From NCBI GenBank assembly GCA_026122225.1, contig JANEZZ010002879.1, forward strand, positions 347,556 through 411,555: a stretch of 64,000 nucleotides of DNA, in the 5' to 3' direction. This document shows, one piece after another, positions 1-64,000 of the stretch. The position numbers and the translations under genes were made by a program. The notes below the pieces were generated by a model. That model had not been told where the DNA came from, did no database searches, and saw nothing but the letters and a program-made list of their open reading frames with translations. How positions within the stretch are numbered: the first letter of the stretch is position 1; every line of letters begins with the position of its first letter. This stretch comes from Heloderma charlesbogerti. Taxonomy: Eukaryota > Chordata > Lepidosauria > Squamata > Helodermatidae.

Positions 1-138
1 GCTCATCATGACCTATAAAACCCCATATGACTTGGGACCACACTAACTGAAGGTCTGCCTTCTCCTACATGAGCCTGCCTGGGTTTTAGTAAGGCCCTTT
101 TCTTGGTTCTGACACCATGAGGGGAACATTTGGCAGGG
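1..138. other. Unassigned sequence
   Basis: No coding potential or repeat family was recognised upstream of the LTR-like repeat. Confidence 0.3.
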
Positions 139-340
139 TGTGAAGGTTTGAGGCCTACAGAGGCAAGGGACAGAAAAAAGTCAGTCCTAGAGGCTTTGGG
201 GGTTTTGTTGGGAGAGGGCATCTCTAAGAAGAGTAGTTTAATTTCATTTCCCTGGTTAAGTTTCATTTCCCTGAATTGGGTTAGATTTCTTCAGCTTTGA
301 AACAGTAGTTTCAGTTTTAGGGGAGGAGGGGTTAAAAAGG

Positions 341-386
<46 letters not shown>

Positions 387-705
387 AGAGCCTGAAAAGA
401 CTGCAGGAAGAAGCAGCCTGGGAAGTCTAAGTGCAGCTAGGGTAAAGGAACTTGCGTTTTTGCAGTTTATTTTCTCTTAATGCCTTTTGTATCACTCAGC
501 TCTATTCTGTAAATACCTTTAGTTGTAATTTGCTTGCTTTAATTTTCCAGTAAACTGTTGTGGTTAAAACCCAAGTGTCTGAAATGCTAATCACCCCACA
601 TTATTGGGAAGGGGAAGTTTAAAAGAAGGAAGATGAGACTCTTAAGGAGGCAAGAGATCCTTAAGGAGTTGCTCAGGGGTCCAGGTCATAAGGGGAACCC
701 TGCCA
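139..705 (+). repeat. LTR-like repeat, copy 1
   Basis: This block begins TGTGAAGG and ends in ACCCTGCCA, and is a direct-orientation relative of 51597-52203. Both copies share, in order, a CTACAGAG block, a TATA-like TTAAAAAGG or ATAAAAAGG, a GA-rich tract, a TAAATACCTTTAGTTGTAAT block and a GTAAACTGTTGTGG block. TG...CA ends with an internal TATA-like site suggest a solo long terminal repeat. No gag or pol sequence lies beside it, and the target duplication is not convincing (CAGGG against TCAGG). Class unknown. Confidence 0.5.
343..384. repeat. (GA)n microsatellite
   Basis: About 20 uninterrupted GA dinucleotides lie inside the LTR-like repeat. The related copy at 51.8 kb carries a shorter, interrupted GA tract at the same relative place. 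Confidence 0.9.
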
Positions 706-711
706 TCAGGA

Positions 712-1000
712 CATGAGACATGACCTTCTCAGTGGCTGCTCCCAGGCTCTGGAATTCCCTGCTGAGGGAGGCTAGGCTGGCTACCTCTCTGTTTCCATTC
801 TGCTGGCAGGCAGACATTTTTTAATTCAGGCAGGCCTTTGGCATGCACACTGAAAGGGATCAATTGGTTGAGTGCTGTCCATTTCTTTTATTGTAGCATT
901 GTTAATTACGTTTTAATGGATCTGCTTTGGTGTCATCCTTGAGATTTGGGTTTTGAGCTGTATTTTATTATTGTTGGCCATCTTGACCACCATTCTTGGT
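712..1000 (+). mobile_element. L2-like LINE 3' fragment
   Basis: Translation of about 715-840 gives a FSVAAPRLWNSLLREARLA-type stretch, followed after a break by FRQAFG. This matches the C-terminal end of the L2-like frame at 42411-43115 (FSVVAPTLWNSLPREL ... FRQAFG), but on the opposite strand. The rest is AT-rich 3' untranslated-type sequence. The fragment is 5' truncated and non-coding. The right boundary is approximate. Confidence 0.6.
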
Positions 1001-1838
1001 AGAAAGGCAAGATATATATTCATATAAGTTAAATAAATATATAGTCTGTGTCTTTACAGATCCTGTATGGCTCAACCACAGTTTTATTGTTTTGGTCTGG
1101 AGTGGGAGTGGGAAGGTCAGTTTACCCTCTTGTTTGTTTTGGGTTGCAGTAGTACTGCGGGTGTTTGGTAGAGAGGCAAAGAACATTTAGGGATGGAGAC
1201 AAGGTTGCTCAAGGATTTTGTGCAGTCCGTGTTTCGAAACGAACTGATCTGATCTGCATTTCCCAAACCAATTGAACCACAGTTATAGTTTGTGTGAAGG
1301 GGGGGGTACCCTAACTCCTGGCAGTGTAGGCAGGGACAAAAACTTGCTCAGATTAAACACCAACCCATTAACGTAGGCTGCCACTACCCCTTACATCCAA
1401 CTCAGCCTGAGCCAGAGGACTCTCAGACCTTACAGGACACCCTAAGACTTATGAAACAATGGCCCAGGCCAGCACTTTGTTTCAAAGCCCTAGATCTGAA
1501 GCCTTAAATGGTAGCAATAACCAAGAGGAAAGCTCTGGACTTTGGGATTTCCCTACTGGACCTAATAAAGCCTGGCCCATCATTAACTCTCATCCTCAGA
1601 GCCCATAACTCTGTCCGATGCCCTGGCCCCGCTTCAGAAAGTTTTGGTGAAGATGTTTTGGTGTTTTCCCAGTGCCCAGAAAGTATCTGCCATGAGTCCG
1701 AATCTATGGGAGCAGACTTCTTAATCCACCACCAGAGGACATATCTTTTCTGGATTTTAGTGATGTTTCTGCTTTATTCACAATCTTCTCTCCCCACTGT
1801 AAATTAGGTTCAGAATGCTGTAGGAAAGGTGAATACAC
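1001..1838. other. Unassigned sequence
   Basis: No reading frame with recognisable domains was seen. The 99-codon frame at 1508-1807 has no family resemblance that I can see and is probably chance. Confidence 0.3.
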
Positions 1839-1846
1839 CCTGAGAG

Positions 1847-3066
1847 TAGGGATGGACGAAAGGGACTTACCTTGTCCCACATCTTGCTTCGCGGTGGGGG
1901 GGACGTGCTTCGGTTCTCCCCCCGAAGTTCAGGCAAGGGGGGGAGGCGCCCCGCCTCGCCCAGCCAAAATTCAGGCCGGGGGGGAGGCGCCCCATCCCTC
2001 GCCGGCGAAATTCAGGCCAGGGAGGAGCGCCCTGTCTCCCCGGCCGCGAAAAAAAAAGTAAAACACACACACACACACACCCGCGATAGGCTATGTAACG
2101 ATTTGCGTAGCCTATCACGGCTAGATTTCCAAAGTCAGCTGTGATAGGCTACGTAAATCGTCACGTAGCATATCACGGGTGACTTTGGGGGGGGAAAGTG
2201 CGTACGCAAATGGCGGCAGCCCATGGGCGCCGCCATTTGCATTCCTTATTTTGGCACGTCTAGTCTACGTAAAGATTTACATAGACTACGGCGAAAAAAA
2301 GGGCAACGCAAATAGCGTTCCCTTATTTTCGCCGTAGTCTACATAAATCTTTACGTAGACTAGATGTGCCAAAATAAGGAACGCAAATGGCGGTGCCCAT
2401 GGGCCGCCGCCATTTGCGTACGTGCTTTTTTTTTTTCCAAAGTCACCCATGATAGGCTATGTGACAATTAACATAGCCTATCACGGCTGACTTTGGAAAT
2501 CTAGCCATGATAGGCTACGTTAATCGTTACGTAGCCTATCACGGTTTTTTTTTTTCCACTTTTTGTTTCGCGGCCGGGGAGACGGGACGCTTCTCTCCGG
2601 CCTGAATTTCGGCCGGGTGAGGCGGGATGCCTCCCCACCCTCGCCTGAACTTTGGGGGGAGAAGCAAAGCGCCTCCCCCCCACCGCGAATTCAAGCTGCG
2701 TAAAGGTAAGTGACTTTCGTACATCCCTAGATTTACGTAGCCTATCATGGCTGACTTTGGAAATCTAGCCGTGATAGGCTACGTAAATCGTCACGTAGCC
2801 TATCACGGGTGTTTTTTTTTTTTACTGTACTTCTTTATTTTGTAATGGTGGCGGCAGCAGCCGGTCGGGAGACCGGCCGCCGCCCCCGCCGAACCGCCGC
2901 CGAACCTCCACCGGGACCCGCCGCTGAGAGGGACATTCGCCGAAAGTAAGTCCCATCCTGGGGGGGGCGGGGGGCCAGCGGAGAATTTCCCCAACACTTT
3001 CGGGGGGCTGAATGCGTCAGCACTCAGCCTCCCGAAGATTCGTGGAGAAATTCTCCGCCATCCCTA
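1847..3066 (+). mobile_element. Modular palindromic hAT element, alpha/gamma type
   Basis: The element is bounded by TAGGGATG at the left and ATCCCTA at the right and flanked by the exact 8-bp duplication CCTGAGAG (1839-1846 and 3067-3074), the hAT hallmark. The left alpha arm holds TTCGCGGTGGGGG blocks and the right gamma arm holds CGGCGAACC-type GC-rich sequence. Between them lie hairpins centred on TACGTA (for example around 2085-2180), paired AAATGGCGGC blocks (2210-2245 and 2388-2415), and AATAAGG blocks around 2250-2370. It has no transposase. At 1220 bp it is the longest family member here, with the most core modules. Confidence 0.9.
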
Positions 3067-3189
3067 CCTGAGAGCAGCCCACAAATGCTTGCCCACGTCT
3101 GGCTTGCTGCTCTGGCAGCAATGGAAAGCAAGTCTGTCATCACCCTCCTGTTTGGCACCTGATGCACTGACTGCTATGCAGTGCCAAGT

Positions 3190-3560
3190 CTAAGTTGTTG
3201 AGGGCCCTTGGGCGAGACATCCTCCATGCCTCTCCTCCCTCAGTGAGTCTACATTCTCATAGTCATTGTCACCAGCTGCTATTGCTCCTCATCCTCTTTC
3301 TCGTCTTTGCTACTACTTGGTTCTTTGACAGGCAGACAGCCAGTGAGCAAGGAGGCCATGGCATTTACTGCTCCTCCTTCTCACCACAACCATTGTCTGG
3401 ACCAGAGTAAGAGGCAGGAGAACAAGTCGGTTGTAATGGTAAAGAAAGGTACAACTCCAGGGGGCTCTTGTCAGTGGAACCCTGCTGGGGGTCTTAGCCC
3501 TTGGCAACTGTCCAACCATGCCTCCTTTTGGCACCAGCCTTCCATCTATGTTTGAAAGTG
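3190..3560. repeat. Low-copy interspersed repeat, uninterrupted copy
   Basis: This stretch is collinear with 31140-31301 plus 32190-32340. Shared strings include TCAGTGAGTCTAC, TTGTCACCAGCTGCTATT and TACTGCTCCTCCTT. The copy at 31 kb is interrupted by a modular hAT element and this one is not, so it supplies the empty site at about 3352-3361. The nature of the repeat is unknown, and the reading frames in it look incidental. Confidence 0.6.
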
Positions 3561-4488
3561 AGACCCTGAGAACACTGGGAATTGACTTAACTACCTTATC
3601 GTTCAACCAGTGATGGATTGATGGCTGAACCATTAACTTGATCATTCTTTGGTAGTCGGATAGAGCTTCCCTTACTTAATTAATTGTCCTTAGGATGCCA
3701 GGACCTATTTGCAAAATTAACCAAGGCTTCCGGTAACGATCTAATCTCATGCATGGTGAATTTCTTAGGAAATTAAGTCTGGGGACACTATTGACCTAAG
3801 AATAATTGAATCAATATTAATTGAACTTTAGCTCCTAAAGAAATCCATTTTTTTCTACCCACCTGATTGTGGGAAACAGATGGTTGTTGGCAAAATTTGT
3901 GAGATCACTTTTGCGTGCGTTCACTCATAAATCAGTTTTATCCTGTTTCTGCATTAATATGAAATGGTGTGTGTGTGTTTAAAATGGACATAGAATTTCA
4001 CAGTTTCTAAAATACATATTTCTAAATATGTTTTCTCTCAAATGTATTTAAAAATGCATTTTGATATGTTGTTTGAGCCAAGAATTGTGCTAGAAGATCT
4101 GGGAAGCATGAGAGCTGATGGATAGCTCAGGTCCAACCTGGACATTAGCCCAGAAGACGCAGATCATGTCAGTTTGTATCAGAATTCAGAGAGATCAAAT
4201 TCCTCAAGCACCCCTAGAAGACACCCACTGCTCCCAAGCCTGGGCAGTCTTTAAAATACAGTAATGGGTACTAGCCCAGTATGTATTATGTAGACTTTTG
4301 CTAATATGTCTTTTTTACTTGTTCTACAGTGCCTCTCATTCTGTCTCTGCTGATGGGTATCTAGTAAATTCTGTGCAAATGTAGATCACAGGTGTTATCC
4401 ATCTTGAATCTTGGGAGCCATTGGTCCATCACACTTCGTATTGTCTCCTCTGACTGACAGAAATTCCTAGGTCTCAAGCAGACGCACT
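3561..4488. other. AT-rich stretch, no gene seen
   Basis: Around 3950-4260 it contains AAATGCATTTT-type motifs that recur near 5.7, 17.2, 33.0, 46.2, 55.6 and 61.7 kb, probably relics of the AT-rich hAT-like family clearly delimited at 61510-61959. Ends could not be placed here. Confidence 0.35.
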
Positions 4489-5215
4489 GGAGGCTGGTGG
4501 CTCCAATTTCAGTAGGGCTGTGAGCCCACTCTGGGTTTTGTCAGGATTCCCCTGTTGCCTACTGAATGCTCCAATACCGAAATCAACACTCAGACAAAAG
4601 GGCTGCTTTCCAAGGCCTTAATTCCATTTACTCTAATGAGGCATATAGATGCTAATTGCTAGATACTCAGAGAACTACAAAGGAAGAGCCATCAAGGGGT
4701 TCAAAGAGAAACTACGTCAGTTGATCTCCATTTGGGAAAAAGGCAGCAATTCTCTGAACTTAAGGGGTGGGAGGGGAAGATCTCCCCCTCTCCCGTGATG
4801 CTTCTGGGTGCAGCTGTTGACGTTGAACCAATCGGGCTGAACGCCAAAGCATGGCCCCTGCGACCTCTCGCTTGTGCCTGCATCTGTGCCTCCCATCTAA
4901 AAGTTCAGGTTGTCCTTCCCTTTCCACACCTGGTTTGCTGTCACTCCCAGGGATGTGAGAAGGGGGGGGGGTCCCCTCCAGCTGCACCTCTGAAGTCTGG
5001 GAAACGTCCTCCCCCATGAGTTGCCTCTCTTCCTCAGAATCAGAACCGCTTTGGGACTCTATGGGCTCAGATACAACCCGGACAGGTTTCAGTCAGAACT
5101 CTCATGGAGCTATCTGAGGTGCTGAACTCAGTACCTTGGATAGCTCATTTGGAGTTCTTCTGGCTGAAACCCAGAGCAGATTTTAGCCCCACTGAAATTG
5201 GAGCCACCAGCCTCC
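4489..5215. repeat. Long inverted repeat with ~55-bp arms
   Basis: The left arm, 4489-4545, starts GGAGGCTGGTGGCTCC. The right arm, about 5159-5215, is its reverse complement and ends GGAGCCACCAGCCTCC, with CTCTGGGTTT near the inner end of both. About 610 bp separate them. This could be a palindromic DNA transposon or an inverted pair of one repeat. Reading frames inside it show no recognisable protein. Confidence 0.6.
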
Positions 5216-5453
5216 ATTGAGCAGACATCTTTCCAAGACCTGCTAATCTGATGTCCTTCAACTGGAGATGCATCGGATTGGACCTTCTGCTTATGAAGCA
5301 TGTCCTCTGCCTCTCTCCTAGAGCAAAAGCTCTCTTTCCCCCCAAGTGCACGAGTTTCTCCAAGTTTTCATTGGGGATGGGGACCTATTTTACTCAACAT
5401 GAGAGTCATGTGCTTGCACATCTTTTGAACTTGTCATGTATATCTCAATAATC

Positions 5454-5510
5454 GGTGACCAGCCAGATGGGCGATTAATAAATTTAATAATAATAAAATT
5501 AACAATAAAT
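5454..5510 (+). mobile_element. L2-like LINE 3' terminal scrap
   Basis: The string GGTGACCAGCCAGATGGGC followed by ATTAATAAAT matches, in reverse complement, the 3' end of the L2-like LINE at 42.3 kb. It is a severely 5'-truncated copy. Confidence 0.6.
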
Positions 5511-5963
5511 AAGCCAGAAAATAAAACATATTAGGGATGTATGAGAATTAATTTTGATTTGCTTTTTACTCAAATTCATTTCATTCACAACCCTACAGGT
5601 AAATGGGAGTGCAGTCTTGGGGAAAAGCTTGCACATTCCCAAGTTTATGAGTACATTTGAACAACATGTTCACTACAGGAATGTGCACTTTAAAAATGCA
5701 CTTTTAAAAAAATGCATTTTCACTCTTTAGTCTATGGGGAAAACCTATGCATTTGGGTGCTCTCTTTGAAAAATGAACACTGAAATGTGCACTTTCCCTG
5801 TTGGAACAAAAGGAAATACTGATCACAATTGGAAATGAGAGTGAGCTTCAAGGTAGAGGACAGAGAATTTCTGCAAACTGGAGCATTGTTGATTCTTCCA
5901 TCCTTAATCAGTGTACTTTAGAGATTTGTAAAATGTGGAGAATTTACCAAACATTTTAAGCAA
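5511..5963. other. AT-rich sequence with a possible old hAT-like end
   Basis: A TAGGGATGTATGAG end-like string occurs near 5533, followed by repeated AATGCACTTTT motifs. No matching end or target duplication could be found. No gene seen. Confidence 0.3.
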
Positions 5964-5971
5964 TGTCAGAT

Positions 5972-6727
5972 TAGGGATGTCAAGGAATTCCGCCACGGAT
6001 CTCGGTGAGGCCGAATGCCAGCGCATTCGGCCCCCCGAAATCTGTGGTGGAATGGCGTGCCGCCCCCCTGCCCCCCTGCGGATCCCCCCCCAGGACGAGA
6101 CTTACTGGGGCGGATCTTCCGGGCGGCAGCGGCGGCGGTGGCAGCTGGTCTTCTGACCGGCTGCCGCCGCCGCCATTTGCAGTCTTGTTAAAAAAAAAAA
6201 GATTTGATAGGTTACGTAAAGATTTACGTAACCTATCATGGCTGGGTTTTAAAAAAACAAACAAACACGACGTGATAGGCTACGTAAATCTTTACGTAGC
6301 CTATCATGGCTGGGTGGGTTTTTAAAAACCAAACAAACGGCGTATGCAAATAGTGTCTGCTACGCTATTTGCGTTCCCCTTACTTTCGCCGTCTTAGTCT
6401 ATGTAAATATTTATGTAGATTAAGATGGCAAAAATAAGGAATGCAAATGGCGGTGGCCGTAGCCACTGCCATTTGCGTACGCGGTTTTGTTTTTTTTCTC
6501 CCAGAGCCCTCCGCGGCCGGAAATCTGACTGCGGACGGCTCTGGCATGGCTGGGCCTGGCCGGCTGCTCCGCAGAGCTGCTGCGGAGCACAGCCGGCCAT
6601 GGAGGATTCCGGGGGGGGAGGAATGGAGCGCCTCCCCCCCATCGAGGATTCCGGGGGGAGTGACAGAACGCCTCCCCCCCCTCATGAACATAATCCGCGA
6701 AAGGTAAGTGACTTTAGTACATCCCTC
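5972..6727 (+). mobile_element. Modular palindromic hAT element, beta/delta type
   Basis: Starts TAGGGATGTCA and ends ATCCCTC (last base altered), flanked by the exact duplication TGTCAGAT (5964-5971 and 6728-6735). The left beta arm carries GGCCGAATGCC with its complement and a GGATCTTCC block. The right delta arm carries GGAGCTGC- and GGATTCCGGGG-type sequence ending in GGTAAGTGACTTT. The core has two TACGTA-centred hairpins near 6208-6305 and an AAATGGCGGT...CCATTTGCG pair near 6445-6480. Non-coding. Confidence 0.9.
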
Positions 6728-6735
6728 TGTCAGAT

Positions 6736-7790
6736 GCAAATAACGATAATATGGAACATGGTAAAACTAATATACCCTGACTTCTCAGTTATGAATTCTT
6801 TATATATGCGTAGCATACTTGCCCATTAGGTATATGTCTCAAGTCCATGCACTGTGAGCTTGATATCTATTCTTTAATGCTTCATAGGGCACCTGACTAC
6901 AGTATGTTCTACTGTGCTTTTTCATTGTAAGAATTATCTCGCATGTTTCCTTCTGTTTGTCATATTTGTTATTAACTGCACACATCATCCCACTTTCTTA
7001 TTTCCCAAGCATACACTATCACGGTAGCAGGAACATCTGCTATGTTCAGAGAAATAAATGTCTGAACAGAGAAAAAAGAGAAAAATCTTTCTGATTTATT
7101 TCTCCACACCCTTTAAATGTGTTTTTGGGCTTCCAGCAGAAGAAAAAAATCCACAGTTGTGCTACCACCGTTTTATGGACTCCGCTAGATAACTGCCAGT
7201 ATTCTAGTTCCAGTTGCCTAGGATTTCATGGGCTTGAAATGGTATTCTAGTGCATGATGATGTTGGTCTGTCCTAATTACACAGCATATAATCCATATTT
7301 AATTTGGTTGAATCAAGTAACCAGACTCAAAGCTACTTTCAGATGTCAGGTATAATCAAAGCCTTATTAAAACAGTGCTTCGTACAAGGGATGTAATGAA
7401 TAAAGCATACAATTTAGAACGCATTCATCTGGAAAATATTGACAATTCTCTAGGAGCAGAAAATAGGTTTGAGATCTCTTTTTAATCCAAAAATACACAT
7501 AATTGTTCAAATCCAAATGACACCACTGCTGATATCACAGGGCTCTGAATGAAAATGGGATATGAAAGTGAAGAGGGGTTTGAATGGTGTTTTTGAACTG
7601 ACAACAGGGGCCCCATTTGATCCTAGCAATCACTGTGCTTTCACAGCAGACTATATGACCAGACCACTAGATGTCATCTTTACAGAAACTCTTCCTGATC
7701 TCACCAACCTACTGAGCTGGGTGAGCAAGGATGGGTAGAGATGGACTTCATTTCTGTCATAGTCCTGCATCATGAACCCTGAAATTTCCC
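6736..7790. other. Unassigned AT-rich sequence
   Basis: No reading frame, RNA gene or repeat family was recognised between two hAT copies. It may be unique host intergenic or intronic sequence. Confidence 0.3.
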
Positions 7791-7798
7791 ATCCCAAG

Positions 7799-8447
7799 TA
7801 GGGATGGTGGAGAATTTCTCCACAAATCTCTGGGAGGCCGAATGCCAACGCATTCGGCCCCCCAAAATTGGTGGTGAAATTCTCCTCCGCCCCCCCCCCC
7901 AGGATGGGACTTACCTTGTGCGAATGTCCCTCTCAGTGGCAGGTCCCAGCAGCAGTTCGGCGGCGGTTTGGCGGGGGCGACGGTGGCGGCCGGTCTTCTG
8001 ACCAGCTGCCGCCGGCGCCATTGCAAAATAAAAAAGGAAAGTAAAAAAAAAAACAACCAAACACCCGTGATAGGCTATGTAACGATTTACGTAGCCTATC
8101 ACGGCTAGATTTCCAAAGTCAGCCGTGATAGGCTACGTAAATCGTCACGTAGCCTATCATGGGGGACTTTGAAAAAAAAAAAAGCACATACTCAAATGGC
8201 GGCGCCCATGGGGTGCCGCCATTTGCGTTCCTTAGTTTGGCACGTCTAGTCTATGTAAAGATTTACGTAGACTATGGCGAAAATAAGGGCAACGCAAATA
8301 GCGTGGTTTCTTTACTTATTTTTTTCGCAGCCGGGTAGACGGGGCGCCTCCCCCCCCTCACCTGAACTTCGGGGGGAGAAACGAAGTGCCTTCCCCCCAC
8401 CGTGAAGCAAGCTGCGGGACCAGGTAAGTCCCTTTCGTCCATCCCTA
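7799..8447 (+). mobile_element. Modular palindromic hAT element, gamma/alpha type
   Basis: TAGGGATGG...CATCCCTA ends with the exact duplication ATCCCAAG (7791-7798 and 8448-8455). The gamma arm (GAGAATTTCTCC, GGACTTACC) is on the left and the alpha arm (CAGGTAAGTCCCTTTCG) on the right, so its orientation is opposite to 1847-3066. The core has hairpins at about 8068-8162 and one AAATGGCGGCGCCC pair, with fewer modules than the 1.2-kb copy. Confidence 0.9.
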
Positions 8448-8455
8448 ATCCCAAG

Positions 8456-9024
8456 TAGATCCACTGGCATCAGATTCCACACCTGTATATTTGCCTATGG
8501 ACTCAGAAGAATGGAATACAGGGCAGTATCCAATGGTAGTCCTATGTAAACTAGGCCCATTCACTTCATTGGGTGTAATCTGTGAAGGAGCACCATCACC
8601 TCATGGACTCCTCCTCTGACGATCAAGAAAACCATGCAGAACATCTGTAAACCAAGTCCCCACAGTCCCAAACCCCACTGCGTAGAAGAAGCCACATGAC
8701 ACCGGCCTCTAAGTGGCATGCTATAGCACTTGGAAGTAGGGATGCTGGAGAAGTTCGAGATGGACTAAAATGAGCTCAGACTTCTAAGCATCCAACCTGC
8801 AGAATCCACTGTGGAGGGCAGACCTCAGGCCGTGCCGAGTCCATGGACTTTTAGATGATTTTTTAAAAACTTTCCTGAAATTTACTCATATAACTTTGTA
8901 GGAAAATATGTAAGTGTCTGCTGAGGGAATGCTGAATGGAATGGGGAACAATATGCTAAATGTTACATACTAAGGGAAATTATGTGAATAGTTACATAAT
9001 TATTTGTGTATTTTTCCGCATGAT
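8456..9024. other. Intergenic sequence with one older hAT-like end
   Basis: At 8738 a TAGGGATGCTGGAGAA string resembles ends at 11445 and 15164 and, in reverse complement, the one ending at 55895. These look like older relatives of the beta end. No partner end or duplication was found here, and no gene. Confidence 0.35.
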
Positions 9025-9032
9025 GAAAAACT

Positions 9033-9944
9033 TAGGAGTGCTCGAAAGTCACTTACCTCGTCTCGCAGCTTGCTTCGCGGTGGGGGGGAGGCACTTCGCT
9101 TCTCCCCCTGAAATTCAGGCCGGGGGGGGAGGTGCCTCGCCTCGCCCAGCCAAAATTCAGGCCGGGGAGGAGGTGCCTCGCCTCTCCTGGCCGCGAAATA
9201 AAAAGTAAAAAAAAAAAAGACCCCGTGATAGGCTACATGACGATTAACATAGCCTATCACGGCTAGATCTGCAAAGTCAGCCATGATAGGCTACGTTAAT
9301 CGGCACGTAGCCTATCACGGGTGACTTAAAAAAAAAAAAAGCGCATATGCAAATGGCACCGCCGTAGGGAGCCGCCATTCGCGTTCCTTATTTGGTCGCT
9401 GTAGTCTACGTAAAACTTTACGTAGACTACGGCGAAAATAAGGGCAACGCAAATAGCGTTGCCCTTATTTTCGCCGTGGTCTACGTAATGTTTACGTAGA
9501 CTACAGCAACCAAATAAGGAACGCGAATGGGGGCTCCCTATGGGGGCCGCCATTAGCCGTACGTGCTTTTTTTTTTTTTTAAGTCACCCGTGATAGGCTA
9601 CGTGCCGATTAACGTAGCCTATCACGGCTGACTTTGCAGATCTAGCCATGATAGGCTACGTTAATCGTCATGTAGCCTATCATGGGGGCATTTTTTTTTT
9701 ATTACTTTTCTTGGAATGACGGCGGCAGCAGCTGGTCAAAAGACCGGCTGCCGCCCCTGCCCCTGTCGAAGCCCTGCCGAACCACCGCTGCGACCCGCCA
9801 CCGGGACCGACATTTGGGACATTTGGACCCAGGGGGGCGGGGGATGGGGGGGCAGAGAATTTCTCCCCGGAACTACTTCGGGGGGCCGAATACATTGGCG
9901 CTTGGCCCCCCAAAGTTTCGGCGAGAAATTCTCTGACACCCCTA
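9033..9944 (+). mobile_element. Modular palindromic hAT element, alpha/gamma type
   Basis: Ends are TAGGAGTG and CACCCCTA. The flanking octamers GAAAAACT (9025-9032) and GAAAAAAT (9945-9952) match at 7 of 8. The left alpha arm has an inward-complement CACTTACCT. The right gamma arm has lost its GTAAGT and has a short duplicated GGGACATTTGG instead. The core contains a complete symmetric series around 9330-9560, with GTAGTCTACGTAAA hairpins flanking AAGGGCAACGC...GCCCTT. Confidence 0.85.
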
Positions 9945-10049
9945 GAAAAAATATATATTTGCATCCATCTGTGGGTGGATGTCAGGGGTGCCTCTGAGCA
10001 TAGGCAGTGGCAGCGTAGCTCAGATTCCAAAGAGGAACTGCAAAACATG

Positions 10050-10791
10050 TAGGGATGTCAGAGAATTCCACCACGGATCTCAGTGAGGCCGAATGCCAGT
10101 GTATTCGGCCCCCCAAAATCTGTGGCAGAATGGTCTGCCACCCCCCCGCACCCCCGCAGATCCCCCCCGGGACGAGACTCACCTGGGGCAGATCTTACGG
10201 GTGGCGGCGGATCCAGAGGTGGCTGCGGCAGCGGTGGCAGCGGGCGGTCTTCCGACCGGCTGCCGCCGCCGCCATTTCCAAGCTTGTGGGAGAAAAAAAA
10301 AAAGACGTGATAGGCTACGTAAAGTTTTACGTAGCCTATCATGACTAGGTTTTAAAAAAAAGGAAAAAAAGACGTGATAGGCTACGTAAATCTTTACGTA
10401 GCCTATCATGGTTTGGGGTGGGCTTTAAAAAAAAAACGCATACGCAAATGGTGGTGGCTACGGCTGCCACCATTTGCGTTACTTATTTTTCTTTGTCTTT
10501 TTTTTTTACAGAAACGTGATAGGCTACGTAAAAACTTACATAGCGTATCACATCTCTGTAAAAAAAAGACAAGACAAGACTGCAAATGGTGGTGGCGGCA
10601 GCCAGTCAGAAGACCAGCCGCCGCCGCCGGAGCTTCCGCCTCCCGGAACATCCGCCCCAGGTAAGTCTCGTCCCGGGGGGGGATCCACAGGGGGGTGGGG
10701 GGGCAGGCCATTCTGCCACAGAGTTTGGGGGGCTGAATGCACTGGCATTCGGCCTCACCGAGATCCATGGCAGAATTCTCTGACATCCCTA
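10050..10791. mobile_element. Homotypic beta/beta hAT copy without target duplication
   Basis: Both ends are of the beta class: TAGGGATGTCAGAGAATTCC at the left and its near complement at the right, each with its own GGCCGAATGCC hairpin and GC-rich GGATC arm. The flanking octamers AAAACATG and ACCTTTTC do not match. All other complete copies pair unlike ends and nearly all have a recognisable duplication. The likeliest origin is recombination between two inserted copies. A right-arm GGTAAGTCTCG is kept, and the left donor is GGTGAGT. Confidence 0.75.
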
Positions 10792-11444
10792 ACCTTTTCT
10801 CAAATGGTAGGCAACTGTCAACCTTCCTGGTTTCCCTTTGAACTCCCTGAAGGCTTTTCCTTTGTAGACTGTGCATTACTGACAATAAGCATCTGTATGA
10901 CCCATTGAAGTAAAAGGATTAAAAAGTCATGGATAGAAGCCTCTTGTCTGTGTTTTGATTTGGCTATTGAAGTTCAGCAGGGACAAAAGAGAGACCTGAC
11001 AGTGGATGATAGAACAAAAGGCAGCTGATAATCTGTGTAACACAGATGGAGCAGATTTTAGAGAGTCCGTACATCCCTACATGGAAGATGGGGTTTCTGT
11101 CTTTATCATCTACATCAGGTTATAATGTTTGGGCAGTGCAGCAAGCCCATGCTGAGGCAACTTATTCCTTCTCCCTGCTATTAGCTATCCATGGACCTGA
11201 AACTCTTGCTCTTAAACTCTAATCCAGCATGCTTGGCCCTGTCCAGGGTCCTGAACACAGTCCAGCATGAAGCGAACTCAGTCTTGAGCCTGTTTCTCAC
11301 CATCTTGTCTCATATGTCACCTCCTTGTGATGAGGGAGATAACTATGGATCAGGACAGCTTACCAGCCTTTCTGACCAACCCCAAGGAAGTTGATATGAT
11401 AATGAGACTTTCTTCTAAGGCCTGTGAAATTTCTGTTGGAAATG
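10792..11444. other. Unassigned sequence with an LTR-like relic
   Basis: About 10890-11005 resembles 19955-20050 (AAAAGGATTAAA, CTTTTGTCTGTGT, TGGCTA, CTGACAG), so it may be the 3' end of a related LTR-like repeat. The rest is unassigned. Confidence 0.3.
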
Positions 11445-11788
11445 TAGGGATGTCAGAGAAATCCACTGCGGATTTAAATGACGCCGGATTTTTGGAAATC
11501 CAGCCTCAGGAATCTGCAGTGGATTGGGACCACTTACCTCTGCTCCAGGAGGACTGGAGGCGAAATGGTAATTGGCTGCTTCTTGCCTGCCAGAGCCATT
11601 CGCCTCCTCCCTGTCCCTGCTGATCTCCATGCCTTTTATTTTTTTCTTTAAAGGTGATCGGCAGGATGTGCCCATAGACGTAGACACAAATAGAGTCACA
11701 AATCTTGCATTTCAGTCTATGTGTCCATAGGCTGGCTTATACGCAAGATTCATGGCTCTATTTTGCATATAAGTCTATGGGCACATCC
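11445..11788. mobile_element. Older hAT-like relic with terminal hairpin
   Basis: Begins TAGGGATGTCAGAGAAAT, like the beta end but diverged, with an internal stem (GCCGGATTTTTGGAAATCCAGCC type) near 11480. A second inverted repeat has 17-bp arms at 11663-11679 and 11773-11789 (AGGATGTGCCCATAGAC and its complement). The right arm abuts the next element, so no target duplication can be read. Confidence 0.45.
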
Positions 11789-12715
11789 TAGGGATGTACG
11801 AATTGTGTACCTTCCATGCCGCTTGACTTCCAGTTTGTGGCCAGTGCTCCATACTGTCATTTGCAAGCTGCCAGAATTCTCCTATTTTTTTTCCACTCCA
11901 AGAATTACGAAGATAAATCCATGCTGACAGCTGTAATTCCGGTGCCCAGCCATCTCCGTGAGTCTGCATAACGTCCGTAAGAAAGGCTATTTTTCGTAGA
12001 TATTTACGTATATTTTCCCCTGCCCTGAGATGTGCAGTAATTACTTTCAGCCAAAACACTTCCTCCTCCTCAGGGCTTCCCAAAACAAGGCTGTCCTAGT
12101 TGTGCCCAAGCGATGCACTCTTTATTTAAAGCAACGCTGTTTGAAAGAAAGAAAAAAACCTTTTAAAATGACCATGCCAGTCTAGAGCTTTGCACGAGGT
12201 ATTATTCCCCCTGCTAGGCTTTCTATTTCCACATCCAGCATTGTTGTTGACATTGTGAGGCTAAAATGGAGAGGAGAACCAGCTCTGTGCATGTTTACTC
12301 AGAACTAAGTCTTATTGAGTTCAATGCGACTTACTCCTACACATGTCAGCACCCCATTTGCCCCCAGCTCAGCTTTGTATTTCCACATCCAGCTCATGAT
12401 CAAACCTGTTAGTTATCTCACTGGGTGACTTTGGGCTGGACTCTAACCACTACATCATACTTCTGTTATATGAAACTCTTGAAGAAAAAGAGACAGTATA
12501 ATGGGAAGTTCATTCTGAAGCAGTCACACTTGTACAAATGCAGCATGAAGGGAAAGATCAGCAACCTTCTCTTTGTTTGAATAAAAAGCACACTCTGCAC
12601 ATGCTCAGGGAATGGACAAAATGAGGAATAAACATACCAGGGAATATGAAGAACTATATTCTTCCATTATGTGTGTGTGTGGGGGGAATCTCCCTCAATC
12701 CAGCTGTTCCCTGGG
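11789..12715 (+). mobile_element. Arm of a large palindromic hAT-like element
   Basis: Begins TAGGGATGTACGAATTG and is collinear with 18186-18438 plus 19048-19430. Its inner two thirds are also the reverse complement of about 20060-20614. It carries TTTTCGTAGATATTTACGTA, CAAAACACTTCCTCC and TTTCCACATCCAGC landmarks. The CCTGAGAT at 12024-12031 is the uninterrupted counterpart of the site where the composite copy was hit by another element. Only one arm is present, so the second was lost or never copied. Confidence 0.7.
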
Positions 12716-12728
12716 GGGAAAAAAAATG

Positions 12729-13343
12729 ATTCGGGGTGGGTTTAAAAAAAAAAAACGCGTACGCAAAGGGTGGCGGCTATGGCCGCCGCCATTTGCATTC
12801 CTTCTTTTTACCATCTTAATCTATGTAAATATTTATGTAGACTATGATGGCGAAAATCACGAGGAAAGCAAATAGCGTAGCAGGCACTATTTGCGTCCCC
12901 TTTTTATTCACCGTTTTAGCCTACGTAAAGATTTACGCAGATAAAGACGGTAAAAAGAAAGAACATAAGGGACGAGACTTATCTGGGGCGGATCTTCCAG
13001 GTAGCGGCGGCTCCGGCGGCCGTGGCAGCCACAGGGGGCAGTCTTCCAACTGGCTGCCGCAGCTGCCATTTCCAGGCTTGTGAAAAAAAAAAAGACATGA
13101 TAGGCTATGTAAAGATTTACGTAGCCTATCATGGCTAGATTTAAAAAAAAAGAATAAAAGACGTGATAGGCTACATAAATCTTTACGTAGCCTATCATGG
13201 TTTGGGGTGGGTTTTAAAAAAAAATGCGTACGCAAATGGCGGTGGCTATGGCTGCTGCCATTTCCGTTCCTTCTTTTTACCGTCTTAAGCTACGTAAATA
13301 TTTACGTAGACTATGACAGCAAAAATTAAGGGGAACGCAAATC
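12729..13343. mobile_element. Truncated modular hAT core, both ends missing
   Basis: Core modules are typical: GCGTACGC, a GGTGGCGGC...GCCGCC pair, AAATATTTA hairpins and GATAGGCTA hairpins at about 13097-13200. The terminal TAGGGATG sequences are absent on both sides, and a beta-type arm (GGGCGGATCTTCC) sits internally at about 12970-13060 directly against core sequence. It is a rearranged or doubly truncated copy. Confidence 0.75.
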
Positions 13344-13406
13344 CAACATCAAAAAAGCCAAATACAACAGATAATCCAACACCAAAAAAGCAAAATACAA
13401 CAGATA
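13341..13406. repeat. Two-copy 33-bp tandem repeat
   Basis: Two adjacent units start ATCCAACAYCAAAAAAGC and end AATACAACAGATA, with two mismatches. They sit at the broken right edge of the preceding hAT core, so the duplication may date from the event that truncated it. Confidence 0.8.
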
Positions 13407-13527
13407 AGCAAATATGGGAGACCTTCCCCTCACCCCACCCCCAAAACAAACACAATAAACAAGAACGAGGGCTATGCGCAGACTCCCCACTTCACTTCAG
13501 ATACTGCTTCAGACCTTGCAAAGCAGC

Positions 13528-13808
13528 TAGGGATGGCAGAGAATTCCGCCACGGATCTCAATGAGGCCGAATGCCAGTGCATTTGCCCCCCCAAAATCTG
13601 TGGCAGAATGGCCTGCCACCCCCCCGCCACCTCGCGGATCCTCCCCAGGACGAGACTTACCTGGGGTGGATCTTCCGGGCGGTGGCGGCTCCAGCGGCAG
13701 CTTCGGCGGCGGCGGCTACAGCAACTGGTCTTCCAACTGGCTGCTGCCGCTGCCTTTTGCAGTCTGGAGTTGTTTTTTTGTTTTTTTTACAATACGTGAT
13801 AGGCTACT
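13528..13808 (+). mobile_element. Right-truncated modular hAT element, beta end
   Basis: Starts TAGGGATGGCAGAG with a full beta arm (GAGGCCGAATGCC, GAGACTTACCTGGGG, GGCGGCGGC). It stops a few bases into the first hairpin (ACGTGATAGGCTAC) at about 13808. The rest of the core and the right end are missing. Confidence 0.8.
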
Positions 13809-13906
13809 TACTCAGTAGTTTCTGTGCTAGGTGGAGTTACAATTTGATTTTTTCAACAGAAACTCTCAAAGCAAAGAGCTATAACTTTTCATTGCTGCCA
13901 CAGAAG

Positions 13907-14705
13907 TAGGGATGTACAAAATTGGCCTTACCCGGCTCTGCCGGGTTCCGCTGGGGGGGGAGGCGCTCTGTCCCTCCCCCCGGAATCCTCGCCGGCCAGC
14001 CGGCTCTGCTCTGCAAGGATTCCACGGAGCCGCCGGCCGGCTCCGCCGGCAGCCGGACATCCGGCCGCTGGCTAGCAGGGACGCAAATGGCAGCGGCCAT
14101 AGCCGCCGCCGTTTGCGTCCCTGTAGTCAGCCGTGATAGGCTAGGTAAATCTTTACGTAGCCTATCACGTCTGACTTAAAAAAAACCCAAAGTGCGCATA
14201 TGCAAATGGCGGCGGCTATGGCTGCCGCCATTTGCGTTCCTTATTTTGGGCCATCGTAGTCTACGTAAATATTTACGTAGACTAAGACGGCGAAAATAAG
14301 GGGAACACAAATAGCGTAGCGGACGCTATTTGCGTTCTCCCTTATTTTTGCAGCCTTAGTCTACGTTAATATTTACGTAGACTACGATGGCCCAAAATAA
14401 GGAACGCAAATGGCCGCAGCCATAGCCGCCGCCATTTGCGTACACGTGTTGTTGTTGTTTTTTAAAGTCAGACATGATAGGCTATGTAAGTCTTTACGTA
14501 CCCTATCACGTCTTTTTTCTTTTTCTTTTTTAAACACTGGAAATGGCAGCAGCAGCCGGTTGGAAGATCCGCCCCAGGTAAGTCTTGTCCCGGGGGTGGA
14601 TCCGCGGGGGGGCGGGGGGGCAGGCCGTTCCGCCACATTCGGTGGGCTGAATGCACTGGTATTCGGCCTCACTGAGATCCGTGGCAGAATTCTCTGCCAT
14701 CCCTA
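13907..14705 (+). mobile_element. Modular palindromic hAT element, delta/beta type
   Basis: Ends TAGGGATGTACAAA and CCATCCCTA. The flanks CACAGAAG and AACAAAAG match at 6 of 8. The left delta arm has GGCGCTCTGTCC and paired GCCGGCCGGC-type blocks. The core is clean: a GCAAATGGC...GCCGCC pair at 14080-14125, a hairpin at about 14130-14170, the AAATATTTACGTAGACTA series at 14255-14390, and the mirrored modules up to 14515. The right beta arm carries CAGGTAAGTCTTGTCCCGG. Confidence 0.85.
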
Positions 14706-14971
14706 AACAAAAGTGCATGAAATTTTGGGACCTCTCAGCCCCCATGGAGGGGATTTGACATGTCAAGTTTCATACAGTTTGGCCCAGTAGTTTTTATGCT
14801 AGGTGCAGATAAAATGTGCTGTTCTCAGAAACTCAAACCAAAGGTCATAAAGGGATAATCAGAGAAGTTAGGTGTTTAAGTGGTGATCAGGAGGAGGTCA
14901 CTATCCCTAATCTCTGTTGTATGTTTCTTTGAAGTGCAAATAACCTCTGTTCCCTAGTACTACTAAATTTG
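14706..14971 (+). repeat. Copy 1 of an inverted duplication (partner 26344-26609)
   Basis: The reverse complement of 26344-26609 is nearly identical, including ATGCAC, CCCCATGGAGGGGATTTGAC, GCTAGGTGCAGATAAAATGTG and GGTCATAAAGGGATAATC. Both copies are joined at the same base to a beta hAT end, so the duplicated unit probably includes part of the neighbouring element. It could instead be an unrecognised interspersed repeat that already carried the insertion. Confidence 0.8.
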
Positions 14972-15310
14972 ATTATCTGGGGCCAGACAATGGACTTCCA
15001 ATTTGCCAGCTTGGACTTAAGAGATGGTTGATTCATGCAACTACCCTGTGGTAAAAACTTGCTGGATTTCTAAAGTCTGGTAAGTTTGATATGCCTAGCA
15101 CCATCTTTTCTAAATCCATATAACTTCCTTCTCACTCTCTCTGAAGTTCTCTGATTTTAACAGTAGGGGTGCTGGAGAAATCTGCAATGGATTCAAGACC
15201 CCAAAGATACCTCATATTGGGCTGGCTTGCTTTACTACACAGTGGAGTATTATTTAAATAATAGATGTAATGCCATTATAGATGTAGTGCTTTGCTTAAC
15301 CACAACAGAA
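14972..15310. other. Unassigned sequence with an older hAT-like end
   Basis: A TAGGGGTGCTGGAGAAATC string at about 15164 resembles the old ends at 8738 and 11445. No matching end or gene was seen. Confidence 0.3.
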
Positions 15311-15318
15311 GCACGTAG

Positions 15319-16228
15319 TAGGGATGTACGAAAGTTCCACCACGGATCTCAGAGAGGCCGAATGCCAGCGCATTCAGCCCCCCAAAATCGGTGGCAGAAC
15401 GGCCCGCCCCCCCAGACGGGACTTACCTTGGGTGGATCTTCCTGGTGGCAGCAGCTGCAGTGGCAGTGGTTCGGCGGCGGTTCGGCGGTGGCTGCTGCGG
15501 CGGCCGGTCTTCCGTCCGGCTGCCGCCGCCGCCATTTCCAGGTTAAAACAAAAAACAAAACAAAAAACGTGATCGGCTACATAAAGATTTACGTAGCCTA
15601 TCACGGCTAGATTTTAAATAACACCGTGATAGGCTACGTAAATGTTTACATAGCCTATCATGGCTGACTTAAAAACAAAAACAAAAAAACATGCATACGC
15701 AAATGGCGGCGGCCATGGCCGCCCCATTTGTGTTCCTTATTTTGGCACGTCTTAGTCTATGTAAACATTTACATAGACTAAGACAGCGAAAATAAGGGGA
15801 ACTCAAATAGTGTAGACTCTACACTATTTGTGTTCCCCTTATTTTCGCCGTCTTAGTCTACGTAAATGTTTACGTAGACTAAGACGTGCCAAAATAAGGA
15901 ACGCAAATGGTGGCTGCCGTGGCCGCCACCATTTGCGTATGCGCATTTTTTTTTTTTTTAATCAGCCATGATAGGTTACATAAACATTTACGTAGCCTAT
16001 CACTGCTGACTGCAGGGACGCAAACGGCGGTGGCTACGGCTGCCACCATTTGCATCCCTGCTAGCCAGCGGCCGGATGTCCGGCTGCTGGTGGAGCCAGC
16101 TGGCAGCTCCGCAGAATCGCTGCGGAGCACAGCCGGCTGGCCAGAATTCCAGGGGGGGAGGAACGGAGCACCTCCCCCCCTACCATCTGCATAATCCCCA
16201 AAAGGTAAGTGATTTTTGTACATCCCTA
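15319..16228 (+). mobile_element. Modular palindromic hAT element, beta/delta type
   Basis: TAGGGATGTACGAAAG...CATCCCTA with flanks GCACGTAG (15311-15318) and GCACATAG (16229-16236), 7 of 8 identical and differing only at a CpG. Both arms keep an outward GGTAAGT. The core at 15567-16010 is symmetric: hairpins, an AAATGGCGGCGGCC pair, GTCTTAGTCTA hairpins, and a GTGTAGACTCTACAC centre near 15812-15826. Confidence 0.9.
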
Positions 16229-17974
16229 GCACATAGACCCAGGCACACAAATGCAAAAGAAAAGCAAATACAGAACTATCTAAAAGCAAAGAAAAGGGTT
16301 TATATTTCCTTTTTTTTAAGGGAAAAGATATAGAGTTCAAACATGGGAAGGGAAGGAATACAGCAATTGAGAAGGGGAGGAGCCAAGAACAAAGAAAAGA
16401 AAGTACTTTTTAATATATACGTGTGTGTGTGTGTGTGTTTTAAGGATCTAGCTGAAAAACTATGAAGAAAGAGTGGGAAAGAATACCCCCACACACACAT
16501 TCATATACACCACAGAGCTAGCCAAATAACTTCAGAACTCTCTCCAATAACACCACCAGATCTCTCTCTTGCAGTGAGCAAACACAGGCTTTTGTCTCCA
16601 ATATATCCAGTATCCCCCCATCTCTCCACCACTGTCACTGATTGGAGACTGCTGGGTTTTGTTCAGCCCTAATTTGGCAACTACAGTTGCCATTCACCAA
16701 AGCTCCCTCCCTCCTCCTCCTCTCCCCTTCCTCCTCCCTGATCTTTCTCAAGTTGATACATTTTCGAGGCAGGCTCTCTGGGTTTCAGAAGGCATCAGAA
16801 TAGTTCCAAATCTCCAAGGCAGACCGAGGAGCTTCATCGGTGACCCACTTCACTTTGGAGTGCTGCGGCGCTGGTCTGATTTGCTTCTGATTGCACCGAG
16901 GCACCCCCAAAGCACCACGGTTCACTTTGGGATTCGGATTTGGCACCAAAGCGATGCATAGTCCTAAAAAATAAACCCTTCCACTGTAGGGATGCATGAC
17001 AAATACCTTTCAGTTCATTTTTAATTGGAATTTCACCAGTTCGCTTCTTCCAGACTAAACACAGATTTGAGCACAGTCTGCAACCAAAGTTCATATATTT
17101 CCTCCTGTGCAAAGTAATTTACAGACCAAAAGAAAATAAAGGGGGGGGGGAGTTTGATAGCATGCATACATTGGAAAAATTTGCATGAAAATGTCTACCT
17201 TTGAAAAATGCTCATAAATGCACTTTAATCAATGGGAGAATAATGTGTTGATTTGAAGATGTGCATGATTGATGTGTACATTTTGAAAAACATGTATGAA
17301 AATAGACATTGATTTTGATGTGAAAAGAAAAGAACAAAGCTCAGAATATGATAGAGACTTGAGTTGCATTGAGTTTTGAGACAGAACTGTGAAAACTTTG
17401 GCAAGCTCAGATTTTGATGAGCTCAGATGTTGCTGATTCACACATTTATTGGTGGGATCAGGAGCAGGGCATTCATTGAGAATCTGAGTGGTCAGGTACA
17501 TTCATATGGAATGAGACATCCTTGTCCCAACCATTTAGGGTGTGATCACATGGGGATAGTCAGCAGCTTCTGAAGTCAGAGGCTGCTGAGTATCCAATGC
17601 AGGGTAGCTGTAGCACAGAGGCGATCCTCACCTCTTTGCTCCAGCTGCCTGACATTTTTGGCTAGATGGCCAGTTTCAGCTGTCTAGCCACACTTTGGGG
17701 ACAGGGGAGGGAAGGAGGCTGCATGGCACATGGGAAGCTGCATAACGTGGCTTCCTTGGTCTCCTCCCCTCCCTGCTCTTGGGACTGCTCCTTTTCGCCA
17801 TCTCCATGCTCTGTTTCCAAGCACGGAGACGTAGCCAGTGTGAAGAGAACTGTGTCAGCTATAAGGCGGTGGGAAGGGGTGGGGAGTGTGGTTTCTGGGA
17901 ACCGCATTCGGAGCCCTGGCTTCGACCCTGGTTCCCAGAAACCAGAAAATCCCATGGCCCTTTAGAGAGTGTTA
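16229..17974. other. Unassigned sequence
   Basis: It contains a (GT)n run near 16422-16438. A TAGGGATGCATGAC hAT-like end at about 16987 is followed by AT-rich AAAATTTGCATGAAAAT sequence like that at 61.7 kb. A diffuse stretch at 17.5-17.95 kb is unassigned. No right end, target duplication or gene could be assigned. Confidence 0.3.
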
Positions 17975-18177
17975 AAGGTCATAACCAGCATTTTTAATTG
18001 GGCTCAGCATTGGACAGGGAGCCAATGAAGCTGACATCTAATGTAGTCATATGAACCAAAAAAAAAAAAAAACTTGGTCAGCTCTAGCTGCAGCATTTTG
18101 TACCCCTTGAAGTTTCTGGATGTTTTCCAGCAGCAGCCCCATCTACAGTTCATTGCAGTAATACAAGCTGGATGTAG
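17975..18177 (-). mobile_element. L2-like LINE fragment, left part
   Basis: On the minus strand it is collinear with part of the L2-like LINE at 42.66-42.87 kb: AAAGGTCA, an ACC/GTAAC block, the TGTACC...GCAGC stretch, and ATTGCAGTAATACAAGC against ATTACAGTAGTCTAAAC. It appears to resume at about 22613, beyond the hAT complex, so the L2 fragment was probably the original target. Confidence 0.5.
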
Positions 18178-18438
18178 CTAAGACATAGGGATGTACGAAT
18201 TGTGTACCTTCCGTGCTGCTTGACTTCCGCAGTTTGTGGCCAGCGCTCCGTATGGACCGTACCATCGTTCAGAAGCCCTCGGAATTCTCCTCTTTTTTTC
18301 CGCTCTGAAAATTACGAAGATAAATCCATAATGACAACCATAATTCTGGTGCCCAGCCATCTCCGTGAGTCTGCATAACTTCCATAAGAAAGGCTATTTT
18401 TCGTAGATATTTATGTATTTTTTCCCCTGCCCTGAGAC

Positions 18439-19039
18439 TAGGGGTGCACGAAACCCACTTACCTGGTCTCACAGCTTTTCATGGTGGGGGGGAGGCACTT
18501 CACTGCTCTCCCCCCGAAGTTCAGGCCGGGGGGGGGAGGCTTCCTGCCTCGCCCGACCAAAATTCAGGCCGGGGGGGAGGCTTCCCGCCTCGCCCAGCCG
18601 AAATTCAGGCCGGGGAGGAGGCGCCTCGCCTCGCCCGGCCGCAAAATTAATTTTTTTAAAAAAAAACGCCCCCGTGATAGGCTACGTGACGATTAACGTA
18701 GCCTATCATGGCTGACTTTGCAAATCTTGCCATGATAGGCTATGTTAATCGTCACGTAGCCTATCACGGGGGCGTTTTTTTTTTTTTTTAGTTTTATTGG
18801 AATGGCGGCTGCGGCAGCCGGTCGAAAGATTGGCTGCCGCCCCCACCCCTGACGAAGACCCGACGAACCGCCGCCGGGACCCACCGCCGGGAGGGACATT
18901 CGGCAAAGGTAAGTCCCGTCCCGGGGGCGGTGCGGGGGTGGGGGGGGCGGAGAATTTCTCCCCGAAACTTGTTCGGGGGGCCGAACATGTTGGCGCTCGG
19001 CCTCCCGAAGTTTCGGGGAGAAATTCTCCGCCAACCCTA
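18439..19039 (+). mobile_element. Modular palindromic hAT element nested in composite, alpha/gamma type
   Basis: TAGGGGTGCACG...CCAACCCTA flanked by the exact duplication CCTGAGAC (18431-18438 and 19040-19047). The related arm at 12024-12031 has a single CCTGAGAT in the same context, so the pre-insertion state is visible. Both ends keep GGTAAGT facing outward. The core is reduced to two GATAGGCTACGT hairpins (18674-18770) without the AATAAGG modules, making it a short-form member. Confidence 0.95.
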
Positions 19040-19499
19040 CCTGAGACGTGCAGTAATTACTTTCAGCCAAAACACTTCCTCCTCCTCGGGGCTTCCCAAA
19101 ACAAGGCTGTCCTAGGTGTGCCTGAGCTGTCTAGTCACACTCTTCGTTTAAAGCAATGCTGTTTTGAAGAAAGAAAAAACCTTTTAAAATGACCATGCCA
19201 GTCTGGAGCCCTGCACAAGGTATTATTCCCCCTGCTAGGCTTTATATTTCCACATCCAGCGTTGTCTGAGATAACTAACAGGAGGTTTGATCATGAGCTG
19301 GATGTGGAAATACAAAGCTGAGCTGGGGGCAAGTGGGGTGCTGACATGTGTAGGAGTAAGTCACATTGAACTCAGTAAGACTTACTTCTGAGTAGACATG
19401 CACAGAGTTGGTTCTCCTCTCCACTCAGCTTTGTATTTCCACATCCAGTTCATTATCAAACCTACTGTTAGTTATCTCAGAAGACCCTTGGGTGAATGC

Positions 19500-20051
19500 G
19501 GGGGGGGGGGTGATGTCAGGGTGGAAACTGAGCCTATAGAACCCCAGAACAGTTTTGATTCTGAGGAGGATCAGCAATCCATGGGAGAGGAGCAAGCTCA
19601 TCCCTCACAGGCACAGCAGCTGGCAGAGATTCCTCCTGCCAGCATTCCTGAGATAGATAGTGACCCTGGCAGTGAGAAAGTGCAGTAGGGGGTCTTGCTA
19701 GATGCTCAATGCAGACACAGGGAGCAACGAGCGATGGAGGGCGCGGAAAGGAAGTGTAGCACCCGTCTGGGGCGCAAACAAGGGTCGCATCCCATGGACC
19801 CAAGGGAAAGAGGGAGGATCTCTCCCTAACCCATAAGTTCAGGATCTTCAAGTGATTCTCCTTCAAACGGGGACCAACTGCCTACCCGGAGCATAGGCTA
19901 CTCCGCTGTTCATTGCTTAGTTGCTGGTGATTAGCATCTGAAAGAGTCATTAAGTTGTAAAAGGATTAAATCCTTGAAAAGAATCCTTTTGTCTGTGTCT
20001 TGAGTTGGCTACCGGAGTGTACTGAAAGAGGCCACTAGGGCGCTCCTGACA
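19500..20051 (+). repeat. LTR-like block inside the composite element
   Basis: The block runs from about TGATGTCAGGG to CTCCTGACAGG and interrupts the palindrome centre of the composite. Its last part (AAAAGGATTAAATCC, CTTTTGTCTGTGTCTTG) resembles 10890-11005. A 96-codon frame at 19398-19688 is acidic and serine-rich with no family I recognise, and probably not a gene. Boundaries are approximate. Confidence 0.4.
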
Positions 20052-20622
20052 GGTTTCCAGGGAACAGCTGGATTGAGGGAGATTCCACACACACACACAT
20101 AATGGAAGAATATAGTTCTTCGTATTCCCTGGTATGTTTATTCCTCATTTTGTCCATTCCCTGAGCATGTGCAGAGTGTGCTTTTTATTCAAACAAAGAG
20201 AAGGTTGCTCATCTTTCCCTTCATGCTGCATTTGTACAAGTGTGACTGCTTCAGAAAGAACTTTCCATTATACTGTCTCTTTTTCTCCATGAGTTTCATA
20301 ACAGAAGTATGATATAGTGGTTAGAGTCCAGCCCAAAGTCACTCAGTCTGTGAGATAACTAACAGGAGGTTTGATCATGAGCTGGATGTGGAAATACAAA
20401 GCTGAGCTGGGGGCAAGTAGGGTGCTGACGTGTGAAGGAGTAAGTCGCATTGAACTCAATAAGGCTTACTTCTGAGTAGACATGCACAGAGTTGGTTCTC
20501 CTCTCCATTTTAGCCTCAGAATGTCAACAACAATGCTGAATGTGGACATATAAAGCTTAGCAGGGAGAATAATACCTCGTGCAGGGCTCCAGACCGGCAT
20601 GGTCATTTTAAAAGGTTTTTTC

Positions 20623-21502
20623 TAGGGATGGCAGAGAATTTCGCCATGGATTCCAGTGAGTGGCCATGGAATCCATGGTGGAACGGACTCCTGTCCCCCG
20701 CCCCCCCATGGAATCCCCTGGATGGAATTTACCTGGGGTGGATACGGCGGATTCGGTGGCGGTGGCGGTCCTGTGGCCGCCATTGCCGACCCTCAAGCTG
20801 TGATAGGCTACGTAAGAACTTATGTAGCCTATCACGGCTAACCCCCTCCCAAAAAACAGCGTATGCAAATGGTGGCTATGGCGGCCGTCATTTGCATTCC
20901 CTATTTTTCGCCGTTCTAGCCTACGTAAATATTTACGTAGGCAATTATGGTGGGAAAAAAGGGGACTGCAAATAGCGTAGTGGGTGCTATTTGCGTTCTT
21001 TTTTTTTCTGCTATTTTATCGTACGTAAATATTTACATAGGCTTTTATGGGAAAAAAGAAAAGAAAAGCAAATAGCGCCCACTACACTATTTGCGGTTCC
21101 CTTTTTTCGTCATAATTGCCTACATAAATATTTACGTAGGCTAGAACGGCGAAAAATAGGGAACGCAATTGGCGGCCACCATAGCCACCACCACTTGCAT
21201 ACGCCGTTTTTTGGGGGGGGGCATGCCGTGATAATCTACATAAGTATGTATGTAGCCTATCATGGCAGCCTGGAAGGATGCAAATGGCAGCTGCCATTTG
21301 CATCCAAAGCAGCCCATCTGCGGCCGGCCCTGGCTGGCAGCTCCGCGGAGCTGCCGCAGAGCAGAGTCAGCTGGGCAGGATTCCGGGGGAGAGGACCAGA
21401 TCGCCTCCCCACCGTCGAGGATTCTGGGGAGAGGGATGGAGTGCCTTCCCCCCCCCAGTGGATGCCCCAATCAGAACCAGGTAAGTGATTCGTACATCCC
21501 TA
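20623..21502 (+). mobile_element. Modular palindromic hAT element nested in composite, beta/delta type
   Basis: TAGGGATGGCAGAG...CATCCCTA flanked by GTTTTTTC (20615-20622) and GTGTTTTC (21503-21510), 7 of 8. Uninterrupted relatives (12150-12175 in reverse complement, 48.03 kb) read GGTTTTTTTCTTTC or similar, confirming the site. The core contains a long symmetric series with AAATATTTACGTAGGC hairpins. The beta arm is divergent (GGATTCCAGTGAGTGGCC). Confidence 0.9.
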
Positions 21503-21899
21503 GTGTTTTCTTTCTTTAAAACAGCGTTGCTTTAAACAAAGAGTGCATCACTCAGGCACACCTAGGACAGCCTTGTTTTGGGAAGCCGCTAGGAGGAGGA
21601 AGTGTTTTGGCTGAAAGTAAACAGAGACGGAGGATTTCAATTGAAAAAGAACACCCACAAATAGGCGGTGAGCACAATTTTTTTTTAAAGTATGAATTTA
21701 TTATCAGAATATACTACCTTGCATTTTTATTTACGAAAATTTCATGACTCTGTACGGATGACAACAAAAGCTGCATGACTTCTGGTTCTGCAGGACCTCA
21801 TGGTGCCATTCCTCAGAGGATTCCGTGGCATGGACTAAAGGGAATTCAATCCCATTTCAGTCCATGGCGGAATTCTCTGCCATCCCTACTAAGGCTGCA

Positions 21900-22460
21900 T
21901 AGGGATGTATGAAACACTTACCTGGTTTCGTCCAGGGACATCTGCGGTGGGAGGGAGGCACTCCATCCCTCCCCCCAAAATCCTTGATGGGGGGGAGGTG
22001 ATCCTTTCCTCCAACCCGGAATCCTGCCCAGCCTGCTCCGCTCCACAGCCAGGACGTGGTGCCCCTGGCCGGGCCAACCTGCAGTGGGGTCTCCAGCTGC
22101 TGCCGGGCTGCTGCAGACACAAATGGTGTCCTGAGTAGGGGATGCCATTTGCATCCCTATGGTAGCCCATGATAGGCTACGTAAATATTCACATAGCTTA
22201 TCACAGGCTACCATAGGAACACAAATGGCGTCCCCTACTCAGGACGCCATTTGCATCTGCAGCAGCCCGGCAACAGCCAGAGCTGCTGCCGCTGCCGGAG
22301 GCACCACCGGAGCCAGAGCCACAGCCAAGTAGGCTCCGTTTCGTGGGGCTTTCGCGGGGTGGTGGGGCAGGTTGCTCCATTCTGCCACAGATTCCGAGGG
22401 GCCAAATTCACTGGAATTCGGCCCCCCTGGGATCCGTGGTGGAATTGTCTAACACCCCTA
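21900..22460 (+). mobile_element. Short modular hAT element, delta/beta type
   Basis: TAGGGATGTATGAAAC...AACACCCCTA. It has only one internal hairpin, GTAGCCCATGATAGGC...GGCTACCATAGG (22152-22215), flanked by ACAAATGGTGTCC and its complement. The same short architecture occurs at 36310-36838. The right flank is CTAAGGCA (22461-22468). On the left, CTAAGGCTGCA (21889-21899) equals that octamer with a 3-bp insertion, so it seems to have used the same target octamer as the composite beside it. Confidence 0.75.
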
Positions 22461-22466
22461 CTAAGG

Positions 22467-22612
22467 CAGCCTTCCCCAACATGGTGCCCTAGAGATGTTT
22501 TGGAATGCAGCTCCCACCATTCCCAGCCAGCATAGCCAATAGTCAGGATCAACGGGAGTTGTGGTGGAGGAGATCTGGCGGGCACCATACTAGGGAAGGG
22601 TAGACTAATGCT
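22467..22612. mobile_element. Small palindromic DNA transposon (MITE)
   Basis: The left end AGCCTTCCCCAACATGGTGCC and the right end GGCACCATACTAGGGAAGG are inverted, as are the inner CAGCTCCCACCATTCCC and GGGAGTTGTGG. This ~145-bp palindrome resembles a very common amniote repeat with ACAACTCCCATCA blocks; related copies lie at 35246-35368 and 55226-55345. The flanks TACTAAGG and GACTAATG match at 6 of 8. Confidence 0.6.
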
Positions 22613-23800
22613 TGTGTGACCATGACTAGTTGCAGTGTTCTACAAGATGAACTATTCTGGTGTGACCTAACCTTGTAACTCCTGAATTTCCCAGGGCATT
22701 CTTGAGTTCAGGAATAAAATCTGGATTTTTAGTGTCCTAGGTGAAGGCAACCATCTCCCCATTGGCTCCCTCTATTATAATAGTGAGTCAGACACTGGGA
22801 TGTCATCATTGCCACTACAGTTCTTGCCCTCAAGAGGTTCATAAAGCTATAACTTGGCTGGTTATGGTCAACTTTAAGAAACTGCTCAATAAAATAGTAA
22901 TGGAATCTCATCTGTCATGAAGAGTCATTAAATTAGAATTTTCTCTGGTGGCACAATTAAGATATATAAGAACGTTATGTTCAAAGCCTAAGGAAGAAAC
23001 TGCTGTCCTATTTTCTATCTTCCTCTTTTTAATTTTTTTAAAAAATGAATCATTAATGGCACTGGAAAGTATGGCATTCACTGGATTAAAAATAGTGATT
23101 TTGGGATGTATATATCCCCTCTAGGTTTTCTGATGAGAGATTTGGAAGGAAGTCGCTGTTTAAACATTTTTTTGACTTCAAAATGCTTTGGAAATGTTCT
23201 TCTTGATGCGATTTTTATTGGAATGCTTTCCCCAAACATGTTCGCAGTGCCCATCCACTAGAGAGCCATTAATTCATTACAACAAGAAGAACTTCAGTTA
23301 AATGCGTACAGATGAACTGTTGTTCATATGTAATAAGGTCAAATAATACCTGGCAAAGCTTTGCCCAGTTATTCATTTTGGATTCTACTGATTTGTCTCA
23401 TGTTATGTGAAATGGGTGTTTTTAACTGGTTTGGCCCAAATTTCTATCCTGTGTTCAGAATTGCAGATGGCATTATGCCTACATTTCTGATAGAAATAAC
23501 TCTGGTTCTGGCATGAATTCATCTGTTGGGGGATTCATTAGAGTGCAACACTGGAAAACGTAAGGAAAGTTGAATTTGTACCCAAATAGGGCCAAAGATT
23601 TCAATGCTGCAGTAGGCTGTGAACTCATAATTGGTCATTTACTAATTATGAACTGAAATGTAATGGCCTTTCAACTCATAAAGGGAAATTTTTAGAAGCA
23701 ACTTTTTTGCTTTTTCACTCAAGACATGTAGTTTTCTAAACAGTTCAGTGCACCTATCCCAATATCTCTGCCCTACAGAACCTCCTAATAAAAGGTTGCT
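22613..23800. other. Possible L2 continuation, then unassigned sequence
   Basis: The first ~70 bases (ACTAATGC...) may continue the L2 fragment broken at 18.18 kb. The remainder, to the BovB target duplication, is AT-rich, without a long frame or recognised repeat. Confidence 0.35.
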
Positions 23801-23838
23801 AGTCTTGTCACTGCCTTGTTGTGGTGAAGGGGTTTGCA

Positions 23839-24806
23839 TAGGGATGGGGGAGAATTTCTCCCTGAAACTTCGGGGGGCCGAGTGCCAATGTATTCAGCCC
23901 CCCGAAGTAGTTTCGGGGAGAAATTCTCTGCACCCCCCTGCCCCCCGCACCCCCCCGGGATGGGACTTACCTTTCCCAAATGTCCCTCCCGGCGGCGGGT
24001 CCCAGCGGCGGTTTGGCAGGTCTTCGACAGGGGCAGGGGCATCAGCCGGTCTTTCGACCGGCTGCTGCCGCCGCCATTCCAATAAAAGTAAAAAAAAAAA
24101 AAAATGCCCCCGTGATAGGCTACGTGATGATTAACGTAGCCTATCACGGCTAGATTTGCAAAGTCAGCCGTGATAGGCTACGTAAATCGTCACGTAGCCT
24201 ATCACGGGTGACTTTTTTTTAAAAAAAAGTGCGTACGGCTAATGGCGGCCCCCATAGGGAGCCGCCATTCCCGTTCCTTATTTGGTCGCTGTAGTCTATG
24301 TAAAGATTATGTAGACTACGGCGAAAATAAGGGCAACGATATTTGCGTTGTCCTTATTTTCGCCGTAGTCTACGTAAAGATTTACGTAGACTACAGCGAC
24401 CAAATAAGGAACGTGAATAGCGGCTCCCTATGGGGGCCACCAATTGCGTACGTGCTTTTTTTTTTTTTAAAGTCACCCGTGATAGGCTACGTGACGAGTA
24501 ACGTAGCTTATCATGGCTGACTTTGCAGATCTAGCTGTGATAGGCTACGTAAATCATCACGTAGCCTATCACGGGGGTGTTTTTTTTTTTTACTTTTTAT
24601 TTCGCGGCCGGGTGAGGCGAGGCACCTCCTCCCCGGCCTGAACATTGGCCGGGCAAGGCGGGAAGCCTCACCCCCGGCCTGAATTTTGGCCGGGCGAGGA
24701 GGGAAGCCTCCCCCCCCGGCCTGAACTTCGGGGGGAGCAGCGAAGCGCCTCCCCCCCACCACGAAGCAAGCTGCAAGACCAGGTAAGTGACTTTCGTGCA
24801 CCCCTA
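23839..24806 (+). mobile_element. Modular palindromic hAT element inside BovB, gamma/alpha type
   Basis: TAGGGATGGGGGAG...CACCCCTA. The flanks GGTTTGCA (23831-23838) and GGCTTACA (24807-24814) match at 6 of 8. The intact BovB has a single GGCTTGCG at 56427-56434 in the same context, so insertion into BovB with an 8-bp duplication is directly visible. Both ends keep outward GGTAAGT. The core at 24108-24580 is full: hairpins, GGCGGCCCCCATAGGGAGCCGCC-type pairs, and AATAAGGGCAACG blocks. Confidence 0.95.
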
Positions 24807-25101
24807 GGCTTACATAACTCAGTGAAGCCATAAGCTATGCTGTGCAGGGCCACGCAAGACGGACAGGACATGGTGGAGAGTTCTGACAAAATGTGGTCCA
24901 CTGGAGAAGGAAATGGCAACCCACTCCAGTATTCTTGCCAAGAAAACCCCATGGAACATATCACAAGGCTAAAAGATATGATGCCGGAAGATGAGCCCCT
25001 CTGGTCGGAAGGTGTCCAATATACTCCTGAGGAAGAGCAGAGGGTATTAGAGCTCCAGAAAGAGTGAAGCAGCTGAGCCAAAGCCGAAAGGACACTCAGC
25101 T

Positions 25102-25641
25102 GTGGATGTGTTTGGTGGTGAAATGAAAGTCCGATGCTGTAAAGAACAATATTGTTTAGGAACCTGGAATGTCAGATCAATGAATCAAGGTAAGCTGGAG
25201 GTGGCAAGACTGAACATCGATATCTTGGGAATCAGCAAACTAAAATGGACAAGCATGGGCGAATTTAATTCAGGTGACCATCATATCTATTACTGTGGGC
25301 AAGAATCCCTTAGGAGAAATGGAGTAGCACTCATAGTCAATAAAAGGGTGGGAAAAGCAGTACTGGGGTACAATCTCAAAAATGACAGGATGATCTCAGT
25401 ACAAATCCAAGGCAAACCATTCAACATCACAGTAATTCAAGTTTATGCCCCAACCACTGATGCCGAAGAAGCTGAGGTTGATCGGTTCTATGAAGACCTA
25501 CAACACCTTCTAGAACTAACACCAAAAAAAGATGTCCTCTTCATCACAGGGGATTGGAATGCCAAAGTAGGAAGTCAAGAAATCACCGGGACAACAGGCA
25601 AGCATGGCCTTGGTGTACAAAATGAAGCAGGACAAGGCTAA
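25102..25641 (+). pseudogene. BovB ORF2 endonuclease fragment
   Basis: This 179-codon frame covers the apurinic-type endonuclease region. It includes GTWNVRS, LGISKLKW (the family's catalytic Glu is Lys here), VYAPTTDAEE and GDWNAKVGSQ. Relative to copy 2 one A is lost in the GGACAAAAG run near 25634, so the frame ends early. The same protein sequence continues in another frame through NQIDY and SDHELL to about 26066. It therefore cannot make a functional enzyme. In copy 1 the position of the copy 2 nonsense codon is TGC. Confidence 0.9.
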
Positions 25642-26066
25642 TAGAGTTTTGCCAAGAGAACACGCTGATCATAGCAAACACTCTTTTCCAACAGCACAAG
25701 AGGCAACTCTACACATGGACATCACCAGATGGTCAATATCAAAATCAGATTGATTATGTACTTTGCAGCCTAAGATGGAGAAGCTCCACACAGTCAGTAA
25801 AAACAAGACCTGGAGCTGACTGTGGCTCAGATCATGAACTGCTTCTTGCAAAATTTTGGCTTAAATTGAAGACCGTAAGGAAAACCACTAAACCATTCAG
25901 ATATGACCTAAATCATATCCCTTATGAATATACAGTGGAGGTGAGGAATAGATTTAAGGGATTAGACCTGATAGACAGAGTACCTGAGGAACTATGGACG
26001 GAGGTCCGTAACATTGTTCAGGAGACAGCAACTAAATCCATGCCAAAGAAAAAGAAATGCAAGAAA

Positions 26067-26333
26067 TAGCCGTGTACGTTACGTAGCCTATCACAGGGGC
26101 ATTTTTTTTTCTTTTTTTTCTTTTGAAGTTCGTGGCCGGGGAGACGGGGCGCTTCTCCCTGGCCTGAATTTCAGCCGGGCGAGGCAGGAAGCCTCCCCCC
26201 CCAGCCTAAATTTCGGCCAGGCAAGGAGGGAAGCCTCCCCCGCCGGCCTGAACTTCGGGGGGAGCAGCGAAGCGCCTCCCCCCCACCACGAAGCAAGCTG
26301 CGAGACCAGGTAAGTGACTTTCGTGCATCCCTA
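26067..26333 (+). mobile_element. Right half of a modular hAT element (alpha end)
   Basis: It starts mid-hairpin (TAGCCGTGTACG) directly against BovB. It then has the alpha arm with CAGGTAAGTGACTTTCG and ends CATCCCTA. The left half is missing. The abrupt join points to a deletion or recombination rather than a simple insertion. Confidence 0.8.
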
Positions 26334-26343
26334 CCCAGATAAG

Positions 26344-26609
26344 CAAATTTAGTAGTACTAGGGAACAGAGGTTATTTGCACTTCAAAGAAACATATAACA
26401 GAGATTAGGGATAGTGACCTCCTCCTGATCACCACTTAAACACCTAACTTCTCTGATTATCCCTTTATGACCTTTGGTTTGAGTTTCTGAGAACAGCACA
26501 TTTTATCTGCACCTAGCATAAAAACTACTTGGCCAAACTGTATGAAATTTGGCATGTCAAATCCCCTCCATGGGGGCTGAGAGGTCCCAACATTTCATGC
26601 ACATTTGTG
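26344..26609 (-). repeat. Copy 2 of an inverted duplication (partner 14706-14971)
   Basis: Nearly identical in reverse complement to 14706-14971, with the same junction to a beta hAT end. It lies between two hAT half-elements inside the damaged BovB. Confidence 0.8.
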
Positions 26610-26704
26610 TAGGGATGGCAGAGAATTCTGCCACAGATCTTGGTGAGGCCGAATGCCAGTGCATTCAGCCCACCGAACTCCGTTGCGGAATAGCCTGCCA
26701 TCCC
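26610..26704 (+). mobile_element. Left half of a modular hAT element (beta end), truncated
   Basis: TAGGGATGGCAGAGAATTC with the GAGGCCGAATGCC hairpin, cut off after GCCTGCCATCCC, where BovB 3' sequence resumes a few bases on. It corresponds to the right end of the copy at 13907-14705 read in reverse. Confidence 0.8.
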
Positions 26705-26710
26705 ATAGTA

Positions 26711-27218
26711 AGTAGTAGACAGCATAGTAAGAAGCAGAGACATCACCTTGCCGACAAAGATTCGTATAATCAAAGCTATGGTTTTCCCAGTAGCAACGTA
26801 TGGCTGTGAGAGCTGGACTATAAGGAAGGCTGAGCGCTGAAGAATTGATGACTTCGAACTGTGGTGCTGGAGAAGACTCTTATGAATCCCTTGGACTGCA
26901 AGGAGGTAAAATCAGTCCATCCTAAAGAAATAAACCCTGACTGCTCATTGGAAGGACAGATGAGATACTGAAGCTGAAGCTCAAATATTTTGGCCACCTA
27001 ATGAGAAGAGAAAACTCACTGGAAAAGACCCTGATGCTGGGAAAGATTGAAGGCAAATGGAGAAGGGGACGGCAGAGGATGAGATGGCTAGATAGCATCA
27101 CCAATGCAATGAATATGAATTTGAGCACACTCTGGGAAAGAGAGAAGACAGGAAGGCCTGGTGTGCTATGGTCCATGGGGTCGCGAAGAGTTGGACATGA
27201 CTTAACGACTGAACAACA
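26711..27218 (+). pseudogene. BovB ORF2 C-terminal remnant
   Basis: Collinear with 59108-59609 of copy 2, covering VVMYGCESWTIRKAE, ELWCWRR and FGHLMRRENSLEKTLMLGK-type sequence. Stops and frameshifts are present (for example TGA after the AERR-equivalent position, and changes near 26890-26960). Part is still readable in one frame at 27001-27312 (MRRENSLEKTLMLGKIEG). The reverse transcriptase YADD region is absent from this copy. Confidence 0.85.
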
Positions 27219-27245
27219 AGTCTTATCAACTAGGGATGGTGGAAT

Positions 27246-28050
27246 TAGGGATGCCAGAGAATTTCTCCACGAATCTTGGGGAGGCCGAATGCCAACGCAC
27301 TCGGCCCCCTGAAATTGGTGGGGAAATTCTCCACCCCACCGCCCCCCCCCCACGGGATGGGACTTACGTCGCGCGAACGTCCCTCTCGGCGGTGGGTCCC
27401 GGCGGCGTTGCGGCGGTGGCCAGTCTTCCAACCAGCTGCTGCCACCGCCATTTCCCAGTAATGTAAAAAAAAAAAAGTGATAGGCTACATAACAATTTAC
27501 GTAGCCTATCACGGCTAGATTTTCAAAGTCAGCCATGATAGGCTACGTGATTCACGGCTGAATTTGAAAAAAAAAAGATTTACATAGACTATGGCAAAAA
27601 TAAGGGCAACGCTAGACTACCCGTACTCAAATTGAGACTACCCGTGCTCAAATAAGGAACGCAAATGGGCGCCGCTATTTGGGAACACGCTTTTTTTTTT
27701 TTTTTCAAAGTCAGCCATGATAGGCTATGTAAAGTTTTATGCAGCTTATCATGGCTGACTTTGAAAATCTAGCCATGATAGGCTACGTAAATGGTTACGT
27801 AGCCTATCAGGTTTTTTTGTTTGTTTTTTTTTACATAACTTTTATCTTTTGCGACCGGGGAGACAGGGCGGTCCCCCCAGGCCAGAATTTCAGCAGGGAG
27901 GGATGGGGCGCCTCCCCTCCAGCCTGCATTTTGGCCGGGAGGGGCAGGGCGCCTCCCCACCCGCCAAGCATTTCAGGGGGAGAAACGGAGCGCCTTCCCC
28001 CCCACCGAAAACAGCTGCGGGACCAGGTAAGGGACTTTCATCCATCCTTC
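27246..28050 (+). mobile_element. Modular palindromic hAT element, gamma/alpha type
   Basis: TAGGGATGCCAGAG...CCATCCTTC (last base altered), flanked by the exact duplication GGTGGAAT (27238-27245 and 28051-28058). The target octamer lies directly after a TAGGGAT (27231-27237), so it appears to have inserted at the tip of another member. The left donor is mutated (CGTAAGT) and the right one reads GGTAAGG. Core modules around 27590-27700 are damaged. Confidence 0.9.
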
Positions 28051-28073
28051 GGTGGAATGAGAGGTTGTGAAAT

Positions 28074-29045
28074 TAGGGATGTCACAGAATTCCACCACGG
28101 ATCTCGGTGACGCCAAATGCCAGTGCATTCGGCCCCCCAAACTCTGTGGTGGAATGGCCTGCCCCCCCCGCCCCCCCCCGCGGATTGCCCTCGGGACAAG
28201 ACTTACCTGGGGTTTATCTTCCAGGCAGTAGTGGCTTTGACGGCAGCTTAAAATGATTTAAATCAGTTAAAATGATTTAACAAGACATTTCCAGTCTTGT
28301 TAAAAAAAAAAAAAAAAAGATGTGATAGGCTACATAAAGATTTACGTAGCCTATCATGGCTGGGTTTTAAAAAAAACATGACGTGATAGGCTACGTAAAT
28401 CTTTATGTAGCCTATCATGGCTGGGTGGGTTTAAAAAAGAAGAAGAACCGTGTACGCAAATGGCGGCGGCTATGGCTGCCGCCATTTGATTTCCTTATTT
28501 TTGGCCATCTTAGTCTATGTAAATATTTACATAGACTAAGATGGCGAAAATAAGGGGAATGCAAATAGCGTAGTGGGCACTATTTGCGTCCCTTTTTGGT
28601 TCGCTGTTTTAACCTAGGTAAAGATTTAAGTAGGCTAAAATGGTGAATCAAAAAGGGACGCAAATAGCGCCCGCTACGCTGTTTGCGTTCCCATTTATTT
28701 TTGCCGTTATAGTCTACATAAATATTGACGCAGATTCAGATGGCCAAAAATAAGGAACACAAATGGCAGCGGCCGTAGCCGCCGCCATTTGCGTACGGGT
28801 TTTTTTTTTCCCCCAGAGCCCTCCGCGGCCGGAAATCCAGCTTTCCGCGGCTGGAAATCTGGGCTGGGCTGGGCCCGGCCGGCTGCTCCACGGAGCTGCT
28901 GCGTAGCACAGCCGGCCATCAAGGATTCTGGTGGGGAGGAACGGATCGCCTCCCCCCCCGTCCAGGATTCTGAGCGGGGGGAAGGAACGCCTCCCCCCAC
29001 CATCAACATAATCCGCAGAAGGTAAGTCACTTTCATACATCCCTA
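28074..29045 (+). mobile_element. Full-form modular palindromic hAT element, beta/delta type
   Basis: TAGGGATGTCACAG...CATCCCTA with the exact duplication TGTGAAAT (28066-28073 and 29046-29053). The core shows the complete series. Two hairpins (28324-28355 and about 28383-28418) lead to a GCAAATGGCGGCGG pair, GTCTATGTAAATATTTACATAGAC, a GCAAATAGCG...GCTATTTGCG pair, a central hairpin at about 28610-28645, and the same modules mirrored back to 28795. Outward GGTAAGT occurs at both ends. No coding content. Confidence 0.95.
28324..28355. repeat. Example TACGTA-type hairpin module
   Basis: GATAGGCTAC and GTAGCCTATC form the stem around a TACATAAA...TTTACGTA inner palindrome. It differs from perfect symmetry only where one CpG has become CpA. 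Dozens of similar modules occur in the family. Confidence 0.9.
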
Positions 29046-29053
29046 TGTGAAAT

Positions 29054-29441
29054 TCCTTTACATGTTTAGTGTGTGTGTCTGTTGACGGAGGGTTACTGTT
29101 GGCTGCTGAAAGTGGGTCTCTATTTCTCAACATTGTTGGCTGTTTTTGAGGTAGCATTTGCTAGCTGGTGGCCACCATTTTTACCCCCCACCCCCAATTT
29201 TTTCTGAAGAGTTTTTATCCATCTGCAAACCTTGGGGTGGGTGGATGTTGCCATTTTGCCTACATAAGCAATGACACTCAGTCTGAACATCAGAAATTGA
29301 GAGAATGATATTTGGCATCCCCTTCCTCCCTTGAAAATGGGTGTGTTTGTGTAAATGAAGTACTATTCACACCTGAAATGCAAAATCATGTCCTTAATGT
29401 GTACCAAATTTCACTGGGCTAGTTCAGTGTTCAAGGGAGAA
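29054..29441. other. Unassigned sequence
   Basis: About 390 bp between two hAT copies, with a short TGTGTGTG run near 29070. No gene or repeat family recognised. Confidence 0.3.
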
Positions 29442-29449
29442 GTCACAGT

Positions 29450-30337
29450 TAGGGATGTCAGAGAATTCCACGGATCTTGGTGAGGCCGAATGCCAGTGCA
29501 TTTGGCCCCCGAACTCCGTGGTGGAATGGCCTGCCACCCCCCCCCGGCCCCCCGTGGATCCCCCCTGGGACGAGACTTACCGCCGCCATTTGCAGTCTTG
29601 TAAAAAAAAAAATGATGTGCTAGGCTACATAAACATTTACGTAGCCTATCATGGCTGGGTTTAAAAAAAATCCAATGTCATAGGCTGCGTAAAGATTTAC
29701 GTAGCCTTTCATGGCTGGGTTTTTAAAAAAACAACAATCACGTACGTGAATTGCGGCAGCTAAGGCCACCGCCATTTGCGGTCTTTATTTTTGGCCGTCT
29801 TAGCCTATGTAAATATTTATGTAGACTATGACGGCGAAAATAAGGGAAACGCAAATAGAGTAGCGGGTGCTATTTGCGTCCCTTTTTGATTCGCCGTTTT
29901 AGCCTATGTAAAGATTTATGTAGGCTAAAACAGTGAATCAAAAAGGGACACAAATGGCACCCGCTACGCTGTTTGCATTCCCCTTGATTTTTGCCGTCAT
30001 AGTCTACGTAAATATTTATGTAGATTCAGATGGCCAAAAATAAGGAACACAAATGGCGGCGGCCATAGCCGCCGCCATTTGCATTCGCGATTTTTGTTAT
30101 GTTTTTTCCCCAGAGCCTTCCGTGGCCGGAAATCTGGCTGCGGGTGGCTCTGGCCTGGCTGGGCCTGGCCGGCTGCTCCGCGGAGCTGCCGCGGAGCACA
30201 GCTGTCTGTGGAGGATTCCGGGGGGGAGGAACGGATCGCCTCCCCCCCCATCGAGGATTCCGGGGGGAGGGACAGAACGACTCCCCCCCACCATCAACAT
30301 AATCCGCGGAAAGGTAAGTGACTTTCGTACATCCCTA
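29450..30337 (+). mobile_element. Modular palindromic hAT element, beta/delta type
   Basis: TAGGGATGTCAGAG...CATCCCTA. The flanks GTCACAGT and TCATAGTA align as TCACAGT/TCATAGT if one base was lost at the left junction. The left GC-rich arm is shortened: GAGACTTACC joins CGCCGCCATTTGC directly. The core series from 29610 to 30090 closely matches the copy at 28074-29045, including the GATTCGCCGTTTTAGCC hairpin near 29888-29940. Confidence 0.85.
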
Positions 30338-30394
30338 TCATAGTACAGACAAATGAACAAACTCATGCAGAACAAGTAGGCAAGTTGAAAGAAA

Positions 30395-30604
30395 GGCCTC
30401 ACTCCTCTCAGCCAGTCAAAAAGTTGTGAAGGGGTGGCCTGCCCTGGAGTTGAGAAAACAACCAAGATGTGAAGGCCTTACTCCTCTAAGCCAGTCAAAA
30501 AGGCCTCACTCCTCTCAGCCAGTCAAAAAAGCCTCACTCCTCTCAGCCAGTCAAAAAGTTGTGAAGGGGTGGCCTGCCCTGAAGTTGAGAAAACAACCAT
30601 GATG
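30395..30604. repeat. Compound minisatellite
   Basis: A ~27-bp unit containing CTCACTCCTCTCAGCCAGTC occurs four times. A longer unit adding AAAAGTTGTGAAGGGG, TGGCCTGCCCTG and GTTGAGAAAACAACCA flanks the short array on both sides. Unequal exchange or slippage is the likely origin. Confidence 0.85.
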
Positions 30605-31139
30605 ATCCCTGCAACAGATTAGGTCTGTCATTTTCCATTATTTAAGCCATAATGTGATGAAGAAAACAAAATGGTTTTCTCTCGATATGTCTTCCGGGAG
30701 GATGGCTTTGGAATTCCTCAGCAGCTCTGAGCAGGCCCTCAGAGACTTCTAGTCATGTATAATGTGCTGTAACAGAACTTGATGCTAAACTAACCCTGAT
30801 AATCCAGGCCCTTGGAGACTTCATCGATGCCAGAGAAACACAGCCTAATTCCCAGTCAGGTTCTGCTTTCACAAATGCTGCTGAGGTAAAAAATCGCATC
30901 TAATTACTGGTGTTGTCTAAAGACTACAAGAGCAGAACATCAACAAAACAATGATGCTTTTAATTAAGGATGGGCCTCTGACAGTTTCAGATTTCTTTCA
31001 GAAGTGGCAAAGTTTGGCCTAGGAAGATGGTTGAGTTTCCTTCAGCTGGGCAAGCAGTGAAGGATCTATAGCTGCTAGCAATATGCCTTCACTTGGGAGC
31101 CCATAAACCACCATCCAAAAAGTCAGTATCGGTTCCTGG
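30605..31139. other. Unassigned sequence
   Basis: No gene, RNA or known repeat was recognised. Confidence 0.3.
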
Positions 31140-32370
31140 TTTTGAGGGCCTTTGGGCAAGAGGAACTCTATGGGGCCCCCTCACTCAGTGAGTCTACTGT
31201 CTCACCAACATTGTCACCAGCTGCTATTACTCCTCTTTTTCATCATTGCTAGCACTTACTTGCTTGAAAGTTAGGGAGCCAGTAAGCAAGTAGGTGCTGG
31301 CTAGGGATGGTGGAGAATTTCTCCCTGAAACTTCGGGGGGCCGAGCGCCAATGTGTTCGGCCCTCCGAAGAAGTTTTGGGGAGAAATTCTCCGCCCCCCC
31401 GCACCCCCCCCCGGGACGGGACTTACCTTTCCCGAATGTCCCTCCCAGCGGCGGGTCCAGCCGGCGGTTCATCGGGTCTTCGTCAGGGGCGGGAGCAGCA
31501 GCCGGTCTTTCAACCGGCTGCCGCCACCACCATTCCAAGAAAAGAAAAAAACAACACCCCCGTGATAGGCTACGTGATGATTAACGTAGCCTACCATGGC
31601 TAGATCTGCAAAGTCAGCCGTGCTGGCTACGAAAATTGTCACATAGCCTATCACGGGTGACTTTAAAAAAAAAAAGCGCGTATGGCTAATGGTGGCCCCC
31701 ATAGGGAGCCACCATTCACGTTCCTTATTTGGTCGCTGTAGTCTACGTAAAGATTTACGTAGACTACAGCGACCAAATAAGGAACGCGAATGGCGGCTCC
31801 CTATGGGGGCTGCCATTTGCGTACGCGCTTTTTTTTTTTTTTAAGTCACCCATGATAGGCTACGTGACGATTTACGTAGCCTATCATGGCTGACTTTGCA
31901 GATCTAGCCGTGATAGGCTACGTTAATTGTCACGTAGCCTATCACGGGGGCGTTGTTTTTTTAAAAACTTCTTATTTCACAGCCGGGCGAGGCGAGGCGC
32001 CTCCTCCCCGGCCTGAATTTCAGCCAGGCGAGGCAGGAAGCCTCCCACCCAGCCTGAATTTCAGCCAGGCGAGGCCGGAATCCCCCCCCCCCGGCCTGAA
32101 CTTCGCAGGGAGAGCAACAAAGCGCCTCCCCCCCACCGCGAAAAGCTGCGAGACCAGGTAAGTGACATTCGTGCACCCCTAGTGCTGGCATCTACTGCTC
32201 CTCCTTGTCACCCCCAGTGTTACCTGGGCCAAAGTGAGAGGCAGGTGAACAAGCAGATTGCAATAATGAAGAGGAAGAGAAGCTTCTGGGGGACTCTTGT
32301 CTGTGGACCCCTGTTGGGATGCAGACCCTCATCAGGTGCCCAACTATGCCTCCTCTTGATGCTGGCCCTG
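31140..32370. repeat. Low-copy interspersed repeat, copy split by a hAT element
   Basis: The outer parts (31140-31301 and 32182-32370) are collinear with 3190-3560. The hAT element at 31302-32181 sits between AGTAAGCAAG...GTGCTGGC and CATCTACTGCTCC. The identity of the repeat is unknown. Confidence 0.6.
31302..32181 (+). mobile_element. Modular palindromic hAT element, gamma/alpha type
   Basis: TAGGGATGGTGGAG...CACCCCTA, exact duplication GTGCTGGC (31294-31301 and 32182-32189). Both ends keep outward GGTAAGT. The core centre is one GTAGTCTACGTAAAG hairpin at 31738-31768 between two GGTCGCTG/CAGCGACC and AATAAGGAACGCGAATGG blocks. It lacks the AAGGGCAACG pair present in longer copies, consistent with symmetric loss of the innermost modules. 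Confidence 0.95.
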
Positions 32371-32745
32371 GTATAATAGTTCAAATACTAACTATTTCAG
32401 ACAGCTAAATGATACTATTACGTCGAATATAACCTGGGTTTGTTTGTTTTTTCCTGAAATAATGCACTTGTGTCATAGAATCATAGAATAGTAGAGTTGG
32501 AAGGGGCCTATAAGACCATCAAGTCCAACTCCCTGCTCAATGCAGGAATCCAAGTCAAAGCATCCCTGACAGATGGCTGTCCAGCCTCTTCTTGAATGCC
32601 TCCAGTGTGGGAGAGCCCACTACTTCTCTATGGAATTGGTCCCATTGTTGTATTGCTTTAACAGTCAGGACATTTTTCCTGATGTTCAGCCGGAATCAGG
32701 CTTCCTGTAACTTCAGTCCATTATTCCATGTCCTGCACTCTGGGA

Positions 32746-33319
32746 TAGGGATTTACAAATTCACCCCAGTCCTGATTCTCCGGACTCCTGCCCAGCCCTT
32801 GCCCCCAGTCTCCGTACTGCTCTCGAGCCCTTCCACTCTCGGCGAGCAGCCCACACCCACCCCAGTGGCTTCATCGAGCTCCATGGTCGCCATTTCTAAA
32901 AAAGAAAAAAAATGGCCGTCACAAAAATGTGCATGCTTTGGATGAGTGAAAATGTCCATTTTTCCGAATGTGCATATTCTCATGTGTGAAATGTGCTTTT
33001 TTGTGAAGGCACACATTACTCTGTGTACGAAAATGTGCATTTTTCATAAAATACGCACTTTGCACATATGCAAATGTGCATTCACAAAACTTCACAGTTT
33101 TGCATGCACGCAACTTTGCGCATTTTTGTGATCACCATTTTATTTCTCAGAAAATGGCAACAGTGGAGCTCGACAATGCTGCTAGGGTGAGTGCAGGCCA
33201 TTCGCCGAGTGTGGGTAGGGTCAAGCAGGAGCAGGGGCTAGGTGACCAGAGCTTGGGGGTGTGGGCAGGAGCAGGTCTACCAGATTCCCAGACTGAATGG
33301 GGAACCTGTGCCATCCATA
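32746..33319. mobile_element. AT-rich hAT-like element inside CR1
   Basis: TAGGGATTTAC...GCCATCCATA flanked by the exact duplication CTCTGGGA (32738-32745 and 33320-33327). It lacks the palindromic modules of the main family. The outer ~130 bp of each side are GC-richer and partly inverted (CCTGCCCAGCCCTTGCCCC type against GGAGCAGGGGCTAGG type). The middle is AATGTGCAT-rich. It has similar ends and the same duplication length as the modular family, so it may have used the same kind of transposase. Confidence 0.85.
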
Positions 33320-33718
33320 CTCTGGGATGATCAAGAAGAGATCCTGGCCTTCCTTTCTGTGACAATCTTTCAAGTACTTGAAGAGTGCTATCATATCTCC
33401 CCTCATTCTTCTCTTCTCAAGGCTAAACATGCCCAGCTCTTTCAGTCTCTCTTCATAGGGCTTTGTTCCCAGTCCCCTGATCATCTTCGTTGCCCTCCTC
33501 TGAACCTTCTCCAGTTTGTCTGCATCCTTCTTAAAGTGTGGTGCCTACTCCAGATGAGGCCTAACCAGTGCTGAGTAGAGGGGAACTAGTACTTCATGGG
33601 ATTTTTAAGCTATACTTCTATTAATGCAGTCAAAAATAGAATTTGTGTTTTTTTTGCAACCACATCACACTGTTGGCTCATATTCAGCTTGTGATCTACA
33701 ACAATTCCAAAATCCTTC

Positions 33719-34626
33719 TCACTTGTAATATTGTTGAGCCAGAGCCATGCACGTATCCCCCATTTTGTAACTGTGCATTTGGTTTCTTTTTCCTGGGTGC
33801 AGAAGTTGACATTTATCCCTATGAAATTTCATTCTGTTGTTTTCTGCCCAGCACTCCAGTCTACCAAGATCAATTTCAATGTCTCTGTCTTCCAGGGTAT
33901 TAGCTACCCCACCCAGTTTTGTGTCATCTTCAGATTTGATAAGCATTCCCTGCACCTCTTCTCATCCAAGTCATTCATAAAAATGTCAAAGAGCACTGGG
34001 CCCAGGACTGAGCCCTGTGGTACCCCTTTCATTACCTCACCCCAGTTTGAGAAGATCCCATTGATAAGCACTCTTTGAGTCTGATTCTGTAGCCAACTGT
34101 AGATCCACCTGATAGTTGTTTTATCTAGCTCACTTCTACCTAGTTTGCGAATCAGGATATCATGGGGCACTTTGTCAAAAGCTTTGCTGAAGTTGAGTCC
34201 ACAGTCCACAAGGGAGGTTACCTCATCAAAAACTGAGATCAGATTAGTCTGGCAGGATTTGTTCTTGCTAGATCCATGTTGGCTTCGAGTAATCACTGCA
34301 TTGTTTTCAAGGTGCTTACAGATTATAAAGCAATCAATCTGCTCTAGAATTTTCCCAGGGATTGATGTCAGACTGACTGGTCTGTAGTTCCCAGGTTCCT
34401 CCTTTTTGCCCTTTTTGAAGATAGGAACAACATTAGCCCTCCTCCAGCCATCTGGCACTTCACTCATCCTCCATGATTTCTCAGAGATAATAGACAGTGG
34501 TTCTGGGAGTTCTTCTGCCAATTCCTTTATTACTCTAGGATGCAGTTCATCTGGCCCTGGAGATTTGAACTCATTCCAAGTAATTAGGTGCTCCTTGACC
34601 ATATGCCTATCAGTCTCAAGTTGCAA
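33719..34626 (-). pseudogene. CR1 reverse transcriptase remnant
   Basis: Reading from 34626 down to 33904, a 240-codon frame shows [56 protein letters not shown] and [20 protein letters not shown], the usual order of CR1-clade reverse transcriptase motifs. The frame then shifts; the continuation at 33719-33955 holds SEDDTKLGG, where the family has FADDTKLGG, so the catalytic box is altered as well. The endonuclease part is missing. It is not functional. Confidence 0.9.
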
Positions 34627-34786
34627 TCCTGCCCCTTCAGCCTGTACTTCACCTTTGCTGGGGGTGGGTGGGTATCATAGATCCTCTTTCAGGAGAAGAC
34701 TGAGCCACAATTGAGCACTTCTGCCTTTTCTTTGTCATCTGTTATCATCTTGCCATCCTCACTGAATAGTTGAACCAGCATTCCTC

Positions 34787-35082
34787 ATGTCCCTGTGTGA
34801 CCATCAGTGGTACAGTGATACATCTGGAAGTGCAACCATGCATGATGACCCCCATAGCCAGGTCTCCAAGCAGCGTCCAAAAGTTCAAGCAGCTGTGTTG
34901 ATCCATATCAACAAACCAGTTCTAGCATTTTTCATCTCCAGGAGCTGGTCTCTTGTAAAGCTTATGGGACAAGATGAGTCATGTTTTACTGAGGGTGAGC
35001 AGCCATGACAAGGCATGCTACTGATCTGGAATGGAAGTGTCTACTATCTGTAGAACACTGGAAGATCTTTACCATTAAGGGT
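34787..35082. other. Unassigned sequence
   Basis: No gene or repeat was recognised beside the 5' edge of the CR1 copy. Confidence 0.3.
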
Positions 35083-35190
35083 GAAATCCTATGCATGTTT
35101 AGATAGAAAGAAGTCCTAGCATGGCTGGTTGGGGAATACTAGGAGGTGTAGGACTTTTGTCTGTCTGAGCATTTATAGGATTGTGCCCAG
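35083..35190. mobile_element. Small repeat with inverted ends
   Basis: AATCCTATGCATG at the left and TATAGGATTGTGCCC at the right are partly inverted ends around a CCTAGCATGG...TACTAGGAGG interior. It resembles a common squamate short repeat; related CTACTCAGAAG strings lie at 12295, 19390 and 35444. Class uncertain. Confidence 0.4.
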
Positions 35191-35245
35191 AGTACATTTA
35201 TTTTCTTTTATTGGCCTTTGTTCTTCATGTTATATCCTTTCAAGA

Positions 35246-35368
35246 AAGGTATGGGAAACTTGTGGCCCGCCAGATATTTTGGCCCACAGCTCCCATAAAC
35301 ATAGCCAGCATAGCCAGTGATTAGGGATCATGAGAATTCTAGTCTGAAACATCTGAGGAGGGGGGGGG
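35246..35368. mobile_element. Small palindromic DNA transposon (MITE)
   Basis: ACTTGTGGCCCGCCAGATATTTTGG on the left and GAAACATCTGAGG on the right enclose CCACAGCTCCCAT and its partial complement. It is related to 22467-22612 and 55226-55345. Confidence 0.5.
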
Positions 35369-36301
35369 GGACAAGTTTTCAAGGGAAGCTTTTGAAAATG
35401 TGGATAATGGGTCTATTTTTCTGCCCTAAAGTCTGATCCAGAGCATGTCTACTCAGAAGCAAATCTTACTCAGTTCAATAGGACTTCTTCCAAATCAGTC
35501 AATTGTTGTGGTTGGAGCGACAGCCCTAGCATCTTTATGCTGGCTTCCATTTTTGTCATAAATGACATTGTTTTGTCTGCCTTGTTTCATAAGCACCATT
35601 TTCAGGAACTGTTGTTCTCATTGACATTTTTCTTTCTTTTACTCCCCATGCATTTATTGCCACATGTTGCACGTGCTGTTTTTAGTCATGGTTGTATGTA
35701 TGTTATTTCCTTCCTCACTCTTTACACATGCCAAAAGATCCAGGTGCTTCTATTCTCTGCCCTTTTCTCCCCTCTCCTAGATGAAATGTCTTGTTAGTTT
35801 TTTCTCAGAAGTGTCATTAGCAAGCCACATTGATATTTTTGTTCCCTCTCCCCACATCCTTCAAGGTCACATCTTGAGCCTTCAGCATATTTAGTTAAAG
35901 GTTAAGGGTACATTCCAAAAGAGCAGGTTGAATTCTGAAGACCTTAAGCAGAAAACCCCCAAACCTTCAGAGAATAGAATATAGTTATGTGACAAATGGG
36001 AAAGCTCAGTGAATAACTGACAGGGCAGAAAATAACCGTAATAACTTTATTTCTCTCTACAAACATGGTGCTGGTTATTTTTCACAAAACCCTTTTTTCC
36101 TCACAAGTGTTGTCACCAAAGTTTGGTGATTTCTCCATTGAGAATAACAGCCTCAGTAATTCGTAATACTCACCATCAATCTGAAGAAAGCATTACAATT
36201 AGTGCTATGCTGAAAACCTCTCATTAAATAGAAAGAAAAGAAATTGCTTTCAAAAAGAAATTCAGAAGAGAAGAAAACTTCAGGGACATTCTCCTGGATG
36301 A
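35369..36301. other. Unassigned sequence
   Basis: Includes a GCATGTCTACTCAGAAGCAA short-repeat scrap at about 35442. Otherwise AT-rich without gene or RNA features. Confidence 0.3.
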
Positions 36302-36309
36302 CATTGAGG

Positions 36310-36838
36310 TAGGGATGTTAGAGAATTCCTCCATGGATCCCAGGGGGCCTGAATTCCAGTGAATTTGGCCCCCCAGAATCTGTGGTGGAATGGAGCAACC
36401 CACCCCACCACCCCGCGAAAGCCCCACGAAATGGAGCCTACTTGGCTGCGGCTCTGGCGGCAGCTGCTGCCGGGCTGCTGTGGATGCGAATGGCGTCCTG
36501 AGTAGGGGACGCCATTTGCGTGCCTATGGTAGCCCATGATAGGCTACGTAAATATTTACGTAGCCTATCACGGGCTACCATAGGGATGCAAATGGCATCC
36601 CCTACTCATGATGCCATTTGTGTCTGCACCAGCCCGGCAGCGACTGGAGGCCCCGCTGCGGGTTGGCCCGGCCAGCGGCTCCATGGCCTGGCCACGAAGT
36701 GGAGCCAGCTGGGCAGGATTCCGGGGGGGGGAGGAACTGATTGCCTCCTCCCCGTTGAGAATTTTGGGGGGAGGGACGGAGCATCTCCCCCCCACTGCGG
36801 ATGTCCCTGGACGAAACCAGGTGTTTCGTACATCCCTA
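36310..36838 (+). mobile_element. Short modular hAT element, beta/delta type
   Basis: TAGGGATGTTAGAG...CATCCCTA with the exact duplication CATTGAGG (36302-36309 and 36839-36846). A single hairpin, GGTAGCCCATGATAGGC...GGGCTACCATAGG (36526-36583), is enclosed by GCGTCCTGAGTAGGGGACGCC and CATCCCCTACTCATGATG blocks. It is the mirror image of 21900-22460, so the short form is a stable subtype. Both splice-donor-like motifs are degraded. Confidence 0.9.
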
Positions 36839-36846
36839 CATTGAGG

Positions 36847-37465
36847 ATTATTGTGCTTACCATACTTATGAAGTAGCTGAAAGAAATGTGTGTGTGTGTC
36901 CTGTCTTTCATTGTACAATCATTTCTTCAGTGGTGTGTTGCCTCCCGGACTTCCTGCAGCTCAATTAAAATCTAGGGAAAGACATCATGAGGTCTCCTGA
37001 TGGGGCTTTTTTCAGATCAAGAAGTGTGGGAAGCCAAGGAGGCTGCAGAGGCTGTTTCCCCCCATGGAAAATTCAGTGAAATTATTCACCCAATTTCTCT
37101 ACCTACAAGTAGGGTGGAGAATTTTGAGACACCATTTGTGCATATCTCTATTTTTTATCATTATTTTAACAAATATACACATACTGGTGTGCATTGCCTC
37201 CTAATATACACATGTTTGAAGGCATGTTTTGATTGAAGAGTTCCATTGAAAAAATCTGGGGAAGAGCAAATGTCAAAGGACAACTGAGTTTTGATTTGTG
37301 TATTGATTTGAAAGTGCAAAATGAGGTAAGTTTGCATAACAATTTTTTTCCTTCCATCCCTAGATCTCCCATAGGGGGAAGAAACCACCTAGCACACTAG
37401 TTTGAATTAAGAGTAGACCAAACCATTCTCTCCATCAGCCTGGTGTTGATGTGAAGAGAGTTTTA
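36847..37465. other. Unassigned AT-rich sequence
   Basis: Contains a (GT)n run at about 36888-36900. No gene recognised. Confidence 0.3.
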
Positions 37466-37473
37466 TTTCTGTG

Positions 37474-38314
37474 TAGGGATGTACGAAAGTCACTTCCCTT
37501 TTCAAAGGGTGACATTCGCGGTGGGGGGGAGGCGCTCCGTCCCTCCCCCCAAAATTCTCTCTGACTGGCTCTGCTCCGCAGAGATTCCGAGGAGCTGCCA
37601 GCCGGGGCCACTTGCAGCCAGACATCCAGCCAATGGGCAGCCTGCAGGGACACAAATGGCGGCTGCCATAGCCGCCTCCATTTGCGTCTCTGTATTTTGC
37701 CGTGATAGGCTACGTAAATATTTACGTAGCCTATCACAGCAAAACAACAACAACAGTGAACGCAAATGGCAGCGGCTAGGGCGGCCACCATTTGCATTCC
37801 CTTTTTTTTTTGCCATGATAGGTTACGTAGATATTTATGTAGCCTATTACGCCAAAAAAAATATAAGGGAACGCAAATGGCAGCCACTACGCCATTTGCA
37901 ACCCTCTCTTTTGCTGTAATAGCCTACGTAAATATTTACGTAGGCTATCATGGCCAAAAAAAAAAGGGAATGCAAATGGCAGCTGCCGTAGCTGCCATTT
38001 GTGTTCCCTTTTTTTTGCCATGATAGGCTACGTAAATACTTAAGCAGCCTATCACGGCTTCCGCAGTGACGCAGATGAGGTCCCTGAGTTAGCCGTGATA
38101 GGCTACGTAAGTATTTACGTAGCCTATCACAGCTATAGTGATGAAGTGGACGCGGCCACCATTCGCAGGTCAGTGCAAACGGGAGCAGGTAGGTGTCCCA
38201 TTTCGTATGCCTTTCGAGGGGTGGGGGGCTTCGTTCTGCCATGGATTTCGGGGGGCTGAATGCACTGGCCTTCGGCCTCACTGAGATCTGTGGTGGAATT
38301 CTCTGACATCCCTA
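37474..38314 (+). mobile_element. Modular palindromic hAT element, delta/beta type
   Basis: TAGGGATGTACGAAAG...CATCCCTA with the exact duplication TTTCTGTG (37466-37473 and 38315-38322). The core has six GATAGGCTACGTAAA or related hairpins between 37696 and 38135, more than most copies, separated by GCAAATGGCAGC pairs. The beta arm is shortened. The right donor reads GGTAGGT and the left is degraded. Confidence 0.9.
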
Positions 38315-38322
38315 TTTCTGTG

Positions 38323-40534
38323 TGTGCAGGGAGGGGAGAGGCATTCCAACATGAAAACCCCTCACCTTTCAGTTAAATAACAAGTTGGAGCTGATGTTCT
38401 CTGAACAATAACTGTGCTAATCACTCAGCCTTATATCCAGAGACTGTTGGAAAAATCACAGTGCCCCTTTTGAATGCTTAGAATTCAAGATTCACCCTCC
38501 TCCCCCTCTGTTTTCTTTTAAAAAATAAAATGATTTAGAAAACAGAAGAATGCTTTGGTGAATTTTCCACCCAGATCAAGCTTTTCTAATGAAAAACAGA
38601 AAGAGAAAAATCTAACTGCTCACACAAGTATTTATTGCTTAAAATGATTGCCATTGTTGTCAAACATTTGATTTCTGGCTTTTATCAAAAGTCAAACGTG
38701 CCATGATTGAGATGTTGGCCACAGCTGTTCTGCTTCAACTGTTATTCTGAACAAGCTGATGCAAGCTTCCAATACTTGAAATTGACTGGCAAATCATCCT
38801 GTGAAAGCAAAAGAACAAAACATTGGGGAGGGGGGGTGTTGTCCCAAGGAAAACAGAAGGCATTGTCTCTAGGCAAGAGTTAGATCTCCCTTCATCGAAA
38901 AAAAGGGGGTTGGGGGAGATACTATGACTGGGACTGTGCTATGTGGAAGAGGAAAGAAAGACTTGTTACTGGGGATTCTGGAGAATTATGTTTGCTTGCT
39001 GAACATTTTTAAGTGGATTGACTTGATTCAAATTTCCTAGACTAATACATGGATTGAAATGCAGGTATCCTTCAGATTTTAAAGTTTATTTTTATTTTAA
39101 AAATCTGGGATGTTATGGATTTATGAATTAACACATGCAAAACTGACAAGGACTGGCGTTAAGAGTGATACATCCACTCCTATTTGTTACTGTTTGTGAT
39201 TTACATAACAGTTCTTTAATGTTAGCTCCTTACAGTCTTCATTAAACTCTCATTGATTGCCATGAATCATGCAACCAGACCATCTGACCAACAGAAGCCC
39301 TCCAGACTGCAGCCATCTTGTAGCAGGACTCCATTAGTTTTCTCTGTTGGGGTCAGTCAGTTATCTTGTTCCTTGTTTTATGATCATCCAAAATGTAAAC
39401 CTTCATTTGTTCTCACGTAAGTTTTGTTTTGAGGAGGAGCAGTTGAATTTCCAGGCAGCCATATGCCATGGCTGTTGCTATGGGGTGAACATATAATATG
39501 ATACTTTGCATGGAAGCAACAGCATCAATGTACATTCCAAGCCAAGAAAGAACTCTTTAAAAACAGGGAAGATTTTTTTTTCCTGAATGCTTACCAAGAA
39601 AACTTGCTAATATTGAACTGCTTGTGAATGGGACTGAAGAGAGCATTCTGAAAAGTGATCCCCCCACCTGAAGTGATGCAGCCCATTTTACCACCTCAGA
39701 ACTCCATCACCTAATTCCCACTGCATTCTTTTCTCTGCATAGACCAGAGATCTGCTGACCTTGGCTTCTCATAATACAAATGGTAATGGATGAGATTTGT
39801 GGTGCTTATTCTCGATCCTGGAACAAAAAGACAGTGATTTCTTACCCCTCAGCATCCCAAACCCTTACTTGGGTACTTTTAGATGCTTGATAGCTATTAG
39901 CCTAACAGAAATAGGTTTTAGTTGAAAGAGATTGTTCACCTCAAAATTAAGAGGGAAGGGGATGATTTCTAGGAATGGGTAAAATTCACCCCTACATTTG
40001 GAGTAATGGAGTACCCCAACATTTGGGGTAATTCCCTTACCCCATTGTGGGAGCAGCGGAATCATTTTTTCTTTTTCTTCATTTCTAAAAGAAAAGAAAA
40101 AAGAAAAGAAAAACGTGTGATTGCCACGGTTGGCAGTGGAGTTCCTCTTGATGGCCATCTGTCAGCAACTACCATTCCCTTTTCCCTCTCCCAATGCCCC
40201 AGATAATGAGGTTATGTTGTGATGCAGTGTTGTACCATTGTTTCTTATACCTTTTTTTTTTTGGTGGGGGGGGGATGGTTGCCCCTAGTGGAGAGAAGCC
40301 ATCCCACTATTGCCACAAAATGGCATAAGTAGTCCTGATGTTTGGAGCAAATTCCCCCCCCCCAATTGCTGAAATGCCTCCCCAAATTCACCTCTGCAAT
40401 TCAGGAGTAGGGGGACGGGTCAATTTGATGAGGCCTGTAAGACAATGGACTTTGTTTTCCTATTGAAAAAATGTTGCCTAATTTTAGCACTGGTGCCATT
40501 TTACTTTGTGACTTCCTGCTCTCCACCTGTTCAA
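38323..40534. other. Longest transposon-poor stretch, no gene seen
   Basis: About 2.2 kb of AT-rich sequence without long frames. A possible hAT-like end (TAGGAATGGGTAAAATTC) occurs near 39972, with poly-A/G and poly-T tracts near 40060-40110 and 40250. It is the best candidate here for plain host sequence. Confidence 0.35.
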
Positions 40535-40542
40535 GCTAGTCC

Positions 40543-41365
40543 TAGGGATGTACGAAAGTCACTTACCTTTTCGAAGGGTGACATTCGCGGTGGGGGGGAG
40601 GCACTCCGTCCCTCCCCCCCAAATTCTGGCCGGGGGGGAGGCGCTCCATCCCTCCCCCCCCCGAATCCTGGCCGGCTGGCTCCGCAAATGGCAGCAGCCA
40701 TAGCCGCCACCGTTTGCATCCCTGCAGTCAACTGTGATAGGCTACGTAAATGTTTACGTAGCCTATCATGGCTGATTTAAAAGAAGAAAAAAAACAACGT
40801 GCATATGCAAATGGTGGCGCCCATGGGCGCGGCTATTTGCGTTCCTTATTTTGACACGTCTTAGTCTATGTAAACATTTACGTAGATGCTACGCTATTTG
40901 TGTTCCCCTTATTTTCGGCCTCTTAGTCTACATAAATGTTTATGTAGACTAGGACGTGTCAAAATAAGGAACGCAAATGTAAATGTTTATGTAGACTAAG
41001 ACGTGTCAAAATAAGGAACGCAAATGGCAGTGCCTATGGGCGTCGCCATTTGCATACGTGCATTTGTTTTTTAAAAAAAATCAGCCGTGATAGGCTACGT
41101 AAATCTTTACGTAGCCTATCATGTTTGTTTGTTTGTTTGTTTTACTGTTAATGGTGGCGGCGGCAGCCCGTTGGAAGACCAGCCGCTGCCGCACAGCTGC
41201 CGAACTGCCATCGGAGCCACCGCCGCCAGGAAGATTCGCCCAAGGTAAGTCCCGTCCCGGGGGGGGGGCAGGGGGGGCAGACCGTTTCGCCACTGATTTC
41301 GGGGGGCTGAATGCGCTGGCATTCGGCCTCCCCGAGATTCATGGTAAAATTCTCTGACATCCCCA
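40543..41365 (+). mobile_element. Modular palindromic hAT element, delta/beta type
   Basis: TAGGGATGTACGAAAG...CATCCCCA, exact duplication GCTAGTCC (40535-40542 and 41366-41373). Both outward GGTAAGT motifs are intact. A ~48-bp segment (AAATGTTTATGTAGACTA, AGACGTGTCAAAATAAGGAACGC) is duplicated in tandem around 40930-41025, breaking the core symmetry and showing module gain by slippage or fold-back repair. Confidence 0.95.
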
Positions 41366-41373
41366 GCTAGTCC

Positions 41374-42275
41374 TCTCCTGCTTTGTCACCTCGTACTCTC
41401 TGCTTTTCACCATCTCCACTATATTACAGTTTTCCCCCTATATGGGAGTATTGGTATATTTAGAAGGCCTCAACTGACTGTAGTCTGTGAGGTTGCTACT
41501 GATGGCTGACAAAATGCTTTAGTTCCAGGCTCTCTTACTTTGACTAATTCAGCAAAAGAGCTACCTGCTTTCACATGGTCATAAATACGCAGCACTGCCT
41601 CATAGGGTAATTGAATTATGAGAGTTTCCATAGCAACTGCTGCAATTAATTAAAACACTTGGATGTGTAGTAAGTTTATAGATGCAGAAAATATTTTCGT
41701 GTATAAATAGTGCAATCTGTTTATGCTCAAAGGATACCCCGCCCCCCTCCTCTGCTGAGAAATTGGGCTATTTTCCCCTTTGGTGTTGATAAATCATTGT
41801 GACTTCCCATAAACTTGCTAAATAATTCCTGAATTTAATGTCTGCTAAAGGCTGGAGGATAAATAGGGAAGGGGGTATCTCTGTATAGCTTTATGTGACA
41901 CTTGCACATTTGAATATTGGCACAGAAATGGGGGCGGGGGGAGTTGGGAAAGGTTAATGGAGGAGGGAGGTGTCAGGGAATGAGTGTGAGGGAGACTGTC
42001 CATATCCAGGATTCTATTATGTCAGCTTCTCTAGTTCTTCCTGATGAAATGTTGCTGGTATGGGGGGGGCAGTGTTAGAGTTAGGTTGTTAGCATATGAG
42101 AATTTCATTTTTGCTTGCAAAACATGCAAGCATGCCCCATTGGAAGCCCCAAATGCGAACATGAGCACGTGTCCACTGAAAATATTTGTGAATCCTTGAA
42201 CATGTGCTCACATTCATCTCATTCCCAATTCCCAGTTGGATTTGTGCAAATTTCCGCAGTCGACTGAATCATCCC
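41374..42275. other. Unassigned sequence
   Basis: AT-rich. GCAAATTTCC strings around 42245 reappear after the L2 copy at about 43170, so the L2 element may have inserted into another small repeat. No gene. Confidence 0.3.
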
Positions 42276-43157
42276 CGCTTTATTTATTTATTTATTTTAT
42301 TTATTTATTAATTGCCCATCTGGCTGGTCACCCAGCCACTCTGGGCAATGTACAACAACAAAACAGTTAAAACAATAAAATTCTGCATTAAAAACATCAT
42401 AAAAAATACCCTAACCCACCCCGAATGCCTGCCTGAACAACCACATTTTTAATGCGTGGCAGAAGCTCATTAAAGAGGGGGCATGGTGGAGTTCCCTAGG
42501 GAGGGAGTTCCACAGAGTGGGGGCCACTACAGAGAAGGCCCTCTCCCTCGTCCTCACCAGCCTAGCTGTCCTGGCTGATGGGACAGAGAGAAGGCCATCC
42601 AAGGCCGATCTTGTTAAGCGGCCTGTCTGGTGTTGCTGGAGGTGCTCCTTAAGATAGGCTGGGCTGGAACCATATAGGGCTGTAAAGGTCAAAACTAACA
42701 CCTTGAATTTGGCCCGGAAAACAACTGGTAACCAGTGTAACCCCTTCAGCACTGGAGTGATGTGATCTCGCCGGTGGCTGCCTGTAATCAGGCAAGCCAC
42801 TGCGTTCTGTACCAGCTGCAGCTTCCGAACTGTCTTCAAGGGTAACCCCATGTAGAGCGCATTACAGTAGTCTAAACGAGAGGAGACCAGGGCATGTACT
42901 ACCAATGGGAGCAGATGGTTGGGAAGGTAGGGGCGCAGCTGCCTCATCAGATGGAGTTGGTACAGCGCTGTCGGGCTCACAGCTGACACTTGAGCCTCCA
43001 TGGACAGCTGGGAGTCTAAAATGACCCCCAGGCTGTGGACCTGGTCTTTCAAGGGTAGCCGTACCCCATTTAACACCAGGTCAACATACCTCAAACTCCT
43101 CTTGTCTCCCACCAAAAGTACCTCAGTCTTGTCAGGGTTCAGCTTCAGCTTATTCTA
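42276..43157 (-). mobile_element. L2-like LINE, 5'-truncated, minus strand
   Basis: The 3' end is at about 42276 with a TTTAT-type tandem tail (AATAAA-type on the coding strand), preceded by CAGAGTGGCTGGGTGACCAG. Sequence ends at about 43157 by 5' truncation inside the ORF2 C-terminal region. Fragments of the same family are at 712, 5454 and 17975. Confidence 0.8.
42411..43115 (-). pseudogene. L2-like ORF2 C-terminal part
   Basis: A 234-codon open frame contains LGVILDSQLSMEAQVSAV, SSRLDYCNALYMGLP, LQLVQNAVACLITGSHRRDHITPVLKGLHWLPV and RERAFSVVAPTLWNSLPREL, typical of the region after the reverse transcriptase core in L2 and related CR1-superfamily LINEs. It is open from end to end, suggesting fairly recent insertion. 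It lacks the endonuclease and catalytic reverse transcriptase boxes, so it is an inactive remnant. L2 rather than a sister clade is likely but not proven. Confidence 0.85.
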
Positions 43158-43291
43158 TGGAGAAAATTTGTGCAAATTTCCCATTCAGTCACTGCTCAAT
43201 TTGCACCAGTTTCCTGTTCCTGCAGAGCGAGCAGCAACTGCAAATGCAAATGGGAATTGGGTACCAGACAAGCGACAACAAGACGAGCAAA

Positions 43292-43457
43292 GGGCTGGAT
43301 GTGCCTGATCTCGTCTGATCTCGGAAGCTAAGCAGGGTCAGCCCTGGGTAGTACTTGGAGGGGAGACTGCCTGCTGGGAATCAGGCTTCCTGCACTTAGC
43401 AGGGGAGGTTGGACTTGATGGTCTTGTAGGCCCCTTCCAACCCTATGATTCTATGAC
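43292..43457 (+). mobile_element. 5S-rRNA-derived SINE with CR1 tail
   Basis: From about 43301, CCTGATCTCGTCTGATCTCG, AAGCTAAGCAGGGTC, AGTACTTGG and GGGAGACTGCCTG(C)TGGGAAT match the conserved internal-promoter part of vertebrate 5S rRNA. The tail, GGTTGGACTTGATGGTCTTG, GGCCCCTTCCAA and ATTCTATGA, matches the CR1 3' end at 32473-32535 in the same sense. That is a SINE3-type layout: an RNA polymerase III head plus a LINE tail. It is not a 5S gene because it lacks the 5' part and ends in a LINE tail. Confidence 0.85.
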
Positions 43458-44300
43458 ATACTGTTCAGGAAATCCTGGTGATCTCAAACATCACTTGTTC
43501 ACCAATCCCTAGTTAGCATCAAGATTTTAGTAGCCATGAGAAGTGAATTTGGGGACCTGTCCTCAACTGCAGAGCCGTTATTTTCCAGACACCATGATCG
43601 AAGGAGCAAAGAAGCCCTGCCACAGGCACAGCCCAGGGGAGTATCCACCAGACCCACTACCTCTTGCCTAGCTGAATTCTTCATGCCACCACACTGCCAA
43701 TTACAGCCAAAATCTTTGAGGCTTGCAAGCTAGGGGCTCCTGTCCTTATGGGGTTTGGGGCCTGGGCAGTAGGAGCAGGTTAATTTGTTCATACGTTGAG
43801 CTTAACCAGCATCTATACTAACAATGCATAGCTGTTCAAATCTTAGCTGGATTCTACTACCTTCACCTGGATTGCTCATAGCTGTGTCCCAATATAGAGC
43901 TCATTAAAAGTCCCCTCACCCAGATTTGGTAACTGAACTGCAGACAGTGAATGGTGGTGAAGGAGAAGGGGGTTGGCATTCATTTTCAATGGAACCATTT
44001 CTTTGTGCCTAGAATCTATTTGGCATTTATAAACTTTCTCTGCAAGCATTAAAAAAAAAATGCTCCTCCATTTTCTGAGAGTTCTCTCCTGGTTCAAACT
44101 GTTGGCAGTGGCTCATGAACATAAATGGTGTCACTTGCATGCACTATATTGCTTTGCCCTCTGGGAATTGTTCTTTTATTTCACCTGCCTGGCATCTTCC
44201 CCATAATAATGTGCAAAGATGTAGACCAGCCTGGAAATTTAATCCACCCTGAAGAAACATACCTAGGAACCAGGGAGAGTCTTTTTCTTAGTTCTATAAC
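43458..44300. other. Unassigned sequence
   Basis: No long frame with known domains and no recognised repeat. Confidence 0.3.
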
Positions 44301-45375
44301 AACAAAGAGTTTTGTGGTGCTTTAAAGACTAACACATTTATTTATTCTGTCATAAGCTTTTGTGGACACTGTCTAAGGATGTACGAAAGTCACTTACCAT
44401 TTCGCGGATTCATTCACGGTGGGGGGGGAGGCGCTCTGTCCCTCCCCCCAGAATCCTGCCCAGCCGTCTCCACTCCGCAGTGATTCCACGGAGCTGCCGG
44501 CCAGCTCCGCCCGCAGCCAGACATCCGGCTGCTGGGCAGCAGGGATGCAAATGGCGGCAGCCGTAGCCGCCGCCACTTCAGTCTCTGTAGTGAGCCATGA
44601 TAGGCTACGTAAGTATTTATGTAGCCTATCATGGCAGGCTTAAAAAAAAAAAATGCATACGCAAATGGCGGTGGCTACGGAGGCCGCCATTTGCATTCTG
44701 TATTTTTCGCCGTTTTAGCCTACGTAAATATTTACATAGGCTATTACGGCGAAATAAAGGGGAATGCAAATGACGTAGTGGGCGCCATTTGTGCTCCCCC
44801 TTTTTTTGCTGTAACAGCCTACGTAAATATTTATGTAGGCTAAAATGGCGAAAAATACAGAACGCAAATGGCAGCCGCCGTAGCCGCCACCATTTGCGTA
44901 CGCATTTTTTTTTTAAGCCTGTCGTGATAGGCTACATAAATACTTACCTAGCCTATCATGGCCTCCACAGGGATGCAAAAGGTATCCCTGCGTTAGCCGT
45001 GATAGGCTACGTATGTATTCACGTAGCCTATCATGGCCGTGAAGAAGAAGAAGAATGGCGTGAAGAAGAAGCGAATGGCGGCCGCAGGGCGGCCGCCATT
45101 CGCAACTCGGCGCCGACGGGAGCAGGTAAGTGCTCAGTTTTGTGCAACTTTTGTGGGGGGGCGGGGGCTTCCTCCCACCTGACTTTCGTGGGTTGGGGGG
45201 GCAGGGGCTTTGCACTTGCATTCGGCCTCACCAAGATCCGTCGCGGAATTCTCTGACATCCCTAACACTGTCTACTTCATCAGATGCATGATGATACATG
45301 ACAGTGTCCATGGAAGCTTATGCCAAAACTAATAACTGTGTTAGTCTTTGTGGTGCTACAAGACTCTTTGCTGTT
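44301..45375. mobile_element. Palindromic repeat split by a modular hAT element
   Basis: The left half (44301-44373: CAAAGAGTTTTGTGGTG, AAGACTAACACA, CATAAGCTT, TGGACACTGTC) is the inverted counterpart of 45302-45375 (GACAGTGTCCATGGAAGC, TGTGTTAGTC, TACAAGACTCTTTG). The inserted element lies at 44374-45264. The uninterrupted repeat would be roughly 185 bp, a palindromic DNA transposon or similar. Its class is not established. Confidence 0.65.
44374..45264 (+). mobile_element. Modular palindromic hAT element, delta/beta type
   Basis: TAAGGATGTACGAAAG...CATCCCTA with the exact duplication ACACTGTC (44366-44373 and 45265-45272). Both ends keep outward GGTAAGT. The core at 44596-45040 is long, with five hairpins and GCAAATGGCGG pairs. 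A GAAGAAGAAG simple repeat near 45041-45072 interrupts the right GC-rich arm. Confidence 0.95.
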
Positions 45376-46726
45376 TTTGCTGCTGCTACAGACTAACACA
45401 GCTACCACGCTGGAAATTGTGTTTAGATCTAGATAGGGAACAAGAACTACATGTAAAATTCCCAGCCTGTATTATCATCCTTCAGGCACATTTACACTGG
45501 AAATGCAAACCCATTTTAAACCAGTTAAACTATCACTGCCATCCCCAAGGAAGTCGGAGAATTTGTAGTATAGACATGCCCAGAGCAGATTCTTTTTATG
45601 GCCAAATGTTGTTCTGTAATTGTAAATTTGTATAGAAAACATTGCACGGGAAGACTTGAGCAATCTTCCTTAGCTACTAAATAATGTCAGAATATAAATG
45701 GATCCCAGTTGGGTGACATTCATTAGCAGTCAATGTTCCATCTATCTCTTTCACTTTCCTGCTCTGGAAGCCATCATTGCTTCGCAAGCGAACATGCAAA
45801 GAGACTATAAAGATTTGATGATAGTGATATATCTTTTTTTAAACACTGGGGCATTACATAGTTTGGTGTGGCAGTAAAACCTTCTCCAGGCATGACAAGT
45901 GTCGACTGACAGAGACAATTTTATCTATAAGGCTCTAAAGCACTGAGTGCCACATTGGACAAGCATAACAGAGAGAAAGGAGGAATAATTTCTAGAGAGA
46001 CAAGTGCTCCTGGAGCAACAAATGTCTTGGATATTAGTCAGAGCCAAACTAGATGTGATGGTACAATGCTCCTGAGATGTTACCACTAGGGATGGATGAG
46101 TCAGTCAGTCCATTTCCAATTCATGTCACATTCATGTGTATCCACCCATAAATGCATTCCATTTTGTTTCTGCATGAATTGGACTTTTAAAAAAAATCTG
46201 TCCAAAAATGTGCATTTACCTTTAAATTATTTTCCTCCTCAAAATATGCATTTCTAAACATATTGGGTTGTGTCCACACTAGTTAGTTGAATTTAAGTCC
46301 TAGTGCAATCAATGGAACAAGTTAATCCAGGAGCTGCAGATCAGATCAGTTCATATCAGCATTCATCAAGCATCCATAGATTCCACTTGACAGTACAGTT
46401 TGGCAGTGGTGGAGGCGGGAGGTGGCTACGGTGTAAGATTGGTTCAGAAATACAGTGGCTAGCTTGGTAACCAGAACCTGCAAAATGGACTACATCCATG
46501 CTCTCAAATGTTTTATACATGAAAAACAGGAATGCCATGGGAGTCCAGCTGGGGCTCGAAGCCCTGTGAGAAATCACTGGCTCATCCGCCCCCCCCCCCG
46601 AACCAGTCCACAAATCCCCCCACTTTCCAGGGACCATTTGTGCAAGATTACAGGTATAAATGGCCTATTTACTCCTGTAATCTTGCATAAATGGGCACTG
46701 CACATAGCCACCATTTGCCCAAATGG
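45376..46726. other. Unassigned sequence with AT-rich hAT-like relics
   Basis: TAGGGATGGATGAG at about 46088 starts an AT-rich stretch with AAAATGTGCATTT motifs, resembling the small element at 61510, but no matching right end was found. No gene recognised. Confidence 0.3.
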
Positions 46727-46734
46727 ACATATAC

Positions 46735-47658
46735 TAGGGATGGGGGAGAATTTCTCCCCGAAACTTCGGGGGGCCGAATGCCAACGCATTCGGTCCTCCA
46801 AAGGTTCGGGGAGAAATTCTCTGCCACCCCCCTGCCACCCCCCCCCGGGATGGGACTTACCTTTTACGAATGTCGCTCCCGGCGGCGGGTCCCGGCGACA
46901 GTTCGGCAGGTCTTTGTCAGGGGCGGGGGCGGCAGCCGGTCTTTTGACCGGCTGCCGCCACCGCCATTACAAGAAAAGTAAAAAAAAACAAAAACGCCCC
47001 TGTGACAGGCTACGTAACAATTAACGTAGCCTATCATGGCTAGATTTGCAAAGTCAACCGTGATAGGCTACCTTAATCGTCACGTAGCCTATCACGGGTG
47101 ACTTTAAAAAAAAAAAAAAGCGCGTACGCTAATGGCGGCCCCCATAGGGAGCCGCCATTCGCGTTCCTTATTTGGTCCCTGTAGTCTACATAAAAATTTA
47201 CGTAGACTACGGCGAAAATAAGGGCAACGCAAATAGCGTTGCCCTTATTTTCACTGTAGTCTAAGTAAATCTTTACGTAGACTACAGGGACCAAATAAGG
47301 AACGTGAATGGAGGCTCCCTATGGGGGCCGCCATTTGCGTACGTGCTTTTTTCTTTTATTTTTTAAAGTCACCTGTGATAGGCTACGTGACGATTACCAT
47401 AGCCTGTCACGGTTGACTTTGCAAATCTAGCCGTGATAGGCTACGTAAATCGTTACGTAGCCTATCATGGGGCTTTTTTCTTTTTTTCTTTTGAAGTTCA
47501 TGGCCGGGGAGATGGGGTGCTTCTCCCTGGCCTGAATTTCGGCCGGGCGTGGCGGGAAGCCTCCCCCCCGGCCTGAACTTTGGGGGGAGAAGCGAAGTGC
47601 CTCCCCCCTACCGTGAAGCAAGCTGCGAGACCAGGTAAGTGACTTTCGTACATCCCTA
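46735..47658 (+). mobile_element. Full-form modular palindromic hAT element, gamma/alpha type
   Basis: TAGGGATGGGGGAG...CATCCCTA, exact duplication ACATATAC (46727-46734 and 47659-47666). Both ends keep outward GGTAAGT. The core at 47004-47470 is symmetric about AAGGGCAACGCAAATAGCGTTGCCCTT (47220-47246 region), flanked by GTAGTCTA hairpins and GGTCCCTG/CAGGGACC blocks: a palindrome of palindromes. Confidence 0.95.
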
Positions 47659-47666
47659 ACATATAC

Positions 47667-47863
47667 AAACAAGGACGAGCCACCATTTTTCTGCAAAATG
47701 GCAGTTGGGTGAGGAAGCGAGAGGGAAGGCATGTGATGCTCATCAGGCACTCACAGACAGCCCAGCAGGTCACACAGCGCAGCTGACAGGGCCGGCCGGC
47801 CAGCAGGGGTCCGGCGGTGAACGGCATGCGACCCTGGCAGCAGTGAGTTCACACATCCCTAAT
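47667..47863. other. Unassigned sequence ending in a hAT-like terminus
   Basis: ACACATCCCTA at 47851-47861 looks like the right end of an element whose left end was not found. It lies two bases before the next TAGGGATG. Confidence 0.3.
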
Positions 47864-48092
47864 TAGGGATGTACAAAACACCTACTTGGTTCCGCGCTGG
47901 GGCATCCACGTTATCCTCTGCGGAACAGCACCATGAGGTCCTGCGGAGCCAGCAGCCATGTGGCTTTTTTTTTGTCGTCCGCAAAGAGTCACAAAATGTT
48001 TGTCCTGGAGTGGCATGGTCATTTTAAAAGTTATTTTCTTTCTTTAAAACAGCGTTGCTTTAAACAAATAGTTCATTGCTCAGGCACACCTA
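47864..48092 (+). mobile_element. Fragment of the composite-type hAT arm
   Basis: TAGGGATGTACAAAAC followed by CACCATGAGGTCCTGC, GGCATGGTCATTTTAAAAG and TTTAAAACAGCGTTGC, matching arms of the composite at 18186-21888. In it TTATTTTCTTTC is uninterrupted, giving one of the empty-site comparisons for 20623-21502. The right side is truncated. Confidence 0.6.
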
Positions 48093-49110
48093 TCGAGTAA
48101 CTAAACCAGCAACCAATTTGTGTTGTCTGGAAAATACCTGTGATAGAATGGAAAATTTGTATGAGTAAATATTAGGACTGGAGATAGAATGGGAAATGCA
48201 TATAAATAAATAAATATCAGGTCTGTTCCTGTTGGTGCAAATTAATATTTCCTACTGTAACCTTTCAGGGCCCCTTTTTTAGTACTTGACTCTTTGTGAA
48301 TCATGAAAGTACTATAAATACCTGGAATTGTAACCCTAGAATTGAGGAAGGTACAGAGTTAGTGGGTTTGTTAATTCACTCTAATTGAATCCAATGGACT
48401 CTGTTGTTGGGACTATGGCGGGTGAGAGAAAGGCAAAATCTCCCATACTGGTGTGATGCAGTCCTAATAAAAAAATACCCCCACATGCCTATTATTAGCA
48501 TTATCATTAAACTGATGTGATTGAAACTGACACATTTAGCATCACATTTAATATGGCCTTCATACTAGAAAAGCAAAGAATTAGGTCTCCCACCACACAC
48601 ATGCGCACACACACACACTATTTCAATCACCTAGGTATTTTATTTATCATCTTACATTCAGTGGCTCGGGAAATTCCTAAATGGTGTGTAAAATGAACAT
48701 CTGTCCATTGCCAGGATGGACACATCTGGACCAATTAATTTTTCATCATTTCCCAATATGGGAGATCAAATATTCACAATATGGTAATACACCAGAGTCT
48801 TCTATTGGTCATGCTAATGAGCTTCTAAAAATATATATATTTGTAGAGGATGGGGAGAGAAGGGAAAGGTCTTCATAGCTCTTTAACCTCCACTGCAGTA
48901 CTTAATTTTATATGCCGTGGGGCTGATGCAATGTTTCATTAGAAGCAAAATCATAATTTCTTTCCTTTATAAATACTGACTTATTAGAGAGCAAACTCAC
49001 TTGCAGTATATGAAGTAATCTCTCTTTCCTCATTTTTCACCCCCCTGCACTTGTGCATTCTAAACAGAGTATAGAATTAAAAAAATGAGATAGCTCAATC
49101 AAGCTTGTGC
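48093..49110. other. Unassigned AT-rich sequence
   Basis: A (CA)n run lies at about 48601-48618. No gene seen. Confidence 0.3.
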
Positions 49111-49118
49111 AGTGTACA

Positions 49119-50670
49119 AGCTTTCTGAATGTACATCTGTAAGTCCAGAGAACTCCACTAACCTTTCAGAGTTCTTTGAGAGTGGCAGTAAACATGTGGA
49201 CAGAGTAGGCATCGTTTACTTGGACTTCCAAAAGGCTTTTGACAAAATCCCTCACCAAAGTAGGGGTGGACGAAAGTCACTTACCTTTTCTCGCAGCTTG
49301 TTCGCGGTGGGGGGGAGCGCTTCGCTGCTCCCCCCGCGAAGTTTAGGCCGGGGGGGGAGGCTTCCCTTCTCGCCCAGCCGAAATTCAGGCCGGGGGGGAG
49401 GCTTCCCTTCTCGCCCGGCCGAAATTCAGGCCGAGGAGGAGGCTTCCCGCCTCACCCGGCCACGAACACGAAAGTAAAAACAAAAAACAAAAAACGTCCC
49501 CTGATAGGCTATGTGACGATTCACGTAGCCTATCATGGCTAGATCTGGAATGTCAGCCATGATAGGCTACGTGAATCATCATGTAGCCTATCACGGGTGA
49601 CTTAAAAAAAAAAAAAAAAGCCCGAACGCGAATGGCAGCCCCCATAGGGAGCCGCCATTCGCGTTCCTTATTTAGTTGCTGTAGTCTACGTAAATGTTTA
49701 CGTAGACTACGGCGAAAATAAGGGCAATGCTATTTGCGTTGCCCTTATTTTCGCCGTAGTCTACGTAAAGATTTACGTAGACTACAGCCACCAAATAAGG
49801 AACGGGAATGGCGGCTCCCTATGGGGGCCGCCATTATCCGTACACACTTTTTTTTTTTTTTTTAAGTCACCCGTGATAGGCTACGTGACGATTCATGTAG
49901 CCTATCACGGCTGACTTGGCAAATCTAGCCGTGATAGGCTACGTGAATCGTCACGTAGCCTATCAGGGGACGTTTTTTTTTTTTCTTTCATTGCAATGGC
50001 GGGGGCGGCAGCCGGTCGAAAGACTGGCTGCCGCTCCCGCCCCGCTCGAACACCGGACGAAACGCCAACTGGACCCGCCGCCGGGAGGGACATTCAGGGA
50101 AGGTAAGTCCCATCCCAGGGGGGGTGCGGGGGGCGGGGGGCGGAGGATTTCTCCCCGAAACTTGTTCGGGGGGCCGAACACGTTGGCGCTCGGCCCCCCG
50201 AAGTTTCGGGGAGAAATTCTCCGCCATCCCTACACCAAAGACACCTGAGCGAACTTAGCAGTCATAGAATAAGTTGACTGGTCCTCTTATGGATCAGTAA
50301 CTGGTTAAAGAGCAGAAGGTAGGAATAAACAGTAAATTATCCCAATGAAGGGAAGTAAAGAGGGGTCCACAGGGATCTGTATTAGGGCCAATGCTTTGCA
50401 ACCTGTTTATATATGATCTGGAATTAGGAGTAAGCAGCAAAGTGGCCAAGTTTGCTGATGATACCAAATTATGTAGGGTGGTAAAAACAAAAAGGGATTG
50501 TGAAGAGCTCCAAAAGGATATCTCCAAACTGGGAGAATGGGCATCCAAATGGCAAATGCAGTTCGATGTAAGGAAGTGTAAAGTGATGCACGTTGAACAG
50601 AATGCTAGAATAGATGGACCTTTGGTCTAATCCAGCAGGACTCTTCTTATGTTCTTACATTGGGCAACTA
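49119..50670 (+). pseudogene. CR1-superfamily LINE fragment split by a hAT element
   Basis: The left part encodes FFESGSKHVDRVGIVYLDFQKAFDKIPHQ, around reverse transcriptase motif A. After the insertion, 50241-50630 encodes broken frames and then LFIYDLELGVSSKVAKFADDTKL with an intact FADD box, followed by ELQKDISKLGEWASKWQMQF. Both halves belong to one copy interrupted at 49261. The reverse transcriptase has several stops and shifts between the two boxes. The end near 50670 (CTTCTTATGTTCTTA) resembles a LINE 3' end. Confidence 0.85.
49261..50232 (+). mobile_element. Full-form modular palindromic hAT element inside LINE, alpha/gamma type
   Basis: TAGGGGTGGACG...CATCCCTA with the exact duplication CACCAAAG (49253-49260 and 50233-50240). 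Both ends keep outward GGTAAGT. The core at 49500-49970 is highly symmetric, with its centre at about 49730 (AAGGGCAATGC...GCCCTT) between GTAGTCTACGTAAATG and GTAGTCTACGTAAAG hairpins. It disrupts a LINE reading frame exactly, so the pre-insertion state can be inferred. Confidence 0.95.
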
Positions 50671-50826
50671 TCATGGGAGAGGGGAGCCAGCAAATGGTTT
50701 GAACAGTAGATGAGTCTAGCCCTATGCACAGCCACTGTGCAGCCACTAAACATCTGGAGGAGGAGGAGTTCATGTGAACTCCTGCATAGTCATTCTCCCG
50801 CCCAGAAATGTTGAGGTTGGCTAAAA
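50671..50826. other. Short unassigned spacer
   Basis: Nothing recognisable between the LINE fragment and the next element. Confidence 0.3.
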
Positions 50827-50834
50827 CCTAGTTC

Positions 50835-51494
50835 TAGGGATGTACGAAAGGTACTTACCTTCCGCGGATTATTGATGGTGGGCGGGGGAGGCGTTCCATT
50901 CCTCCCCCCCCCCAGAATCCTGGCCAGCTGGCTGTGCTCCGCAGGGATTCTGCGGAGCCAGCAGCCGGACGTCTGGCCGCTGGCTAGCAGGGACGCAAAT
51001 GGCGGTGGCCATAGCCGCCGCCGTCTGCATCCCTGTAGTCAGCCATGATAGGCTACATAAATGTTTACGTAGCCTATCACAGCTGACTTAAAAAAAAAAA
51101 AGCACATATGCAAATGGCGGCGTCCACGGCCGCCACCATTTGTGTACGCACGTTGTTGTTGCTTTAAGTCAGCCGTGATAGGCTACGTAAACATTTACGT
51201 AGCCTATCACAGTTTTTTTTTTAACTTAGCCGTGATAGGCTACGTAAATCTTTATGTACCCGATCACTTTTTTTTTTTTAACTGGAAATGGCGGCGGCGG
51301 CAGCCGGTCGGAAGACCAGCCACCACAGCCGCCGCCGCCGAACTGCCACTGCAGCCGCCGCCGACAGGAAGATCCGCCCCAGGTAAGTCTTGTCCCGGGG
51401 GGGTGGCAGACCATTCCGCCACCGATTTCGGGGGGCCGAATGCACTGGCAGTCAGCCTCCCTGAGATCCGTGGCAGAATTCTCTGACATCCCTA
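50835..51494 (+). mobile_element. Modular palindromic hAT element, delta/beta type
   Basis: TAGGGATGTACGAAAG...CATCCCTA, flanks CCTAGTTC and CCTAATTC (7 of 8). Both ends keep outward GGTAAGT. The core is reduced: hairpins at about 51044-51085, 51173-51212 and 51230-51266 and one GCAAATGGCGG pair. AATAAGG modules are absent. Confidence 0.9.
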
Positions 51495-51596
51495 CCTAAT
51501 TCTCAGAGATGGAAAAGCTGCCTCACAGCCTTAACAATGCAGTCTGCAGTTGGGGTGATTGCATGATTATAGACAGGGAAGGAATAATTTTGGCTC

Positions 51597-52203
51597 TGTG
51601 AAGGTTTTGGCTGTGCGAGACCTACAGAGACAAGGAAAAGAAGTCAGGCCTAGAGGGCTGGGGGAGGGGGTGTTGGGAGGGGTATCCCTGAGAGGAGTAA
51701 TTTCCTTTCCCTGAGTTAGATTTAATTTCTCCAGGTTTGAAACTGTACTTTGTTTGGGGGAGGGGGGATAAAAAGGGAGAGAGAGCCAGTGAGAGGGAGA
51801 CCAGGGAGGGGGAGGGAGGGGTGGAGAGATCAAGGGAGAGAGAGAGAGAGAGACCGATCAGAGGCTGCAGAGACAGCAGGAAAGAGCAACCTGGAGAAGT
51901 CTGAGTGCAGCTAAGGTAGAGGAATGTGTATTTATGTAACCTTTATTTTCTCTTAGTGCCTTCTGTGTCACTCAGCAATATTCTGTAAATACCTTTAGTT
52001 GTAATTTGCTTGCTTTATTTTACCAGTAAACTGTTGTGGGTAAAGTGGCAAGTGTCTGAAGTGCCAATCACCCCATGTCTACAGCCTAAACCCCATGTTA
52101 CTGGAAAGGGGTCATTTAGAAGAAGGAAGGTGGGACTCTACAGGAGGCAAGAGAGCCTTAAGGACTTGCTTAGGGGATCCAGGTAATAAAGGGAACCCTG
52201 ACA
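51597..52203 (+). repeat. LTR-like repeat, copy 2
   Basis: TGTGAAGG...ACCCTGACA, collinear with 139-705. GATAAAAAGGG is a TATA-like element, followed by GA-rich sequence, TAAATACCTTTAGTTGTAAT and GTAAACTGTTGTGGG. The flanks GGCTC and GGTTC match at 4 of 5, which would suit a short LTR target duplication. It is probably a solo LTR. Confidence 0.55.
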
Positions 52204-52560
52204 GGTTCTCATTTCAGTGTGAACCTACCTAATATCACATCTTCAAGCCAATGCACACAAACCAAAAGTCAGTTATCCTTCCAAATTTGCAAATCTCTGA
52301 ATTTTGCAATGGAGTTATCCAGTTTTAAATTGAGCAGAAACACATGTGTATTGGTGAAAATAACATTCAAAAATATAATAGATTAGGGGAAATATTGGCA
52401 AAAATGTATACATTAGGCAAAATTGCATATATAAATGCACAGCAGCTACACAGCAGGCAGGCAGAACATCTTCCTTTCTACACTGGGAATAGTTGTAGCT
52501 ACTGAATTTCCTAATGAGTGGCTGAGAATTTCCTTTTTGTTCATTTCTTTTCTAAGTACC
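52204..52560. other. Unassigned AT-rich sequence
   Basis: AATGTATACATTAGGC-type AT-rich sequence without gene or recognisable ends. Confidence 0.3.
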
Positions 52561-52568
52561 CAAATTTG

Positions 52569-53224
52569 TAGGAATGTCAGAGAATTCCTTCACAGATCTC
52601 GGTGAGGCTGAATGCCAGTGCATTCAGCCCCACGAACTCCGTGGCGGAGCGGAGCCCCCCTCCCTCCCACCCCACGAAAGGCTCGCAAAATGGGACACCT
52701 ACCTGCTGCCATTCACACAGTTTTGCGAATGGTGGCCGCAGCCGCCATTCGCTTCTTCATTATAGCCATGATAGGTTATGTAAATACTTACGTAGCCTAT
52801 CACGGCTAATGCAGGGACACCATTTGGATCCCTGCGGAAGCCGTGATAGGCTGTGTAAGTATTTACATAGCCTATCACAGCAAAAAAAAAGAGGGAACGC
52901 AAAGGGCGGCAGCTACGACGGCTGCCACGACGGCTGCCATTTGCGTTCTTTTTTTTTTTTGGCCGTGATAGGCTACATAAATATTTATGTAGCCTATCAT
53001 GGCAAAAGAGAGGGGTGCAAATGGCGGTGGCTACGGCAGCCACCATTTGTGTCCTTGTGCAGGCTGCCCAGCAGCTGGATGTCTGACTGCGGACAGCCCC
53101 GGCCAGTGGCTCTGTGGAATCACTGCAGAGTGGAGCTGGCTGGAGAGAATTGGGGGGGGGGAGCACCTCCCCCCCACCGTGAATGTCACCCTTCGAAAAG
53201 GTTAGTGATTTTTATACATCCCTA
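52569..53224 (+). mobile_element. Modular palindromic hAT element, beta/delta type
   Basis: TAGGAATGTCAGAG...CATCCCTA with the exact duplication CAAATTTG (52561-52568 and 53225-53232). The left arm is the shortened beta form also seen at the right of 37474-38314. Three hairpins lie at 52765-53003, with GGACACCATTTGGATCC and a locally repeated GACGGCTGCCA. The donors are altered to GGTAGGT at the left and GGTTAGT at the right. Confidence 0.9.
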
Positions 53225-53232
53225 CAAATTTG

Positions 53233-53551
53233 GAGATTTCTTCATATTTGGGATAGAAAGAACTTAAGATTTTACTAAATTTGAATATTGGAGAAAGTGG
53301 ATTTCATCTCTTCCTATGCTCATGGGAACCATGATGGAAACAAATACCTTCAAATTACATTCATTGTGCCCGTGTTTACATTACGTTGACATTCAATACA
53401 TGACACGAGTTAGATTTCAAATGAATAGTTTTTATTGCTTACCATAATTACCAACACTTGTTACACTGACAGAGGTGGTAATGGGCATGTCCATAATGGG
53501 GATGGATGAATCAATTTATTGCTGCTCCATTTCATTTTCACATGTCTGCAA
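53233..53551. other. Unassigned sequence
   Basis: No gene seen. A GGGGATGGATGAATC string near 53498 may be an old hAT-like end. Confidence 0.3.
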
Positions 53552-53860
53552 CTAGGGATTAGGGATAGATGAAATTCACTTACCTGGTCCGGCAGCTTGC
53601 TTCACGGTGGGGGGGGGAGGCACCCCATTCCTCCCCGCCAAAATTCTGGGTGGGGGGGAGGTGCCCCATCCCTCCCCACCGAAATTCTGGCCGGGGGGGA
53701 GCGTCCCACCTCTCTGTCTGCGAAAGTTCTTCTCCTGCCAGGACACAAATGGCGGTGGCCGTAGCCGCCGCGGTTTGTATCCCTGGCCTGCAGTCAGCCG
53801 TGATAGGCTACATAAATCTTTACATAGCCTATCATGACTGACTTTGGAAAAAAAAAACGT

Positions 53861-53898
53861 ACGCAAATGGCGGCGCCCATGGGCGCCGCCATTTGCGT
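53861..53898. repeat. Perfect 38-bp palindrome, left core block
   Basis: ACGCAAATGGCGGCGCCC and its exact complement meet at CCCATGGG. Each half contains AAATGGCGGC, which resembles the vertebrate YY1 binding consensus. Confidence 0.95.
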
Positions 53899-54039
53899 TC
53901 CTTATTTAGGCCCGGGAAGTCTACGTAAAGATTTACGTAGACTACGGCGAAAATAAGGGCAACGCTATTTGCATTGCCCTTATTTTTGCAGTAGTCTACG
54001 TAAATATTTACGTAGACTACCCGGGCCCAAATAAGGAAT

Positions 54040-54073
54040 GCAAATGGCGGCGCCCATGGGCGCCGCCATTTGC
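54040..54073. repeat. Perfect 34-bp palindrome, right core block
   Basis: A second copy of the 53861-53898 block in mirror position about the core centre at 53967, so the core is symmetric at two scales. Its left outer edge reads ATGCAAAT, an octamer created where the left block still has ACGCAAAT. Confidence 0.95.
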
Positions 54074-54431
54074 GTATGCGCTTTTTTTTTTCAAAGTCAG
54101 CCGTGATAGGCTACGTAAAGATTTACGTAGCCTATCATGGTGTTTTTTTGAAAATCTAGCCATGATAGGCTACGTCAAGATTTACAACATTTGTTGTTTG
54201 TTTGTTTTACCTGGAAATGGCAGCGGCGGCACCCGGTTGGAAGACTGGCCACCACCACCAAACCGCCACCGGGAGCCGCCGCTGCCAGGGATATTCGCCA
54301 AAGGTAAGTCCCATCCCGGGGCGGGTACTGGGGGGCAGTCCATTTCTCCACCAATTTCAGGGGGCCAAATGTGTTGGCATTCGGCCTCCCGGAGATTCGT
54401 GGAGGAATTCTCTGACATCCCTACTAGGGAT

Positions 54432-55225
54432 ATAGGAGGAATATGGTTAGGTGGTGGAGCTGAAGAAGCGTTTGTCGGCTCCCCCCCCCCAACTCCATTC
54501 CTTCTTCCATCAGCTGGACTCACTTGGTGCGCAATGAGTTGGGCCATTTGATGGAATTTCCATAATTTGGGGGGCGTAAATTACGCAACTTATGGCCATC
54601 ATTCACAAGAACTATGCTAATTTGTGCAATTTGCAACTGTAATTTGTGCAAATCTCAGTCAAGACGAAAGAAAATGTAAAAAGCCCCAGGAATTCAGGGA
54701 AACTGCATGGCTCAACCTACAAAAGCAAGCCAAGTCTGGTGCACCACTGAAGTCCTGCGAGCCCATAAAGGGCCAGATTTCCCAGCAGTAGACATCCCTA
54801 CAATCTGTTTTGCCCTGTGGCTACATTTTTCTGCATTCAACAGAAAAACAAACAAAACCTTCACACTAAAATCTTCATTGAAAAAACGTCTTCTTAAATA
54901 TTTTCTCAAAATAGGCATTCTAAAATGCATGTTGATACTATCTTTTTTTAAAAGATAATGATTGCATCAGAACATCTGCGAAGTGCAACAGCCAGTAGAT
55001 AATTAAGTTTCAATCCACACATCTGCCTGGTAGCTATGGATTACACCAGCTCATACCAAAACTCACAAAGATCCCATTCCTCATGCATCCATAGGCAATG
55101 GTGGGCATTTGCCTATCTACCCCCTGCCTGATATTTCTGTACTTAAATATGGTCCCTTCTCCCTTCCCTGTTCCCAAGATTGGGATTTCTATATTAAACA
55201 TCTTCTTGCCTCAGAACGTCAAAAG
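54432..55225. other. Unassigned AT-rich sequence
   Basis: Contains a poly-C run at 54481-54490 and AAAATGCATGTTG motifs near 54920, like other AT-rich hAT relics. No gene seen. Confidence 0.3.
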
Positions 55226-55345
55226 GGATGGGGAATGTGTGGCCCTCATCTCATTGAACTGCAACTCCCATCAGCAGAGCCAGTGGTGAGAGATGATAGG
55301 AGTTGCAATCCAATGAGATCTGGAGGGCCACACATTAACCATCTC
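55226..55345. mobile_element. Small palindromic DNA transposon (MITE)
   Basis: GGGGAATGTGTGGCCCTC at the left is inverted as GAGGGCCACACATTAACC at the right. CAACTCCCATCA and GATAGGAGTTG are inverted inside. It is related to 22467-22612. Confidence 0.7.
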
Positions 55346-56379
55346 TGATGTAAAGTGTCAGAGAGAGAACTGTTTCACACCTTAACCAGAAGGAACACAA
55401 GTGTAGCTAGATTACCAAGATGGCTTCCTGCTGCCAGTTTTATCACCTTGTTTTGGAAAGGCAGACCTATGAAGCAGGGAGTAGGGCTGTATGGACTGTG
55501 TAAAATTCATTCCATCTGTGTTTCATGGATTGTCAGGTGCCTTTAGTTCCATCTTCCATTCATCAGCAGAATCAGATTATTTTTTTTTAGTTTCCAAATG
55601 CGTGCAAATTTGCACTTGCAAAAATGTGCAAATTCCCCCAAAATGTTCAAATCCCCACAAAATTGTGCATTTCACACTTTAGTGTGTGGGAGAAATGCAG
55701 ATTTCCGACCTCTTAAAAAATGCATATTTTCCTATTACTGAATTTGTGCAAAATTCCTGAAGGTTAGAAAAATTGTCTGCAAGTCTATGGAATCTGCCTG
55801 ACAGAGGGAAAACTGGTCCACTGTGGAATCTATGGGTTGGATTCCTAGAAGTCCAGACTCATTTGGTTCTGCTGTGGATATCTCTGACACCCCTAGTAGG
55901 AAGTCTATATGGGGAGGATTCTTGCTTGATGTAGAATCCTGATTTTTGAGGGTTCTAAACAACATGGGAAGCCTGCACAAAGAGAGAACATTCCCTGCTG
56001 CAGAAATGCCCTCTAAAAATGTGTACAGCATGAAGCATGTGACAAGAACCTGGCACAGGGGGTGGGGGTCAACTGACTCATCCCCATTCTCCCCTCCCAC
56101 AATGGTAATCCATGGGACTGGAGCCAATGCCTGAATAGGACAATATATATGATCAGTAGAATAAACAATACAGTTGTCCTTTTCTATTGCATGCTTCATT
56201 GGACACTTTGATTTTGAAGCAAAGCCAGTCGTATAAGCCCTTGTTTAATTAGACAGTTGATTTTGAAGGAAATCAGTTGTGTGGGTGCCCGATTCAGTTC
56301 AATCAGGGCACCATGGCAGTTTTCCACCCCAAATCCCTCCCTTGGTTTTTCTTCCCAAAAGTGGTGTTTGCAGTAAACC
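55346..56379. other. Mostly unassigned; old hAT-like right end at ~55895
   Basis: GATATCTCTGACACCCCTA ends at about 55895 and is the complement of the older beta-like ends at 11445 and 15164. No partner end was found. AT-rich AAATGTGCAAATTC sequence lies at 55.60-55.75 kb. No gene. Confidence 0.3.
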
Positions 56380-56456
56380 ACTCTTCTAGAGCCCTTTCAT
56401 GGATCACTGCCTTGTTGTGGCGAAGGGGCTTGCGTAACTCAGTGAAGCCATAAGCT

Positions 56457-56762
56457 ATGCCATGCAGGGCCACCCAAGACGGACAGGTCATGGCAGAGAG
56501 TTCTGACAAAATGTGGTCCACTGGAGAAGGAAATGGCAACCCACTCCAGTATTCTTGCCAAGAAAACCCCATGGAACGTATCACAAGGCTAAAAGAGATG
56601 ACGCCGGAAGATGAGCCCCTCAGGTCGGAAGGTGTCCAATATGCTACTGGGGAAGAGCAGAGGGTATTTCCAAGTAGCGCCAGAAAGAGTGAAGCGGCTG
56701 TGCCAAACCCGAAAGGACACTCAGCTGTGGATGTGTCTGGCGGTGAAAAGAAAATCCGATAA
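56457..56762 (+). pseudogene. BovB 5' part of the reading frame, ended by a nonsense codon
   Basis: This 101-codon frame (MPCRATQDGQ..., with GEGNGNPLQYSCQENPMERI) lies in the same frame as the 931-codon frame downstream (offset 348 bases). It is separated by TAA at 56760-56762. In copy 1 the equivalent codon is TGC, so the stop is a private mutation of this copy and the two frames probably once formed one. No domain is recognised in this N-terminal part. Whether translation normally starts here or nearer the endonuclease is not known. Confidence 0.75.
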
Positions 56763-56804
56763 TGTAAAGAACAATATTGTTTAGGAACCTGGAATGTCAG
56801 ATCA

Positions 56805-59600
56805 ATGAATCAAGGTAAGCTGGAGGTGGTCAAACATGAGATGGCAAGATTGAACATCGACATCTTGGGAATCAGCGAACTAAAATGGACAGGCATGGGC
56901 GAATTTAATTCAGGTGACCATCATATCTACTATTGTGGGCAAGAATCCCTTAGAAGAAATGGAGTAGCACTCATAGTCAACAAAAGGGTGCGAAAAGCAG
57001 TACTGGGGTACAATCTTAAAAATGATAGAATGATCTCAGTACGAATCCAAGGCAAACCATTCAACATCACAGTAATTCAAGTCTATGCCCCAACCACTGA
57101 TGCTGAAGAAGCTGAGGTGGATCGGTTCTATGAAGACCTACAACACCTTCTAGAAGTAACACCAAAAAAAGATGTCCTCTTCATCATAGGGGATTGGAAT
57201 GCTAAAGTAGGAAGTCAAGAAATCACTGCGATAACAGGCAGGCATGGTCTTGGTGTACAAAATGAAGCAGGACAAAAGCTAATAGAGTTTTGCCAAGAGA
57301 ACATGCTGATCATAGCAAACACTCTTTTCCAACAGCACAAGAGGCGACTCTACACATGGACGTCACCAGATGGTCAATATCGAAATCAGATTGATTATGT
57401 CCTTTGCAGCCAAAGATGGAGAAGCTCCATACAGTCAGTCAAAACAAGACCTGGAGCTGACTGTGGCTCGGATCATGAGCTGCTTCTTGCAAAATTTCGG
57501 CTGAAATTGAAGAACGTCGGGAAAACCACTAAACTGTTCAGGTATGACCTAAATCATATCCCTGATGAATATACAGTGGAGGTGAGGAATAGATTTCAGG
57601 GATTAGACCTGATAGACAGAGTGCCTGAGGAACTATGGACGGAGGTCCGTAACATTGTTCAGGAGGCAGCAACGAAATCTGTCCCAAAGAAAAAGAAATG
57701 CAAGAAAGCCAAGTGGCTGTCTGATGAGGCTTTACAAGTAGCTCACGAAAGAAGGGAAGCGAAAAGCAAGGGAGAAAGGGGAAGATATACCCAACTGAAT
57801 GCAAAGTTCCAGAGAATAGCAAGGAGAGACAAGAAGGCCTTCTTAAATGAACAATGCAAAGAAATCGAGGAAAACAACAGAATGGGAAAGACTAGAGATC
57901 TCTTCAAGAAAATTGGAGATCTCAGGGGAACGTTTTGTGCAAAGACGGGCATGATCAAGGACAAAGAAGGCAGGGACCTAACAGAAGCAGATGAGATTAA
58001 GAAGAGGTGGAAAGAATACACAGAAGAACTATACAGGAAAGATCTGAATGTCCCTGATAGCCATGATAGTGCGGTCACTGAACTTGAGCCGGACATCCTC
58101 GAGAGTGAAGTCAAGTGGGCCTTAGGAAGCATTAGTAACAACAAAGCTAGCGCAGATGACAGTATTCCAGCTGAGCTATTTAAAATCCTAAAAGATGATG
58201 CTGTTAAAGTGCTGCATTCAATATGCCAACAAATCTGGAACACTCAACAGTGGCCACAAGACTGGAAAAGGTCAGTTTACATTCCAATTCAAAAGAAGGG
58301 CAATGCCAAAGAGTGTTCAAACTACTGCACAATTGCACTCATTTCACATGCCAGCAAGGTGATGCTCAAAATCCTACAAGCTAGGCTTCAGCAGTATGCG
58401 AACCGAGAACTACCGGAAGTACAAGCTGGGTTTAGAAGAGGCAGAGGAACTAGGGATCAAATCGCCAACATTCGCTGCATCATGGAGAAAGCAAGAGAAT
58501 TCCAGAAAAACGTCTATTTCTGCTTCATTGACTACGCTAAAGCCTTTGATTGTGTGGATCACAACAAACTGTGGCAAATTCTTAAAGTGATGGGAGTACC
58601 AGACCACCTTACCTGTCTCCTGAGAAACCTATACGAGGGTCAAGAAGCAACAGTAAGAACCAGACATGGAACAACCGATTGGTTCAAAATTGGGAAAGGA
58701 GTACGACAAGGCTGCATATTGTCACCCTGCTTATTTAACTTATATGCAGAGTACATCATGAGAAATGCCGGATTGGATGAATCAGAGGTCAGAATTAAGA
58801 TTGCCGGGAGAATTATCAACAACCTCCGATATGCAGACGATACCACCCTAATGGCAGAAAGCGAAGAGGATCTCAAGAGCCTCTTGTTGAGGTTGAAAGA
58901 GGATAGTGCAAAAGCTGGTTTGAAACTCAACATTAAAAAAACGAAGATCATGGCATCTGGCCCTATCACTTCCTGGCATATAGAAGGGGAAGAAATGGAA
59001 GCAGTGACAGATTTTACTTTCTTGGGCTCCAAGATCACCGCAGATGGTGACTGTAGCCATGAAATTAAAAGACGCTTGCTCCTTGGGAGGAAAGCTATGG
59101 CAAACCTAGACAGCATAGTAAGAAGCAGAGACATCACCTTGCCGACAAAGGTCCGTCTAATCAAAGCTATGGTTTTCCCAGTAGTAATGTATGGCTGTGA
59201 GAGCTGGACTATAAGGAAGGCTGAGCGCCGAAGAATTGATGCTTTCGAACTGTGGTGCTGGAGAAGACTCTTACGAGTCCCCTGGACTTCAAGGAGGTCA
59301 AATCAGTCCATCCTAAAGGAAATCAACCCTGACTGCTCATTGGAAGGACAGATAATGAAGCTGAAGCTCCAATATTTTGGCCACCTAATGCGAAGAGAAA
59401 ACTCCCTGGAAAAGACCCTGATGCTGGGAAAGACTGAAGGCAAAAGGAGAAGGGGACGGCAGAGGATAAGATGGCTAGATAGCATCACGGATGCAATGAA
59501 TATGAACTTGAGCACGCTCCAGGAGAGAGCGCAGGACAGGAAGGCCTGGCGTGCTATGGTCCATGGGGTCACAAAGAGTCGGACACGACTGAACGACTGA
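56805..59600 (+). CDS. BovB endonuclease / reverse transcriptase
   Basis: A 931-residue frame from the first Met, although the frame is open from 56763, and the catalytic Asn of the endonuclease motif GTWNVRS (codon 56793-56795) lies upstream of that Met. Endonuclease residues seen: E25 in SELKW, Y94 in VYAPT, D130/N132 in GDWNAK, D197 in QIDY, and D223/H224 in SDH. Reverse transcriptase: RRGRGTRDQI, D576 in FIDYAKAFD, GVRQGCILSPCLFN, and Y676-D679 (YADD). The C-terminal MYGCESWT and ELWCWRRLLR segment is typical of RTE. In the family this protein nicks target DNA and copies its own RNA there. Translated from Met1 it would lack a complete endonuclease active site. Confidence 0.93.
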   Translation: MNQGKLEVVKHEMARLNIDILGISELKWTGMGEFNSGDHHIYYCGQESLRRNGVALIVNKRVRKAVLGYNLKNDRMISVRIQGKPFNITVIQVYAPTTDAEEAEVDRFYEDLQHLLEVTPKKDVLFIIGDWNAKVGSQEITAITGRHGLGVQNEAGQKLIEFCQENMLIIANTLFQQHKRRLYTWTSPDGQYRNQIDYVLCSQRWRSSIQSVKTRPGADCGSDHELLLAKFRLKLKNVGKTTKLFRYDLNHIPDEYTVEVRNRFQGLDLIDRVPEELWTEVRNIVQEAATKSVPKKKKCKKAKWLSDEALQVAHERREAKSKGERGRYTQLNAKFQRIARRDKKAFLNEQCKEIEENNRMGKTRDLFKKIGDLRGTFCAKTGMIKDKEGRDLTEADEIKKRWKEYTEELYRKDLNVPDSHDSAVTELEPDILESEVKWALGSISNNKASADDSIPAELFKILKDDAVKVLHSICQQIWNTQQWPQDWKRSVYIPIQKKGNAKECSNYCTIALISHASKVMLKILQARLQQYANRELPEVQAGFRRGRGTRDQIANIRCIMEKAREFQKNVYFCFIDYAKAFDCVDHNKLWQILKVMGVPDHLTCLLRNLYEGQEATVRTRHGTTDWFKIGKGVRQGCILSPCLFNLYAEYIMRNAGLDESEVRIKIAGRIINNLRYADDTTLMAESEEDLKSLLLRLKEDSAKAGLKLNIKKTKIMASGPITSWHIEGEEMEAVTDFTFLGSKITADGDCSHEIKRRLLLGRKAMANLDSIVRSRDITLPTKVRLIKAMVFPVVMYGCESWTIRKAERRRIDAFELWCWRRLLRVPWTSRRSNQSILKEINPDCSLEGQIMKLKLQYFGHLMRRENSLEKTLMLGKTEGKRRRGRQRIRWLDSITDAMNMNLSTLQERAQDRKAWRAMVHGVTKSRTRLND

Positions 59601-59621
59601 ACAACAACAACTCTTCTAGAG

Positions 59622-59974
59622 ACAACAGCAGCTAGTGATGGGCAAATCTCTCAGTTTAACTTTCTCCCACATTTGATTTTCCTTTTAAAAATCTCAAGTT
59701 CTTTCTCTCCTGAATATGAAGATTTTTGTGAATTTCAATAAAGTTGTATTAAAGAAATTAACTGAAACAAAATCCTCATCCATGTGCACCAGCCAGATTC
59801 AATAGGTGCAGCAATTCCTGGCATGCAGAGGACCTTGTTTGGCATGTAGCTATTGAAGATGAGGAGGAGCCTGTCCACAAAAAAAAGAGACTGCAACCCT
59901 AATTCAACCCACCACAAACATGTCTGAATGGCATGCACAGGATTTCAAACCCAGACTTACTTTATGGATTTATT
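59622..59974. other. Unassigned sequence
   Basis: AT-rich flank of the BovB copy. No features recognised. Confidence 0.3.
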
Positions 59975-60200
59975 TTTCATTTATCTCCCACCTTGCCTTC
60001 AAGGAACCCAAGGTAGTGTACATAACTCCCCCATATCTCCAGCTTATTCTCACAACAACCCTGTGAGGTAGCTTAGTCTCAGAATCAGTGATGGGGCCCA
60101 AAGTCACCCAGTGAGCTTCATGGCTGTGTTGGCATGAGAACCTGGGTTTTCCAAGTCTCAGTCCAACACTCTAACCATTAGACCATACTGGCACTCAATG
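59975..60200 (-). mobile_element. tRNA-headed SINE, MIR/CORE-like
   Basis: Read on the minus strand it begins GCCAGTATGGTCTAATGGTTA, with an A-box-like TGGTTAGAGTG and a B-box-like CAGGTTCTCATGC. It continues through AGCTCACTGGGTGACTTTGGGC and GTTGTTGTGAGAAT into a LINE-like tail. This order is usual for MIR-type SINEs of amniotes. The family assignment is tentative. Confidence 0.6.
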
Positions 60201-61414
60201 TCCTGGGTCTGGATAGATGAACCTGCCAGTTTTACTTTCCCCTGGACTATTATTTTTTCTTTAAATCTCAAATTATTTTTGTCCCAAATATGTTGATACA
60301 TTCTTTGGAAAAGCAAACTGAAACAGAAGTTGCACCCATCCTTAATAGCAGATGGGATAGGTAAAACAGCACCATTGTCAGCATATAAGGGGTGGGGGGA
60401 GTTTTCAGTGGGAAAATGGCACAGAGTGTTGCTTTACATTAGGGCCACAATCCAATTTGTTACTTCATGCAGCTGGACCTCCTTCAAAGTAAGAGTGGCA
60501 AACTTAAGCACACTTTAAAAGGGTGTGTGTGTGTGTGTGTGTTCAGTATCACAACTTGGAGATGTAGGGCATTTCTACACCAGCCTAAAATCCTACATTT
60601 GAAATGGGGCTTTCAAATACAGGATCACCACTGACTCCCTTTACATGCACTCCCCCCCCCCCCGGGATCTGAGTCTTCCATTGCCTTTCATTGATCTCAC
60701 TCCTCTTCTTGCCGCTTTAAGTCCTTTCACGGAGGAAACTGAAGCGGAACACAACGGGGTAATTTGATAGCTCATGATCTGCTGTCTATTTAAAAACAGA
60801 ACAAAGGGCATTTAGTGCAGGGGATGCCTTGTATGATCACAGCATCATGTAAGGAGCCTGCAAACTTCTGTGAAGGAGCAATCTCACTTGCAGGATAAAA
60901 GCTCCGTGTGATGAAGCCTGCAATCTCTTCCTAAAATAGGGAGGGGACAGACAAAGCTGTGCACTATTTCCAGTCATTCCCTGGCACAACCTGATACTTC
61001 TTACCTCTTTCTAATTATTAAAGTGTGGAATAGTTTGCTGAAGCACAAGTACAGAGTAAATGTCACTCAAAGGTCATACGACTTCAAAAACACACACACA
61101 AAAAACCCTCAACCAAATGCACATTGAATTTCAACATTGTGCTTTGTTTTGAAGGGGGAAAAAATAACCCAGCACTAATTTTCCTGGCATTTGCTACTTG
61201 TTTAGAAACATTGCCTCAGGGTAGCCCCAGTGTCTGGAGTATGAAGTGGAAAATAAACTCTTGAAAGTTGAACAAGTTCCTGCATTGTTTACTCACTTCA
61301 GCCAGCAAGGGAGGGGAATAACCAAAGATGGAAACGAAGTGGCTCAGGTAAGTCATGGAGGCATAGCAGAGGTCACTTCCAGTCCTATAACTCCATTTTG
61401 CAGGAGTTAGGGGG
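60201..61414. other. Unassigned sequence with (GT)n
   Basis: A (GT)n run lies at 60522-60541, with a poly-C run near 60653-60663. No gene recognised. Confidence 0.3.
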
Positions 61415-62075
61415 AGTGACCATAGCTCAGTGGTAGGTTACATACATGGCATACAGATGGTCCCAGGTTCAATCCATGGCATCTCCAGTAAGACGAAATG
61501 GGGCAGACCTGAGGATGTAGAAGAAATTTATTCCAGTTCATTTTTTTTAATCATTTTTTGACCCAGTTCACAACTTCTGCATTGAACACAGACTTGGATA
61601 CAATCTGCAGTTGAAGGGAGTGCATTTATTTCCAAGCTTGCAATGTAATTCATGGACCAAAACCATTTGCATCCAACAGCATGTACGTACATTTGAAAAA
61701 TATGAATGAAAAAATGCGTACTCCGAAAAAATATGCACAAATGCGTTTTGATTAATGGAGAAGAATCTATACATTTCAAAGATGGGCAAGACTGATGCAT
61801 ATGTTTGGAAAAAATATGTGCAAAATATGCATGGATTTTCACTCAGAAAGAAAAAAAAAACACCTCTTGCAATCTGATTTGATTTGAGTCGGAACGAGCT
61901 TTGAGATGGAACCCAGATAACTTCAGTGACCTTGACTTTTGCCTCTGGACCCATCCCTAGGCAGACCTCTGCCTGTAACCTTGGAAAGCTACTGCCAATC
62001 AGAGTAACAGTGTTGGACTAGACAGTATTCTGACATGGTATAAAGCGCTACCAGTTTTTAGGCAACTGTTGACTC
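61415..62075 (+). mobile_element. tRNA-derived SINE split by a hAT-like element
   Basis: GTGACCATAGCTCAGTGGTA provides an A box (TAGCTCAGTGG) and GGTTCAATCC a B box, as in a tRNA-headed SINE of squamates. The body resumes after the insertion with GGCAGACCTCTGCCTGTAACC, CAATCAGAGTAACAGTG and GGACTAGACAG. The tRNA part cannot fold as a functional tRNA, and the tail follows without a break, so it is not a tRNA gene. Confidence 0.75.
61510..61959. mobile_element. AT-rich hAT-like element inside a SINE
   Basis: TGAGGATGTAG...CCATCCCTA with the exact duplication GGCAGACC (61502-61509 and 61960-61967). The interior is AT-rich with AAATATGCACAAATGCG-type motifs and no hairpin modules. Of this looser family it is the copy with the clearest boundaries, together with 32746-33319. 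Confidence 0.85.
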
Positions 62076-62948
62076 AAGGAAAATAACATTCCAAAGGGAC
62101 TTATCTTTTTATCAACCCATCCCACAGCCAACACCTGAAGGATTTTATACAATGCCCCAAAATTCTCACCCATTGCCTCTGACAATACAGCTACAGAAAT
62201 AAAAGGGTTAATCTTCTGTGAAATCTTTGCAATCTCCTATTATAGTAATTTTTCCATCTCATATTTTAGTTAAAGAAAATGTGTCCCTATACATGTGTTA
62301 TTTAAACAGATAGTTAAATGGAAGATCATATAATATGTCTTTTCTAATCACCCCAGTGTCCTTTTTATTGCATAGATGTTGTGCCCACCTCATGGAGTAG
62401 GGAAAGATGGGGGATCAAGACCTACACATAGACTGAAATGGGGTTAAAATGGCCTCAACTATTATTGATTATAGCTCACAGAATTTGTCATAGCATAGGT
62501 CAAGTATCCAGTCATTGGACAGCCCAACTGCTGATCAATACCACCACAATACCCAACATGCCAGGAGAATGATTGGGGTGGCAGGAATCTCAGGCCTGAA
62601 ACATCATGCTCTTATACCATGTTCCATTCCTGCACCATGGGTGTGTGGCAGACATACTACCTCAAGCTGGGTTGGGGCCTTTAAACAATATTGCAAGACC
62701 CCTTAAGGAGAACCCAAGTGAAGAGCAGGAAGGCCTGCTATGGGTGTGCTTCAATGCTTCAAGCATCTGCAACAAAATGTTGTGACAGTAATATAGAACA
62801 CATTACACAATAAACCACAAATATTACTGCAAGGAAGGCAACCCCCTCCCCTGCAACTACTGTCAATGCCAATTGTGAATGTACACAAGATTCCTTACCA
62901 CCCTCATCAACTGGCAGCTAAACTTTGTCCATATCTCAGAAAAAAGCA
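62076..62948. other. Unassigned sequence
   Basis: No gene, RNA or recognised repeat. Confidence 0.3.
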
Positions 62949-62974
62949 CAAAAAACTAGGCATGTATGGAAGTC

Positions 62975-62983
62975 ACTTACCTG
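62975..62983 (-). promoter_or_regulatory. Splice-donor-like CAGGTAAGT, left end
   Basis: It matches the vertebrate 5' splice site consensus (MAG|GTRAGT) on the minus strand, so it would splice out of the element to the left, 19 bp from the terminus. Function is inferred from sequence only. Confidence 0.5.
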
Positions 62984-63550
62984 TTCGCAGATTATGTTGA
63001 TGGTGGGGGGGAGGCGTTCCATCCCTCCCCCCCTGAATCCTGGCCAGCCGGCTCCGCTCTGCAGGGATTCTGCAGAGCCACCGGCCGGCTCCACCAGCAG
63101 CCAGACATCCAGCCCCTGGCTAGCAGGGACGCAAATGGTGGTGGCTGTAGCCACCGCCGTTTGCGTCCCTGCAGTCAGCCATGATAGGCTATGTAAATGT
63201 TTATGTAGCCTATCATGTCTGACTTAAAAACAACAACAAGCGTACACAAATGGCAGCGGCCACGTCCGCTGCCATTTGCGTTCCTTATTTTGGCACGTCT
63301 TAATCTACGTCAAGATTTACGTAGACTAAGACGGCGAAAATAAGGGGAAAGCAAATAGCGTGGTGGACGCCATTTGCGTACGTGCGTTGTTGTTGGTTTT
63401 TTAAGTCAGACGTGATAGGCTACGTAAACATTTACATAGCCTATCATGGTTTGTTTGTTTTTAATTGGAAATGGTGGCGGCGGCAGCTGGTCAGAAGACT
63501 AGCCGCCGCCACACCACCACTGCAGGCGCCGCCGCCCGGAAGATCCACCC

Positions 63551-63559
63551 CAGGTAAGT
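63551..63559 (+). promoter_or_regulatory. Splice-donor-like CAGGTAAGT, right end
   Basis: The same consensus on the plus strand, facing out of the right end about 105 bp before the terminus, directly after a GC-rich block. About 37 of 52 termini I checked by eye keep an exact outward GGTAAGT. Confidence 0.5.
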
Positions 63560-63671
63560 CTCATCCCGGGGGGGGCAGGCCATTCCACCACCGATTTTGG
63601 GGGGCCAAATGCACTGGCATTCAGCCTCCCCAAGATCCATGGCGGAATTCTCTAACATCCCTACAAAAAAC

Positions 63672-64000
63672 AAGCATGGGTCCATGGAGAAGCCAGCCAA
63701 GGGACTGCCAAAACTCCATCAAGCCAAGTCCCTGATGTATGGCCTAAGAACGGACTGGAGCATGAAGGTTCTTTAAACCCACTATAGTGGATTGGCTCAT
63801 GGCAAACACATATGAATTTTAATGCATTTTATTAAGGAGTCTCAAACTGATGCAAAAAAAAGTAAGATGGGGAAAAGGAGGAACTGTGAGAAACCTACAT
63901 GGGCATCTTGCATTGGCTTCAGCAGACTCTGAGATGGAGCAAATTATGGAGCAAGGCAACAAAGCAGGCAAATGGTAATGCACAAACTTTCTAGCCCAGT
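63672..64000. other. Unassigned sequence at window edge
   Basis: No features recognised. Confidence 0.3.

Follow-up and report, generated by a model that had tools for sequence, protein, structure and literature searches.

The closest described systems belong to the Ac family of hAT transposons (Hermes, hobo, Tol2, Ac), which the elements studied here resemble in their 8-bp target-site duplications (TSDs) of the form nTnnnnAn, in the BED finger and hAT dimerisation domain of the transposase, in short imperfect terminal inverted repeats and in AAGT sites adjoining the tip. The target consensus of Buster elements is nnnTAnnn. In PMC10368747, nTnnnnAn is the target pattern given for Hermes, an AAGTnACTT-type transposase site lies as far from the tip in Hermes and Tol2 as it does here, and AAGTACTT directly follows the terminal repeat of Tol2; PMC8961557 uses nTnnnnAn as an Ac-family mark. 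Two groups of non-autonomous elements are also comparable. The MITE-like hATpin elements, with their stable secondary structure, combine long hairpins with a non-autonomous nature, as judged by the title of Moreno-Vazquez 2005 (cited in PMC12804786), but they come from plants rather than a vertebrate. Mar of Drosophila is a hAT-derived MITE far commoner than its autonomous copies; unlike the family described here, it is a short Buster-family element of a fly. Finally, Galileo (P superfamily, Drosophila) has a similarly long foldback structure, but a P instead of a hAT transposase.

Copies in the window and their two unlike ends

The stretch analysed (the window, 64,000 nucleotides of Heloderma charlesbogerti) contains TAGGGATG 31 times and CATCCCTA 26 times, where base composition predicts about one. 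Profile HMMs for the two end types, trained on the window's own ends, were used to pair inward-facing A and B ends, and yielded 24 two-ended copies of 529-1220 bp (19,668 bp summed). The initial annotation had counted 25 complete copies; the remaining candidate (10050..10791) has two B ends. Once the partial copies are added (blastn, the library being 18 copies taken from other parts of the genome), the union of family sequence reaches 21,613 bp. This amounts to 33.8% of the window and bears out the 21-22 kb (about a third) originally tallied. The flanking octamers differ at no position in 16 of the 24 copies (rather than in the 13 counted before), at one in 4, at two in 2, at five in 1 and at eight in 1. 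Exact identity was seen only at length 8 (0/24 at lengths 5-7 and 9-12), and against these 16 exact pairs none of 552 pairings between flanks of different copies was exact. The termini described as shared are exact at the start (TAGGGATG) in 19/24 copies and at the finish (CATCCCTA) in 14/24, the other copies deviating.

The copies have the A end (TAGGGATGTACGAAAGTCACTTACC) at one extremity and at the other the B end, in which TAGGGATGTCAGAGAATTCC runs into a hairpin; the foldback core and a G-rich minisatellite with a 41-bp unit lie in between. The earlier term "palindromic" fits the core and the B-end hairpin but not the copies as a whole. The features of the window are as follows.

1847..3066, minus: element, A end left, extra inverted A end at 2729; TSD CCTGAGAG exact
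5972..6727, plus: element, B end left; TSD TGTCAGAT exact
7799..8447, plus: element; TSD ATCCCAAG exact
9033..9944, minus: element that seems to sit inside an older one, 8737-11079 (outer flanks CTTGGAAG/CATGGAAG, 1 mismatch); TSD 1 mismatch
10050..10791, no strand: copy with two B ends, flanks unmatched; end HMMs, blastn library
12734..13342, no strand: partial copy; blastn with the 18 non-window copies
13528..13765, plus: partial copy, B end; end HMMs, blastn library
13907..14705, minus: element; TSD 2 mismatches
15319..16228, plus: element; TSD 1 mismatch
18439..19039, minus: element within an older repeat, empty copy at window 11.99 kb; TSD CCTGAGAC exact; gapless empty site
20623..21502, plus: element; TSD 1 mismatch; gapless empty site in window
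21900..22460, minus: element, A and B ends, flanks unmatched (mismatches 5/8)
23839..24806, plus: element; TSD 2 mismatches; gapless through-match at window 56.4 kb
26077..26333, plus: partial copy, A end; end HMMs, blastn library
26610..26704, plus: partial copy, B end; end HMMs, blastn library
27246..28050, plus: element; TSD GGTGGAAT exact
28074..29045, plus: element; TSD TGTGAAAT exact
29450..30337, plus: element, A and B ends; flanks 8/8 mismatched at zero offset
31302..32181, plus: element; TSD GTGCTGGC exact; gapless through-match in window
36310..36838, plus: element; TSD CATTGAGG exact
37474..38314, minus: element with 104-bp palindromic tandem unit (array 37646-38058); TSD TTTCTGTG exact
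40543..41365, minus: element; TSD GCTAGTCC exact
44374..45264, minus: element; TSD ACACTGTC exact
46735..47658, plus: element; TSD ACATATAC exact
49261..50232, minus: element most similar to the 3' tail of the probable helper (blastn, 91.3% across 543 bp); TSD CACCAAAG exact
49261..49320, minus: its A end, AAGTCACTT at bp 14-22; end HMM, motif count
49309..49461, no strand: its 41-bp G-rich minisatellite, tandem array of 3.7 units
49483..49984, no strand: its foldback core, outer arms 49483-49620 / 49847-49984 (92%), inner arms 49631-49730 / 49736-49835 (94%)
50133..50232, minus: its B end with terminal hairpin; the predicted fold pairs 84% of the first 100 nt
50835..51494, minus: element; TSD 1 mismatch
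52569..53224, plus: element; TSD CAAATTTG exact
53560..54423, minus: element; TSD CTAGGGAT exact
62957..63663, minus: element; TSD CAAAAAAC exact

The terminal inverted repeats are short, with TAGGGATG(T) at both tips and the two ends differing past about 9 bp. As read from the sequence, the A and B ends are functionally unlike, a point absent from the initial annotation. In a set of 42 copies (window plus other-locus copies, after 3/21 locus pairs whose flanks had 4 or 5 mismatches were dropped), AAGTnACTT lies close to the A tip in 21, the exact motif being absent from the other 21. The density of AAGT/ACTT at A ends is 1.43 per 60 bp versus 0.32 after shuffling, and B ends of the same set showed no such enrichment (0.43 versus 0.35).

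Target sites, abundance and age

To judge by their sequence, the window copies are an Ac-type non-autonomous hAT family, known in kind and unusual in layout. Exact 8-bp TSDs accompany 16/24 window copies, 14/21 copies at other loci and both copies of a larger related element (the probable helper, below) read across both flanks. Of these 32 TSDs, 18 have T as their second letter and 15 have A as their seventh (pooled p 2e-5), which is the nTnnnnAn pattern and not nnnTAnnn (T at position 4 in 9/32, A at position 5 in 5/32). Insertion is confirmed by empty sites: a through-match was found for 20/21 copies in hAT loci (16 gapless at the junction) and for 6/24 window copies (4 gapless). The copies carry no transposase reading frame (tblastn). 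The originally proposed hAT type, non-autonomous nature, very high copy number and modularity are all supported. Full-text literature searches returned no description of the family, which may nonetheless already have a name in a repeat library (Repbase, Dfam). The end strings occurred in one paper, concerned with cow milk transcripts.

The initial annotation had suggested a count of copies per genome. In the animal's own 2.3-Gb genome, A ends with ≤3 mismatches number 108,468 (control 0), and the family makes up roughly 5%. The window, being one-third full, is therefore a local cluster (17 A-end matches versus 3.0 expected at the genome rate), and the high density reported for it holds only locally. 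The last 60 bp of the 42 compared copies differ by about 25% on average, whereas the decay of the TSDs suggests that a copy has accumulated about 2.5% substitutions after inserting. This looks like a spread by several subfamilies through time rather than a single burst; of the "explosive non-autonomous amplification" first proposed, the numerous non-autonomous copies stand and the single explosion seems less likely. The exact A-end 26-mer occurred at 0 places in viral contigs (viral_contigs), a set that thus gives no hint of a virus carrying the family.

The probable helper element and its proteins

The transposase reported as absent is indeed absent from the window (no tblastn match at E<=1e-3 for the helper transposase or its upstream frame) but present in the genome. 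A search for an autonomous hAT transposase with the family ends had been proposed earlier; the genome has larger elements, the probable helper, whose lengths in six copies, with insertions counted, are about 8.4-11.4 kb (PMC8961557 states 2.5-5 kb for hAT elements). They encode a BED/hAT-dimer transposase and have in common with the family the A end and the first approximately 18 bp of the B end. At the young hAT loci L017-L026 the A end is on the 3' side in 9/10, the tenth stretch ending at a contig end. For two of the three helper copies tried (the third being L029+L019) the reading extends over both flanks, and each shows an exact 8-bp TSD (GTTAGCCA and AAAAAAAG). The helper 5' end occurs at 181 places genome-wide (control 0). 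Among the 100 listed of these, 50 are followed on the same strand by a hAT dimer domain lying 3-9 kb downstream, and in the controls none has one upstream or on the opposite strand. The small elements outnumber the helper by hundreds of times.

The transposase frame (879 aa) matches Dimer_Tnp_hAT (PF05699, 1e-16) and zf-BED (PF02892, 4.4e-5), its best solved relative is Hermes (PDB, 3.5e-15), and its pooled dN/dS versus an older autonomous family is 0.53 (other frames 0.62-1.10). The nearest proteins among 7,990 candidates scored are squamate SCAN/KRAB-BED-hAT proteins (Sceloporus undulatus LOC121921799; Paroedura, Eublepharis, Sphaerodactylus), with 36-42% identity over 82-95%. Unlike the helper frame, they are 1206-1430 aa long, with SCAN in 3/4 and KRAB in 2/4, and are probably host fusions or other families. 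The helper also differs from the Ac family by an additional Myb/SANT-like frame on its other strand (Pfam 1.3e-12). A Myb/SANT partner is known from Harbinger rather than from hAT elements. The dN/dS of this frame (0.46) is the lowest of its six frames, but its substitutions are flat across codon positions (89/83/93) and no relative turned up in a protein search, so that a second helper gene is only weakly indicated. No constraint was seen in the adjacent 156-aa frame, and the 235-aa upstream frame had no Pfam match.

The helper shares a 3' tail of about 540 bp with the small elements in part. The tail region is matched by 24/24 window copies (blastn, E<=1e-4), with 18/24 alignments reaching the last 3 bp; in 6/24 the alignment to the helper is confined to the core.

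Proposed mechanism and alternatives

We consider it probable that this Ac-type non-autonomous family with unlike ends is moved in trans by the rare 8.4-11.4 kb hAT element or a close relative. The A (3') end carries a subterminal AAGTnACTT-type site, which would serve the transposase BED fingers; the B (5') end is short and runs into a hairpin. The small elements would be cut and pasted in hAT fashion into 8-bp nTnnnnAn targets by an enzyme supplied by the rare helper, which shares the A end and the outermost part of the B end, and in the closest small copies also the foldback/minisatellite tail. The ends, TSDs, empty sites, copy number, target preference and common tail, and the helper elements with their transposase frame and exact TSDs, are read directly from sequence. 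That the helper transposase moves the small elements is what we infer from these common parts, and binding of its BED domain to AAGTnACTT is suggested by analogy with Hermes and Tol2.

Because the B ends match the helper 5' end over only about 18 bp, the family may in fact be moved by some other element, perhaps one that has died out. Such a mover, a different and unsampled hAT family with the B hairpin at its 5' end, to which the helper found would be related in the tail only (by descent or end exchange), is a possible but less favoured explanation. The scoring covered 150/871 dimer-domain candidates, and the older autonomous family carries a different 3' end. Moreover, young helper bodies have a mean identity of 96.6% (36 pairs) versus 90.4% for the last 210 bp, and therefore the tails have a partly separate history. 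On the other hand, the tail includes the minisatellite, for which a faster rate of evolution may be explanation enough; the helper also has the A end and the outermost 18 bp of the B end; and in 6/9 cases a helper tail best matches another helper tail. The exceptions are L024, which is closer to a small element, and L020 and L021, which are 98% identical to M49261 versus 97% to each other. An exchange of tails among helpers and small elements is at most suggested by the gap between body and tail identity, given the minisatellite in the tail.

It is very unlikely that the A end is retained because it acts as a promoter module or as a splice donor facing outward. Read in the transposase sense, it carries AGGTAAGT, the consensus 5' splice site, at about 19-26 bp from the tip in 33/42 copies, adjoining a CpG- and G-rich tract. 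Positions 19-26 are conserved at 86-90%, above their neighbours (69-76% at 16-18, 36-71% at 27-45), and the pooled CpG observed/expected ratio of the small elements is 0.89 (helper 0.46, BovB frame 0.43, rest of the window 0.21). The conserved block is nonetheless explicable without splicing, because it overlaps the AAGTnACTT-type site found at the same distance from the tip in Hermes and Tol2 (PMC10368747), and the splice donor was set aside on this ground. Palindromes and tandem arrays can grow by recombination, and the window is dense, but copying by ectopic recombination or segmental duplication instead of transposition is extremely improbable; the TSDs vary from copy to copy and empty sites are precise, which rules it out for TSD-bearing copies. 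P elements likewise produce about 8-bp duplications. A Galileo-like foldback member of the P superfamily would also account for the layout, but scarcely for a partner with a hAT dimerisation domain and BED finger, nTnnnnAn targets and Hermes as nearest solved relative, and we give it almost no credence.

With movement in trans by the helper or its close relative as the preferred reading, a complete two-component system would be available in one vertebrate genome, in which the small elements number >100,000 and stand beside an autonomous lineage of intermediate age and a helper that is both young and rare. The helper also adds a hAT element of large size whose second frame is Myb/SANT-like. As its ends, targets and empty sites are defined, one could test directly what lets a small element outcompete its helper, be it CpG retention, the foldback core or the asymmetry of the ends. 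More speculatively, and with low probability, the foldback, CpG-rich, G-rich 3' tail might be the family's winning part rather than debris, a methylation-resistant, transposase-loading end that large and small elements would take from one another by end capture. The small elements far outnumber the helper and keep CpG close to expectation where the helper, the BovB frame and the rest of the window have lost it, and the youngest helpers bear a tail of this type where the older family has its own 3' end. The helper of this system may also encode a Myb/SANT protein. As possible remnants of autonomous elements, short DNA matches to helper bodies were seen at 32473-32599 and 60000-60129 of the window, and one to old-family 3' ends at 11789-11920.

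Small elements of the window

The motifs TAGGGATG and CATCCCTA occur 31 and 26 times in the window, against about one occurrence of each by chance (about 30-fold excess). Profile HMMs trained on the window's own ends told apart two end types, an A (3') end, TAGGGATGTACGAAAGTCACTTACCTGG, and a B (5') end, TAGGGATGTCAGAGAATTCCGCC, with related B-end forms such as TAGGGATGGCGGAGAATTTCTCC. They delimit 24 paired A/B copies of 529-1220 bp (mean 820), and the family covers 21,613 bp when partial copies are included. The 8-bp flanking repeats are exact in 16 of the 24, with one mismatch in four and two mismatches in two; the flanks of the remaining two (21900-22460 and 29450-30337) fail the 8-bp repeat test. 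Exact flank matches appear at length 8 only, and none was found in 552 pairings of flanks taken from different copies. The family described in the initial annotation is borne out, with more exact repeats than the 13 counted there.

From B to A, the elements comprise a B tip with ~95 bp of self-folding sequence, a foldback core, in many copies a G-rich minisatellite with a 41-bp unit, and the A end. In the predicted folds (computed with no shuffled baseline), 60% or more of the 100 nt nearest the B tip are paired in 22/24 copies. The core arms measure 75-145 nt with 80-95% complementarity, and the core of 49261-50232 is predicted to fold as a single hairpin of ~530 nt. The CpG observed/expected ratio is 0.89 for the pooled copies (individually 0.42-1.07), compared with 0.21 for the remainder of the window, 0.43 for its BovB-like frame and 0.46 for one copy of the helper described below.

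Genome-wide, the A-end 26-mer has 20,345 exact matches and 108,468 with up to three mismatches, the reversed pattern giving none in either search. In the window plus 193 kb of hAT loci, the three-mismatch search yielded 47 matches versus 60 A ends by HMM; scaling by these counts gives about 139,000 A ends, which at 820 bp apiece amount to about 5% of the 2.30-Gb genome, a rough estimate from samples neither of which is random. The window holds 17 A-end matches where 3.0 are expected (Poisson 2e-8, or 8e-4 after multiplication by 36,000 windows), and the 46 exact matches in the first 6.5 Mb of contig C1 lie in clusters (variance/mean of 6.2 across 500-kb bins). Thus, the window is one dense patch among several.

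A large putative helper element with the same A end

A PF05699 (dimer domain) search of the same genome returned 871 candidates, 150 of which were scored, all above the cut-off; the same search of 14 control genomes found none. Among 20 of these loci examined, ten (L017-L026) form a young family with 92-98% identity to L024 over the longest shared stretch. Nine carry the A end on their 3' side, and the tenth stretch ends at a contig end. Upstream extension of three young loci placed the 5' end, TAGGGATGTCAGAGAAATTCTCTCGAAAG, in two of them. These two copies are bounded by exact 8-bp flanking repeats (GTTAGCCA and AAAAAAAG) and measure 10,039 and 9,465 bp, respectively. With up to three mismatches the 5' end is found at 181 places in the genome (control, 0). 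Among the 100 matches listed, 80 are exact, and at least 50 are followed on the same strand, at a distance of 3-9 kb (median 5.7 kb), by one of the 150 dimer domains, with none upstream or on the other strand. Six copies with both ends located are 8.4-11.4 kb long, counting insertions and deletions; for four of them the 5' end comes from the match listing and the stretch between was read only in part. Tandem repeats varying in number from copy to copy occupy the 5' regions (L019:520-755, L020, L022 and L025), and the copy spanning L029 and L019 has a short CTCGAAAGTGAAATGGG-type repeat at its 5' end.

The helper transposase frame (879 aa) contains zf-BED and Dimer_Tnp_hAT domains, and its best match of solved structure is the Hermes transposase (3.5e-15). 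Compared with the older autonomous family (L009-L016, L027 and L028), pooled dN/dS is 0.53 in frame versus 0.62-1.10 out of frame. The nearest proteins (36-42% identity) are squamate SCAN/KRAB-BED-hAT proteins; three of these, from lizard and gecko (P0004-P0006), join SCAN, and in two cases also KRAB, to a BED-hAT transposase, and are perhaps domesticated fusions. The helper also has a second, 153-aa frame:

L021:1910-2368, + strand of the locus, opposite in sense to the transposase, match to a Myb/SANT-like DNA-binding domain (1.3e-12)

Most of the young copies examined keep this frame open, and older copies have it too. The frame displays weak signs of constraint (dN/dS 0.46, with flat codon positions), and the protein search returned no relatives.

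Non-autonomous hAT families that have an autonomous partner are already known, and plants reportedly offer at least one precedent for a foldback hAT MITE, hATpin. Our full-text literature search found no description of the present family, which may yet bear a name in a repeat library. We could not match its layout, combining unlike ends, a nested foldback core, a minisatellite, CpG retention and a ~10-kb helper with extra frames.

Shared tail and a putative transposase-binding site

All 24 window copies match the helper 3' tail region, the alignment reaching its last 3 bp in 18; the closest, 49261-50232, has 91.3% identity over 543 bp. On the B side, small elements and helper have in common only about the first 18 bp. 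The older autonomous family is about 83-91% identical to L024 in long stretches, but its 3' end differs (...GAGCACAATTCGTACATCCCTA) and is the point at which the similarity among five copies stops. Judged from these alignments, the small elements have the tail in common with the young helper, the older family being without it. The helper may have acquired the tail from a small element, or small elements may have acquired it from the helper. Diversity is higher in the helper tails than in the helper bodies, though the minisatellite could account for this. Short DNA matches to helper stretches at 60000-60129 and 32473-32599 (72% and 87-92%) may be remnants or a shared repeat.

We propose that the helper transposase would move the small elements in trans, its BED fingers loading on the A end. 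This end carries AAGTCACTT at bp 14-22. An exact AAGTnACTT is present in the A ends of 21 of 42 copies, and AAGT/ACTT is 4.5-fold enriched at A ends over shuffles, with no such excess at B ends. In Hermes, a quasi-palindrome of AAGT sites spanning bp 11-27 of one end is bound by paired BED fingers, and in Tol2 AAGTACTT immediately follows the TIR (PMC10368747). The A end thus resembles both in having an AAGT-type site near its tip and, by analogy, appears to be the end on which BED fingers load. The most conserved inner A-end block, AGGTAAGT (33 of 42 copies), also fits the splice-donor consensus in the transposase sense. That it has been kept as a splice donor is nonetheless very improbable, a BED-type site being the simpler account of the block.

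Insertion, age and other repeats

For the empty-site test, the flanks of 24 window copies and 21 copies from other loci were joined minus one target-site duplication (TSD) and searched within the sequence set assembled here. Through-matches were obtained for 20/21 other-locus copies (for 16 of them with at least one match free of gaps across the junction) and for 6/24 window copies (gapless for four). Because the other loci were chosen for hAT transposase bodies, copies of one element there provide each other's filled and empty sites. Pooling the window, the loci and the helpers gives 32 exact TSDs, with a preference for T at position 2 and A at position 7 (pooled p 2e-5). This is the nTnnnnAn pattern that PMC10368747 and PMC8961557 give for Hermes and hobo.

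TSDs are exact in 16/24 window copies and 14/21 copies elsewhere, shares that correspond to ~5% divergence between the two copies of a TSD, i.e. 2.5% per copy. The last 60 bp of 42 copies have a mean identity of only 75%. Together these values suggest that several subfamilies amplified over time, rather than in a single burst; the initial annotation had spoken of an explosive amplification.

Other features of the window are:

18186-21888 (or 22460) and 11789 to about 12714, remnants of an older non-autonomous family (second family), end TAGGGATGTACGAATTGTGTACC
25051-25638, + strand, endonuclease frame (196 aa), retroelement fragment
33907-34674, - strand, reverse-transcriptase frame (256 aa), retroelement fragment
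43279-43393, marginal 5S rRNA-like stretch (40.8 bits against a threshold of 38) that may belong to a SINE
56763-59597, + strand, BovB/RTE-like frame (945 aa), endonuclease and reverse transcriptase domains

The second family has inverted arms with main-family copies nested inside, and its end resembles the 3' end of the older autonomous family. The BovB-like frame, the 5S rRNA-like stretch and the squamate proteins nearest the transposase suggest a squamate host. The BovB-like frame is near full length and matches a Podarcis muralis protein end to end (82% identity), Varanus and Bos relatives also being high-scoring.
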